The position numbers were made by a program, and so were the translations under genes. DNA of 64,000 nt from the NCBI GenBank assembly GCA_030144725.1, contig JASKMD010000029.1, forward strand, positions 3,089,939 through 3,153,938. The letters are read 5' to 3'. The DNA comes from Haematococcus lacustris (taxonomy: Eukaryota > Chlorophyta > Chlorophyceae > Chlamydomonadales > Haematococcaceae). Positions 1 through 64,000 of this stretch are shown here, piece by piece. Each line of letters begins with the position of its first letter. The stretch's first letter is position 1. The notes beneath the pieces are model-generated. The model was not told the DNA's origin, searched no databases, and saw only the letters and a list, made by a program, of their open reading frames with translations.

Positions 1-82
1 TGCCGGCTGATTTAGGTATAGGTACCGACAGTTCGGATTTCAGATAACGCATCTCCTAGTAGTAGGGGAACTATGCGCTGAA
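1..82 (+). repeat. Arm of a distant inverted repeat (partner 26088-26167)
   Basis: The first ~80 bases are the near-perfect reverse complement of 26088-26167, with about two mismatches. The arm starts at the window edge and may extend further left. It could be the terminal repeat of a large element or two copies of a dispersed repeat in opposite orientation. I see no coding sense in it. Confidence 0.8.
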
Positions 83-904
83 GAGCTGGGGATTATAATG
101 ATACAGTGGGCCCCTGGTCAGATGGCAGCTGAGGCCAGAGGGGACAGATGGAGCATGGTTGATGCCACCACTGCATGCAGGTATTGACACTGGTGTTCCT
201 TAGCTCGACTGCGCAACACCCACCCAGACGTAAGGCCAGTTATACTTGGCATAGGCCCCTATGAGGAAGACTGTGACGTCAGTGTTGTACACATCCAGCT
301 CACGTGTAGCTGGGCTGGCAGGTGGCAAGGCGTTCACACCGTTCCCAGCTCTGCAGCAAACCAGACATGAGAGAGGAATGGGCACAGACCGCATGGATGC
401 CGCGTCGTGTCACACTGGTCAATGGCCATACACACACCCTGTCTTCAGCGCTTGGAACACTGGCACTTGTCGTTTGTGTGCGTTCTTGCCACTGTAGATT
501 GTCACTACCAGCTCTTCGCGTCCTTTCAAGTACAGGCTGAAATGCACAAAGCACTGCAGAGTGGATCAAACCATTGCAGCCATTGAGTGCCCTGTAGAAT
601 GCAACAACTAAATGGCTGAAAGCAGCTTAACTAACCTTTAGGCTGCCAAACTTCAGACAGTCTTTGTAAAACTGGTCCAAAGGGCCTGCACTCACAACGT
701 GCCCCAGTTAAACCGCCAGTTGAACTATGTTGGCTGCCAATGGTAGTTGCTTGCCCTTGTTGCTCATCTCTGGGGCACCCAGGCGAGCTAGCGCCCGACA
801 GCGGACCCACCCGCGCCATAAGGACGGTGGTCAGTTTGAATACTATGGGGTCACACCTGCTAGAGTCCAGAATCTCGCCCACTACTTGTTACCTCCTCTT
901 CAAG
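83..904. other. No gene recognised
   Basis: No convincing exon, RNA or transposon motif was seen on either strand. The segment lies between the inverted-repeat arm and the right end of Fanzor copy A1. Short open frames here look like chance frames in GC-rich DNA. Confidence 0.4.
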
Positions 905-1145
905 TTTTAATCCCTACAGCCCTCATGCTACTCATGAGTTGTAATCAAACACAGGCTGCGAGATCGCTGTTGTAAAGGCTAGTGATAGTGTGCCTAGTGC
1001 CCACTTCAGCTCAGCCTTCTGGTGTGTGTGCCTCCAGGTCTACTACTAGCAAGAGCTCTACCCTACTCTATAGCTCTTACTCACACACATCCCCTTTGTG
1101 AGGAGTTTGGTATCTTGGTTTCTTGGGTTGTATTGCTGTAGCTGG
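905..1145 (-). ncRNA. Fanzor group A right end, candidate guide-RNA (fRNA) locus, copy A1
   Basis: This segment lies immediately downstream (minus strand) of the A1 stop codon and is nearly identical to 19525-19776 and, inverted, to 28289-28530. Conserved secondary-structure elements are a 7-bp stem AAGAGCT/AGCTCTT (1051-1057 with 1072-1078, 14-nt loop) and a short CTCATG/CATGAG stem near 923-940. In TnpB and Fanzor loci the guide RNA comes from the end of the ORF and the right end, so I infer that role here. No transcript evidence is available. Confidence 0.6.
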
Positions 1146-2452
1146 CTATTGCCGCCACTTGCGCCGCCACTTGCGCAACAGGGCCTTGTCAGGCAGGTAC
1201 ACCCACTCTTGGCCTGGCCTGCCTCGTCTTGGCATGGCTTGGCGGCCTTCCCAGTAGCACAGCTCAGTGGGGCGTGGGCCTGGGCCGACTGCACAGCGGC
1301 GGATGTTTAGCGCGGCTGACACGTCCCGGTCATAGAACATGCACATGATGTGGGAGTTGCATGAAGTCAAGTCATGTGCCATGTCATGTGGGATATGTTG
1401 CGGCCATGCACATGTGCAGTGCCAGGCAAGTGCTTACCTGATGTTGTGGCTTGTTGAGCTCATCAAGCCCCTGACTTGGGAGCGCTTCGCCTTGCTGTAC
1501 ACTGGCCGCAGCCACCTGGATGGACACATGGGGCAATGCACATTTGTAAGATTCATTCCTTACCTTCCCAATCTTGACCCTACCCAGCCGCCTTGACTCC
1601 ACCACCTCCCAGCACTACCCTGACCCTCCCCCACTGACCATCACCCACTGACCCTCTCACCTGAAGGACTCTGGCGGCTGTCCAGGGAGGGCCTCACTGG
1701 GGCTGCTGTAGGCTGAGCTGACCCGGCTGGTGCGGAACTCCTCCACCAGCACCACACGCCCTGCCCCGAACTGCTTCACTGCCTCCTTCCGGATCTGGCT
1801 GACTGGGACACCCCTGCAGCCAACGCTGCCGCTGCCGCTGAAGCTAGCTGCCCCATAGGCCAGGGCCAGGATGCGGTCCGGCCACCGCTTCTGTGCCTGC
1901 TTCTTGACCTGCATCCACACATGGTACAGCACACAATGGCACACATGTGTAAGGTCAGGTAGCAGCAGCAACAGAGGCAGCAACAGCAGCTGCTGGCCAG
2001 GTGAGCTGACTGTGGTTGGCTGTTGCCTAGCTCGTAGCTAGCTGCTACTGGGCCTTACCTTGGCCCAGAACGAAGCCACCACGCGCATCTTGCCACAGTA
2101 CAGCCTGAACTTGGCGTTGGCCCAGCGTTGCTTTGAGACCTCTGCCCACATGGCGTCGTACGTCGCCAGGACGGTGTCGGCAAACTGCCGGTACGAGGCC
2201 AGCGAGCTGGGCTTGCTGCTGACTCGCGACAGGGCTGTGAGCTGCGGCTTCACCTGGGTCAGCCATGTCTTGGTCGCCTGGGTCTGCCGCGTACTGCCGC
2301 TGTCCCGGTAGTACTGACCGGCTGTAAGCTTCCAGTGCCGCACGGACACCACTGTGCCGGCAGCGCTGCGCTCCTCGTGCGCCACAGTGGCCATATTGGT
2401 TTTGCCTGGGTCCACGCCAAGCCACTCCGCGTGAAGATGGGCCAGTGGGTTG
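1146..2452 (-). pseudogene. Fanzor (eukaryotic TnpB-like nuclease) group A, copy A1, 5'-truncated
   Basis: This is the C-terminal half of an RNA-guided RuvC endonuclease. Reading on the minus strand, the exon ending at 2059 carries RuvC-I (GVDPGKTNMA). Exon 1908-1661 carries RuvC-II ([15 protein letters not shown], where the other copies have VDE). A small exon 1515-1438 follows, and the last exon carries RuvC-III (YDRDVSAALNIRR) and ends KWRRKWRQ-stop at 1146. The whole N-terminal exon is missing: similarity to copy A2 stops at about 2452. The 3' splice site before the last exon, CAG in A2, reads CAT here, so correct splicing is probably lost. A1 keeps about 220 bp (end of exon 2 plus intron) that A2 has lost. 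No CxxC zinc ribbon is visible between RuvC-II and RuvC-III. Family assignment rests on the three ordered motifs. Confidence 0.85.
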
Positions 2453-3157
2453 ACTGGTTGTGTGGTTGGGATAATTGTCAGGTTTGTTTGTTACCTTTAT
2501 ATCTACCTTCAGCCCGCGTCAGGGGCTTAGTATGGATCCCATGACGAGACACTAGCCGGATCGAAGTAAGAGCCTGTGAACCTTCCTGTAGCGCCGCTGT
2601 GAGGCACTGGGACGAACGGTGGAAGAACCACAAGCAGCGGATCAATGACGGACCCAGAAATGCAGGGCCAATGGCGGAGGAGACCTATCCTCTTCCAATC
2701 ATATCACCTCAAGCTGCCAGAGTAGACCAAATACGAGGAAGGAGTCCCGCGCGGGTCGGCGCGGCAGCGGTAGCGGGATTTGTCCCGGGTGCAGCGGCGG
2801 CGGCGGAAGATGCGGCCGGTTGGTGCCCAGCAGCGTGTTGAGCAGCGCCAGCAGGCAAAGGCGTCAGCGCAGCAACGGCGGCAAACAGAGCTTGAAGGCA
2901 GTGGGCCACCTTGCAGGACCAAATCCCCGTCCCCATCGTACATATACCCCCGTACCCCTGTACGCCTGCTGTGGCGATGTCGGCCTGCTGTGCAGTTCTG
3001 CGCCACTATACATGGTGCTAATAGAGTGTGGATGGCCACCAGTAAGTTGCTGCTACGAACAGGCCTTGTGTAGCAACCAGGTGCACGGCACATGCTCAAA
3101 GCGTGTGTTTCCATTAAGAGAATATCTGAGTGGTGAGCGGGCCACTAGCATTTGACG
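2453..3157. other. Spacer between Fanzor A1 and fibrillin; likely fibrillin 5' flank
   Basis: No recognisable gene. The sequence is GC-rich with CGG runs near 2790-2815. By position, the promoter and 5' UTR of the fibrillin gene should lie in the last few hundred bases. I did not recognise a TATA box. Confidence 0.35.
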
Positions 3158-4721
3158 ATGTTAACCCGCAGCATCCCTACGCGGTTCTTCTCGCGGTACG
3201 TCAACAGTCGAGAGCCAGACGATGCACAAGATCCGGCTCATAATTTTCCTTTGTCGGGTGCAGGCCCGAGGCGGTGCGCTCCGTGCGTGCAGCAGTCTAC
3301 AAGCGCCCCGCGAACCGGAGCTCTCTTACTGCTGCCAGCTCCCAGGTATCTCTCAGGCCACTAGCTTAGGATGTGACTGAGGAGCCCAGCACCTTGGCTC
3401 TCAACCTAGGTACACATGCACGTAACATAGAACTGATATGTCGTTGTGTTGTCGTTAGTAAGCAAGTGCAGTGAAACAGGCAGCATGACCGTAAGCGGCT
3501 GAGGAGCCAGCCCTCTTGTCCCTCACTAGGGCCTCCATTTGAGCCGGATCAGAAGTACCTACTAGGTGCCACTAGCAGCCACTAACTAGATCCGACTCAA
3601 ACAGTGTTATTGGGCTGTGTGGAGTAAACCCAGTGCACACGGCACATGAGCCCGCCTACCACCTACACTATTGCCTGACCCGAGGGCTATGATGTAGAGT
3701 TGGCATGACAAACATGCACTAATTGTAAGCTGATGACAGCTCAAGATAGGGGGCACACACTACTGTGCCTCAGCAGGCTGCTGCTGCTTGGGTTTCCCGT
3801 GAAAAATACACGGTTGTGTGAAAATACACAAGTGCTCTGTTACAGCCTTGGTCGTAGGGCATTATAGTGACATAGAGGCTGGCCGGCTGAGGAGCCAGCC
3901 TGACACAAGCAGCTGGCCTGCTGGGTGCATCGCCTAATGCACATATCTGACCAACTAACAGAGGACGCACTTGGTGCTGCATGGCCAACAACAGCATGCC
4001 TACACACAGATTGACGTCTCCACGCCCCTGGAAGTGGAGCTGCCCCCTGCCCCAGAACAACCAGCTGAACCAACAGCTCAGCCCACGTACGATGACTACG
4101 AGATGCCCCTGGCTGACTGCAAAGCAGCCTTGCTGGACTCCTTGTATGGCACTGAGCGTGGCTTGACTGCAAGAAGTGAGATCCGGGCCGAGATCAACGA
4201 ACTGATTGGCCAGCTAGAGGCGAAGAACCCGACACCCAACCCCACAGAGGTGGGTGGTGACCTGCATCACTAGTTAAGAAGTCACTGCCTGGTATTTTAA
4301 GATGATGATGATCTCTTGATCTCTGACCTCACATTGTTACACTTACGATGACATTGCTAGGTAGGCAAAGGGTTGCATTGTCTGACTAGGTAACAATGCA
4401 GGTGCGGGTGTATATGCCTCTCCTTGGTGTGCTAACTGCCTCCCAGATGCTGCCTGGCTTGCCTGTCTCACCAGAGTGTGAACAGCACTTGGCGACCCAC
4501 AACCTTGCCTCAGCCATTCCAGCTCAGTGCGGTGGTCACTGCCCATGGTCACTGTATGGCAGTTGAGGGTACATAGCTTCACAACAAGTGCCCCTGGCAG
4601 TAGGCACGCCAGCTCAGGGTGGCTGTTGTTGGCAATGCTCACTGGGCGTGCAAACACCATGTGCCCATGTTTAAGGCACAGTCCTTCTCCTCATCCTCCT
4701 CATCCTCATCCTCTTCATCAT

Positions 4722-4769
<48 letters not shown>

Positions 4770-7700
4770 CAGCACACGGAATCTGCCAAACATGGCGGTG
4801 CTGCAGGCTCAGTGCATGTTGGGCACACAGTATCAGCAGCTGGAGGTAGCCGCCCATAACCCATACTGGGTTGGAGCGAGGTAGGTGTGTCCAACACCTG
4901 GGCATGCTGTGTGGGTGCTGCCCATTGGTGCAGGTGCTGGAAAAGCTGGATGGGGAGTGGCGGCTGATGTACACATCCAGCTCTGCCCTCATCACAGTGC
5001 TGGGCCTGAAGAACCTGCCCTTTGTCACGGTTGGCGACCTGACGCAGACTATCAATGTTGCTGAGCAAACTGTGGAAAACAAGGTGTGTGGTTGCTGCTG
5101 CAGGCAATGTGTGCATGAGCAGAGGCAGTATTGCCTGACGCAAAGGGCTATGATGTAGAGTTGGCATGACGAAACATGCACTAAGCGTAAGCTGAGAACA
5201 GCTCAAGATAGGGGGGGGCACGCACACTACTGTGCCCCAACAGGCTGCTGCGGCTGCTGGTGGGCTTTGGGAGGCTTGTCTCGCAGCCGCTTGTACCCTA
5301 AGCCTGGGTACTCCTTGCCCTTGGCGGGCAGCCCTCCCCTGCTCTGGCCACCAGCACAGCTCCAGTGGGCGCCACCTGCTCTCCCCAATGCGCTGTATGT
5401 TCAGAGCTGCATTGCAGTCCCTGTCCAGCCACCTGCCTGGCTGTGGTGTTGGCTTGGCCTTGGCAGCCTTGGTGGGCTGGGTGGGCTCAGCTGCCTGCTC
5501 AGCCTCGGTGCGCTTGTTGCGCTTGGCTGGCGGGGGAGTGCTGGGCCCAGGCTCTGAGGCTGCTGCTGGCTGTGTGGCTCCCTGGCTGCTGCATGGGGCC
5601 TGAGGCATGGTGCGGGGGGCCACCACCGGGCACCACATCATGCCCCGCACTGGCTGGTCACGCTGCTGGCTTCAGGCTGAGCGCACTAGGCGGAGGTCTA
5701 CCTGTCCTGCTGGGGGCTTCCAGTCTGCAGGCCTGGTGGCCCTGCGATTGTTCAGCTGCCTCTCACAGGGCTGCTGGCCATTCACCGCTGAGCTGACCCG
5801 GCTGGTGCGGTGCTCATCCACAAGCACCACCCTGCCCCGCCGCTGGTTTGTGCCCCTGGACCTGCACACCACCTTGCGGCAGGCTCGCAGCACCACATCA
5901 GCACCCCAGCCACCCCCAGTGCCAATGCCAGCTGCTCCAGAAAATACCACCAGCTGCTTGGAACGCCCATGCCGCTCGATGGACACCTCCACCATGTCCT
6001 CCTCCAGCTGCAGCCATGCACACAAGGCACATACAGGGTGAGCAGCGCGGAGCTCACCGGACTGCACAGTTGCAGCGGACCACACCACGACTACAACGAA
6101 CCTTGCTTTCGCGGGCTTTCAGTCGGAAGCGGCTCTTGCTCCGGCACTGGGCCGCTTCCACGGAGGCATTGCGCCACTAGGCTCATACCTGCTCATACCT
6201 ACTTATACCCGTGTGTCACTCACTCTCGCACCTTCAAAGGGCAAGCCTTCAAAGGGCAAGCCTTCAAAGGGCACCTCCAAAGAGCACCTCCAAAAGGGTC
6301 TCCATAGGCTGTGTAGCGTCAGCAGGCCAGCATGGTACTGCCCTACCAGCTGCCCATCCCTAACAACAGCCACCAGCCAGCACCAGCCAACAGTCAGTGC
6401 CAGCCACCACCAGCTGCCTAGCCACGACCATCCTTATCACCACTATGCCAGCAATGTGACCAGCCAGTCCAGGGCCGCATGTGGGAACATCAAAGCATGC
6501 TGCCATTGCCGCCCAACACAGTGTTGTGAACATGTCATTGCTCTGCATTTCTTACTATCAGAGCATGTATGCTCCTGGCATGGTCAGTGTTGCAGGGCCA
6601 TGTGTGCACCCAGGTGCGTGAGAGGCGGTGTGTGTGAAGGGCGGTCACTACCATGCCAGCAGCCGCAGGCCCTTCAGCAGATGGTCTCAGATTTCCTTGC
6701 AGCCCAAAAACTGCGGCAGGCAGTGTGGGCAGCCTTGGCCCTGTCCTGGCCTGCTTGGGTGTGCCCTGCAGTCTTCTCAACCATGGGAAGCTTGGCTGGC
6801 AGGGAAGTGTGGGGCCCAGATCTGAGCCTGCTGCCTGGGCTGCTTAGCGGGGGCCATGCTGGGAAACTTGCTTGGCACACCAGGGCAGCACAACGAGGGC
6901 GCATCAGGGTCCCTCACTGCTCCTGCATCACAATGGCTGCTAACGTGGCCTCCTGCTGGGGGTGTCAAAGGCTGGGTACAGGGTCTGCTTGGAATCATGG
7001 GGTTGGAGGGCAACCGGGTTTGCTGCCACAGGTCCATGCATGTGCATGCCTCATGCCTCATGCCACATGCTGCATGCAGCAAGGCAGGCCCAGCAGGCCC
7101 TGCAAGGAACCTTTCTGCAGCGTGGCAGTGGCAGTGGCAGGGGCCAGCACTGTCACTGCAGGGTGCAGGTGATTGACACACAGGGCTGCTGCCGCACTGT
7201 GGCTGGGTTAGGGGTAGGTCACCAAACGAACAGTGAACACCTCCACGGCAAACATAAGCTGAGCCAGACACCACACTGCAGCTACATCAGGCATGTCAGC
7301 CCTTTGGCTAGGGCTGGCTGACACAGCAGGGCACTTACAGACTCCAACACTCTCACTGGGGTCCTTCCAGACTCTTGGCACTGCACCCACTCTGCCTCTA
7401 GCCCTAGCAACTGACTCATCAGACTACAAATAGCTCCACGCTTGCCCACCTCGACATTGCAGCCATACCAGGCCGACGGTCACAATGGTGTTAGCACCAT
7501 AAACAACATCTCAACGTTGACTGGGACCCTATGGTACTGCAATACCCTGCAGCTCCAGCAGCTTCCAGCAGCTTCCAGCTCGCCCTGTGTGCAGGTGGTC
7601 CTGTCTGGCCCCTTGTCGCGCACAGCCCTCACCACCAGGGCCAGCTTTGAGGTGCGCAGCCCCAAGCGCCTGCAGCTGAAACTAGAGCGAGGCAGCATTG

Positions 7701-8404
7701 CCACGCCGGAGCTGCTGAGCGATGTGGAGATCCCTTCGTCCATCAGCCTGCTGGGCCAAGCGGTTGATCTGACCCAGGTGTGAGGGTGTCTGGGTTGCTG
7801 CTGAAGCAGGGGCAGCATAGCAGTTTTTTGGCAACAGGGCGTCTGTGGAGGGCAGCAGGCCGGCTGGAAGGGGCAGCAGGTTGGCTGGAAGGGGCAGCTG
7901 AGCGGCCGTATGGGGCAGCATGACCCAAAGACAAGAGGAGCATGGCTGGGCTGTGGTGTGGTGTTGACCCATGGGATGGAGGAGGTGCCCCGCTCTGTGT
8001 GATGGAGACTGCCCCACCCTTTCTCCTGATATGGGCCAGTTGCCACTTTGCTCAGGCAGCCGTGGTGGCTGACCTCTGACCAATTCACACTGAGCAAGAG
8101 GCAAAGGGCTAGCACCAGCAGCAGTGCAGAGCACAGTCGTGGCGACTTTGTCACACTGCATTGCTACGCGCGGTGCGGTGTCTGGCTGCAGCTGAAGGAC
8201 GCCCTGGTGCCTCTGAGCAACTCGCTGCAGGGCGTGGTGAGCCAGGTGAACAGCGTGATCAACTCCACCGCGGGCCCTGCCGGACTCAGCGTGCCATTGC
8301 AGGGTGAGAATGCTCAGACGTGGCAGCTGACCACCTACGCCGACGATGATCTAAGGATCACCCGGGGGGATGGTGGGAGTGTGTTTGTGTACTGCAGGGC
8401 CTGA
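3158..8404 (+). CDS. Plastid lipid-associated protein / fibrillin (PAP_fibrillin family)
   Basis: Structural protein of plastoglobules and thylakoid margins. The proposed model joins 3158-3195, 3264-3345, 4010-4249, 4934-5083, 7595-7777 and 8192-8404 (906 nt, 301 aa); all junctions are GT-AG and in phase. Exons 1-2 give a basic, hydroxylated transit peptide with a VRAA-like cleavage site. Exon 3 has the family signature LYGTERGL then [18 protein letters not shown]. Exon 4 has [12 protein letters not shown] and [11 protein letters not shown]. Exon 5 has [12 protein letters not shown]. The last exon has [21 protein letters not shown], the usual C-terminus. Introns 2 and 4 carry antisense Fanzor pieces. 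The 3' part of intron 2 and the start of exon 3 are duplicated in inverse orientation downstream (8813-9107). Exons 1-2 are the least certain part; exons 3-6 are firm. Confidence 0.88.
3508..3759 (-). ncRNA. Fanzor group B right end, candidate guide-RNA locus, copy B1 (in fibrillin intron 2)
   Basis: This is a conserved ~250-nt non-coding segment preceded on the minus strand by the last few codons of a group B ORF (stop at 3760-3762). The terminal stem pairs TTTGAGTCGGATC (minus strand, 3601-3589) with GATCCGGCTCAAA (3550-3538). Similarity to the other copies stops at 3508 after the common end AGAGGGCTG. The small AGCTG/CAGCT hairpin just after the stop is also kept. The nuclease part is absent. 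Its role as guide RNA is inferred from position and structure. Confidence 0.6.
3786..4075 (+). repeat. Inverted duplication, arm 1 (overlaps fibrillin intron 2 / exon 3)
   Basis: About 290 bp that recur inverted at 8813-9107 with very few differences. The arm covers the 3' part of intron 2 and the first ~65 bases of exon 3. It contains internal short palindromes of the form GTGTATTTTCACAC near 3805-3835. The arms enclose the rest of the fibrillin gene. Confidence 0.9.
4681..4770 (+). repeat. Compound microsatellite in fibrillin intron 3
   Basis: Runs of TCC/TCA, then CAT, then CAG triplets within the intron between fibrillin exons 3 and 4. In translation these give long Ser, His, Gln or Ala runs, which are not real proteins. 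Confidence 0.9.
5130..5226 (-). ncRNA. Fanzor group B right end, shortened, copy B2
   Basis: About 97 bases downstream of the B2 stop codon (5227-5229, minus strand) match the start of the group B right end, including the AGCTG/CAGCT hairpin with a changed loop. The match breaks off at about 5130, 47 bases from the end of fibrillin exon 4, so the terminal stem is lost. A working guide RNA from this copy is unlikely. Confidence 0.5.
5227..6090 (-). pseudogene. Fanzor group B, copy B2, antisense in fibrillin intron 4
   Basis: C-terminal half of a Fanzor nuclease. In order on the minus strand: a segment with [20 protein letters not shown], Ruv[21 protein letters not shown], a long Pro/Ala/Lys-rich linker, Ruv[23 protein letters not shown], and the C-terminal block [18 protein letters not shown]. 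Two lesions are visible against copy B3. A TGG codon between RuvC-II and the linker is TGA (near 5680), and one base is inserted after the ELCWWPEQG segment (near 5330), which shifts the frame. No RuvC-I part was found. Its position inside an intron in antisense orientation explains how it persists without breaking the host gene. Confidence 0.82.
6091..7594. other. Rest of fibrillin intron 4
   Basis: No gene recognised. It contains a 15-bp tandem repeat (unit CTTCAAAGGGCAAGC, about four degenerate copies, 6231-6296) and otherwise GC-rich unique sequence. Open frames on both strands here lack any familiar motif. Confidence 0.4.
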
Positions 8405-8812
8405 GGGGCTACAGGTGGGCGCACACCGCCTAGGTTGGGTGGTGCATGCGTTGCATGGCATCTGGATGTCAAGGTGTTCACGACAACATGATATGACTGA
8501 GAGTGGTGTTGGCATGAGCCGACAGTGATGGGGTGAGGAGTGGAAGACGACGTGGAGGAGCCACAAATGTGTGCCAGGCTTTGGCCGGTGTGGTCCAGGT
8601 GCATGAGGTAGGGTGACAACGGGTCAAGGCTGTTTCGATTTGTCCCTACACAGCTGGGAAGGACAGTGGCTATCTTTTTCCCAATGCTGCAAGAAAGCCG
8701 TTGCTGTCTGGATTCGTTGCAAGTGGCTGGCTGGGAGTTGAGCCGAGCGGACTGGGCTGGGCTGCATGGGCTGGGCTGGCTGGGCTAGCTGGGCTGCTTT
8801 GGCAGGAGCCAG
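8405..8812. other. Fibrillin 3' flank, no separate gene seen
   Basis: Follows the fibrillin stop codon and runs into a GGCTGG-rich stretch (8740-8800) beside the inverted duplication. On the minus strand the duplicated exon 3 start runs open into this stretch. That could be a remnant of an inverted gene copy, but nothing downstream supports a working gene. Confidence 0.35.
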
Positions 8813-9107
8813 TTGGTTCAGCTGGTTGTTCTGGGGCAGGGGGCAGCTCCACTTCCAGGGGCGTGGAGACGTCAATCTGTGTGCAGGCATGCTGTTGTTG
8901 GCCATGCAGCACCAAGTGCGTCCTCTGTTAGTTGGTCAGATATGTGCACTAGGCGATGCACCCAGCAGGCCAGCTGCTTGTGTCAGGCTGGCTCCTCAGC
9001 CGGCCAGCCTCTATGTCACTATAATGCCCTACGACCAAGGCTGTAACAGAACACTTGTGTATTTTCACACAAACGTGTATTTTTCACGGGAACCCAAGTT
9101 GCTAGAA
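8813..9107 (-). repeat. Inverted duplication, arm 2 (copy of fibrillin intron 2 / exon 3 start)
   Basis: Reverse complement of 3786-4075. It sits ~400 bp downstream of the fibrillin stop, so it encodes on the minus strand a copy of the start of exon 3. The similarity ends abruptly on both sides. Confidence 0.9.
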
Positions 9108-9140
9108 AAGGCCACCGCCCGTCGCACTGCGCATCGCGTG

Positions 9141-9181
9141 ATGGCTAAGAAGAAGCGGAAGGGTAGCGACAAGAAACAGAA
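9141..9181 (+). CDS. Possible first exon: short lysine-rich start (MAKKKRKGSDKKQK)
   Basis: An ATG followed by a nuclear-localisation-like basic stretch, ending at a GT. The opening resembles that of Fanzor copy A2 (MAKKKRR). It may be the first exon of the hAT transposase that follows or a Fanzor start fragment. Nothing joins it securely to either. Confidence 0.25.
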
Positions 9182-9374
9182 AGGTTCGTGTCCCCAGCCG
9201 TGACGTGAGCCCTAGACGTGAGTTACGCGCTGTGAGATAAGCCGTCGCTCCTGTTGGCTCCATCGCAGTGTCTCGTTCCGCCCAAGGCAAGCAACGACAG
9301 GATCGTCGGGATGGCTGGACCACGCGTCGACGTCAGGTGCCAGCCCCGCCCTTATGTGTCCCCGCACTGTTTGT

Positions 9375-9421
9375 GTTGACCCCGCCTTGTGTCTTGGGCC
9401 AAGACACAAGGCGGGGTCAAC
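9375..9421. repeat. Perfect 47-bp palindrome (23-bp arms, 1-bp centre)
   Basis: The arm from GTTGACCCCGCC to TGTCTTGG is followed after one G by its exact reverse complement. Such a structure could be an element terminus, a fold-back junction or an assembly artefact. It abuts the start of the hAT transposase frame. Confidence 0.95.
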
Positions 9422-11131
9422 CTCCTTGGGACTGATGTCAAGGTGCTCAGAAGGGTTCCAACTCGCTGGGTGAGCCTCTTGTCACCTCTTCGACGCATCC
9501 TCCGCCTCTACTCGGCCTTGGTGCAGCTTTTTGCAGAGTCAGAGGAACCTCAAGCCAGCGCCATGTACGACAGCCTTATGGACATCGAGGTGTTGCTGGG
9601 CTTGCATCTCCTCTTGCCCATGCTGCAGTCGCTGAACTCCTTCATCAAGTTGTGCCAACAACGTGATGTAGGAGTGTTAGAGCTGAGTCATGCAGTACAA
9701 CAACTCTCAGCCAGTGTTACCCGCATGTACATCAACGAAAGCAGTCGCTATAACATCTCAGACTTTCCTGCCATCCCCGAGGCATTGCAGCGCACCCAGC
9801 CAGCCAAGCCCCCGCCCTATGAGCTGGTGCCTGATGTTGCTGATCCTACTCCCCAGGAGGTCCACAACCTGAACATGGCTGTGTTGCAGAACATGAGCTC
9901 TCATGAGCGCGAGAGCGCCTTACAGAGAGTGACCGGGCGCTTGTCTACACGTCACATCAGCTTCCTCCGCAGCAGGGCAGCAACAACAGCATCACATCAG
10001 CAGCAGAATGCCAACAGCTCAGCAGCAGCGTGGCAGCAGCAATCACAGCAAGGCTGCGACGTGGCAGCAGCGGGACAGCAGCAACAGGGCAGCAACAGCC
10101 GGCCAAGAGCATCACCTAGGCGGCAGCAATCCGACAACCCGCTGGTCATGAACTTCATATGGGGGGAACAAGGGACAGTGGATCACCTCTCTCTACTCTG
10201 TGTCACGGTGCGTCTTTTGTTACGTTGCTATGCTATGCTATGCTGTGCTGCGCAATGGTGCTATCATGACCTTGCCATTACTTCACCCTCTTAGGTGTGG
10301 CACAAGGCAATGCTGAAGCCTCCCAGGCGTGGCAGGCAAGCTGCTGCCGGTCCCGTTGACGAGGCTGCATTGGAAACTGCACGAGGCAGTGTGGAGAAGC
10401 AATTGACATCAGCCGCTTTGAGCCTCACGGCCGACCTCGAGTCACGCTTCCCACCCTCAGAGCAGCTGTCAGCTTTTGCCCTGCTGACACCCAGCTATTG
10501 GTGGGACACCAAAGCGCCTAGTCAGGCTGATCAGAAAGCAAAGCTGCAGGCATTGACAGAGTGCTACGCTCAACCCAAGGCACTAGCAGCAGCCCCATTC
10601 TCCCATTCTCCACTCTCCCCGATGCTGGACAGCGCCAAGCTGTACCAGCAACTTGGGTCCTACCAAGTAGCAGCACGGGGTGTGGCTCGTGCCATGAAAG
10701 CGCAACTGGAGGACATGCGCCGCAGAGCCGCCAAGCGCAAGCCAGGCACAAGGCAGGAGCAGTCAGACAGCGACGACAGTCATGGCTCAGACAACGGAGG
10801 CTATGATGTCCAGGAGCAACGCACCCCACTTCTGTCAGAGTTTTGGAAGAAGCTGCATGCTAGCATGGCCTCACAGCTCAGCGAGTTCTGCAAGGCGGCC
10901 ACACTGCTAATTGTGACAGTCCCAGGCTCAGTGGAGGAGGAGCGCTCCTTTTCAGCCATGAACTTCATCAAGGACGAGAGGCGCAACAGCCTCAGTGCCA
11001 ACCTGTCCAACACTTTGCGTGTGTACCTTGACAAGACCTTCACCCTCAAGACGTTCCCCTACAAAGAGGCCATTGATTACTGGATGGCTGGGGCATCTGC
11101 CAGGGGCCGTTACCTAGGGCACAAGGTCTAG
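9422..11131 (+). mobile_element. hAT-family transposase, 5'-truncated (copy hAT-1)
   Basis: Two exons, up to 10207 and 10295-11131, joined by a GT-AG intron in phase. The first has a VPTRWVSLLSPLRRI-like segment typical of the hAT catalytic region. The second ends with the hAT dimerisation block, PGSVEEERSFSAMNFIKDER then RNSLS. The N-terminal BED finger and the first catalytic Asp were not found, so the copy is probably truncated at the palindrome. Gln- and Ser-rich low-complexity sequence lies in the middle. It shares a YW-DTK segment and the C-terminus with the hAT element at 14003-15387, so both belong to one lineage. No matching terminal inverted repeats were found. Confidence 0.8.
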
Positions 11132-11430
11132 GGCTACAGCCCAGCCTGTTGCATGCTGACCCACTAGGGCTAGGGTGTGGGGCTACAGCCCAGCCTGTTG
11201 CATGCTGACCCACTAGGGCTAGGGTGTTGGGCTACAGCCCAGCCTGTTGCATGCTGACCCACTAGGGCTAGGGTGTGGGGCTACAGCCCAACCTGTTGCA
11301 TGCTGACCCACTAGGGCTAGGGTGTGGGGCTACAGCCCAACCCGTTGCATGCTGACCCACTAGGGCTAGGGTGTTGGGCTACAGCCCAGCCTGTTGCATG
11401 CTGACCCACAAGGGCTGGGGTGTGGGGCTA
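11132..11430 (+). repeat. 49-bp tandem satellite, about six copies
   Basis: Units start at 11132, 11181, 11230, 11279, 11328 and 11377, so the period is exactly 49 bp. A partial unit begins at 11426. Each unit starts with the small palindrome GGGCTACAGCCC. The array begins right after the hAT-1 stop codon, so it may be the subterminal repeat of that element. Confidence 0.95.
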
Positions 11431-11479
11431 TGTGGGATATGTTGCATTCAGGTCCTGCAAGGGAGTATGCTGTAATTGT

Positions 11480-11615
11480 ATAGAGTTGATTGGCGATTTT
11501 TGCGATTTCTTTTGGTTTATATTAATTAAACTATTAATTAATTGATTATTATATATTAAAAGTAATAAAAAACTCCTGTTTTGGTGTTTTTTATTACACT
11601 GAGTAATACGTCTTT
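11480..11615. other. AT-rich island
   Basis: Sharply AT-rich stretch (runs of TTAATTAA and ATTATATATTAAAA) in GC-rich DNA, downstream of the hAT-1 satellite. A similar but shorter AT-rich patch lies at 15230-15290 near the 3' end of the complete hAT element. It may be the 3' end region of hAT-1. Confidence 0.5.
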
Positions 11616-11689
11616 GGCGAATCGCCCAGCACTGGTCTTGGCCTGTCAAAATGGCAACTTTGCTTGGCTGCAGGTCATCAAGGTCCCCG

Positions 11690-12481
11690 AGGGCGCAGTG
11701 CTGCGCGGCTGCAAGAAGACGAGGCGCAAGCTGCGGGAGCACCTCCGGCTGCGGGCTGAAATTCACTCTTCTTTGGTGCAGCTACCATTGGCACTGGGGG
11801 TGGGTGGGGTGCTGACGCGGTGTTGCGTGCTTGCCGCAAGGTTGTGTGCAGGCCCAGGGGCACAGACCAGGATGGGGGCAGGGTGGTGCTCGTGGATGAG
11901 CACCGCACCAGCCGGGTCAGCTCAGCAGTGAATGGCAAGCAGCCCTGTGAGGAGGAGCTGAACACACTCAGTGCCACAAGGCCTGCAGGCTGGAGGCCCC
12001 CAGCAGGGCAGGTGGAACCCCGCCTGGTGCGCCCAGCCTGGAGCCAGCAGCGTGGCCAGCCAGTGCGGGGCCTGGTGTGGTGCCCTGTAGTGGCCCCCCG
12101 CAAGCCCCCACAGGCCCCACGCAGCAGCCACGAGGCCACACAGCCAGCAGCCTCAGAGCCAGGGCCCAGCACTCCCCCTCCAGCCAAGCGCAGCAAGCCG
12201 GCAGCTGAGCCCACCAAGGGCAAGGGCAAGGGCAAGGCTGCCAAGGCAAAGCCAGCACCACAGCCAGGCAGGTGGCTGGACAGGGACTGCAATGCAGCTC
12301 TGAACATGCAGCGCATTGGGGAGAGCAGGTGGCGTCCACTGGAGCTGTGCTACTGGCCAGACCAGGGAGCTCTGCCAGCCAAGGGCAAGGAATACCCTGG
12401 CCTGGGCTACAAGCGGCTGCGAGACAAGCCACCCAAGGCCCAGCAGCAGCAGCAGCAGCAGCGGCCTGCTGAGGCACAGTA
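11690..12481 (+). pseudogene. Fanzor group B, copy B3 (best-preserved group B C-terminus)
   Basis: Reading from about 11753 in one frame: [21 protein letters not shown], Ruv[21 protein letters not shown] at ~11885-11940, PVRGLVWCPVV, a Pro/Ala/Lys-rich linker with PPPAKRSKP and KGKGKGKAAKAK, Ruv[19 protein letters not shown] at ~12270-12315, [25 protein letters not shown], a Gln run and stop at 12479-12481. The two C-terminal catalytic acids (Glu of DEH, Asp of DRD) are present. No RuvC-I exon was recognised upstream, where the hAT-1 debris lies, so the copy is 5'-truncated or its exons are unrecognised. Only one Cys lies between RuvC-II and the linker, so no standard zinc ribbon is seen. It leads directly into an intact right end. 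Confidence 0.85.
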
Positions 12482-12748
12482 GTGTGTGCCCCCCCCTATC
12501 TTGAGCTGTCATCAGCTTACAATTAGTGCATGTTTTGTCATGACAACTCTACATCATAGCCCTCGGGTCAGGCAATAGTGTAGGTGGTAGGCGGGCTCAT
12601 GTGCCATGTGCACTGGGTTTACTCCACACAGCCCAATCACACTGTTTGAGTCGGATCTAGTTAGTGGCTGCTAGTGGCTGCTAGTGGCACCTAGTAGGTA
12701 CTTCTGATCCGGCTCAAATGGAGGCCCTAGTGAGGGACAAGAGGGCTG
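12482..12748 (+). ncRNA. Fanzor group B right end, candidate guide-RNA locus, copy B3 (reference copy)
   Basis: A 267-nt conserved non-coding block directly after the B3 stop. It has an AGCTG-TCAT-CAGCT hairpin near the start and, at the end, a 13-bp stem TTTGAGTCGGATC (12645-12657) with GATCCGGCTCAAA (12706-12718). It closes with CCCTAGTGAGGG and AGAGGGCTG. Five copies in the window stop being similar at the same base (here 12748), which marks the element end. The RNA role is inferred. Confidence 0.7.
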
Positions 12749-12749
12749 C

Positions 12750-13861
12750 TTTGATGATGATGATGATGTGGCTTACACCGCTTAAGCCGTCAGCCGTTAG
12801 GCTGCTAGGCCGCCCTCCCCCTCTAGGGGTTCGGGACTTTCTGTAACGCACTTCAAAGCAAGGTGCACAAACAAAGGTGCACATGGGCTCAACATGAAGT
12901 CATGCAAATTCTCATTATTGTTCTGTAAAGTCATGGCAAACTCCGGCTGCTCCCTGATGGAACTCGTGGCAGTGCACTCAAAGATGAAATGCATGGCGTC
13001 ATCCACTACCCCCTCTGTGCATCTGGTGCATGTGCGATCAATGAAAGTTACCCCCTCAAACCGAGCCTTCTCCACCCCCAGACCACTGTTGCCTAACCTG
13101 AACCTAGTCAAGCTCGTGCGAACTTCTTTAGATAGTTGTCTGTTAAGCAGGTGTGGTGCCATGTGATTGATGCCAATGCCGTCCCCATGCTTGAACCATG
13201 CAGCATACGAACATCTCTCCCTATGCACCGTCTCAGGCAATCTAGGGTCTTCCTCAAACCCAACCCAACGCCTCCCCCACCTCTCGAGCCACTTCACTTC
13301 CATAGCCTTGGTGCCTAGGACCATGTCCGGGCTCAAGGTGAACTCACCCCCCATCAGCTCTCTGGCGGCAAGCTGGAACTGAGCACTCCAGCTGGCCTGG
13401 CAACCCCTGCCTAACTCCACATCTGCCTTGATGACCCTCATTAGCAGGTCACTGTGGGATAGTTTGGCAGTGTTCCAGAACTTGCATGCAGCCCTAAGCC
13501 AGTAAAGTTGGAGGGGCAGCTGCCCCAACTCATGCAGCACCATCAGGCCTGACACTGAGCCACGTACCCTGGCAGCAAACCTGAGAAAGCTGAGCATGCG
13601 TGTTTGCACTGGGTTGGAGAGCTGCATACCGTGCCCAAGGAAGGCGGTGCCCCATACCTGGCTGCCATACAGCCCTAAGGGGAGCACAAACGCTCTAATG
13701 AGGTGACACAGGGCATAGGGATCATGCAGGACCCCATACTCTCTAGCACGCTTGGTAGGGGGATAGAACTGGTCAGGAAGAGGTTGGCTAACCACAAGCA
13801 CAGGTGAAGGCCAGAGCGTCGTCCAGAAGTGCGGCCAGACCCAACAACACTTATTCAACAA
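12750..13861 (-). mobile_element. LINE-type retrotransposon, 5'-truncated 3' part
   Basis: A single minus-strand frame (12797-13861) encodes the region after the reverse transcriptase core of a non-LTR retrotransposon. It has LYGSQVWGTAF near the N-terminus and a C-terminal Cys/His cluster (CTRCTEGVVDDAMHFIFEC). The catalytic RT motif is missing, as expected of 5' truncation. On the minus strand the copy ends in a (CAT)n run (12753-12768), a plausible 3' tail, immediately beside the end of the Fanzor B3 right end. I found no clear target duplication. Confidence 0.8.
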
Positions 13862-14002
13862 GGAACAATATGTTGGACTGTGGGTAATCTCACTAAGCTA
13901 CTACAAAAAAGTTGTAGCATCCTCGGTCGCACCCTTGATGACTGCAAACCCCACACCGGTGGCACTCTTTTCTGGGGCTAATCTCCCTTGACCACTGGGC
14001 AC

Positions 14003-15387
14003 CAGTGATTCGTTTTTTGCGTAATACGTAACGATCGGAACCAAAAGCTGGTTTTCGAGGCCCGGCTTTCGTTACCGAACGGGCCCTTGCGTTGGCTGGC
14101 CTGGGTTGCTTCGTAACCGCGTTGGCTTCGTGCCATGTCCGAGTTACGCGCAAGGCGGGGGCACAGCGATGGTGTTTGGAAAGCCAATAGGCCCGCTGGC
14201 ACCACGAACAGATTCCAGTCTGAATGGTGCGAAGGCCGGTAGATTTCGGCTTGCAAGGCAACTTGTACCGCGTGCGCTGTACCGCTTGCGACTTAGTCCT
14301 GAACAGCCATCTGCATACCATTCAGAAGCATGAGGACAGCGCCAGACACAAGCAGAACCTTGCAGCCAAACAGAAGAGCTCAGCAGCAGTGCAAGCCTTC
14401 AAGGCTGCGCTCACCACTGGGCGAGACAGAGCTGCAGCAAAACGCAAGGAGCAAATGGAAGATTCAGCCACCGTCACGCAGTTTGCAGCTGTGAAGCTTG
14501 GCAGACCCATGACAGACATTGAGCACACCCCCGACCTCCTCCACCACATTGCAGCTGCAAAGCAGAAGCTGACAGCTGCAGCGCAAGCTGTGGTGCAAGA
14601 CCTGCGACACCGCTTTGTGGCTGGCAGGCATGCCAAGGCCTTGGCAATTGTGTACCCCAACTACTGGGATACCAAACCCAGTGATGAGGACTTCCTGGAA
14701 CGTCTTGAGGCTATCAAGCAGCTCTACTGCCAGCAAGCATGCCTGTCAGATGGCACGGAGGTCCTCCCCTCCTCTGCACACGCAACAGTCCCAATTTGCT
14801 GAAGTCATGCGTGATGCTGCAATCAGCCCAGGCATGGGGATCAGCCAGCTGTGGCAGAGTTTGAGCAAGCAGCCCATCACAGCTTTGGAGAGTATGGCAG
14901 TAGAGCTCTCTGAGTATGGCAGGCTGGCAGAGCTCGCGATGGTGATGGTCCCAGGCTCAGTGGAGGAGGAGCGCATGTTCTCAGCCATGGCATACCTCAA
15001 GGATGACACACGCAACAGGCTCAATGAAGAGCACCTGAATGTGTGCGCCAGGGCCTTCCACACTGTCACACATGGTGTGTCAGATTTCCCATACCACTAG
15101 GCGATTGGGGTGTGGCTGGATGCTGCCAACAAGAAGGGGCGCTATGGTGTGTAAGCTGGCTGTCAAGGGCGGGCTGGTGATGGACTGGTGATGATGATGA
15201 TGGACGTTTGCTTTGATGGAGATGGTGATGTTTTTGCATATAATGCTTTTATATAGTTAATTAATGGTGTAAAAAGGTGTTTTTATTTTTCGTAACCAGT
15301 CATGACCAACCGCGTAACCAGCCATTTGATGGTCCAGGACCCTTCGTGACCAGCATCAGCTTGGCCGTTTTGAAAAACGAATCACTG
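14003..15387 (+). mobile_element. Complete hAT-family DNA transposon (1385 bp) with terminal inverted repeats and 8-bp target duplication
   Basis: The left end CAGTGATTCGTTTTT at 14003 matches the reverse complement of the right end at 15387 over 15 bases. The CAGTG start is typical of hAT elements. The flanks 13995-14002 and 15388-15395 are both CTGGGCAC, a perfect 8-bp duplication. Subterminal CGTAACC-like motifs occur inside both ends, and an AT-rich patch lies at 15230-15290. It sits in the sequence following the stop codon of the diverged Fanzor copy B4, so it inserted after that element. Confidence 0.95.
14224..15100 (+). CDS. hAT element protein: BED-like zinc finger plus dimerisation region, catalytic core absent
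   Basis: The first frame (14224-14802) begins with a zinc finger, CTACDLVLNSHLHTIQKHEDS then ARH, of BED/C2H2 type, followed by basic helical sequence and a YPNYWDTKPSDEDF segment shared with hAT-1. The hAT C-terminal block PGSVEEERMFSAMAYLKDD lies in a second frame ending at 15100. The switch near 14760-14800 is a frameshift or an unrecognised intron. The protein is much shorter than a normal hAT transposase (usually >600 aa) and lacks the DDE core. It is probably non-autonomous or encodes a DNA-binding regulator. Confidence 0.7.
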
Positions 15388-15457
15388 CTGGGCACCTCAC
15401 CAAAACTAACAGCTTAACGCTCTGTAAGGCTAACAGCCTGTGTAAACATGCTAGGCC

Positions 15458-15960
15458 CTATGCATTGTTGCGGGCCCGGCCATCAATATCCCGGCGGTAC
15501 TCCGCAGCCCGGTGCAACCGTTGCTTGACCTTTGCCAGCCGGTCATTGACCCGCTTGTAGCCCTGCTGGTACTCCTTGCCAATGGGGGGCAGAGCCTCAA
15601 GGTCATCCCATTGACACAGCTCTATGGGGCGCTGCCTGCTCTCCCCAATGCGCTGCAAGTTCAGGCACCCATTGGTGTCCCGGTCCAGCCACCTGCCCCA
15701 AGGGGGGGCCTGGGGTCGTGGCACTGGGCCAGGTGCTGCAGGGATGGGCTGGGCGGGTGGGGCCTGGGCTGGGGGAGGGGGGGGGCCTTGGGCAGGGGCA
15801 GGGGGGGGGGGTCCTGGGCAGGGGCAGGGGGAGGGGGGGCCTGGGCGGGGGGGGCCTGGGCGGGGGGCGGGGGAGAAGGGTTGGGCGGCACCTGATGGCC
15901 ACTACCACTGGCGCCTGCAGACATGGGAAGGCACAGCACACGCATTTGATGCACGGAGTC
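15458..15960 (-). pseudogene. Diverged Fanzor C-terminus, copy B4
   Basis: Minus-strand frame 15724-15458 has RuvC-III GRWLDRDTNGCLNLQRIGES, then RPIELCQW, IGKEYQQGYKRVNDRL and a stop. It aligns with the group B end but differs at many positions (DTNGCLNL for DCNAALNI, and no Gln tail). Upstream on the minus strand is a very long Pro/Ala linker (15725-15900), matching the position of the Pro-rich linker in B2 and B3. No RuvC-II was recognised. The sequence after the stop is interrupted by the hAT element at 15387. It may represent a third Fanzor subgroup. Confidence 0.72.
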
Positions 15961-16638
15961 GCATTGTCGCGTGGCGCACACTGCGTCGCGTCGTCAGTTA
16001 GCTTCCGGGGGGCCTAGCCTGTCGTTGAGCTTTGTGGCTTACCGGCTGCACTCTGCGCGGGGGAGACGGGGCGCTTGCGTTTCCTCTTCGGGGTCATATC
16101 AGGGGTTCAGTAACATTATCCAAGCGGAGTGGCCGTGTTGGGATGTGCATCAGGTCGACACTTAACCGGAGTACCGGCACACGGAGTGGGGCGGAAGTGA
16201 GGTCCATTATATTACATTTATAATACATGGTGCTGTCCCCACAGTGGCCGAGTTCTCCAGTGATGGGCTGTGTGGAGTACAGGCTGTAGGTGGTGGTGGT
16301 GCTGGCAGTGACAACTTTACACCTGAAGTGCGTCCAGACCCGGCATGCATTCAGCTCCCTTGAAACCGCCATGGATTTGGAAACACGCACACTCGACTAC
16401 AAAGACTTCAACTAGGCTATTGTGCCAAGCACCCTACCGGCTGCCGGCTTTCTGCGGCTTTCTGCGGCATACCGGCAAAGCTCGTATACATGTCCCTGGC
16501 TTCAACCTGGGCTGAGCCCACAAAGCTGTTCAAAGGCAGCAGGCTTCAAAGGCAGCAGGCTTCAACGTTTGGGTGCTTGGCAGTAAAGCTGCAGTGAACG
16601 CCGTGCAGCCAGCATCATGATGATCAGATCCGCAGTGC
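15961..16638. other. No gene recognised; contains a dispersed repeat (16232-16330)
   Basis: Bases 16232-16330 recur at about 61878-61976 with moderate divergence (shared block from GTGCTGTCCCCACAGTGGC to AACTTTACACCT). Nothing else was recognised in this stretch. Confidence 0.5.
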
Positions 16639-16770
16639 AGACCCACACATCTCAGTGGTGTCGCTCAGTGCTGACCAGGCCAGCCGTGCCCCCTCCTTCA
16701 CATGCCCTACGTGCGCCCTGTACCCTGAAGGCCAGCCACTGAGCTATGAGGAGGCCTGCACACTCTTCAA
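16639..16770 (+). other. Exon-like open segment of unknown function
   Basis: Open frame with VSLSADQASRAP, a TCPTCALYPEG Cys pair and SYEEACTLFK, ending at a GT (GTAGCAGG). It has codon use like a real exon and lies just upstream of Fanzor right end B5, but I do not recognise the protein. Confidence 0.25.
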
Positions 16771-16856
16771 GGTAGCAGGCAGCACTGCTGTCACGGCCAT
16801 TTGCTGGCATCACTCATGTGTGCAGCATCAGCTGCTCAGCTCGTACAATGGCCCAG

Positions 16857-17114
16857 GAGCAGCAGCGGCCTGCTGAGGCACAGTAGTGTGTGCCCCCTAT
16901 CTTGAGCTGTCATCAGCTTACAATTAGTGCATGATTGTCATGCCAACTCTACATCATAGCCCTCGGGTCAGGCAATAGTGTAGGTGGTAGGCGGGCTCAT
17001 GTGCCATGTGCACTGGGTTTACTCCACACAGCCCAATAACACTGTTTGAGTCGGATCTAGTTAGTGGCTGCTAGTAGGCTCAAATGGAGGCCCTAGTGAG
17101 TGATAAAAGGGCTG
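16857..17114 (+). ncRNA. Fanzor group B right end only, copy B5
   Basis: Begins with the last codons of the ORF (Gln/Arg, then PAEAQ and TAG at 16884-16886) and then follows the B3 right end. The stem loop is shortened: the left arm TTTGAGTCGGATC is kept and only GGCTCAAA of the right arm. It ends at the common base (17114). The rest of the nuclease is missing, so this is a severely 5'-truncated copy. Confidence 0.65.
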
Positions 17115-17170
17115 AGCGGATGTCATGGCAGAGTAATTGAGCACGGATAGAAGGGCAGCCAGCATCATGA

Positions 17171-17278
17171 TGATGTAGGTGGTAGGCACTCATGTACCAT
17201 GTCCATGTGCACTGGGTGTACTCCACACAGCCTAGTAACACCATTTGAGTCGGGCCACTAGTGGTCCCTAGTATTCCC
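17171..17278 (+). ncRNA. Fanzor group B right-end fragment (variant stem)
   Basis: Matches the later part of the group B right end from GATGTAGGTGGTAGG to the first arm of the terminal stem, here the GGGCCACTAGTGG variant shared with copy B8 (48324-48397). It breaks off before the second arm. Probably a dead fragment next to B5. Confidence 0.5.
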
Positions 17279-18204
17279 ATAACTCCGTGGTGCGCTGATA
17301 TGACCTAGATTCACAATGGCAGGTGTTTGGCACAGCTGACTGATCCATGATAGCGCACGCATGTTGTTCGCTTTCACGTTCACGCACGCAAAACACATGT
17401 CACACCTTCATGACTACACTATGATGCTTGGCTGAGCAAAATGCTCCCCGCCAGCTTGCACAATCAACAGCACGTGACAGATGCGTAACACGCGAGCAAA
17501 CGTATGCCTAACTGCCATTCACAGAGAAAGCATGGCCAGTGTCAGGTTGCTGCTACTGCACCCCAAAGATGCACTAAATTGACTGGGTCAGCGTACTGGC
17601 ACATGCACAGGGGCAGAGATGACCAGTGGGTTTGCCAGAACCTGCAGGGCCTGACCAGCTGCAGGGATGACTGGCTGCTTGGCAGGGAAAGGGGGTGGCA
17701 GGGCCCCGCGGGACAGCAGCCACTGGGTGTGCAGCATGGCAATCAGGAAGGCCTGGGCTCTGGCTGACAGCCTGGTATCCAGGATGAAACTGGGGAGGGC
17801 TCCCTTACCGCTGACGCTGCCCAGCTTGAGAGCATGCATCTTTGCCAGCTGCTTGGGTTGCTCTGCTGAAACCTCTCATGCAACCATCACACTGTTCCAG
17901 TGCCACTGTGCCAGAGCTACTCATGGAGCTGGCAATGACAAAGCTGGCACCTATGGCGCTTACACCCAGCTAGTCAAGTCTTTGTACCTGCATAACCACT
18001 AGCACCTGGCTGATTCTGAGCCCATTCTGTGCCAGCCCCATCTGGTCATACGTCTGGTCATACATCTGGCAGTCTCGGCTCAGGTGTGTAACACCCAATG
18101 ATGTCCCTGCATTCATAGCAATAAGCCATGTCAGTGTGTGGGCCTCATCTAGATCCATCAGTGATTGTGCACGGGTTGAGGTGCAGCAAGCATCACTGGT
18201 GACC
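17279..18204. other. Rab11 3' flank; long minus-strand open segment unassigned
   Basis: By position this holds the Rab11 3' UTR (minus strand). A TGTAA-type algal poly(A) signal is present on the minus strand near 17960. A minus-strand open segment (17588-17870) has protein-like composition with no recognisable motif. I do not call a gene. Confidence 0.35.
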
Positions 18205-19368
<1,164 letters not shown>

Positions 19369-19524
19369 GTTGCTCCCAGAACTGTGGCGTTGCGAGTACG
19401 CGGTTGCTAGTGCGCGGTGCGCTCGCTAATGTTTAACAACAACACATGCGTGGTGCACAGCAGCGTCTCTTTTTGACGCAGTATAGCTCGCCATATCTGC
19501 ATGCTATCCATTTGAGCCTAACAA

Positions 19525-19776
19525 GTTTTAATCCCTACAGCCCTCATGCAACACCAAAATAAAGCATGAGTTGTAATCAAACACAGGCTGCGAGATCGCT
19601 GTTGTAAAGGCTACTGACAGTGTGCCTAATGCCCACTTCAGCTCAGCCTTCTGGTGTGTGTGCCTCCAGGCTACTACTAGCAAGAGCTCTACCCTACTCT
19701 ATAGCTCTTACTCACACACATCCCCTTTGTGAGGGGTTTGGTATCTTGTTTTCTTGAATTGCCTTGCTGTAGCTGG
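19525..19776 (-). ncRNA. Fanzor group A right end, candidate guide-RNA locus, copy A2
   Basis: Follows the A2 stop codon. Stems: CTCATGC (19543-19549) with GCATGAG (19564-19570), 14-nt loop; AAGAGCT (19682-19688) with AGCTCTT (19703-19709), 14-nt loop. A CCCC/GGGG hairpin lies close to the stop codon. Highly similar to copy A1, and recognisable in A3 where the first stem keeps pairing through a G-U change. Guide-RNA role inferred. Confidence 0.65.
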
Positions 19777-22475
19777 CTATTGCCGCCACTTGCGCCGCCA
19801 CTTGCGCAACAGGGCCTTGTCAGGCAGGTACACCCACTCTTGGCCTGGCCGGCCTGGCTTTGGCATGGCTGGGCGGCCATCCCAGTAGCACAGCTCAGTG
19901 GGGCGTGGGCCTGGGCCGACTGCACAGCGGCGGATGTTCAGCGCGGCTGAGACGTCCCGGTCGTAGAACCTGCACATGGTGTGGGAGTTGCATGAAGTCA
20001 AGTCATGTGCCATGTCATGTGTCACCTCATGTGGGATATGTTGCAGCCATGTACATGTGCATTGTCTGGTCATTGCTTACCTGATGTTGTAGCTTGTTGA
20101 GCTCATCAAGCCCCTGACTTGGGAACGCTTCGCCTCGCTGTACACTGGCCGCAGCCACCTGCATGGACACATGGGGCAATGCACATTTGTAAGATTTTTC
20201 CTTACCTTCCCAATCTTGACCCTACCAAGCCGCCTTCACTCCACCACCTCCCAGCACTACCCTGACCCTCCCCCACTGACCCTCTCACCTGAAGGACTCA
20301 GGCGGCTGCCCAGGCAAGGCCTCAATGGGGTGGCTGTAGGCTGAGCTGACCCGGCTTGTGCGGAACTCATCCACCAGCACCACACGCCCTGCCCCGAATT
20401 GCTGCACTGCCTCTTTCCTCATCTGGCTGACTGGGACACCCCTGCAGCCAATGCTGCCGCTGCCGCTGAAGCTAGCTGCCCCATAGGCCAGGGCCAGGAT
20501 GCGGTCCGGCCACAGCTTCTGTGCCTGCTTCTTGACCTGCATCCACACATGGTACAGCACACAGTGGCACACATGTGTAAGGTCGGGTATATCAGCAGCA
20601 ACAGAGTCAGCAACAGGAGCAACAGCAGCTGGCCAGGGCCAGGGCGCGACAGGGCTGTGAGCTGCGGCTTCACCTGGGTCAGCCATGTCTTGGTCGCCTG
20701 GGCCTGCCGCGTAATGCCGCTGTCCCGGTAGTACTGACCGGCTGTAAGCTTCCAGTGCCGTACGGACACCACTGTGCCGGCAGCGCTGCGCTCCTCGTGC
20801 GCTACAGTGGCCATGTTGGTTTTGCCAGGGTCAACGCCAAGCCACTCCGCGTGAAGATGGGCCAGTGGGTTGACTGCGTCCAAGCCCCTGCCCATCCGCG
20901 GCAGCTCTGCGGGTGGAGCTGCAGGCTTGGGCCGCAGGAACATCACGCTGATGGCGACTCCATCGGTGTGCACGATTTGCGCGAAGTTGTGCTTGGGGCT
21001 AGCGAGCTTCTGGCGGCGAGGGTCAGGCAGCAATGCATCCCATCGGTTGGCCACCTGCAGCCACCATATGCACATACCAAGGCACTTCATTAGCTTGTGT
21101 GGGCTCACAAGGCAGGCACAAGGCAGCTGACTGCAGGCTCACACGGCAGCTGACGGAGCACCAGAGGACTGGCTAGCACCTGACTGCAAGGAGCACTCAC
21201 GTGGCTGTCTTTGGGCCCTGCAATGAAGTTGCCCGGCACCGCTGGGTCAGGTAGGGCACCGTTCCTGAACTTCTTCAAGGAGGTGACCCCTGCCTCCGTC
21301 AGCACCCCCAGCATGCCGGCGTCATGCATCATGCCGTATAGGCCCCTGGTGTCGATGAAGATGTGCCGAGCCTGGCACTTGCTGGTGGGAGTGAGGGCAT
21401 AGGGTGTGGGGGGGCGGGGGGGCCTTGGCAGCAGCCCTGGGTTGGTGAGCTCAGCCTGCTGCCAAGGCACCATATCCAGCTGCCAGGCTGCCATGGCTGC
21501 CTCCATCTCTCTGGTAGTGTGCACCGCATGGCGCAGCAGCCGGCCCCGGTTGACTGGATCCTCCACCCAGTCGTCATCCACCCTCTCCCCCTCCTCAAGC
21601 CCCAGCAGGCCTCGTTGCAAAGCCACCTCAGCCTGCATGGCTGGAGTCGGCACCACCCCACCCTGATCCAGCAGCCAGCTGACATCCAGGCCGCACACCA
21701 TGCGGCGCACATAGGTGCACGCCCGCTTTGACCAGGCTGGCAGGTGCCCACCACCCACCCCCCAGAACCCAAATCTGCGCCGGTGTTCCTCAGTGCCCAG
21801 CAGGACCTTTGCCCCAGCCAGGGACACAGACTTCTTGAGCCTGCCAGCGAAGAGCAGCGTTAGCATGTTGCTGAAAGCTGTCTCCAGCTGCTTGCCGACG
21901 TGGTCCACCATGTTGGTGTCAGACAGGTGGCGGGGGATTGCTGCGAGGCGATCGCGAAGGTCAGGGTGCTCTGCCAGCACGGCAGCCACTGCCGCGTTTG
22001 GCTGAGTGTTCGCGCCGTTTCCGGGCGGGCCCCGGACCAGCTGCAGGAACAGGTTCCTGCAGCTCAGGTCCGGGATGGCTGCCTGGGAGACTGGGATGTC
22101 TGTGTACACGGGCTGGTCGTGCAGGCCCAGCGGGTCGGCTACGCGAATGGTAAACAAGCCGCGCACGAGTAAGCCCAACAGCAGGCTGGCGAGCACCCCA
22201 CGCTCGCTGATGGCCTCCACTCGTGGCTGCACCGCGTCGGCCAGGAAGGCATCCCAAAGCTCTTGCGGGAGGTGGTCGATGAGGTGGGCTATCTTACACT
22301 TCCTGCCGTGGTATGTGTTATCCCTATCGCGGGCAGCGCGGGCCTCTCCGGAAACCTTTCTATTTTGCTGCGCCTCGGTGAGATCCGGCTGTAGTGCCTC
22401 GTCGCGGTCCTCAATGTCACTGTCCGGGTCCTCCGGCACTGGCCTAGGCACGGTTCGTCTTTTTTTCTTAGCCAT
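19777..22475 (-). pseudogene. Fanzor nuclease group A, copy A2, nearly complete
   Basis: RNA-guided DNA endonuclease of the Fanzor/TnpB superfamily. Exon 1 (22475-21201, 425 codons) starts MAKKKRR, a nuclear localisation signal, and carries the long N-terminal region. Exon 2 (from 21054) has FAQIVHTDGVAISVMFLRPK and RuvC-I GVDPGKTNMATVAHEE. Exon 3 (20536-20289) has Ruv[21 protein letters not shown] small exon 20158-20081 has QVRGLMSSTS, and the last exon (19969-19777) has RuvC-III FYDRDVSAALNIRR, ELCYW and ends KWRRKWRQ. All three catalytic acids (D, E, D) are present, and splice sites after exon 3 are intact. The lesion is a ~220-bp deletion at about 20640 that removes the end of exon 2, its donor site and part of the intron, relative to A1. 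No CxxC zinc ribbon is seen. Confidence 0.9.
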
Positions 22476-22645
22476 AGAAAACAACATCGTCAAGCCATCA
22501 CAAATACTAGGAATTATCGGTTTTGTTTGTTTGCATTTGCATCTTCACATGAACATAATAGGATTGTTGGACCTGCACTGAAAAGGACCATCGCATCTTT
22601 GCCTGGCAGGGAAGTGCTGTACTCTAACGGCTGTCACTGCTAGGT
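22476..22645. other. Upstream flank of Fanzor A2
   Basis: Should hold the A2 promoter and left end. No inverted repeat to the right end and no clear TATA box were recognised. Confidence 0.3.
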
Positions 22646-23020
22646 CAGCCCTCTTGTCCTTCGCTAGGGCCACCATTTGAGCCTACTATTTGAAGTACCT
22701 ACTATTTGAATACTATTTGAATACTATTTGAATACTATTTGAATACTATTTGAATACTATTTGAATACTATTTGAATACTATTTGAATACTATTTGAATA
22801 CTATTTGAATACTATTTGAATACTATTTGAATACTATTTGAATACTATTTGAAGTACCTACTATTTGAAGTACCTACTATTTGAAGTACCTACTATCAGC
22901 CACTAGCAGCCACTAACTAGATCCGACTCAAACAGTGTGGCTGTGTGGAGTGTTGAACCTACCACCTACACTAGTGCCTGACCCGTCAGGGCTATGATGT
23001 AGAGTTGGCATGACAAAATT
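22646..23020 (-). ncRNA. Fanzor group B right end only, with minisatellite in its stem-loop
   Basis: Minus-strand copy of the group B right end with the common terminal base (22646). The left arm TTTGAGTCGGATC and the terminal CCCTAG block are kept. The loop is expanded by a tandem TACTATTTGAA array. The ORF is absent. A TTTGAGCCTAACAA motif at about 23018-23031 recurs at the far side of copy A2 (about 19512-19525). Confidence 0.6.
22684..22890 (+). repeat. 11-bp minisatellite (TACTATTTGAA), about 15 or more units
   Basis: Tandem TACTATTTGAA units, flanked by GTACC-containing variants. The array sits in the loop of the group B terminal stem and appears to have grown from a GAAGTACCTACTA-like segment that other copies have once. 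Confidence 0.95.
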
Positions 23021-23031
23021 TGAGCCTAACA

Positions 23032-23425
23032 ATGATGACAGTAAGGGGAGGCTTCTACAACAACCAAAGCAAAAGCAGTGTGGATATCCTACCGTTCCAC
23101 AAAGCTTGAACACCATTATAGTCGATGCTCTGTTAAATGCTCACGTGTTTCAGCATTAAACAGCGCACAAGTGCAGGCGTGTCCGTAGCGTGCATACATG
23201 CACACGCCTATGCCTCCTTAAGAGCTATGCTAACCTGGTGGTTGACATTGGTGTCAAAACGACAGCGTAGAGTGCTGCTACGGCTACAGCTGCTTCAGGA
23301 ACATCAAGCAGCTGTAAGCTTCAAACAGCAAAAACAGCTCAAGTGGTTTAAATTTCACATGCAGCCACCACATGCAGCGCATAATTCGTAGTGCAGAGCG
23401 GACTTCGTGCCTGCTTGTTTGCTAC
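23032..23425. other. 5' flank of the CID-domain gene
   Basis: No gene recognised. It lies between the Fanzor right-end relic and the CID start codon and presumably holds that promoter. Confidence 0.35.
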
Positions 23426-25725
23426 ATGGCGGCGGAATGGAGTGACAGCGACCTTCACATCGCTCTTGATCGCGCCTTGCGGAAGGCCAGCGATTCTCGG
23501 CTGCAGGTTGTAGCGGAGATGGCCGTGGACCATCATCAAAAGGTGCCGAGGCATTGAGCGCAAATGGCTGTCAATTGCTGCGGTGGCACGACGTGGTTTG
23601 CGACACTCATGCAACCGGGTGCCCCCTTTAGCACTACTGGCTTCACCCACAGCTCCAGGCATTCTTTCAATGAGAGTACATCATTGTCACTAATTGTGTA
23701 TCCCTGCATGTAGTACAAGCATGTCCATGCTGCACTAGAGCGAGCTCTGCGCAAGGTTGCACCTGGAGATGCAGCGACTTATCGGAACATCCTGTTTGTG
23801 GCCTCGCGCATCCTAACCCTCAGCTACAAGCAACTGCAAGAGAAGGAGCGATACCGTGAGTTTTCAGTCTTCATAAGTTATACTGCTGCTAGTCTGTAGT
23901 CCTAGCACTTTCAAAGGCAGGGAGGTTTCATTGCCTCATTATAGTTGTGTCTGACGCGCTGATAGCGGCTACCATCAGCAGCAGCTTCCATCAGTGATAT
24001 CCAGTACCTTGCTTGCTTGTTCCCAACACAGGTTCAAGATAACAAGCCATGCACATCTTAACCCCAGTCTGCAAAGCCATGCACAGGCTAGCTTTCAGAA
24101 GCAACCTTGCTTGCTTTCCCTGTATCCTGCTCACAGGGGAACGCCTGAGGCCGTTTGTGCAGAAAGTCCTGGGGCTGCTGGCAACTTCAGAATACCAGGT
24201 GCAGCACCTTTTTCCACAGCCTCTCAGGCAGTGTGTGCCTGAGCACCTGCCTGTGGCCTGCCTGCTCCCTGCACTGCCCTCCACAGTTGATAGGCAAATG
24301 CCATGTAGTGATGAGGCTAAGTCGAAGGAGAAGGATGGCTGCCCTCTGCCTCAGGTGCATTGTGCTCGGGTGGTGGCTATCTGGGCCAAGGCAGGCATTT
24401 ACAAAGACGAGGCACTGGCAGAGCTGCGCAAGGCCCAGGCAGGGGAGGGCGCACCCGGACCCCAGGCACCCCCAGGCGCAGCCCACCCCCCTACAGCAGC
24501 CCCGCAGCCACTGCTTGAAGGCGACACGCAACCAGACACAGGCAGTCCAGGCGCCTTCGACATGGAGTTGGAGAACTCTCCCCTGGGCCAGGGCATGCAG
24601 ACCAGCCAGCTCCCGGACCCTCAGTCTCAGCCCTGGCAGACCGCTGCACTGCCTCCCCCTACCAGCTTGTGGCACGCCAGCAGCCATGAGGCACCTCTTC
24701 AGCCGTCCAACCAGGAGTGTGGGGCCCTGCCTGACCCGGCCCTGAGACCGCTGGCCAGCCCGCCCCCTCTGCCCTCAGACCCAGCCCCACCCCTTCCCTC
24801 GAACCCCCTACTCAGTTCAGGGGGGGCGGCAGCAGTCCAGCCCCAACACATGGATCAGGCCCCAGCTTTCCAAGCCGGCTTTGTGGCTCCCTGGCCTCCC
24901 TGGTTCCCTTGGCCCCCAGCAGGGCCTGGAGGGCAACCCCTGCCCCTGCCCCCCCCGCCTCCGCCCCTCTACCCCACCCCCCTCCCCATGCAGTTTGCAG
25001 GCCCAGCACCAGATTTTGCAGCCGGGAATGGGCACCCTCCCTCGGAGTGGGGGCACCCCCCCCCGCAGCAGCAAGGAGTGGGGACTGGGTTCCCCCCCGC
25101 GCCCCCGCCTGCCACCAAGGCTCTACACATGCCCCTCCCTCCCCCACCTCCTCCCCCACCTCCGCAACAGCTCCAACAGCTGCTCCCGTCTTCCCATGCA
25201 GCAGCATACGCTAACGGCACCCAAGGCTCAGGCAATGAGGGCTTCATGAGTGTGGCTGCTGCCACCTCTGCTGCTACTCCTCCACCACCTGCTGCGGCCG
25301 TTGCCGCTGAGCAGTCAGTGAATGGCTTGCTGCCGGGGGCTGAGGTCAGCAGCAGCCTGTACCCCCTGCAGGAAAGCTGCCTGTACGGGGCCAGCCTCAG
25401 CAGACCAGGCCCGGCTGTACCCCGCAGGGCCAGCCGGTGGGAGCAGCGGGAGCAGGGCAAGGGAGCTGGGGAGGAGGAGCAGAGCCTAGCAGGCTGCGGG
25501 GCAGAGGGGGCACAGGGGACTGCCCAGCACTCGGTACCCGCACCTGCCACTGACCAGGCAGGCCATGAATACATCAACTCGTACCAGGGCTTGTTACCAC
25601 CGCCGCCGCCACCGCCAGCGCATGATGCAGATATGGCTTGCACGGCTCAGCATGGGGCAGAGGGCCTGCACAGCCTGCCTGCAGACAGTGATGAGTATGA
25701 CCCTCTGGCATGTCTTGATGATTGA
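23426..25725 (+). CDS. CID (RNA polymerase II CTD-interacting)-domain protein with proline-rich tail
   Basis: Likely nuclear RNA-processing factor. Exons 23426-23542, 23714-23855, 24137-24198 and 24355-25725 (1692 nt, 563 aa), all GT-AG and in phase. Residues ~1-125 are helical and fit a CID fold: ALDRALRKASDSRLQVVAEM, then ALERALRKVAPGDAATYRN, LRPFVQKVLGLLATSEYQ, and ARVVAIWAKAGIYKDEALAE, which matches the final CID helix seen in SCAF/RPRD/CHERP proteins. The remaining ~440 residues are Pro/Gln/Ala-rich, with long proline runs (near 24950-25170), and end in an acidic DEYDPLACLDD. Which CID subfamily it belongs to is not clear. The start is the ATG giving MAAEWSDSD. Confidence 0.75.
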
Positions 25726-26087
25726 GGTGAACGGCCTAACTGAGGTTTGTGGCTTGGGCCAACTGGCCTGGGTGAGGCAGGGCTGGGAGGTGATGTAAGC
25801 GGTGCAGTCGCGACATGTGGTGACGGTGGCAAGTTGGCGCACAGTCAGGTGCATCAGCAATGCCTTTTGAGGCAAACCGTTTGCCTGACGTGCATCAGAC
25901 ATGGGGCAGCTCGTGAAGAGAGCTTGGAACAGTGGTATTACCGTCATGTTGCGATGGTAGCGCACTGGATGTGGGCTATGAGCTACTCTGGCCTGACTAC
26001 GGTTTTGTAGCTCCACCTCGAGCATAATCAACTGTGAAAAAAACATTTTCGGGGTTAAGCAACTCGCATAATAGCAACAGTAGTACT
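25726..26087. other. 3' flank of the CID gene
   Basis: No separate gene seen. The sequence runs into the inverted-repeat arm at 26088. Confidence 0.4.
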
Positions 26088-26167
26088 CAGCGCATAGTGC
26101 CCCTACTACTAGGAGATGCATTATCTGAAATCCGAACTGTCGGTACCTATACCTAAATCAGCCGGCA
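26088..26167 (-). repeat. Arm of distant inverted repeat (partner 1-82)
   Basis: Reverse complement of the window start with about two mismatches over 80 bp. Ends with the palindromic GCCGGC. Confidence 0.8.
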
Positions 26168-26269
26168 CCAGTACCTTATTGCCGACCCCCACCCCCCTAC
26201 GAGGGTTGGGTGATAGGTGTTGGCATGGAACACATGTTTTGATGTAAGCAACAGCTTACGCATTGCCTG

Positions 26270-26985
26270 GTGCACACATGCTTCTGTGCTACAGGCTGCT
26301 GGGGCTGGGGCTGGGCCTTGGGTGCTCGGTCTCGCAGCTTCTTGAAGCCCATTACTGGGTACTCCTTGCCTTTGGCGGGAAGCTTTGCTTGACCTGGCTG
26401 GGGCTTCCAGCCTTCAGGCCTAGTGGGCTTGCTGCGGTCCAGCCCCGCCTCTCAAGGCTGGGGGCTGTTCATGGCTGAGCTGACCCTGCTGGTGCGGAAC
26501 TCATCCACAGTCACCACCTTGCCTGGCAGCCTGTCTGTTGGCCTGCCGCTGTTGGGCCTCTCCACCACCTTGCGGCAGGCCTGCAGCACGGCCTTGGCCC
26601 CCCACCCACCCCGGGTGCCAATGCCTGCGTTGCCAAGAAATACCATCAGCTGCTCGCGTGTCCGCCACCGCTGTTGGGACACCATGGCTGCCTCCTCCTC
26701 CAACTGCATAGCACACAAGGCACACAATGCGCATGACATCCTTGGAAGGACGGGGGACATGGCACTCAGCAGGTCCCACGGGGGTGCAGTCATCATCATC
26801 TGGCCCTGCCCCTCCCCCCCTACCCTTGGCACTCTGGTGTCAGCAGGGCCATGGTGTGGCGCATTGGTAACACACTTACTCTGGTGTTGTGCATGCCATG
26901 CAGCTGAGGTCCTTGACTCACAACCATGTTGAGGATGAAATTGATTCGCCTTTAGACTTGCCTTCGACCAAGAACTGGAAAGCAC
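26270..26985 (-). pseudogene. Fanzor, copy B6, RuvC-III deleted
   Basis: On the minus strand: CALCAMQLEEEAAM, a GNAGIGTRGGWGAKAVLQAC block, Ruv[20 protein letters not shown], a TGA stop after NSPQP, then KPQPGQ joined directly to [18 protein letters not shown] and a Pro/Gln tail. The segment that holds the linker and RuvC-III (DRD..NAALN) in other copies is missing, so the third catalytic Asp is gone. The normal TAG stop has become AAG, and no right end follows. It is diverged from B2 and B3 and partly resembles group A in its DEFRTS motif. Confidence 0.78.
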
Positions 26986-27106
26986 GCAGTGAGTGCGCAG
27001 CCGCTAGCATCAGCCAAGCGGCGTACACCCTTGGCTGCATATGACACCAGCTGTCGGCCACAGCCACTGCCTGCCGTGCCCGCTGCCTTCCATTTGCTAC
27101 AGATCT

Positions 27107-27348
27107 GAGCGTGTGGGATATTGTGGAGGAGCTGGTGATGCTGAACATCAACCCGCAGCCTGTAAACCCCTTTGCAGTTAACTTCACAGCTTTGGCAGCC
27201 ATGCCGCAGCTGGAGCGAGCCCTGCAGGTGACTGCAAGGGGACTGCACTGGGCCTGCACTGGGCCTCAGCTGGGCCCGACCCTGCTAAACAGGGGCAGTC
27301 TTCAGCACAACCTCCCAGCTCCAGTGAGCTTAGCAGGTTTTTGTACAT

Positions 27349-27399
<51 letters not shown>

Positions 27400-27556
27400 A
27401 GGGCAATGTGGTCAATGCACAAGGTAGTGTGGCTGGTGTTCACTGGCTGCAGACAGGTGCCATGGCGGCATTCCTGAAGGACTTGCTACTCAGCGACACG
27501 CCCTACAGCGAACTAGTGCAGCAGGAGTTCGCGAAATGCATGCAAATGCACTTCCA
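27107..27556 (+). pseudogene. Two exons of an unidentified host gene, apparently interrupted by Fanzor A3
   Basis: Exon at about 27107-27227 follows a good acceptor and reads DLSVWDIVEELVMLNI, then PFAVNFTALAAMPQLERALQ, ending at GT. A second at about 27455-27556 reads GAMAAFLKDLLLSDTPYSEL, then QQEFAKCMQMHFQ, also ending at GT. They are helical and protein-like, but I do not recognise the family. A GCTG microsatellite (27347-27400) lies in the intron. The next exon is not found; copy A3 of Fanzor begins ~140 bp downstream, so the gene may be broken or have a long intron. Confidence 0.4.
27347..27400 (+). repeat. (CTGG)n microsatellite
   Basis: Uninterrupted tetranucleotide run of about 13 units. 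Confidence 0.95.
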
Positions 27557-27699
27557 GGTGAATGGGTGGAATGCAACATGGTGGGCATGTCACAGCTATG
27601 TGCTATGGCATGCGGCCAGCCACACGTGGGATGGGTGCTGCAGCAGTCAACGCTCAGCAGGTCACACGGGGGTGCAGTCATCTGTGCCGCGGCCTGCCC

Positions 27700-28288
27700 G
27701 GACAGCTGTGCCGCGGCCTGCCCGGAGAGGGCGAGCGCACTCGGCCGAGTGCAGCAGTCGCTGCCGTGCTGGCCGCGCACCCCGACCTCTGTGCCCGCCT
27801 CGAAGCTATCCCACGCTACCTGTCTGACACTAACATGGTGGACCACGTCGGCCAGCAGCTGCAGACCGCTTTCAACAACATGCTCACGCTGCTCTTCGCT
27901 GGCAGGCTCAAGAAGGCAGTGTCCCTGGCCGGGGCCAAGGTCCTGCTGGGCACCAACGAGCACCAGCGGAGGTTTTGGTTTAGGGGGCTGGTTGGTGGGC
28001 ACCTGCCAGCCTGGTCCAAGCGGCAGTGCACCTATGTGCGCCGCGTGGTGTGAGGTCACCTGGCTGCTGCGGGAGGGTGGGGTGGTGGTGACTGCAGCCA
28101 TGCAGGCTGAGGTGGCTTTGCCGCGGAGCCTACTGGGGCTTGAGGAGGGGGAGAAGGTGGATTATGACTGGAGGACCCAGCAATGTGTGTGACAGGATGT
28201 GTGTGGCACAGGCACTGGCACTGGCACAGGCACACACACCAGAAGGCTGAGGTGAGTGGGCATTAGGAACACTGTCAGTCGGCAATAG
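27700..28288 (+). pseudogene. Fanzor group A, copy A3, internally deleted
   Basis: Plus-strand homologue of the A2 N-terminal exon: AVAAVLAAHPDLCARLEAIP, YLSDTNMVDHVGQQLQTAFN, LLFAGRLKKAVSLAGAKVLL and WSKRQCTYVRRVV. An 8-bp deletion near 28048 shifts the frame. The homology continues as TWLLREGGVV, then LLGLEEGEKVDYDW, and stops near 28190. The sequence then jumps almost directly to the stop codon (28286-28288) and right end, so all three RuvC motifs are missing. This is a non-autonomous, internally deleted derivative. Confidence 0.85.
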
Positions 28289-28535
28289 CCAGCTACAGCA
28301 ATACAACCCAAGAAACCAAGATACCAAACCCCTCACAAAGGGGATGTGTGTGAGTAAGAGCTATAGAGTAGGGTAGAGCTCTTGCTAGTAGTAGACCTGG
28401 AGGCACACACACCAGAAGGCTGAGCTGAAGTGGGCAGTAGGCACACTGTCAGTAGCCTTTACAATGATGAACTCGCAGCAAGGTTCGATTCCAACTCATG
28501 CTTTGTTTTGGTGTAGCGTGAGGGCTGTGGGGCTC
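28289..28535 (+). ncRNA. Fanzor group A right end, candidate guide-RNA locus, copy A3
   Basis: Plus-strand copy of the group A right end. Hairpins: CCCC/GGGG (28329-28332 with 28340-28343), AAGAGCT/A-GCTCTT (28356-28362 with 28377-28383), and CTCATGC paired with GCGTGAG (G-U tolerated) near 28496-28523. It contains a GGTTCGATTCC motif (28482-28492), identical to a Pol III B box, where A1 and A2 read differently. Confidence 0.6.
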
Positions 28536-28761
28536 AGGAGTTGCCGCCAGAGTGAAAAAGTTATAATCGCCAGTCAACCAACTAAACTCCCGCATCTCTT
28601 CGTCCCTCCCACGCATTGGGAAATGGGGAAACACTGCCTATCCCCGTTTCCAATCCCCCTCTCCCGTCGCTCAGCCATTGGAAAGGAGACTGCGGGACAA
28701 TCGTCAGGACTTTCAGTAGCACACAGCTTACCTTAAGGGCTGAACCCCGAGTTCATCAAAT

Positions 28762-32108
<3,347 letters not shown>

Positions 32109-33026
32109 GGGTGTGGTGGGTGGTGCGGTGGGTGGATGGGGTGGGGCGGGCGGGGCAGGGTGGGGCCAGGTGGGCTGGGGCAGGCCTGGCCAGAGCGGGT
32201 CAGCAGGTGCTGGAGCTTGCAGCTCCTACTACCCACCCCAGCGGGCTGGTAGTGCAGCCAGCAGCAGTGAGTGCAGGCCGGCAGCTGCAGCAGCTAGACT
32301 CATAGCATGCCCCACATCAGGGGGCCAGGAGTGCAAGTGGCCAAGCTGTGCAATGAAACGGCTGGCAGGGAGTGAGGTGTCCCTTGGTGCATGCATGAGC
32401 AGCAGAGGTGAGGTTGGTATGCGAGACTCGGCAATAGATAGAGGGGTTGACAGGTTGTTTGGTTGGAATGCCTTGGAATACATTTGCACATTTTGCACAA
32501 TCTGCGTTTGGAGTTCCCAAGCAGCCCTGACCAGGAATCAATCGCGTCGTGATCAGCACGGTTTACTGGTTCGTGCGAGTTCCGGGAACGAACTGAACAA
32601 GTCCAAGGGCTGGCTAGTAGCGGGAGGTGCGGATTTCGGCGGGTCATCAACAACTGTCAACGGGGTTGGTGTTAGAAGGAGTGGTCCTTTTGCTGTGCCT
32701 TGATTCCAAGGTGTGCCTCAATCACCAACGTAGGAAGCTGGCCAGAAGCACTAAAATCTTCTAGGGATGTGTTGCATAAGACCCCTCCAGGCTTCTGCGC
32801 TCTCCACCCACCATGTACACGGCGCACAGTGAGGTATGCAGTTTAGCTAGGCTAAGTGGTTCAATTGCCGAGCCTTGACTTCTGACCGTTTTGACGTTCA
32901 TTGAAAAAATGTAGGAAGCTAGGAGGGAGTATGTCGTTGCGTTGCGTGTAGGGTACGCCCATATAATTATAGTTGGCTCGGATTCCTATAAAAACTATAA
33001 TTATAGGCTATAGGACTATAATTATA

Positions 33027-33090
33027 GCTTGGCTCAGTAGCTTAGCAGCCAAGTGCGAGAGGTTACGGGTTCAACCCCACGCAAGAGCGT
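33027..33090 (+). other. tRNA-like / SINE-like segment
   Basis: Has a Pol III A box (TGGCTCAGTAG) and B box (GGTTCAACCCC), and a GGCT/AGCC D-stem. It cannot be folded into a proper acceptor or anticodon arm. It is related to 49006-49072 (shared CAGTAGCT and GCGAGAGG blocks). Probably a tRNA-derived repeat or tRNA pseudogene. Confidence 0.4.
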
Positions 33091-33798
33091 ACTTTTCACG
33101 TCAAGTCAGCTCGAACAAGCCGTGAGCAGCCCATCGACCCGCATTTTCACAGCAAGCTCATACACAAGACAAGTGAGTTGATGAAATGTCTACGGTGCGC
33201 CGTTGAGAGGCGGTGATGAACACTATGTATCGATGATGCTAAATACATGCATTGATGCAAGAAGGTGGCATTGATGCAAGAAGGTGATGCATTGATGCAA
33301 GAAGGTGGCAAAGATGTTGATACGGGTGTGGGTTGGGGTGGGCTAGGGGAAGGGGGGGGAAGTCATGACTGAAAGTGGTCTTGCCGACCCCGGGCAGGGT
33401 CGTCATGGAGGGTCATTTTACATTCTCTCCACAATGTTGATTCTGATCTGATACAAACTTGCCATGTCATGTCTTACAATCATTACTTTGACCACACCAA
33501 AAAGGCAGAAGCACTGGAAGCAATACATGTCTCAAGCTCAACTGCCTTGCAACACCACTACAGAAGACATGTATCGCTGATGCCAAGTACATGCATTGAT
33601 GCAAGAAGGTGGCAACACCACACAACACAACAACACCTCAACAACACACCACCACAACAACAACACATTGATTCATGCCTCACACACCACCTATGCTATG
33701 TGCACAACAAGCAAGGACCGGCTGCACCTCCTTGCTTTAGCTAACACTCACTACGGGACTGCTAAGCACTTTGCCTTGCTGCCTATGCCCAATGCCCC

Positions 33799-33893
33799 AG
33801 GGCTGGGCTGGGCTGGGCTGGGCTGGGCTGGGCTGGGCTGGGCTGGGCTGGGCTGGGCTGGGCTGGGCTGGGCTGGGCTGGGCTGGGCTGGGC
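33799..33893 (+). repeat. (GGGCT)n satellite
   Basis: About 19 uninterrupted 5-bp units. Confidence 0.97.
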
Positions 33894-35448
33894 CCTAACA
33901 ACACACAACACAACACAACAACGTCCAGCTCCAGACTGCGCGCTCCAGGCTGCCCGCTCCAAGCTCCAGCGTGTCTCGTGGGATGGGGGGGAGGGGAGGG
34001 GGGGAAGTAGGTGGGTAGAAGACTCGGAAGTGGTAGTGGGACGGGGTAGGGAAGGGAGAAGGGGGCAAGGGACAGGAGTGTGAACATCAAGCCTGCAGCC
34101 AGCAAGAGGCATCCTTGTGATTAGGCTGGGCATTGGGGGCCACTCATGTCCAGGGGCTGGCCACTCACAGTTTTGCTCCGTGTCATGCCTTGCTGACTCC
34201 TTGCTACCTCCTTGTTGGCTGCTGCTCTACGCCGTTGTTGCCTTGCTTGCAACCACCAAGCCATGCTACACCTGTCATGCTCCAGCTGTCTGTATTATTA
34301 GTCAGCTAAGGCTTAGCAAGCAGATGAACAAGATTAACACCCCAGCTGCATGTGCACTCACCGGAAGTCCAAGCTGACGCTCCAAGCGCCTCCTTCCTGC
34401 TGCTCTTGGCTACTGCTCTTGCGATGACGACCAGCTTATTCATCGAGCTGATTCGAATAACTGGCGATGATTGGCAGTGCTTTCCTTCCCTCCAAGGTTT
34501 GCGTGGTGGTATGGGCAAACTTGGGCAGACCATCCGACCCTAGCGCATTGGGGTCATCGGGGCTAGGCGCAGCCATTGCGCTGGTCGGCGGTGGAAGCGG
34601 ATGCAAGATTCGAGGACCTATAAAAACTATAAAAGTGCTCAAGCCATATAAAACTATAAATATAATTATAGTCGGGCCGGTCGCTCCCTAGTTGCGTGTA
34701 TGGCTGCAAAGGGGCAGTATGATATACCCTGCTGCAGCAGATGCCATAGCAACTGGCCCGGCTCCTGCTACCGCTGCTCCGCCACCACGTGTCGGGTCAT
34801 GAGTTAGATGAAGCGCCACACAATACTTGGACAATCGACAGTGAGCGGTCCGCAGTCACCTCAGACAACGAAAATCAAAACCCCCATGTACCAAGACCAC
34901 CCCATCATCCCGCGAGTTTGCTTGTGTTACGCATCGCTGAACACCGTCCGGAGTGGTCTGTCGGATGTGTTGGGCAGGCAGTGGCTGGGGCTGGATGCGG
35001 TGGACCGGAACTCGTCCACTAGAACCCCCTCGCAGTGACATCAAACCACAGGACTGTCTTAGGTCTGCCCTAGGCCTCCAAATGACACGTCTTTTTCAGC
35101 CCAACGAAGAGTGTGAGATAACTCAGTACGTGTGACATTCGCGGTGCACCTATCAGAGGGCGGCCAAGCTGCTGTTGGTGTGGTCTCCACAAGTCACTGG
35201 CGACAGCGTCAGCTCCGAGCGGCCGGTGAGCAGAGGGCACCTTGTTTGGGATACCGCACCTCGTTTGGCAGCGAGAGCCCGCTATAGAGCCAGTGACTGC
35301 TATTGACGGTCTTGAGTGCCGCCCCGGTGAATAGTAGCCCGGCAGCATCCCCTCTCGCTTTTCGCGCATCAGCCTCGCATCATCTTTGACTCGTGACTGT
35401 GATGGTCGGCGACACATAACGGAGCTTCACCAGGCTCAGCGCGTTGAA

Positions 35449-36214
35449 ATGCAATGCTGCAAATCAAGTGACGCGGACGGGGGTCACTTTGGAATTCTGC
35501 GATGTCAGTTCGGCCTCCCCCCCAGCAAACAGGTCGCGGAGGTCAGCCACGAGCCAGTGGGATGCGTTCCCTGGCGCCCCCTGTCCCGCTTTTTGTCCTT
35601 ACCTAACGCACGACCAGATGCTCCAGCAACATTTCCAGACGGGCAGAGCAGCCTCAGGGCCCGGTTCGGCCTGTTGGCGACAGCCCGTGATGAGCCGCTT
35701 CCGTTCTCCGAGCTGTGGCCGTATCTGCAGCAGCACGGCGGCCACTGCCTGGCTTGGTCATACTTCCAGGTGTGCGGCACCGAAGCTAAGGGACACCTGC
35801 CTCTCTTGCAGAGGCAAAATGCTGCAACCAGCTCCAGCCCCCGCATGGCCGATTCACTTGTGCCACCAACTCCTACGTCATGAAATACACTGTGATCGTG
35901 CAGGCGGGCATGCGTCACTTCCTACTGCCCGGTGTCGGCTTCTTGGCCTACACTCCCATGCAGCAGCCTGCATACACCCAGGTCATTGTGCTGGGCGCAC
36001 CTGTGTGCTCTAAGGAGAGGTGCGGTGAGCTTGCTGCCCACACCCTGCCTGACCTCCAGGCTGGCCTAGGCAGCCCACCAACTACAACAAACGTGTTGTG
36101 TGCCTGCCTGGTCAGCAAGCACATGAGGAGGTCCCGCTTCATCTGTCGTCTCTACCAACAGACAAAAACACACCCTTAACCACCACCGACTGACCGACAC
36201 CAGCAGCAGCAGCA

Positions 36215-36258
<44 letters not shown>

Positions 36259-38631
36259 TGCTGTTGCTGCTGCTCAGCATTACAATCATACCACGCTATC
36301 TGGCTGCTCATTCGCTGCTTTGCCAGTGGGCGGTGTGAAGGCAGGTCTGGGTGAGCCTGAGACTTGTGAGCATGCCACAGCTACTCCCTGTCATGTCACC
36401 TAGCAAGGGGCTGACGCAGCAAAGCCTGCACCTGTACTTGCACTTGCACTGCAGCGTGGGGCAGCTGCTGAAGGTCTTCCTGTCACGCTACCCTCGCGCC
36501 ATGTTCCTGCAAGTGCCACATGAGCTGGGAACACACTTGAGGTGTGGAAGTCGGGGGAGGGAGGGGGCTCGGGGAGTGGAGGGCAGGGCAAGGGCGGAAC
36601 GTGGCTGGGGAGGTTGAGAATGAACGGGGCGGAATTTAGGGCAGGGGATAGGAGGGAGGGTAGTCTTTCTTTGGGTGGGGAGGGGGGTGTGGGGCGGGGA
36701 GGGGGAGGGTGAGAAGAGGGGGAAGGGGGGGTGGGGGGAAGGGGCCAGGGGTAGGGCAGGAGCCCTCTTGAACATGCATGCATGTGTCAGCATGCTGACC
36801 TGCCTGTGTGCGTGTGTACACCTGCCTGCCTGTTGCCTCCAATCAGTGCGGAACATGGTTTCTTAGTGAATGCGTTTGGCGGGGAAACCCAGCTGGATGT
36901 GAGCAGCTACAGCTACAAGGGCAACAACAAGAAGGCGCTGCGTCTGGTGGCAGCCAGGGCCAAGAGGGTGAGGGAGCACTCCGGGAGCACACTGTCACAC
37001 CATAAATATACTATGTCCACACATGGTGCTGCCACATGTGCCCATATAGTGGAGTTCCTCAAAGCCGACAAAGACCGTATGTGCTGACATGACATATGGC
37101 GTTCACGCCCTACATACATCAGTTTCAATCAGACGCAACCAAAGTGTTAAATCAGTGTTGACATACCACACATCAGTACATGAGTCATAACTACCTACTT
37201 GGGCACTATCCAAAGCTTTGTGAAAACGTGCACTTCCAATGCGGACAAGGCCTGCTCTATGCATTATGAGAGTGGAGTCATCATGCTGACGGGTTGTCAA
37301 TGAAACCTAGGCGTGGCGTTCACTTGGGATAGAGCGGTGGCATAGATACGTACCTTGCCGTAGTTTCTGCTGTACAAGTGGTCATGCAGAACCAGCCAAC
37401 CCTGGGCATATGCCATGCTGCACCCCACAGCAGCTAGAGCCACAGGGTAAGCAGCGGCAGACCCGGCCACACTGCTCCTGGAGCACCAGGCTGGGTGATG
37501 ATGACGCCATACCCGTGCGTCCCGCTCCACTCCGCCCCCAGCCTTTTTCCAACCCCAGCCCCGCCCCCACCGCCCACAGGCCTGCCTGGTTGCCCGCAGG
37601 ATGGCGTGATGGTGGAGGAGGCGCACCGGCCTGACCTAGGGGTCCATCAGGGTGAGGGGCAGCCGCGGAGCCCGCCCAGTGCCGCCCACAGCCCCAGTTC
37701 CACGCTGAGCCCTGGCCTGGCTGCCCAGCTCCACCGAGTGTCGGAGGAGTGGATGGAGGGCAAGGGGTTGTCGGCCAGGGGCTCCTGGTTCCTGGTGCGC
37801 AAGCCTGTGTTTGAGCTGGAAGCGCCCGGTGAGGTGTTGGGTAGGCCTTGGTAGGGGTGGGTGTTGGGGGGGCCTGGGTGGGTGAGTTCTTGGGGGGGCC
37901 TTGGTAGGGGTGGCGGCCACAGGGGCAGGCCAGGCAGGGTGCCGGGCCCAGGAGGTTGGTGGTATGGCCGCTGGTGCACCAAGGACTGGGCCAGGTGGCG
38001 TAGAGGTGGGCTAGGACGGAGCTGTTGAATGGCGGCTATCACAAGAAAGGCTGGGTCAAGGAGGTCACAGCCAGGAGGGGGCGTGGCTGGGGGCTGTGAT
38101 GCTACCCAAAGCATGGACTGGGCTGATGAGGTGTGAGCAAAAGACTGCAGATGGATGGCTGAGGGTCATGCTGCTGCTGTCTCCCCTAGCTGCCTGTTTG
38201 GCACCTGTGTTATGAACGGCGGCTGAGACACGGCCTGTGGCAGGGCCAGTCAGGTCGGGCCGAGGCAGGTGATGAGGCCTAGGCACAACACGTGGTCCTC
38301 ATGACCTGGAGCAGTGGGTCCATTCTGCCATATCAGATCGACTGCCCGTACCCCCGCTGCTGCCCCTGATACTGCCCCTGCTGCTGGCCTTCCTACAGGC
38401 ACTCGCACATTTGTCGCTTGGCAGCACGCAAGCGCGGCTGCCCACCCTCCCGTCCCCGCGGCCAGCAGGCCCCCTCCCCCTCCCCCACCGCCCACCCTCC
38501 TGCAGCGCCTGCGGTCACATCTTGGCTCCGGAGCCCTCCCCTCCCCCTCTCCTGGATCCCCTGTGGCCCCCTCCCCTGCAGCCCTGTCCACTTTCTCCTC
38601 CTCATGCTCCACCTCCATCCCGGCTTGCCTC

Positions 38632-38665
<34 letters not shown>

Positions 38666-41600
38666 CACCACTGGGGCCAAGCGCCCTGACCCGTACCACT
38701 AGCGCAATGGGCAGCGGGGCTGCACTCCTGCCCCCACATCGCCATCGCGACAGTGCAACAACCACCACTGCCACCCTGAGCTCCTGCCCTGCAGCCGACC
38801 CCACCCTGCCCTCTGGGGCCAGTGCTGCTGCTGAGGCACCTGGTCACAGCTGGCGAGGGGCTACTGTGGCGGCGGCTGGGGCAGATGGCGGAGTCGGTGG
38901 CGGGGTGGGGAAGGGAAGTGGCGATGTGTGGGGGCCTGAGGGAGGGAGGCATGTGGTGGGCTTTGTGGTGCTGGACCCCATGTGGCACCAAGGCCGGGTC
39001 ACCGGCTACTACGCCAACATAGTGAGGGTGGGGCGAGGCAGCCACCCAGGCACGAGCGCGCTGCTGACCCAGGTGCAGGGCGGGGTGGGAGTAGGGCGCC
39101 TGGAGTGCGGGGCGCAAGAGGCTGGGGCAGGAGGGCTGGTGGCAGGGGGGGCCTGGGCTATGGACCCTAACACCAGCTTGCAGATGGGTTAGGGTGAGGG
39201 TGAGGGTTAGGGTAAGGAGTATGCCCCACAGCTCTGTAGCAGCTGCTGCTGCTGCTGCTCCTCTTCCATCTTCTCTAAGGAGCAGTGCCAGACCTTGCTT
39301 TACAAGCTGAGCTGCCTGCTGGCCTGGCTGGTGATGGCCTGTGCAGGAGATCATGGCCGTGTTGAAAGAGGAGCAGCAGCAGCAGCAGCAGCATTCAGTC
39401 AGCACCCCTGCGCCTGGTACTGGTGGTGGTGGGGTAAAGGAGGGACGGGTGTCCCAGCGCCAGCGCCTGAAAGCCGCCAAGGCTGCGAGGGCAGCCCAAG
39501 ACATGGACCCAAGCCTCCAAGCCACACCTCTGCCCCTACAGCCGAATGGGGAGGCGCAGGGCCAGAGCCAGGGCAAGGGGCAGGGCCAGGGCCATGGCCA
39601 GGGGAAGGCAAAGGGCCAGGGGGCAGGGCAGGTCCCCGTTCAGGGCAAGGGTTGCAGGCAAGGAAAAGTGCAGGGGCTGTCGCAAAGCAAGGGACCAGAA
39701 CTGGCTGAAGGGGAGGTGCAGACTAAGGGTCAGGAACAAGGCAAGGGCCGGGGTGCAGGCAAGGGCAGTGGGCAGAATGCAGAGCAGCGCCAAGGAGCAG
39801 GGCAGGGGAAGCAGCGAGGCGGCACTGAGCCTCAAGCAGTAGGCCAGGGCCTGGCAACCCTGCAGTCGAAGGGCAGCCGGGCACCTACCTCCGACTCCTC
39901 GCATGGACCTGGCACCCATGATAGCCCAGCCACCTCCTTGCCGGCCGTCACTGCCGTACAGTCCCTGGCTGCCGGGGTGTCCACCTTCTCAGCCCCTCTC
40001 CCCCTGCCTTGTGGGCCCCCCACACCCCCAGCTGCTGCCATCCCTGCGGCATTGTTGGGCAGCAGCCAGCAGGCCCTCCCTCCGGTTCATCCGGGCGGCC
40101 TGGAAGGCCAGCAGCAGCTGAAGCGGGGGCAGGGAGGGCAGCAGCAGGTGGCAGGGGACTGTATGGGCTGTGGGCCTGGAGGGCAGTTGCGGTGTGGGCT
40201 TCACTATGGTGCTGAGGGGCTGGCAGTGGCTGAGAATGCAGCCCTCAGCAGCACCAGCAGCAACGTTGGCAGCAGTGGCAGGGGCGGCAGCAGTGGCGGC
40301 AGCAGTGGCAGCGGCAGCGCTGAGGTGGTGGCATTGTGCGTGCCAACCCAGCAGCAGCAGCAGCAGCAGCAGCAGCCCCAACAGCATCAGGAGCAGCAGC
40401 CAACCGCTAAAGGTGGTCAGCGCATCCAGGTGCCAGCCACTGCTCCAAGGGTGCATCCACTTGCCAAGTCTGTCACTGCAGCAGCGGGGGCAGGCCCAGC
40501 AGCAGGGGCTGCAGCTGTGGTAGCGGGCGCGGAGGCGGGGGGAGAGGAGCGTGACCAGCTGCCGGGTGTGACCCTTGTTCTGTCGCTGGGCCTGTCACCC
40601 TTGTACTGCTTGGTGGAGGAGCAGAGGCCGCATGTGTTCAGGCACAGCAAGACGGTGAGAGGGGCGTGGGGTTGGGGAGGGGGAGGGGCAAGGGTAGCGA
40701 AGGGCATGAGCTGAAGTGATGCATGGTTCGCATCATCGTAACCTGGTACGAATGCCTGGTATGATTACCTGGTTGGACTGCCTGCCCATCAGCAAATTGG
40801 CTGTGATAAAGTTCGTCAGGGGTATTGAAGGGATGAGGGGGCAGTGGCTGAATTTGGGACTGTGCCAGGTGCTTGTGACACAACCACAGGGAAGCTAGGA
40901 GTGGGTTGGCAGACCAGCTGCAGACTGATAATGCCAGTGAGGGGAAAGGGGTCCTAGGGGTAGGTGGTGAAAGCAGGCCATGCACCTCAATGCATGCCAA
41001 GGCCCCCCAAGTCGTACAAGTACTGTTTTTTTTATCATTACCACTAAAACACCTTTGTATCCTACGTCATCTTGTTCTTGTTATTATTGTTGGGCATAAC
41101 CCTGGGTGTACCGTGGCTGGGCATACAGGGCCCGGTCAGGGCTAGTAAGGTCAGAGGGTCAGGGTGGGGCAGGCTGGGGCTGGGCACCCCCTGCTGGCCC
41201 CGGCACCAGGGGAGTGGCGGTAGTGGGCAGAGCGGCAAGGGTGCTTGTCTGCTACCCTCCTAGGTCTGCTGTGAGACCCACGCGGGGCAGGCTGCCTGTG
41301 CTGTGCCCGCATCACAGGTGCGCAGGATCCTCAAGTTGACCTTTAAGCTGGGCAACCCCTTCTACCCCTACAAGTAAGCAGGGCCCGGATGAGGCAGCCA
41401 TCACCTGCTCCTGGCTGCCAGCACCAGCTCCTGCCTGCACCTGCATCTCGCAGCCAGCACCACCCCACATCAGGCTGGCGGCCGGCACGCAGGCGGCCAG
41501 CTGTGGTGCAGGCTACTACAGGGTTGCCTGTGATGCACCTGATTTTCTTCTTGCTGGTCGCAGCTGTCTGCATTGGCCCTCAGCACCACCAGGGTCGACC

Positions 41601-42795
41601 CACCGCCTCTTTACCGCCTCTGCTGCCACCCCCTCCGCCCTGCAACCCGTTGTTCAGGAACCTGGCGGCAGCAAAGGCGCGATATGGAGGAGGAGCCTCT
41701 GGGCTTGAAGCACGGGGTCAGTATGACGACCCAGCTGCAAGGTCGGTTGGACAGCTTGGGTTGCACAGCTGCTGAGCAGGACTTGGCTGGGCAAGGCAGT
41801 AATGGTAGGCAGCAAGGGTAGGCAGGAGGAGGATATGAGGGGTAGGGGGAGGAGGAGGAGGAGGAGGAGGTGGTGGTCACGTTATACTATTCCTATGAAC
41901 ATGACAGTGCGCATGGCCAGCCTACGTCACACTCTCATGGCAGGTGGGTGGGCACAGTGGTGTAGGTCTGGAGGCTGTGCCCTGCATGGTGTCCCGCCTC
42001 AGCGCCGTGTGCATGTGTGCGTGAGTGCAGGTGGCTGCCCATGTACATCGCCATGCCGCCTGTGGCTGCCCACTCTGGCCAAGACATGCTGCAGGTGAGG
42101 GGTGAGGGGAGGGCTATGGAGCCGAGTCTTGATGTGTGTGGGCACCCCAGCTGTGTTGCATCTGTGTGCCCCAGCTGAGCGTGGGGCTGGTTGATGGGGC
42201 TAGGCAGGATACTGGGCGAGGTGAGGTGCAGGCCTGGGCACTACAGCTGCGCTGCACCTCTGGGGTGGAATGTCAGAGTAGTGGAGGGGGCCAGGGGTAG
42301 AGGGAGGAGGGGTGCAGGGTACGCACCAGGCAAGGTGACGTGTCTGCGGCCCTGAACAGCTTTTTCACAATCTGTGCCTTGTCGAGGCTGAAGCACTCCT
42401 TTCCCACTGCCCTTGCTGGTACAGGCATGCAGGCATGCAGCTGCTGTTTCATAAGCCCAGGCAAACCTTCTTGGACATTGTGCACTGGACATACCCTGCG
42501 GGCTGTGCCTGCGCACAGCAGTGTCATGCGCTGCATTTTCTCCATACTCAGTGCATGGCTGCCCAGCTCCTGCTGTTACACTCCATCGCTGCACGCGATG
42601 ACCTGCCTGCAGATGGGCGTCACCACGGGCATGCACAAGGGCTTGCTCCAATGTTCCAAAGTGCTGATACGGGAAGAGTTGGCCAAGGCGTTGCGTAAGC
42701 GACGCAGTGGTAAGAAGAAGACGGCCGCGGAAGGACGCGGGGAGGAAGATGGCGGGAGGGAGCGTGATGGGGACGCGGCACACAATTGCGCGTGA
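35449..42795 (+). CDS. DUF2156 / MprF C-terminal-like protein with giant low-complexity insertions
   Basis: Resembles the phosphatidylglycerol lysyltransferase C-terminal (DUF2156, GNAT-like) fold. Exons that fit: 35449-35769, 35814-about 36025, about 36455-36540, 36847-36967, 37600-37828, 38399-39072, 39347-40654, 41318-41373, 41658-41716, about 41870-41943, 42031-42094 and 42613-42795. Landmarks: LLPGVGFLAYTPM, YTQVIVLGAPVCSKE, FLSRYPRAMFLQVPHELG, GFLVNAFGGETQLDVSSYSY, KALRLVAARAKR, VSEEWMEGKGL, VVGFVVLDPMW, YYANIVRVGRGSHPGTSALL, LVLSLGLSPLYCLVE, VRRILKLTFKLGNPFYPYK. Two insertions interrupt the domain: ~150 Pro/Ala/Ser residues before VVGFVV, and ~390 Gln/Gly-rich residues between EIMAVLKEE and GVTLVLSLG. 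The basic C-terminus is KALRKRRSGKKK. Substrate unknown. The start codon and the exon near 41870 are uncertain. Confidence 0.7.
36199..36275 (+). repeat. CAG/CTG microsatellite in a DUF2156-gene intron
   Basis: CAG units flip to a long CTG run, forming a potential hairpin. It lies inside the intron after the second recognised exon. Confidence 0.9.
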
Positions 42796-43488
42796 TGGGT
42801 CGCTGGCGGCGATAGACGGGTGAACAGTGATCTTCGACGTTCGCACTGCATGCGTATCCGTGTTGCATAGCGCATGCCTGCGTGCACATCCGCGATATGT
42901 GCCTAAGGAGAGCGGCTGCTGGGCGGCGGCTCATTATAGAAACGTGCCTTGGAACTGCGCATTAGAAATCAAACCATACACCCTAATGTGCAGGCCTTGT
43001 CGATGACGATGGTTGTGTCAGTTGTGTTGCCCTGTTGTAAGCCTTGCCACTGCCGTGCACACCGCTGTGCACACCGCCGACTAAAACAGGCCAGTATACG
43101 CGCAGGACCTGGAGGATATTGTCAGCTCATACTGAGGAGCCCCATTGCAATGCAGCTATCGGTGTGGGCATTGGTTTGGCAGAACTTTTACTAGCACGTA
43201 CAATTACGATCACTTGTGCACACATATTACTATTGTTGAGGTGCATTTCTGTCTATGTACAATGTCACTCACTTGCTCACACACCGCCTATGATCAAGCC
43301 TGTCTACCACGCCACTCTGCGAACAGCGTCATAGTCAAGGTCACAACTGCTTAAACTGCCAGGCTGCTTGAGCATGTCAAGCATCACATGGCCTTAACCT
43401 GCTTACTGCAAAAAGCGTGCCATGCATGCATGGCACACAGACTGCTGAATAGTGTGTGCCCCATGTCCCTAAAACTTGGAGGCACACC
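42796..43488. other. Convergent 3' flanks of the DUF2156 and IMP3 genes
   Basis: The two genes converge here. No additional exon, RNA or transposon was recognised. Confidence 0.4.
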
Positions 43489-44414
43489 TCACTGCAGCAA
43501 GTCGTAGTCATCCAACTTGTCGTTGTAGGCCAAGACCTTGCGCTTGATCTTGCTGGTGTCCACCCAGGTCACAAAGTCCTCCATGGAGCGGGTCACGTGG
43601 AAGGCTGGTTCAGTGACGGTCTCTGGCCCCACCCGTACATGACCCTGACAAACAGACATTAGATAGGCATTGCAGCATGAGCTGATGGAGGGTGCGATGC
43701 TGGCTATTCAGATAGGAACGTAAGCATAAGGATACCCGGCTGCAGATGCCGAGACAGGTCCCCATGGCAGGGCCCCTGGTGGACCAACTGGCAGCTTGCA
43801 TGACTTGCACTTTTGGCTGTCCAGTTGGGCACTGGGTGCGATGCTTGCTAGTCCAGCGCGGTATCTGTGGCATACCTGCTCTATGAATGTGCAAGCCTCT
43901 TTTAATGTTTCGGCCATCTTCAAGCGAACCATAACTACTGCCAGTCGCCTTCTACAGAAGGCTGCAGTGGCAAGCTTCTCACACTGGACCAAGCTCTTCT
44001 TCATGGGCAGCACCCCCATGTTGAACAGCCTGTGCAGCCAAGTGGCAACGACTGCCTGAGGTACACATTAGTCATGGCTGCTGCACATGCTGCTCCGCTG
44101 CACACTTGTCGAGCACCAGGTCAGTAAGCTCAATGCGGGTTCCATCTTGAGCATCAAGTTGCCGAAGCATGTGCGTCAGCTTGGTGACAAGACCGCAAAT
44201 CTTGTTATATTTCTTGTAATCATCGCGGTCTTGTATGTGGTATCGCCGCAGAACCTGTCGCCGCAAACAGGCAAACCCTGGTGGCTGCGGCTGTGAAGAG
44301 CATCGCAAATGCTTTGCCACCCACTTGCAGCTCGCGTAAGCTCCCCTCGCGCTTCCATTTCAGGAAGTCAACTTTCTTAAGCAGCTTCTTCTCGTGGTGC
44401 TTGAGCTCTCGCAT
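43489..44414 (-). CDS. IMP3: U3 small nucleolar ribonucleoprotein protein IMP3
   Basis: Component of the small-subunit processome; helps U3 snoRNA pair with pre-rRNA in the nucleolus. Four minus-strand exons, 44414-44325, 44254-44106, 44029-43876 and 43644-43489, give 549 nt (182 aa), close to the ~184 aa usual for the family. Landmarks: [20 protein letters not shown] at the start, [69 protein letters not shown] (S4-type RNA-binding region), and the C-terminus [20 protein letters not shown], then [10 protein letters not shown]. All junctions are GT-AG and in phase. It appears intact. Confidence 0.96.
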
Positions 44415-44939
44415 TGTCAACACCGGCTCTGCTCGCCCTAATAACTTTCCCGGCTGCCCAAGGTTGCATGGGCGACTGTGCATGAGATGGTGGTAAAGGG
44501 CTGACGGAGCCAACCAGCCCATCGGTGACATCCACGGAGCCAACCAGCCCATCGGTGACGCAGCCAGTTTTCTGTGTCCATAAACAGGTAACTAGTTCAT
44601 CGACCCACAAGTGACTCGAGTTACTTTCACATGAGTTTATGGAGGTAGTTTTCTTACATTACAACTTACCTTTCAGCAAAAGGTCAGTCGAGGGGCCCGG
44701 CTGCTAAAGTCCACGAGTGATTATCCCGAACCTATGTTGGGTTACCTGCAAAGTACATGTTTCAACATTGAAACAACTCGCGACATTTCGCCAAGGCACT
44801 ACAAAACACACAACACCTCGCTACGGGACTGCTCAGCACATGTCTCGATGCACTGTTTCCGTCGACTTGTCAAAAACAACCAACCCCAGTGAGTCAACTC
44901 TAGCTTTATTCTCTACCTACTCACATCACGTGAGTCACG
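44415..44939. other. Spacer with a ~24-bp direct duplication
   Basis: Lies between the IMP3 start and the FAS1-like gene. The block GGAGCCAACCAGCCCATCGG plus four bases occurs twice, 30 bp apart (about 44505-44560). No gene recognised. It should hold the IMP3 promoter. Confidence 0.4.
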
Positions 44940-47562
44940 ATCCAGCATGGTCCCTTCTCTGCTTGCAAGGTCTCGCAATATTTGTGGAGACCACTCGCAT
45001 CCAACCACTCAGCCAGCACGGACAAGGTCAGCTCCAGGGCCCTCACGCCCCCTTGCATGGTTATGAGGCCGCATGCATGCCTGGCCAGCTTGTAGGCAAC
45101 CCCCCCATCCTTCATGCGGTTCATGCATGTTCTGTTGCCTGGGCCCCGCAGCAGGGGGGATGGGACCTGCCAAGAAGCTTCTGCTGCTGCCAAGCCGGCA
45201 GGAGGGAGGGGGGGCCAGGAGGTGAGGGAGGAGGGAGCAGGCAAGCCGGCAGCAAGGCAAAGGGGGCCCTGTGCCTACCTGGGGGGGGCCAACACCATGT
45301 CCACCACATGCATCACCCCACCACCATTTGGGTTTGCCATGTCAAAGGCCACAACCCTGCGCCTGAACTTGCAACACGGGCTCCCTTCCTGGCACCCTGC
45401 AAGCATGGAGCCATGCAAGGATGCAAGCATGCAGGGGGGTATAGCAGCTGGCACCTCCCCTGCGTGCACAAACCACAACAGTTTGCTGCGACTGCAGCGT
45501 TGCGTGGGCTGACCCGTTGCATCCAGCGTCCGCTGACCACACCCACAGAACAGCAGCAGCAGAGCAGCAGCAGCAGCCCGGGCCAGTGGGCTTGAACACC
45601 AACACACAGGCTGGGGCGCTACTCAGGGCATGTTTGGTTGCTCTGGTGCCGCCCCTGCTGCTGCTGTCAGCCCTGGGGGGCGTTAGGCTCACACACCCAC
45701 ACACACTGTGTGTACTCCATCCTCACCCTGGCACACTCTCACACTATGACCACACGTTGCATGCCGCCTGACTGCCTGACCCCCCCAGGCCCTAGCCAGG
45801 CCTCCATGGCTCACATGGGGGGGTGGAACAGAGATAAGCTGGTGCCGTTCAGGGCCGTGTCCAGCTTCCTGCAGCAGCAGGGAGAGAGCCCACACAGCCC
45901 ATGTGTGTGGGTCCGTGTAAGGGTTGTGGGGGAAAGGACAGGGGGCAGGGGGCAGGGGGCAAGGGGCAGGGGGCTAAGGAGAAAGTGAGGGCGGAGAGAA
46001 GAGGTCATGACATGGCTCCAAACTACGGCCTGCCCCGCTCACGAATTGCCTGTGGGGATGTCGCCCAGCTTCAGCAGCTTGCCTGGAATGACTGCGAGCA
46101 GCATGACAAGTGCAGCCACAGCACTGGTGGCCTTGTTGGTGGGTAGAGGGCACAGTAGGTGATGCCGCATGATGGATCAGACATAATGTGGGCTGTTGAC
46201 AACTGCCTTGTGATGCTCCTGAACAACTGCAGGCAGGGAAGCCGCTGCAAAACATCGGCGAGGAAGGCAGGGGCAGCAGGGGCTGAGGGTGCGCTGCCTG
46301 TGTGGCTGCTGCTTCTGATGGCAGGCTGTGGCTCGTGACCTACTGTGGTGCAGCAGCAGGGCACGGGTGGAGTTAAGCCGCTGGGGGGTCAGCAGGTCAT
46401 CTACGGAGTTCAGACGCTGCAGCCGCAAGTATGTCTCCACTCCCTACAGGAGCAGCAGAAGGTGGGGGGTAAGGGGGGAGAAGGGGTCATGCTACCTGTC
46501 ACCATTCAACTATTGTCATGCTACCTGTCACCATTAAACAATGACAATGTCAAGCATTGGGCCAGGGCCAGGGCCTGGGCCAGGACCAAGACCAGGGCCA
46601 GGGCCAGGGGCAGGGGCAGGGGCAGGGCCAGGGCCTGGGCCAGGACCAAGACCAGGGGCAGGGCCAGGGGCAGGGCAGGGCCAGGGGCGGGGGTGGGGGC
46701 GCCATGTCATGCATTTAGGACAGAGCCTGTGTCTTCTGCATGGCCATGCGCCCCATGCTGCGTGGGAGCTGCGGACCTCTCGTCTGTGCCCTGTCGGAGT
46801 GCCCTTTGGGAGTGTGCCCTTTGCGGCTGCGAGACAAGCCACCCAAGGCCCAGCAGCAGCAAGCCCCCCCCCATTTGAAGCTGTCATCAGCTTACGCTTA
46901 GTGCATGTTTTGTCATGCCAACTCTACGCATGCCCTGTCACAGGGGTCAGGTAATGATGTAGGTGGTAGGCGACCATGACCATGTGTATGCCATGTGTAG
47001 GCCATGGCATACACATGCGATGGGAACTCCACACAGGCAAAAACACCGTTTTGTAGTGGTTCACAATTAGTGTGTTCGACTGCAATGAATGCTCAAGGTT
47101 GAGAGCCAAGGTGCTGCGTGGGGGCTGCCAAAGTTTTGAATAAGTTTTGTTGGGCTACATAAGTAGTGTTGCTCCTCCCCTTGCAATGCCGGCCATGGCC
47201 ACTCCGTGGACTTCACCGTGCGTGTGTGTGCCCCCCATATGAGCAGCGTAGGCTGCCCCCCAGCAGTGCCTGGTGGTGTGCGCCCCACCTACGTAGTCAT
47301 TGGGCATGAAAATGGTGCTGCCAGGCACTGAGACGTTGAGGGTGAGGAAGAGCTGTGTGGCGGTGCTGGTTGACTTGGTGTTGCTGTCAGCTCCTGGGCT
47401 GCTCTGGCCCTGGAGGAGCTGCCTGCAGCCCAGCAGCAGCAGTGACAGCAGCAGCAGTGAGGGGCCCAGGGGGGCAGGGGGGTAGGGGGGCAGGGGGGTA
47501 GGGGAGCAGGGGGTAAGGGAGACAGGGGTTTGCTGGCCTGCTGGTGCCTGGGGTGTGAGCAT
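44940..47562 (-). CDS. Fasciclin-like (FAS1-domain) protein, probably secreted or membrane-anchored
   Basis: Adhesion or extracellular-matrix type protein. Minus strand: exon 47562-47293 has a hydrophobic signal/anchor (LGPSLLLLSLLLLGC) and then TATQLFLTLNVSV and GSTIFMPNDY. Exon 46443-46344 reads GVETYLRLQRLNSVDDLLTP, then LNSTRALLLHH. Later pieces are VQEHHKAVVNSPHY (near 46225-46175), VIPGKLLKLGDIP (near 46090-46050), KLDTALNGTSLSLFHPP (near 45870-45815) and VVAFDMANPNGGGVMHVVDM, then VLAPPR (near 45345-45285), the diagnostic FAS1 end (NGVxHVIDxVLxPP). A further piece, LSVLAEWLDASGLHKYCETL (near 45015-44950), looks like the start of a second FAS1 domain. Exon limits after the second are approximate, and the 3' end is not found. 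Intron 1 contains a Fanzor right-end relic. Confidence 0.65.
46556..46690 (+). repeat. GGGCCAG-type low-complexity repeat in FAS1 intron
   Basis: Degenerate 6-bp GGGCCA/GGGGCA tandem repeat with a ~65-bp higher-order duplication. Confidence 0.9.
46825..47045 (+). ncRNA. Fanzor group B C-terminal codons plus right end, degraded (in FAS1 intron 1)
   Basis: Starts with codons for RLRDKPPKA, then AAGCTGTCATCAGCTT and the right-end core as far as the ACTCCACACAGG region. The terminal stem is lost. Antisense to the FAS1 gene. Confidence 0.55.
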
Positions 47563-47782
47563 ACGAGTGATGTTTTAAGTGTTCGGGGTGGGGTGAGGTG
47601 GGATGAGGGTTGCAGGCCCACCTTTGGCTGTGAGTTTGGATGCCAGCCGCTGCTGCTGCCCAGGGTGACACAGCTACTGTGCAACCTACACAAGGAATCA
47701 GCTGCTGTCACATATGGGGGTACACAGGCGATGGGGTACCGGGGAATCCGCCATGTTCCTTAATTCCCCACGGGTCAGGTGG

Positions 47783-47820
47783 CTGGACCTGGACGACAGC
47801 TCAGCGTTGCATTTGCAGGC
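47783..47820 (+). repeat. Direct repeat left of Fanzor B8 (partner 48442-48479)
   Basis: 38 bp, two mismatches to the partner. The pair brackets the whole B8 copy and its right end. Confidence 0.9.
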
Positions 47821-47934
47821 ATTAAGCTGGATCAGCTCGTGACCGACTGCGCAAGCCCACTGGGAACACCGCCCAAGCCACCCTGGTACACCACCTGCTA
47901 CTCCCAGCCTGGACTATTGTGGCTTATTACTGTT

Positions 47935-48153
47935 GTTGGCTGCCAAAGCCAAGCCAGCACCACAGCCAAGGCTGCCAAGGCCAAGCCAGCACCACAGCCA
48001 GGCAGGTGGCGCCCAGTGGAGCTGTGCTACTGGCCAGAGCAGGGAGCTCTGCCAGCCAAGGGCAAGGAGTACCCTGGCCTGGGCTACAAGCGGCTGCGAG
48101 ACAAGCCACCCAAGGCCCAGCAGCAGCAGCAGCAGCCTGATGGGGCACAGTAG
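47935..48153 (+). pseudogene. Fanzor group B, copy B8, C-terminal fragment with RuvC-III deleted
   Basis: Reads AAKAKPAPQPGRW, then directly [34 protein letters not shown], a Gln run and TAG (48151-48153). Compared with B3, 57 bp encoding [10 protein letters not shown] plus flanks are missing. The deletion lies between two copies of GCAGGTGG, so it looks like short-repeat slippage or end joining. The frame is kept, but the third catalytic Asp is gone. Confidence 0.8.
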
Positions 48154-48427
48154 TGTGTGTGCCCCCCCCCCTTTGTTGAGCTGTCATCAGCTTACATTAG
48201 TGCATGTTTGTCATGCCAACTCTACACAATAGCCCTTAGGGGCCAGGCAATGGTGTAGGTGGTAGGCACTCATGCACCATGTCCATGTGCACTGGGTATA
48301 CTTCACACAGCCCAATAACACCATTTGAGTCAGGCCACTAGTGGTCCCTAGTATTCCCGCTAGTGGTCGCTAGTGGCCACTACTGGTCCGGCTCAAATGA
48401 AGGCCCTAGTGAGGGACAAAAGGACTG
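48154..48427 (+). ncRNA. Fanzor group B right end with variant stem, copy B8
   Basis: Follows the B8 stop and ends at the common base (48427). The terminal stem is TTTGAGTCAGGCC (48324-48336) with GGTCCGGCTCAAA (48385-48397). It pairs at 12 of 13 positions although the inner sequence differs from B3 (GGATC/GATCC). Confidence 0.65.
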
Positions 48428-49005
48428 CCCAAGCCCAAGCCCTGGACCTGGACGACAGCTCAGCATTGCACTTGCAGGCTTTATGCCCTGGCTGCTGCTG
48501 CTGCTAGACTGGGATGCAGGCTTGACACCATCAGGTCCAGGTCACCACCACTAGTATGCACTTCAGTGTAGGTATGTACCTAAAGATGTATCTAGGCATG
48601 TACCTACATATAGGACAGTCGAGGAACAACCAGGTGTTTCTGGGGCCCTTGTTCGGGTCACTAGGGTTGCCCCCTCCCCCAGCCAACATCTATGCCATGC
48701 AATTGCAGTAACAAGGCAGGCCAGGTTCACAACAGGCGTGCCGTCAACACCTCGGCACCGCTGAGCGGCGGCCAGTGAAGCGCGAGGTCATGGCCGGGCT
48801 GTCTCGACGACGCAACGGAAATAAGCCGCGGACATTAACGGTGCACTTACCCAAAACGCCCGCGCAGACCAGCAGAAGGGCATCGTAGGCCACACTTCGC
48901 CGCATTGTCTTAGAGGGCGCACTGCCGAGGTGACCACACTGTTTCCTTGTGGCGGGCCATCAACCGGGTTAGGACCCGAAGCCAGTAGTACCCCATGCAG
49001 CAGGT
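48428..49005. other. No gene recognised; contains direct-repeat partner 48442-48479
   Basis: Bases 48442-48479 repeat 47783-47820. A GTACCTA-rich stretch follows (48550-48610). The remainder shows no exon-like structure. Confidence 0.4.
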
Positions 49006-49072
49006 GTGGTTCAGTAGCTACAAACCTCCCTCTTCTTGCGAGAGGCCGGGGGATCGACACCCGCGAGGGGCC
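49006..49072 (+). other. tRNA-like / SINE-like segment
   Basis: A box TGGTTCAGTAG and B box GGATCGACACC, 44 nt apart as in tRNA genes. It has a perfect 5-bp anticodon-like stem CCTCT/AGAGG with a 7-nt loop and a 4-5 bp T-stem. Position 33 of the loop is C instead of the invariant T, and no acceptor stem forms, so a working tRNA is unlikely. Related to 33027-33090. Confidence 0.45.
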
Positions 49073-49474
49073 AGAAATAATTGGCATAAACGATCTCTCT
49101 TGAGGGCAGTGCCCGCCATCGTGCGGGGTGGGAGCTGGAGTGGAGTAGGCTAATTTCCTATGAAGCTCAGGAGGGTAGACACGTTTCCGAGCCGGGGCGT
49201 GTCGTGCTGTGAGAGCGCCCTTTAGGCATACGTCAGCCCGCGGGGGCCCTCCCCATGGTGTGAAAGACCAGAAGCGGCGCGCGGTTCCTTAGTGCACGCC
49301 CCCTGAAGCTTCGGGGGGAGTAGTCTTTCTTTCTTTCTTTCTTTTCTTTTTGTGGCGGGCCTGTTTGATGTGTGCTTTTGCCGGTGTGGGGGTGGGGTGA
49401 GCCGATGGGGCAATCTGTCGTGCATGGCCGCACAAGATCTGGCACGGCTGGATAGAAGCCGCAATTACAGGAGA
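49073..49474. other. No gene recognised; CTTT microsatellite 49327-49350
   Basis: Contains the tail of the tRNA-like segment, a CTTT-type run and the decaying 3' edge of Fanzor relic A4. Confidence 0.4.
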
Positions 49475-50290
49475 CTAGCCCGGTTGACCTCCCTCTCCAG
49501 CCACTTAGGATCCACCACCTCCCCCTGACCCAGCCCCAGCAACCTCCGCTGCTTGGCCACCTCATACCGCATAGCCAGTGGGCAACACCCCACCCGCACC
49601 CTGTAGCCAGGACACCTCCTTCCGCTGCACACTCCGCGCCACCCAGCTGCGCTAACGCTCAGTCCAGGCTGCCCTCCCACCCACGGGCAACCCAAAGCGG
49701 CGTTGGTGCTCATGGGAGCCAGCGATGACCCGGGCTCCAGCCAGAGCCACCGCTTGCTGAAGCCTACGGGGGAACAGCTCGGTGAGGCTCCAACTTGTCT
49801 CCAACTCTATGTCCACGTCGTCCACGGTGTTGGTGTCGTGCTGATAGCGAGGAACGGCGTCGAGGCGGGCGTGGAGGTACGCGGCCAACACATCCTTCAC
49901 AACTGCGCCGGGCCGAGAGAGTTCGCCGACAGGAGTTAGCCCACGGCAGAGATGCAGGAACAGGTCGCGGTCTGCCAGATTTGAGCTGACCACGGCCTCA
50001 AATGGGATGTCGTCGAAGGCTTCCTGCCCATCCGCAAGCACCCTGACCCGCGTGAACCAGCTGTGCACCATGAGGCCCAACAGCACGCTCCCGAGCAGCG
50101 CCCTCGTGCTGCAGGCCTCCACCCAAGCCTTGATTTGCTTGATGAGCCGCGCCTCAATCACTTCGGACGCCACGACCGCTCCCGCCTTAGACCCACGCGA
50201 CCACCCCCGTCATCACGGTATGAAGCTTACATTTCTTCCCATGCCAGGTATTGTTGTTGTGGCGGGCCCAGCGCGCTTCGCCGCTGGCCT
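49475..50290 (-). pseudogene. Fanzor group A N-terminal relic, copy A4
   Basis: Minus-strand similarity to the first exon of A2: NNTWHGKKCKLHT (near 50250), LGSVLLGLMVHSWFTRVRVL, NLADRDLFLHLCRGL, AVPRYQHDTNTVDDVDIELE, QAVALAGARVIAGSHEHQRR and FGL, EVAKQRRLLGLGQGEVVDPK and WLEREVNRASLL. Divergence is high, and the order is conserved with several frame breaks. No RuvC part or right end remains. This is the oldest-looking copy. Confidence 0.72.
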
Positions 50291-50581
50291 TGTTGTTCTG
50301 CTACCCCTGGCTTGCTGCAGGCTGAGCATCGAGCTCGCGGTCCACTTCACTGTGCGAGGCTCTGTCTGTTTCGCAGCATCCCCTACCAAGCGCTACATCG
50401 TTATATCAGTTCTATGTTGAATGCATGCGTACCTAGAACAGTTCTTTGCTTCCATCCACCAACTACCTCGCCAGGCCACATCCATAGTATGTGGAGCAGT
50501 GGCAACCGCAGCCCTAGGAACACCCCATCCCCGCTGCTGGCTGCCGACCGCCCACAGCCCACCACCAGCAACCTCTTTGCT

Positions 50582-50651
50582 CTCTGACGGCTTCGCATCG
50601 TTCTTGTAGTAGGACGCTCACGGCTGCAGCCCTAAGTCACTTGCAAGCGAA
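50582..50651 (+). repeat. Direct repeat left of Fanzor relic A5 (partner 51233-51302)
   Basis: 70 bp with roughly eight mismatches to the partner (shared CTCTGACG, TTGTAGTAGG, CACTTGCAAGCGAA). Confidence 0.9.
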
Positions 50652-50689
50652 GTGCAAGTGGTAGCTCTTTCCCCTCAACAAAAGTTTTT

Positions 50690-51130
50690 TTCTCTGTTTC
50701 CGGGCAGGCCGCGGCACAGGTGTAGGTACAGGTTCCTGCAGCTTAGGTCCGGGATGGCTGCCTTGAAAGACTGGGATGTCCGTGTACACGGGCTGGCCGT
50801 GCTCGTCGAGCTGGTCGGCTACGTCCAGGGAAGACAAGTCCCGAACGAGGGAGCCCAGCCGCAGGCTGCCGATAACTGCCCGCTCGCTACAGGGTCTTCA
50901 TTCGTAGCAGCATAGCCAGGAGCAAGGCGGCCCACAGCGCTTGCGGGAGGTGGCTGGTAAGCTAAGCAAGCCGTGATACGTACTGTCTCTATCGCAGGCA
51001 GCGCGAGCCTCTCCTGAAGCCTTTCTCTTGCGTTAGGCGTCAGTGAGTTGTGCCTCGAGACACTCTAACAATTCTAAACCCTGTTCCTCCGGCACTGGAC
51101 TGGGCACAACCTTGCGCCTTTAAGTTCGCC
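50690..51130 (-). pseudogene. Fanzor group A N-terminal relic, copy A5, upstream of PTOX
   Basis: Minus-strand fragment with GQPVYTDIPVFQGSHPGPK and LQEPVP, matching HDQPVYTDIPVSQAAIPDLS in A2, and more degraded matches up to about 51120 (VPSPVPEEQG-like, compare VPRPVPEDPD at the A2 start). Lies between two 70-bp direct repeats. Confidence 0.65.
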
Positions 51131-51232
51131 CATTTGCCTTATATCCGCGCCTCGCAGCGATAAGTTGTAAGAATTGAATATGATACAACCAACTAACCTC
51201 TAACTAGGAATGTAGTTTCGTTAGCAAGCGCA

Positions 51233-51302
51233 CTCTGACGCCTTCGCGTCGTTTTTGTAGTAGGCCGCTCAAGGCTGCTGCCCTAACTCACTTGCAAGCG
51301 AA
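51233..51302 (+). repeat. Direct repeat right of Fanzor relic A5 (partner 50582-50651)
   Basis: See partner. It ends ~107 bp before the PTOX start codon, so it may be part of the PTOX promoter or 5' UTR. Confidence 0.9.
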
Positions 51303-51408
51303 TACTTGACAATCAACATCTGTGCGCACACGGCAAACACCGCAGTGCAATCCTGCTCTGTCTGGTAGCTCTTCAAACTCAACAAAGTATCTCTTGTGCT
51401 CCGAAACG

Positions 51409-54400
51409 ATGCTCGCCTCGCCGTTCGCTTTGGACAGCAAAGCTTCGCTTGGGCGGGGTGCTGCCAGGCGCTGCAGCCGCGCTCCACGGCGAGTGCAAAA
51501 GCTTGGTCCCGTGGTTTGCCCAGCCGTCACCACGTTGGCTTGCGTCGCGCAGGGGGGTACTGACAGTGGCAGCTATCGTCACGCCTGCGGTAGACAGCCA
51601 GGATGTACCCAGGTGGAGCCCGCCATAGCTGCTCAACTGGACAAGCAATGCTGCACTGTGCTCCATGCATTTGTTTGATAGTTATCTGCTTTTGCTTGTC
51701 GTTCCCGTGCAGCCCTTCACCCTTGCCAAAAAAGCGGAACCGCATTTTTACAGACAAGGATGGCGTCCGCATCCAGGTGAGGTGTGAGTAGCTTTCACTC
51801 GGAAACAGCTTGGTGAGGCATTGGCATTTGCCACAACCAGCACTGAGGCACTGTGCAGGCCATGCCGGTAGACTATGGCTTCCGTGCTGGAGCTGGAAGG
51901 CTATACCAAGATCACTACGGCGAGATCCCCAAGAGTGTGTGGGAGCTGGTAAGGGCCAGGCACACTGGGTAGGCAGGGAAGGTCGGACGTAGGCCTCCTG
52001 TCCAATGGGTGAGAGGTAGGGGATGTGGCCAGAGAGTATGTGCTCCCCTCCAGCTGTGGGAAAACGGCTAGCAAGATGGCAGTTCTGACTCAGGTTAAAA
52101 GCAATGAGACATCACCCATCTCCTACCCATGAGAGTAAAGGGCTTAGGTGAAGGGAAGGATAACTCAGAGTCCCAGGGCTATGCTGTGAAAGGCCGGGCA
52201 TATCAGGGCGGGAGTGCGTGTGGCCTGACTCCGCTGGCGGCAGCAGGGAGGCTCCAGTGCGTGTGCGTTTGCTGGGGGCGCAACCTGTTGTGTGTGTGGG
52301 TGTGGGTGTATGTATGCTCTGCAGGCATCTCTGAACTTCAAGCACGAGCTGGACCAGATGCGACACTCCTTCCGCCACAACCCTTATTACCGCGAGCTGT
52401 ATGCACGCAACCCTCCCAAGACACTGCTGGCCAAGGTAAGCTGCCAGCTGCTGCCAGAGCAACTGGATGGCAGGGCAGTCGCCTGGATGGGTTTATGTCT
52501 GCTGTTGTCAGGTGTTATGTAGGTGACAGCTGGTGACATGGATTGTGGTCATGCAGCAGGGTGTGATGCATTGCGCTCGGCGTGCAGCAAGTGCAGGCAC
52601 GCTGACATGTTCCTCCTGCTGCTGCTGCTGCTGCTGCTGCCTGCAGCTGAACTGCCGTGTGGGTCAGGCCATGGCCAACGGGCTAGGCAAGGTGGATGAG
52701 TTACTGGAGAAGGTTGGTCTGCTGCCAGAGCTGAAGCCGCTGCCCAGCTGGAGCCCTGACGCCCTGGCTGAGTTTGACGAGGTGCGCCCTGCCTGCCGCC
52801 CTGCCCCATCAGCAAGAGCAAGTGGCCGCCTGCTGGCTGTGGGACCCTGCCAGTTGTGAGCGCCAGCAGCAGGGTGCAGCAGCAGCAGCAGCAGCAGCCT
52901 GGGGTGCAGCTGCAGGACGCAGCACCAACGCAGTGGTCGCCCTGACGTTAAGCCATGCTGTCCAGTTGTCCGTCAGTTGCCAGCTGGTTGTCAGTTGTCA
53001 GTCAGTTGTCAGTCGTCAGACTTGTGAACATGTCTGTTGGGCAGGACAGCCAGTCATTGGCAGGCAGCCAAGCACCTGTGGTGCCCAGCTGCATGCGAGG
53101 CACATGAGTTCATTCATATCATGAACCTCCTGCACGGTCACACATTGTTGCACTCGTCATGCGTCTCTGACACTGGCCTGCCCTTTCGACCTTGTGTCAG
53201 CGCAGTTCTTGCGCACCGCTGCTGCGTCAAGGCGGTAGGGTGTACCAGGCAGGCAAGGAGAGAGTGTGCACTGCAGGGCGTCAGCCTGGCTGCTGCTGGG
53301 TGCAGATCAAGGACAAGCTGTCCAAGCTGACCATCTGCAACGAGGCGGTTGCACGGCGTGAAGCGGCACGCATTGCGGCAGACGGGGACATGGAGGCCAC
53401 GCCCATCGCTGTGAAGCTGCCCTTCCTTGCGCTGTGCTGGGTGCTGGACGTGGTGTATGACAAGCGGCCGATTCAGGTGGGGCTGGCTCTGTCTATGTGA
53501 TAGCGAGGTGTCATGTGTGATGGGGTGGGCGCCACTCAGCAGTGGGATGAGCCCGAACATGGGGAATGGGGCACTGCCTGGTTGCGATGGGCATGCAAGC
53601 TGTACCCTGCCAGCCCTGCACCTCATGGCTGCTGTGGGCTGCTGTGGTGCTGTGTCGCAGAAGTTCTGGGTGTTGGAGACTGTGGCCCGCATCCCTTACT
53701 TTGCCTACATCAGCATCCTGCACTTGTACGAGTCACTGGGCTTCTGGCGGGCTGGGGCGGAGCTGCGCAAGATTCACTTTGCTGAGGTGAGGGCAGGAAG
53801 GTGCTGATGCCCTGCATGCTGGGCAGCAACAGACTGGTTGGTTTGATATGTTTTGTATGTCAAGAAGGGCAAGGCTTGACAGGCTAGATCTAGCTTTAGT
53901 CAGTGGCTTGGGCTGGACTGGGCTGGGCTGGTCTGTTCATCAACACTGCAGGTGCAGTAGGTCCCCCCCGCACTGGCCAGTCAACCAGGCAGTACATTAT
54001 TGAAAGAGCAGCTGGCCAGCAAGGTTGTCTTCAACATGGCTGCATTTAGTGGCAGAGCTGTGGTTGAGGCAGAGCGAGAGGGTGGCAGCAAGACAGGGTC
54101 ATGTGGGGAAGAGCAAGCAGCTGAAGGACCTGTGCGGCTGTGTGGTCATGTGGCCATGTAGTAGTGTGCCGGCCAATGGTTTGGCGGGTTGTGCCATCAT
54201 CACATGGCACTACCGCTGCACCACTTAGAACGTCGTGCACATACATGACTGACAGCTAAGTTTCAGGCGCAACAGCTGAGCGCTAGTATACATATATGTC
54301 GTGTGGGGAATAAGAGTGGTAATATTTGTCGTGAAGTGTGTTGAGAGTGGCAGCTCACCTACCTAGCTTGCTGATTGAGTCACACAGCTCCTGCTGGCGG

Positions 54401-55958
54401 TGCTGCTGCTGTGCGCAGGAATGGAACGAGCTGCACCACCTGCAGATCATGGAGTCCCTGGGAGGGGACCAGGCCTGGTTTGACCGCTTCCTGGCGGAGC
54501 ACGCCGCAGTGCTATAGTGAGCAAGAGGGGCCAGAGGTGGTGGTGACTGACAGGGTCACTGCCAAGACTATGCTCCACAGCTGCCTGCTAGCTGCTGCCT
54601 GCTTCCTGCTGTCAGTTGCCCGCTGCCCATGCTCTCACAGACTGCTAGGGATTGTGGCGGTGTGCGCAACAGCATGCACTGTAGGGTGTGTTTCCTGGTG
54701 TGTCTTCAAAGTAGCGGTACCCACCACAACATGGCTGTGCTGAGATTGTGTCGTGCTGCACTGAGTGAGTGAGTGTGCTGACGCAACCCCTTCTTGTGTC
54801 TCAGCCAGCTGCCGCTGGGTAGGTCTGACCCATGCAGGCCAGTGTTGTGTGGCACTGGGTGAGTGCTTACGCGCATAGCTGGTCCTGGGTGTCTGTGGCT
54901 GCAGCTACTGGCTGCTCATCGCCTTCTATCTGGTGTCGCCCAAGGTGGCATACAACTTCATGCAGCGGGTGGAGCACCATGCGGCAGACACCTACTGTGG
55001 GTGATGGCGGGGCGGTGGCGGTCAGCAGCGGACATTAGGGCCAGGCGTTGGTGATGGCCTAGGTGGGAGCAGGCGCAAAGCCCAGCAGGGTGGCGGCGGA
55101 GGTGGTGATGCTGCCCTGCCCTGCCCTGCTGCCGCTGCTACTGTCTCTCCTTAGGCGAATTCCTCGAGTCGAACCGGGAGCTGCTAGCCAGTATCCCTCC
55201 CCCTGTGGTGGCTCTCAACTACTACCGCAACCAGGACCTGTACCTGTTTGACTCGTGAGTGACCCCGCTGGCGTTGGCTTGGCCCGGCTTCACCCACCTG
55301 GTAGTCGCACTGCATGCGTTGCCTGGGCTGCATCAGCCTGGATAGTCTGGTGCAGCGTCTGGGGAGGGTTGAGGTGTAATTAGAGGGCGGAGGGTGCCCA
55401 TCAGCATTCCAATGTGATGAGAGTGGATGTTTCACTAGAAGCAGCTGACACCATCCTCGACAAGTGGCTAGGGAAGGAGTGAGTAGAGTGGCTATGGAAA
55501 TGTGAATTAGAATGACTAGAGTGCTGTGATTGGTGTAGAGCAGCAGGGCACTAGTGGGAGCTATGGCAAGTAAGCTGTTGAGCCATGAGTTAAGCCATGA
55601 GTTATGTGTTGAGTTATGTGTTGAGTTATGTGTGGTACTGTGCCTGCTTTTGTCTTTAGGGCACCATGCTCTGGGCAGTTGCAGATGACAGGGATGACCG
55701 CTGTGTGTGATCTGTGTCCCGAACATGCTGTACGCTTCTGTTGCTTCTGCTGGCTGCAGCTTCCAGACTTCATCCAAGGCCAGCGGAGTGCAGCGCCGCC
55801 CCGACTGCAACACGCTGCTGGACGTGTTCATCAATGTGCGCGACGATGAGCTAGAGCACGTGGCTACCATGTTTGCGATGCAGAACGAGGAGATCGCGAA
55901 GCAACTGGCTGTTGGGCGCGGGTCCCCAGGGCCCGAAGACCACTTGACTATGGAATAG
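51409..55958 (+). CDS. PTOX: Plastid terminal oxidase (PTOX / IMMUTANS-type plastoquinol oxidase)
   Basis: Di-iron enzyme that oxidises plastoquinol with O2; supports carotenoid desaturation and relieves over-reduction. Exon 1 starts at 51409 ([20 protein letters not shown], a transit peptide); its 3' end is unresolved. Firm exons: 51713-51776, 51859-51948, 52325-52435, 52647-52781, 53306-53476, 53661-53786, 54419-54516, 54905-54996, 55155-55254 and 55760-55958, all in phase. Iron-ligand motifs are present: Glu in [32 protein letters not shown] and [26 protein letters not shown] and [16 protein letters not shown] match PTOX rather than mitochondrial AOX, as does the exon block [19 protein letters not shown]. 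Appears intact. The 5' flank carries Fanzor relic A5. Confidence 0.93.
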
Positions 55959-57209
55959 CAATCTGCAGCCGTGGCAGCAGACCTTGTCATGTTGGGTGAG
56001 CTGTGGTTAGCTGTACTAGGAGGAGAGGTGGCAGAGACAGTGGGATCGTATCGGAAAGCCAAGGCAAGCCATGGCGGGGGCAGTGATTGTATAACAACTC
56101 AGCATTGTGGCAGCGAGGGTTATCATGTGCAGCGACACGTGTGATGTAGTATGCATGAGTTCCAGTTTATCAGTGTTCTTTTGTCGTAGTGGTCAGGTCA
56201 TTATGGTGTATGTATGTGTGTGCCAATGGACACGCAGGAACTGTTGTCAGGCTGACAGGTCCTACTGTTGTGGCTGACACGGTTAAACTGCTTACTACCC
56301 GTCACGCTTGTTTGCGCTGTGCCTGGATGCATGCCGTGTCTGCGGGATGAGTTTTGGACAAAATGTCAAGGGGGAACAACGGAAGTAGAAGGCTGGAAGC
56401 AGGGTACTAGAGATCTTACTTACCGTGAGGATTGCCTCAATCCGCCAACATCATCCCAACGACGGTCCTCCGACACCGCCTGCACCAAAGAAAGGCTCGC
56501 GGAGCGAGCCTGGCGGGCTGAACATTGATTGTACTTCCTGCTCGATAGCAGGCGCAGTTCAACCACTGATGCCGCTACATACCACTAATGCAATTGATGG
56601 TGAGCAGCTGAGGGCCAGTAGACGCGCAGTAATTCGCAGCTGCCAATGCTACAAACGCTATCGAAGACGGTGCAGTATTGAAAGAGTGATTGCATGAAGA
56701 TTACCAACCCCATGTTAGGGCCTCCTGATTATACCCCATGGTCCTAAAAACCTTTAGTCTAATGGGCTGAAGACTCTTTTAAGCTGCGCAGCTTCTCGTC
56801 ACGCATGGGCTCGTCCGGCAAAACAGTGCCAAACGTCTAATGGACATAAGACTGCTGGTGCACTGTGGTGAGTGGCTACTACACCTTGTTGAAGCTGAGC
56901 AGCTTCTCGCCATGCATGGGCGCGCTCAGTGACTCAGCACTCCAGCTCACTCCAACACCCTGCCTGCCATATGCCACTATGCAACATATGCGTGACAGCT
57001 TATCTGCAGCAAACATGGCCTTGCCCAACCCTGCTTTCCTGTGAATCACGTATCGCCATGGGCCCATGTGGCCAGACACCCTCATTTGCTGTAGCAGGAG
57101 CCAATGCCGCCTAGCAAGGGTGCACCCAGGCGCACAGCGTGCTCCTGGCAGAGCCATCGTAATACAGCCATCCCACACACCCCAGACCTCACCCCAACCC
57201 CCCACCCCC
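55959..57209. other. Convergent 3' flanks of PTOX and the WDR20-like gene
   Basis: No exon, RNA or element recognised on either strand. Contains the PTOX 3' UTR and the WDR20-like 3' UTR. Confidence 0.4.
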
Positions 57210-57758
57210 TTAGCCTGGGCTGCCAGCGGTGGCTGCCTGCATGGCTGCCCTGAGGGTCATGCTGACGCGCTGCAGGCTGGCTGGCCGCTCCCAGGTACGC
57301 ACGCAGCCGGTGTGGTCCGCAGTGACCACAAAGTGCTCCGTGAAGGCGATGTCGCAGGTGGGCTCCAGGTGCAGCCTGCACCACAGCGCCGCACCCATGG
57401 CTCAGCCGCAGCAGCCGGGGCTTCAGCCTCACCTGCCTAAGCTGTACGCTCCACCGCCTCAGCGGTGGCCCTATCCTCGACTTCATTCAGCACAGAATGC
57501 AACTGCCCCTGCTGCAGGCTCCAGCGCAGGCTCAGCTGCCTCACAGGCTCGTCTTCGTGGGCAGCAACCACCACAGCGGAGCGTGCCAGCACTCACTATG
57601 CCCGCAGCCCAGCATGACATAAACATGCCACGAAACACTCTAAAGGGTAACACCCAGCAGGCTAGCGCAGGCATCACAGAGGGTGATGGAGATGTCCAAC
57701 AGCTCTGCTGCTGCTCTCCCGCTCTCCCCTTGCTGCTGCTGCCATGCTGCCGTCCCTA

Positions 57759-57792
<34 letters not shown>

Positions 57793-58485
57793 ACTTCAGG
57801 GGCTGAGGCTGTGGCTGCTGCAGCTCACAGCCCTAGGCCCCACACCCCATCCCCCACCTGTGTTGCATGCTGGGCTGCACCACGTTCATGTCCAGGCTGT
57901 GCAGTGAAGGCGACATGCCCCCTCCAGGGGCTTTGCCCACCGAGGGCTTGCGCTGGTGCCCCAGACCCAGGCTGGGCCCTGCTCCAGCCAGCGCCTGATT
58001 AAGACCAGTCAGGGAAAACGGGGCAGAGCCCGCGTCCCCACCACGCTGGGTAGGGGATCCTAAGGCAGCGGTGCTGTTTGATCGCCTGCAGCTAGGCCAT
58101 GCAACGGGGGGAAGGGGAGAGCTAATGGCCCAGCTGGTAAAACCTCATGCCAAAGAAAAGGTAGGGGCAGGGAGGCCACCAGCATGGACTCCACATGCCC
58201 TGTTCTAGGCAAATGAGAGGCTGCATGCCATGCAGTCCTATGCGGATATAGGTGATAAGGGCTGTGATGAGGCAGCGAGCGAAGATAGGCAGACATGTGG
58301 GCCTGTTCTCACTGGCAGCAGGCAGCCCCAAACCCTGCCTTGCAGACACCCCTCCTGGCCAACCTGCCCAGCATCCGCTCCATGCCCCACAGGGCGCAGC
58401 CTCCCACAACCCCTTCCTGTGTCTCAGCCACCTGCCGCTGTGTGGGTCTGACACACTTAGGCCAGTGGGCTGGAGAACAGGCTGG

Positions 58486-58525
<40 letters not shown>

Positions 58526-61133
58526 CGGAGCCCACCTCATATTGAGCCCTGTGACCACAGGTCCAGCCATCAGGTCCCCGCCCTCCACCTGCGCCACCTG
58601 CACCTCCCACAGGCACAGTGCGCAGTCCTGGCCCACACTGGCAATGCGGTAGCTGCGGCTGGCCTCGCATGCCCCCTGGCCCAGCGACCCCGGCCCAGGG
58701 TTGGGCTGCAGGGTCAAGGGCACACCGCCCGCGGCACCAGCCCCCACCAGGGGGGAGGGGCCGCCGCCTAGCATGAGCCAGGGGTCCCAGCGTACACGGG
58801 ACACCTGCAGGGGGGCAGCGGCAGGGGCAGGGGGCGGGGTGGGAGAGGACACCTGGTGGGGGGGCGGGGCGGGAATACGGGAGGATGAGGAAGTCAGGCT
58901 GTGGGCAGTCGGGCAAGCTGGGCAGGCAGGTAGGCAGGCGAGTATTGCGACACCCCACTCCTTGGCAGCGCTGCGGTTGCCTCTACGCCCATTGCATGAC
59001 TGGCATGAGGTTAGGGCCACGTGCTGCCTCACCAGGCTCAACTGACGCAGTGGGTAGGGCTGTGGCTGAGATCAACGTCTGGGTCAGGGCCATGTCAGGG
59101 TCCTGACACAGGGCAGCAGTCTCAGGCTCCCTGCTTGCCCCTGCCCAGCCTGCCTGGCCCTGTCTGGCCCACTCACCCAGGAGGTGTGGCCCTGGCAGTG
59201 GGCCACTGGGTAGCGCTCCGCCACCCCGTACACAGCCACCAGGTCGTCCTCACCGCCTGCTGCCACATACCTGCACACAGCCCAGGAACCTCAGCTGGCC
59301 ATACACGGCATGTGGGCCCTAGGGAGGTGAGAAGGGAAGCCCCAGATGCTGCCTCCCTCCCTCAATGCAAGCCCCACGGCTCCTACAAGTAGCCTGGCCT
59401 GCCAGCCTGCCTGGCAGCCTGCCTGAACCCCTGCCTGCCTGCACACTTACACTGCCACCCAAGCCCAGCCACCCAGCCACCAGTGTTTCACCCACCCGCC
59501 TGTCCAGCCACCTGCTTGCCTGTCTACCTCCCTGCAGCCACCTGCTGGCAACTGCCCCACCTGCCATCTGGGCTGAAGCTGCAGCACAGGACGTTGCCAT
59601 AGTAGGAGTGGAAGCCGCCCACCACTGCGCCCGTGGCCACGTCCAGCAGCCGCAGCGCACGGTCCCTGCAGGCTGCCGCCAGCCGGGTGCCACAGGGGGA
59701 GGCGGCCAGGTCCGTCACACCCCCGCCGGCCACACTCAGCACCGAGCTGGGCGTGCTGCTCTTGTTGCCGGAGCCGATGCTGAGGGAGAAGCGGCTGCTG
59801 CCCTCACCCAACACAGCGGCCTGCAGTGCAGGAGCAGGGGAGGGGAGGGAAGGGTGGGAGGGAGAAAGGTGGGAGTCCCAAGGGGAGGGAGGAAAGAGAG
59901 GGGGAGGCGGAAGGGGAGGAGGAACAGCCAACGATGTGTGCACACAGCAGCGTAACAGCACTGACCAGATGCAGGCAGAAGGCCAACGCTAAAACTCTGT
60001 CACTCTGGCAATGGCAACCACTATCCTTACTTCATGACTGCTGGTCCAAGCTCTGACCATGACAACCACTCTCAGCAACTGGGATGCCCTCATCTGCTGA
60101 GCTGCCCTTGGCTGCTGGGCCGCCCTTGACTGCTGGGCTGCCCTTGACTGCTGGGCTGCCCTTGGCTGCTGGGCTGCCCTTGGCTGCTGGGCTGCCCTTG
60201 GCTGCTGGGCTGCCCGCGCCTGCCGGCCAGATGCTAGCTCTCCAGGCTGGGCCCCACCTTACGATACAGGTACACCTGGCCGCTTGCAAAGGCTGCAGCA
60301 AAGGTGCCCTCGGAACGCTGCAGCCAGGTCACTGCTGTGCAGCGGGCCAGCTCGTTGCTGACCTCCGGGGCCAGGCTGGCAGCGATGAGGGGCTTGCTGT
60401 TGGCGGGCGCCTGCAGCTGGGCTCTGAGGGAGAGGAGCAGCACTGCAGCCATGATGGGCACAGCCCAGCTACTGTGGGCCCTGCACTATCCCCAACTGCT
60501 GCTGCAGTTGGCCATGTCGCATGGTGGTAAGTAGGGCACCACACATAGATGCACGTAGTGGTGCTCCTGCTGGCATCCTGCTGCAGACAGTGCTGACCAG
60601 TGCTGCTGGTGTGGCCATGCAGCTAATAGCTGCATCTGCTGCTGAAGCATGCAGTTGATGACACAGCAGACCCCACCTTGCCCATCAGCCAGACCCACTA
60701 CAATGTCAGCGCTGTCGCTGGCTGGAGTGAAGTCATGGCAGGTGATATAGCCAGCTTTGCCGCTGACAGTCCCAAGCAGCAGCGATCGCACCGGCTCCTA
60801 AGGCCAGGTTGCACCACAAACTTCACACCACAGCAGGACAGGGTGCAAACCGCAGGGTCGGTACCTTGTGCAGCAGGTCACCAACATGCAGGACGTCCCC
60901 AATGTTGTACAAGATCCATAGCCCATCGTCAAGCTGCGCCGTGGCAAGCCGTGTGCTGCGGGCGAAGCTGAACGGCAACAAGCCTTGTGCTTTTTCCGCT
61001 ACGAGCCTATAGCTTCCCTCCGGGGTCTTGAACCTGTACGGTCAATCGCTAGCGGCGCTTGTAACCCACGCCGTGCTTCGGCTAAACAATGTTTGTGGCA
61101 CCTTGTCTTTGCTTGCGCGGATTTGCCATCCAT
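57210..61133 (-). CDS. WDR20 / CreC-like WD40-repeat protein
   Basis: In animals and fungi this family scaffolds USP12/USP46-type deubiquitinases (CreB in fungi). Eight minus-strand exons, 61133-61102, 61033-60865, 60797-60677, 60442-60258, 59820-59561, 59270-59177, 58804-58536 and 57375-57210, total 1296 nt (431 aa), all in phase. Landmarks: MDGKSAQAKTRFKTPEGSYR, ITCHDFTPASDSADIVVGLA, CTAVTWLQRSEGTFAAAFAS then GQVYLYRK, GGVTDLAASPCGTRLAAACR, GFHSYYGNVLCCSFSPDGR, YVAAGGEDDLVAVYGVAERY, CQGHTSWVSRVRWDPW, SYRIASVGQDCALCLWEV and FVVTADHTGCVRTWERP. The order and spacing match WDR20. Introns carry microsatellites. Appears intact. Confidence 0.88.
58485..58526 (+). repeat. (GGCA)n microsatellite in WDR20-like intron
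   Basis: About ten GGCA units, next to the donor site of exon 7 (minus strand). Confidence 0.95.
60101..60220 (+). repeat. 18-bp tandem repeat in WDR20-like intron
   Basis: About six to seven units of TTGGCTGCTGGGCTGCCC with small changes. Confidence 0.92.
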
Positions 61134-61474
61134 AGCTACTGCCCGCTCCCAGCTCACAGTCCGTGCCCTGCCTCCGCTCCCATTCGCGGGGCCATCGTTA
61201 GCCCCTCGTTTGGGATTTCAGGGCCAAAAGCGGGCTGGACTAAGGGCTGTGCTACAGAGCACGCAAGGGCCGATCAGGGCATGGAGGGCGAGCGCATCAT
61301 GTTGGGTTCCGGGCCGCATTACAACGATGCCGCGCATGTGAAGATAATGAAGATAAGGGCTGCTGCTGCTGAGTGTTTGTGTTACAGGCTGCTGGTCATG
61401 GTTAGGGTGCCTGGATGGTGCTGAGGGTGCTGAACCTGTGGTTGTTTTTCCCTACGTCCATCACCACTTTTGCC
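61134..61474. other. 5' flank of the WDR20-like gene
   Basis: Presumed promoter of the minus-strand WDR20-like gene. No plus-strand gene recognised. Confidence 0.35.
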
Positions 61475-61639
61475 CAGTGATGGGTAATACAAGATACGTG
61501 TATCGATACCGGTACGTATTTTTTGTATAAAAATACAAGTGCCGGCCGGCAAGTTGCGTGGATGCCTTTGATGCAGCTGCTCGATGCCTCAACTTTTTTC
61601 TTGTATTTCCTGTATCGATACAGGTATTACTTATCACTG
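61475..61639 (+). mobile_element. hAT-type MITE (165 bp)
   Basis: Starts CAGTGATGGGTAATAC and ends in GTATTACTTATCACTG, inverted repeats of ~16 bp with two mismatches; both ends also carry GTATCGATAC. Flanks CTTTTGCC (61467-61474) and CTTCTCCC (61640-61647) match at 6 of 8 bases, consistent with an aged 8-bp duplication. No coding capacity. Confidence 0.75.
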
Positions 61640-62581
61640 CTTCTCCCCAAGGATCCCTGAATCAGGGCCTAATGACAACCTCAATCTATGCACCGCTGGT
61701 TCTGTTGTGGCCTGTGCTGTGCATGGTGTTTGACGTACAGCAGCTGCTGCTGTGCATGGTGCTTGACGTGATGCAGCTGCTGCACAAGTGTTGACCCGGA
61801 TGTGCATGCGTAGTGTGCCCAGATTGGGGCGGTCAGTCTTAAGCGGTCGCATCCTGGCTGCCATTCACGACCATTCACGACCGTGCTGTCCCCACAGTGG
61901 CTGAGTTCTCCAGTGATGGGCTGTGTGGAGTACAGGCTGCAGGTGGTGGTGATAACTTTACACCTCACATCCATTAAAGCAGCTGGAGCAGACCGACTCA
62001 AGTGCATGTCTGCTGCATGCGCATATGTGCCAGGCATCCTTGCATGTGCTTACTCCCACAGTGTGTGCGCAATGTCAGCGGCCAACACAGCACACTGGAC
62101 ACTGCAGCTGTGTATTGCCTCACGGTTAGTTGAGTGTGCGAGCTGGGAGGCTGGCATCATGACGCAACCCGGGCGTGAGCCTATGAGTTGCCAATATGCA
62201 TGCCTCTGCACATCCCTGCACTGCTAGCGAGTTCTCCAGTGATGGGCTCCTGGACTTGCTCCTGGACTTGCCACGACCACGACCAAGACTGGACTTGCCA
62301 CGACCAAGACTCAGAGCAGCAGCCTGTAGCACAGTGGCAGTGTGTGCTAGCCAGCGGTAGCAGCTGAACTTGAGCATATATACTCTCTCTAGGGAGCAGG
62401 GCATGGCACAGGCTCACACAGCAAGGATGAATCTACCAGCAGGGCCGTTGTGTCGTGCAAGTGTTGCTGAGCAAGGCCCCAAGGGACGAGAAGCACGGGA
62501 GGGTTTGTAATCGCCCTCATTGCTCCTCCAGCACCTGCCAGTACACCACATCCTTGCGTCACCTCCCTCATGTCACTGTGC
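61640..62581. other. Repeat-rich spacer; contains dispersed repeat 61878-61976
   Basis: Includes a ~36-bp tandem duplication (61715-61790), the copy of the 16232-16330 repeat, and a short CCACGACCAAGAC repeat (62272-62308). No gene recognised. Confidence 0.45.
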
Positions 62582-63281
62582 TCACTCCAGCTCTTCAGCG
62601 TACAGCCCATCGCCCACATGGTCGCAGATGTTTAGCAGTTCTGCAGGCAGGGGGGTCAATCTCATATCCCCATGCCTCCATGCGCTGAGCCCCCCTTGCC
62701 CCCATGGCCTGACCTTGCGCCTGCTGCTCCAGCAGCTCCTCCAGCAGCGCATCCGCCACGTCCTCCACAATGCTGGCTGGCATCGCACCCGGCCCACTGC
62801 CCACCATCAGCTCCCCATCACGCAGCTGCTGGTGGTGAAGGTATGCCCTGCAAGCACCTCCTGCCTATTAGTCACCATTGACAGCAGCAGTAGTAGCAGC
62901 AGCAGCAGCAGCAGCAGCAGCGGCTACAGCGGGGGTCGTCACAGCAGCAGGCCCACAGCGCCAGTAGTAGCAGTCACAGGCAGTGCTGTTATAGCTGTTC
63001 TATTGCCCCAGCTGTCAGTCCTGCTGCTGCTGCTGTTGCCAGGCTGGCTGGGCAGGCTTTCCTTACCTGCGGGCACTCTGTATGCTGTCCAGCATGGCAT
63101 CGGTCAGGGGGTCGTGTGCCGCCCTGCGCCCACCACTGGCCTGCTCACTAGGAGAGCCTGCGCAGGCGGCAGGGCCAGGGCCAGGCACAGCAGGGCCAGG
63201 CCAGGGGTGTCACCACGGGGTCAGGCGCAGGGTGCCAGCATCCAGCGTCCAGCAGTGCTGCTGCTGCTGCTCATGATACCC

Positions 63282-63324
<43 letters not shown>

Positions 63325-63600
63325 ACCTACTTGAAGGCATTGAGGCATGAGGTTGCCCTGCGGCTGCTAAGCTGGCCTGTGCAACCTCGCCCTTCTGGCC
63401 CTCTCCCAGGCCATGTTCAGCTGCCAGGCTGCGTCCCTGGGGGCCCCCCAGCTGCCACTTGCGCCTGCAGTGTGCCACAGCCACGGCCAGACCTGCGGCA
63501 GCTGAGCAGGCAAGCAATGCCAGGGCCAGTGTGCCGCAGCAATGGAGAGGAGCCGCTGCTGGCAGGCAGGCAGCAAGCAAGAAGGGAGAGGAGCTAAGGA
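62582..63600 (-). CDS. Partial gene of unknown function with a probable membrane segment
   Basis: Three 3' exons on the minus strand are firm: one ending at 63067 (AHDPLTDAMLDSIQSARR), 62847-62714 (AYLHHQQLRDGELMVGSGPG, then ASIVEDVADALLEELLEQQA) and 62640-62582 (ELLNICDHVGDGLYAEELE-stop); phases agree. Upstream on the minus strand (63580-63480) an open frame has a hydrophobic segment, LALALLACSAAAGLAVAVAH, followed by CRRKWQ, which would be a transmembrane helix if coding. CAG runs lie between (63250-63330 and 62885-62925). The family is not recognised and the 5' end may lie beyond the window. Confidence 0.45.
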
Positions 63601-64000
63601 GCTGCCCTGCTCCCTTACCCCTGGGAGTTGAGCACTCACACCTCCTCCAGGACTATGGTGCCTCAGGGGTCAGCATTAGGGTGAGGGGAACCCCAACAAT
63701 GACCCTGCCCCTGCCCCTGCCCCTGACCATTACCCCCCATTCCTTGTTATAGGTATGGCTGGGCAGCTTGCCAGCCACCAAGCCCCACTAGCCCTACTAG
63801 CGGAGACCTTGCTGCAGCCCTTCCTGCCCTGCCCACTACTCTACAGACCTACCAAGACCTGCCATGACCCAAAGCTACCCTGACCCCCCCCAACCCCAAC
63901 TCGCCCCACAGTTCCTCGCCCAGCCTGTGGAGGGCATGGCACGCCCACCACCACACAACCCCCACCTACACCCTCACCCCCCTGGCCCCCTACCCCTTAC
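63601..64000. other. Window end, no gene recognised
   Basis: CCCTGCCC-type low complexity (63700-63730), then C-rich unique sequence. Possibly intron or 5' part of the minus-strand gene. Confidence 0.35.

Follow-up and report, generated by a model that had tools for sequence, protein, structure and literature searches.

A family of DNA elements found in many copies in the green alga Haematococcus lacustris carries a protein of the Fanzor1 lineage that has lost its zinc ribbon, and we infer, with a probability of about 60%, that this protein acts as a nuclear RNA-guided nuclease. Fanzors, the RNA-guided nucleases of eukaryotes, are relatives of the CRISPR nucleases and are under development as tools for genome editing. 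The window that we analyzed is a stretch of 64,000 nt (GCA_030144725.1, contig JASKMD010000029.1, 3,089,939 to 3,153,938, forward strand). In the literature searched, we found no published description of Haematococcus Fanzors.

Fanzor loci in the window and in the genome

A tblastn search of the window, for which 12 A- and B-type proteins of Haematococcus served as queries, yielded 10 clusters of Fanzor coding pieces, and a sequence-only reading of the same DNA was therefore right to count at least nine. The pieces fall into two homologous groups, A and B, with loose right ends besides (Table 1). Four right ends stand without coding sequence (beginning at 3508, 16854, 22646 and 46823), as that reading had noticed, although the one at 22.6 to 23.0 kb lies inside the A2 insertion. 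Its central observation of multi-copy, intron-containing Fanzor loci in two groups is confirmed, and the spliceosomal nature of the introns, the conserved basic N terminus, the three ordered RuvC motifs of A2 and the RuvC motifs of B2 and B3 were all found as it had described them. A1 and A2 are 91 to 97% identical in DNA, the H. lacustris annotation independently holds proteins nearly identical to the Fanzors of the window, and a 17-mer from the group A right end occurs exactly 1,265 times in the genome, compared with 0 occurrences of the pattern read backwards; the family is thus far beyond chance. All copies in the window are defective, being truncated, deleted or reduced to fragments. Since none is intact, the window is a graveyard and holds no working system: of the "system" announced by the sequence-only reading, the Fanzor1-lineage family stands and the working apparatus at this place does not. 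The intact paralogues that it proposed to look for exist elsewhere in the genome, where 13 of the 20 copies selected have the full coding sequence of the five-exon protein. A Pfam scan of ten other large open reading frames of the window gave no family above the cut-off.

Table 1. Positions of Fanzor element features in the window
Feature	Position	Strand	Evidence
A2 insertion (group A), 3.5 kb, 5' start to exact 3' end ...GATTAAAACTTG	19522..23017	-	3' end common to fetched genome copies, after which flanks differ; 12-bp duplication on either side
A2 5' target-site duplication TTAGGCTCAAAT, preceded by CATCATTG	23018..23029	-	duplication test
A2 3' target-site duplication TTAGGCTCAAAT	19510..19521	-	duplication test
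A2 exon 1, basic start MAKKKRR (22455-22475), helical N-terminal lobe; open over 425 codons	21201..22475	-	same exon in P0007
A2 exon 2 remnant with RuvC-I DPGKTN (20815-20832); ~208 bp at 3' end, including splice donor, deleted relative to A1	20645..21054	-	
A2 exon 3, RuvC-II VDEFRTS (20354-20371); RVSSAY replaces first CxxC	20289..20536	-	sequence
A2 exon 4 (WLRPVYS...RGLMSST), third zinc cysteine replaced	20081..20158	-	sequence
A2 exon 5, RuvC-III DRDVSAALN (19936-19962) and stop	19777..19969	-	sequence
A2 right end with subterminal hairpin CTCATGC/GCATGAG; the 3' region is structured and a candidate omega-RNA scaffold	19522..19776	-	sequence; folds of related right ends
B-type right-end segment within 5' part of A2 insertion, 11-bp tandem repeat	22646..23017	-	sequence comparison
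A1, 5'-truncated group A copy, full exon 2 end kept; last-exon acceptor AG lost; DPGKTN (2395-2412), VEEFRTS as RuvC-II, DRDVSAALN (1305-1331)	901..2456	-	sequence comparison
A3, copy of group A lacking a large internal part; right end as in second A subgroup (...CAGGAGTTG)	27685..28543	+	tblastn, right-end comparison
Decayed N-terminal piece, third A sublineage (VHEF type), 54-64% identity to P0079	49483..50360	-	tblastn
Decayed N-terminal group A piece	50690..51104	-	tblastn
B2, C-terminal B fragment, in-frame TGA, right-end sequence; motif shared with B3 (5399-5425)	5126..6031	-	motif search, tblastn
B3, internally deleted B copy with RuvC-II/III, right end finishing ...AAGAGGGCTG; motif shared with B2 (12279-12305)	11575..12748	+	motif search, tblastn
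B coding scrap	15539..15697	-	tblastn
Diverged B copy with DEFRTS (26488-26505)	26269..26724	-	motif search, tblastn
B C-terminal scrap and right end	48002..48427	+	tblastn, right-end comparison
B N-terminal scrap	9215..9399	+	tblastn
Right end only, B	3508..3788	-	sequence comparison
Right end only, B	16854..17114	+	sequence comparison
Right-end scrap, B	46823..46985	+	sequence comparison

Fanzor1 lineage and RuvC acids

The group A protein has 789 to 795 residues in five exons. Sequence searches with four pieces of A2 against Pfam, with eight proteins against NCBIfam and with an A2 piece, an A chimera and a 44-sequence profile against the PDB gave no Fanzor or TnpB match. Structural comparison with two low-confidence models supports membership in the Fanzor1 lineage, in line with the Fanzor identity that had been proposed from the sequence. 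In Foldseek searches of the PDB, ranks 1 to 5 were all Fanzor1 for both models, and both matched the two lobes of the Fanzor1 fold; with VIA, Fanzor1 filled the top six rows for the first model and the top two for the second, nearly tied there with Cas12 relatives. The best matches were SpuFz1 (Spizellomyces), GtFz1 (Guillardia) and PpFz1 (Parasitella), for both models and both lobes, with the D-E-D RuvC site in common, although identity in the structural alignments is 8 to 16%. In the predicted structure, whose use as a check had been suggested by the sequence-only reading, D500 ends RuvC strand 1, E674 comes directly after strand 5 and D731 opens the helix after the RuvC strands, so that the three acids are predicted to sit where the RuvC fold puts them, judged by strand and helix position.

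The Fanzor fingerprint, as outlined by Yoon et al. (2023), comprises DPG at RuvC-I and a catalytic E that lies six residues ahead of the first zinc cysteine (E-alt). Both signatures are present. The D and G of the DPG motif are invariant and the D-E-D acids invariant or nearly so across 22 aligned proteins, 88 of 120 A proteins match the strict pattern DPG[KN][TS]N, and the E-alt spacing (E-FRTSRV-S) is kept in 108 of the 120. Unlike in TnpB (ISDra2, ISFba1) and Cas12f/Cas12-phi, the Haematococcus E occupies the alternative position of Fanzors and not that of TnpB. The Fanzor1 motif D-X(125,275)-[TS][TS], which the account of Bao and Jurka (2013, PMC3627910) gives together with a C4 zinc finger/PF07282, is present in protein P0007 as D500 and T677-S678 with 176 residues between them.

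Loss of the zinc ribbon

The most unusual feature of the family, new here and missed by the sequence-only reading, is the loss of the C4 zinc ribbon. Neither cysteine of the first CxxC occurs in any of the 108 motif-bearing A proteins (0/108), in which S, or in rare cases K or G, stands at the first zinc-cysteine position, and never C. Some A proteins and 132 of the 133 B occurrences retain the third cysteine; the fourth is absent. PF07282, the Pfam zinc-ribbon model, found 0 matches in the six-frame genome, and its cut-off was passed by three of nine scanned proteins, all of them B and in each case owing to 14 residues around RDCNAALN, a stretch that alone falls below the cut-off. One group A protein, P0069, matched the whole domain below the cut-off (E = 0.008). 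Because the ribbon is lost, the Pfam profile search, which had also been proposed as a check, does not decide membership. We set aside, as proof of membership, the B proteins that carry a precomputed PF07282 label (8 of 120, among the matches listed): six of the eight were rescanned and three exceeded the cut-off, the best stretch spans 14 residues, and the gene models of P0122, P0124, P0126 and P0129 each join several Fanzor pieces.

This loss raises the alternative that the Fanzor1-derived protein is no longer an RNA-guided nuclease, being either a passenger or a DNA- or RNA-binding protein in another role, and that the element spreads by other means. The ribbon that Bao and Jurka (2013, PMC3627910) call strictly conserved is gone, its former segment after RTS evolves without constraint (dN/dS of 1.9), and one A sublineage has VHEF in place of VDEF. 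Against these points stand the near-invariance of D-E-D, the retained DPG and E-alt spacing, the abundance of intact copies among the fetched loci and dN/dS ratios, computed on subsets of the copies, that point to purifying selection on exons 1 and 2 and the first part of exon 3. A recount of exon 3 without L031, L037 and L047 left the subgroup ratio unchanged at 0.78. Most coding exons are thus under purifying selection, with the former ribbon excepted, and we regard the loss of nuclease function as unlikely. A natural lineage in which the RuvC acids and purifying selection persist although the ribbon is gone would show whether cutting requires the ribbon.

Introns, ends and target duplications

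The intron between exons 1 and 2 was present in 18 of 20 fetched loci, namely those in which both exons were located. The preceding exon-1 match aside, all exon-2 matches but one among those listed start at residue 425, and no spliced copy was seen among the fetched loci and the matches listed. The fetched genome copies have a fixed 3' end, with no poly(A) or T tail, and variable 5' ends. Target duplications of 9 to 12 bp flank 10 of 19 copies, compared with 1 of 340 mismatched controls. The 19 comprise 18 of the 20 loci plus A2; L036 and L037, which lack a right end in the fetched stretch, were left out. In L033, L035, L038 and L039, none of which gave a duplication, the 3' end was placed where similarity stops. 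The ten positives represent at most nine independent sites because L041 and L044 have a 3' flank in common. TG precedes the duplication in all ten (seven TTG, two CTG and one ATG), and the element itself ends in TTG, resulting in a 3-nt overlap (TTG) with the target. Of five group B ends in the window, one had a 15-nt repeat (3508), one a repeat of 9 nt (48427) and three had repeats of 6 to 7 nt; mismatched pairs in the window also gave long matches, and we do not consider target duplications established for this group.

Target-primed reverse transcription, by an enzyme that a retrotransposon supplies in trans, would also fit copies whose 3' end is fixed and whose 5' ends vary, with duplications behind TG or TTG in an element that ends in TTG. 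The retained introns and the tailless 3' end argue against this route, which we judge quite improbable. Because the introns are kept, copying probably takes place at the DNA level.

That introns, 5' truncation and solitary right ends occur together has been known from Chlamydomonas since 2013; the sequence-only reading had thought this particular family, its two groups and their right ends possibly undescribed. As described by Bao and Jurka (PMC3627910), the Chlamydomonas reinhardtii Fanzor1 elements CRe-1/2/3 carry genes of 5 or 10 exons split by spliceosomal introns. Their copies are often truncated at the 5' end or internally deleted, their 3' ends are almost always intact and in excess, and their variable target duplications of about 7 to 19 bp, counted over 150, 70 and 35 loci, lie behind TTTT or a T-rich tetranucleotide. 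Set against that description, the Haematococcus elements agree in introns, 5' truncation, internal deletion, intact 3' ends and variable duplications, whereas they differ in their TG/TTG motif, in the missing C4 ribbon and in their 1,265 exact group A right ends. As in Chlamydomonas, the element could be a non-autonomous Helitron2 moved by a RepHel of the same genome, a narrower account of the copying step that is compatible with a nuclease function. The shared syndrome, which includes duplications found mostly in truncated copies, the 3' subterminal hairpin and Helitron_like_N matches in H. lacustris (7 of 18 strong) all fit such a copying step. The target motif is TG/TTG and not TTTT, however, and two of the seven strong RepHel matches (C2 and C22), when compared with the listed A right ends, had none within 100 kb. 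We hold Helitron2 copying to be a real, if tentative, possibility.

A candidate guide RNA and its proposed use

The group A right end is predicted to fold as RNA modestly better than chance. In 14 right ends, the stem CTCATGC/GCATGAG has its inner pair broken in 2 and the other six pairs present in all 14. Rfam searches with four loci gave no match. The right end of the second A subgroup contains GGTTCGATTCC, which we take to resemble a polymerase III B box; a tRNA-like reading of this end was rejected, given the absence of an Rfam match and of GGTTCGATTCC from the first subgroup.

Under the RNA-guided nuclease reading, the protein would enter the nucleus by means of its basic start and bind an omega RNA derived from the right end with its predicted structure, and its guide would be the DNA directly downstream of the element, that is, the duplicated target sequence. 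Wherever a copy of the locus has no element, the nuclease would cut that sequence beside a TTG-like motif, and repair would then restore or spread the element. Copying would proceed at the DNA level from the fixed 3' end and break off at varying positions, the course suggested for the elements of Chlamydomonas, and would rely on replication proteins provided in trans. A bolder proposal, very improbable in our estimation, is that the ribbon-less Fanzor1 clade steers its own insertion: the omega RNA would end in the TTG found before most targets, the Fanzor would recognize TTG (or NTG) as its adjacent motif, and nicking behind that motif, directed by the RNA or by the motif, would start a one-ended replicative insertion that leaves the 9- to 12-bp duplications. 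The nuclease would then belong to the insertion machinery as well as serving to retain the element.

The lineage comes with a predicted TTG-like target motif. Since target sites can be read at many of its insertions, how Fanzor, guide and transposition are linked in algae, which has been an open question since 2013, becomes directly testable. The NUC domain of SpuFz1 is described as having a conserved CCCC zinc finger (PMC10432273), which is absent from the Haematococcus protein. In Auxenochlorella, a Fanzor element, called uncharacterized in the account available (PMC12633428), is the most abundant repeat and, set beside Haematococcus by that description, offers a likeness as a dominant repeat of a green alga.

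Copies in the window and their gene structure

The sequence-only reading had proposed a multi-copy, intron-containing Fanzor system with at least nine coding loci, and the Fanzor finding is real: the motifs that it named are all found in the window sequence, and self-comparison of the window together with tblastn with 12 H. lacustris proteins gave ten clusters of coding pieces. Its main interpretation was right in kind, but Bao and Jurka had already published this kind from a related alga (2013, PMC3627910). Possible novelties are a zinc ribbon lost while selection persists, insertion in a TG/TTG context, and the scale. Among the papers listed, the sole match for Fanzor and Haematococcus together was an Auxenochlorella paper (PMC12633428), whose passages on Fanzor do not deal with Haematococcus. 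The 240 Fanzor homologues listed (the best 120 of 253 and the best 120 of 809) were all from H. lacustris, and the genome containing the window comprises 307.9 Mb in 597 contigs.

Fanzor coding pieces and lone right ends in the window
Feature	Window positions	Basis
A1 coding pieces	1149-2454	self-comparison/tblastn
A2 coding pieces	19780-22475	self-comparison/tblastn
A3 coding pieces	27685-28171	self-comparison/tblastn
Two decayed A pieces, single cluster	49483-51119	self-comparison/tblastn
B piece	5263-6010	self-comparison/tblastn
B piece	9215-9399	self-comparison/tblastn
B piece	11575-12440	self-comparison/tblastn
B piece	15539-15697	self-comparison/tblastn
B piece	26326-26706	self-comparison/tblastn
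B piece	48004-48117	self-comparison/tblastn
Right end without coding sequence	3508-3788	
Right end without coding sequence	16854-17114	
Right end without coding sequence	46823-46985	
Right end without coding sequence, B-type, within the A2 insertion	22646-23017	

Side-by-side comparison of A1 and A2 gave a group A gene of five exons with GT-AG introns, and annotated H. lacustris proteins show the same junctions; one of these, P0007 (789 residues), has the N-terminus MAKKKRRTVPRPVPEDPDS, as in A2. None of the Fanzor copies in the window is whole. A1 begins within exon 2, and the AG of its last acceptor is gone. From A2, a stretch of about 208 bp is missing that covers the end of exon 2 and its donor, which A1 retains. 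B2 has a TGA in frame. The exon-1 search of the genome scored 56 of 12,673 first-look candidates, and 44 of the 56 matches listed were free of stops. Thirteen of 20 group A copies outside the window would encode a complete protein of 789-795 residues after splicing, a fraction that applies to copies picked from these 56 for an open exon 1 and is not a genome-wide rate. Several annotated H. lacustris models (P0003, P0011, P0013, P0122, and others) join Fanzor pieces to other Pfam domains or to more Fanzor pieces; these reflect either artefacts of annotation or exonisation of pieces of the element.

Zinc-ribbon loss and continuing constraint

The motif given as strictly conserved in Fanzor1 by Bao and Jurka (2013, PMC3627910) is D-X(125,275)-[TS][TS]-X-X-[C4 zinc finger]-X(5,50)-RD, whereas Yoon et al. 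(2023) describe the finger as present in many TnpBs and Fanzors and give as a fingerprint DPG plus an E six residues ahead of the finger. The Haematococcus Fanzors retain the DPG and the spacing of the E, and the region after the RuvC-II E continues as RVSSA, followed by Y, R, D, or other residues. Both cysteines of the first CxxC are missing from every one of the 108 (of 120) group A proteins in which the RuvC-II motif is recognisable. For group B, a first-position Cys was found in 1 of 130 motif occurrences (20 commonest types), and that one, P0124, is a deletion product. The third Cys is retained as GLMC in part of the aligned A proteins, and 132 of the 133 RG[LM]xxxP motifs counted in B keep it; the fourth is absent from the aligned proteins. 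By strict patterns, 64 of 120 A proteins have all three acid motifs (D1 in 88, E in 108, and D3 in 92), and among 22 aligned proteins D1 and E do not vary, while D3 is nearly invariant. These proteins thus fail a defining feature of the 2013 motif, the C4 zinc finger, but the 2023 fingerprint and the modelled fold place them among the Fanzors. On motifs and modelling we therefore class them as a Fanzor1-lineage variant without a zinc ribbon.

Selection was gauged by dN/dS (NG86, ratio of means). Values for exon 1, which are biased downward by the choice of open copies, were 0.275 within subgroup 1 of group A (91 pairs), 0.321 within subgroup 2 (10 pairs), and 0.426 between subgroups (70 pairs). 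Exon 2 gave 0.222 between subgroups (6 pairs). Exon 3 gave 0.31 within subgroup 1; between subgroups (56 pairs) it gave 0.78 in its entirety, 0.48 through RTS, and 1.89 after RTS, the last over 21 codons only. Constraint thus acts on the N-terminal lobe and the RuvC regions, in contrast to the former ribbon segment, which is drifting or changing rapidly.

Element ends and target duplications

All 15 copies with complete ends finish in one of two termini, ...GATT(A/T)AAACTTG in subgroup 1 or ...TTCAG(G/A)AGTTG in subgroup 2, and the flank 3' of the terminus varies among copies, except in L041 and L044. The 17-mer GCATGAGGGCTGTRGGG occurs 1,265 times in the genome and not at all when read backwards. 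The 5' ends vary from copy to copy. For 19 copies, the sequence directly 3' of the element, leaving out the TTG that belongs to the element itself, was compared with the 1.1 kb upstream of the start codon; a duplication of at least 9 nt (lengths 9-12) was found in 10 of them, versus 1 of 340 mismatched pairs. TG precedes the 5' copy of the duplication in all 10 (7 TTG, 2 CTG, and 1 ATG), which represent at most nine independent sites, as L041 and L044 have a common flank. At A1 and A3 no duplication was found, the best matches being 8 and 7 nt.

The duplication at A2, TTAGGCTCAAAT, lies at 19510-19521 and 23018-23029, and the insertion is therefore 3.5 kb long with a B-type right end inside it. 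Parts of this B-type segment are common to L033 and its last ~20 letters to L044; L039 and L041 have in common with A2 only the sequence after it. An 11-bp tandem repeat, TACTATTTGAA, occupies 22667-22886, in the 5' part of the A2 insertion. The word AGGGCTG closes the B right end and is also contained in the A right end. It turns up again at or close to the 5' boundary of several A insertions (L045, L042, and L044), possibly through template switching or as a terminal repeat.

The pattern of a constant 3' end, a variable 5' end, and a short duplication agrees with the one-ended transposition suggested for the C. reinhardtii Fanzor1 elements CRe-1/2/3 in PMC3627910. The retained introns indicate that copying proceeds at the DNA level. 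As a source of RepHel, the genome holds 18 Helitron_like_N matches, 7 of them strong; at the two RepHel loci compared with A right ends, no A end lay nearby.

Candidate right-end RNA

Published descriptions place the Fanzor1 guide at the right end of the element and report a required adjacent motif for GtFz1, SpuFz1, and PpFz1. By analogy, the duplicated target sequence would form the start of the guide here, and TTG or NTG would be the adjacent motif. The element end is itself TTG, so the right junction would be a potential target too; either a longer motif counts, or the right junction also gets cut. The last 190-260 nt of the right ends are predicted to fold with several stems, the terminal structure leaving eight bases unpaired ahead of the flank. 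Stability relative to shuffles is modest (z of -1.89 and -1.64; -2.53 for B), and only 1 of 50 pairs changes on both sides, because the copies are closely alike. We regard the right end as a candidate scaffold only. In subgroup 2, GGTTCGATTCC (L046 and L048-L050) or GGTTCAATTCC (L047) is found within 70 nt of the right-end terminus; in subgroup 1 this word is degenerate. GGTTCGATTCC resembles a pol III B box.

Other features nearby

For two adjoining ORFs at 9380-11128, which we take to resemble a hAT-type transposase, Pfam showed a sub-threshold RPAP1_N match in the first and no match in the second. The minus-strand ORF at 12797-13897 had no Pfam match and resembles the tail end of a polyprotein from a non-LTR retrotransposon. 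A tandem array of about eight 49-bp units, the middle ones 95-97% alike, lies upstream of B3 (11076-11467). A 284-bp inverted repeat pair, 98% identical, is found at 3791-4074 and 8812-9095, one copy adjoining a lone B right end. CAG/CTG triplet runs are many (36176-36297, 57725-57810, 62873-63351, and others).
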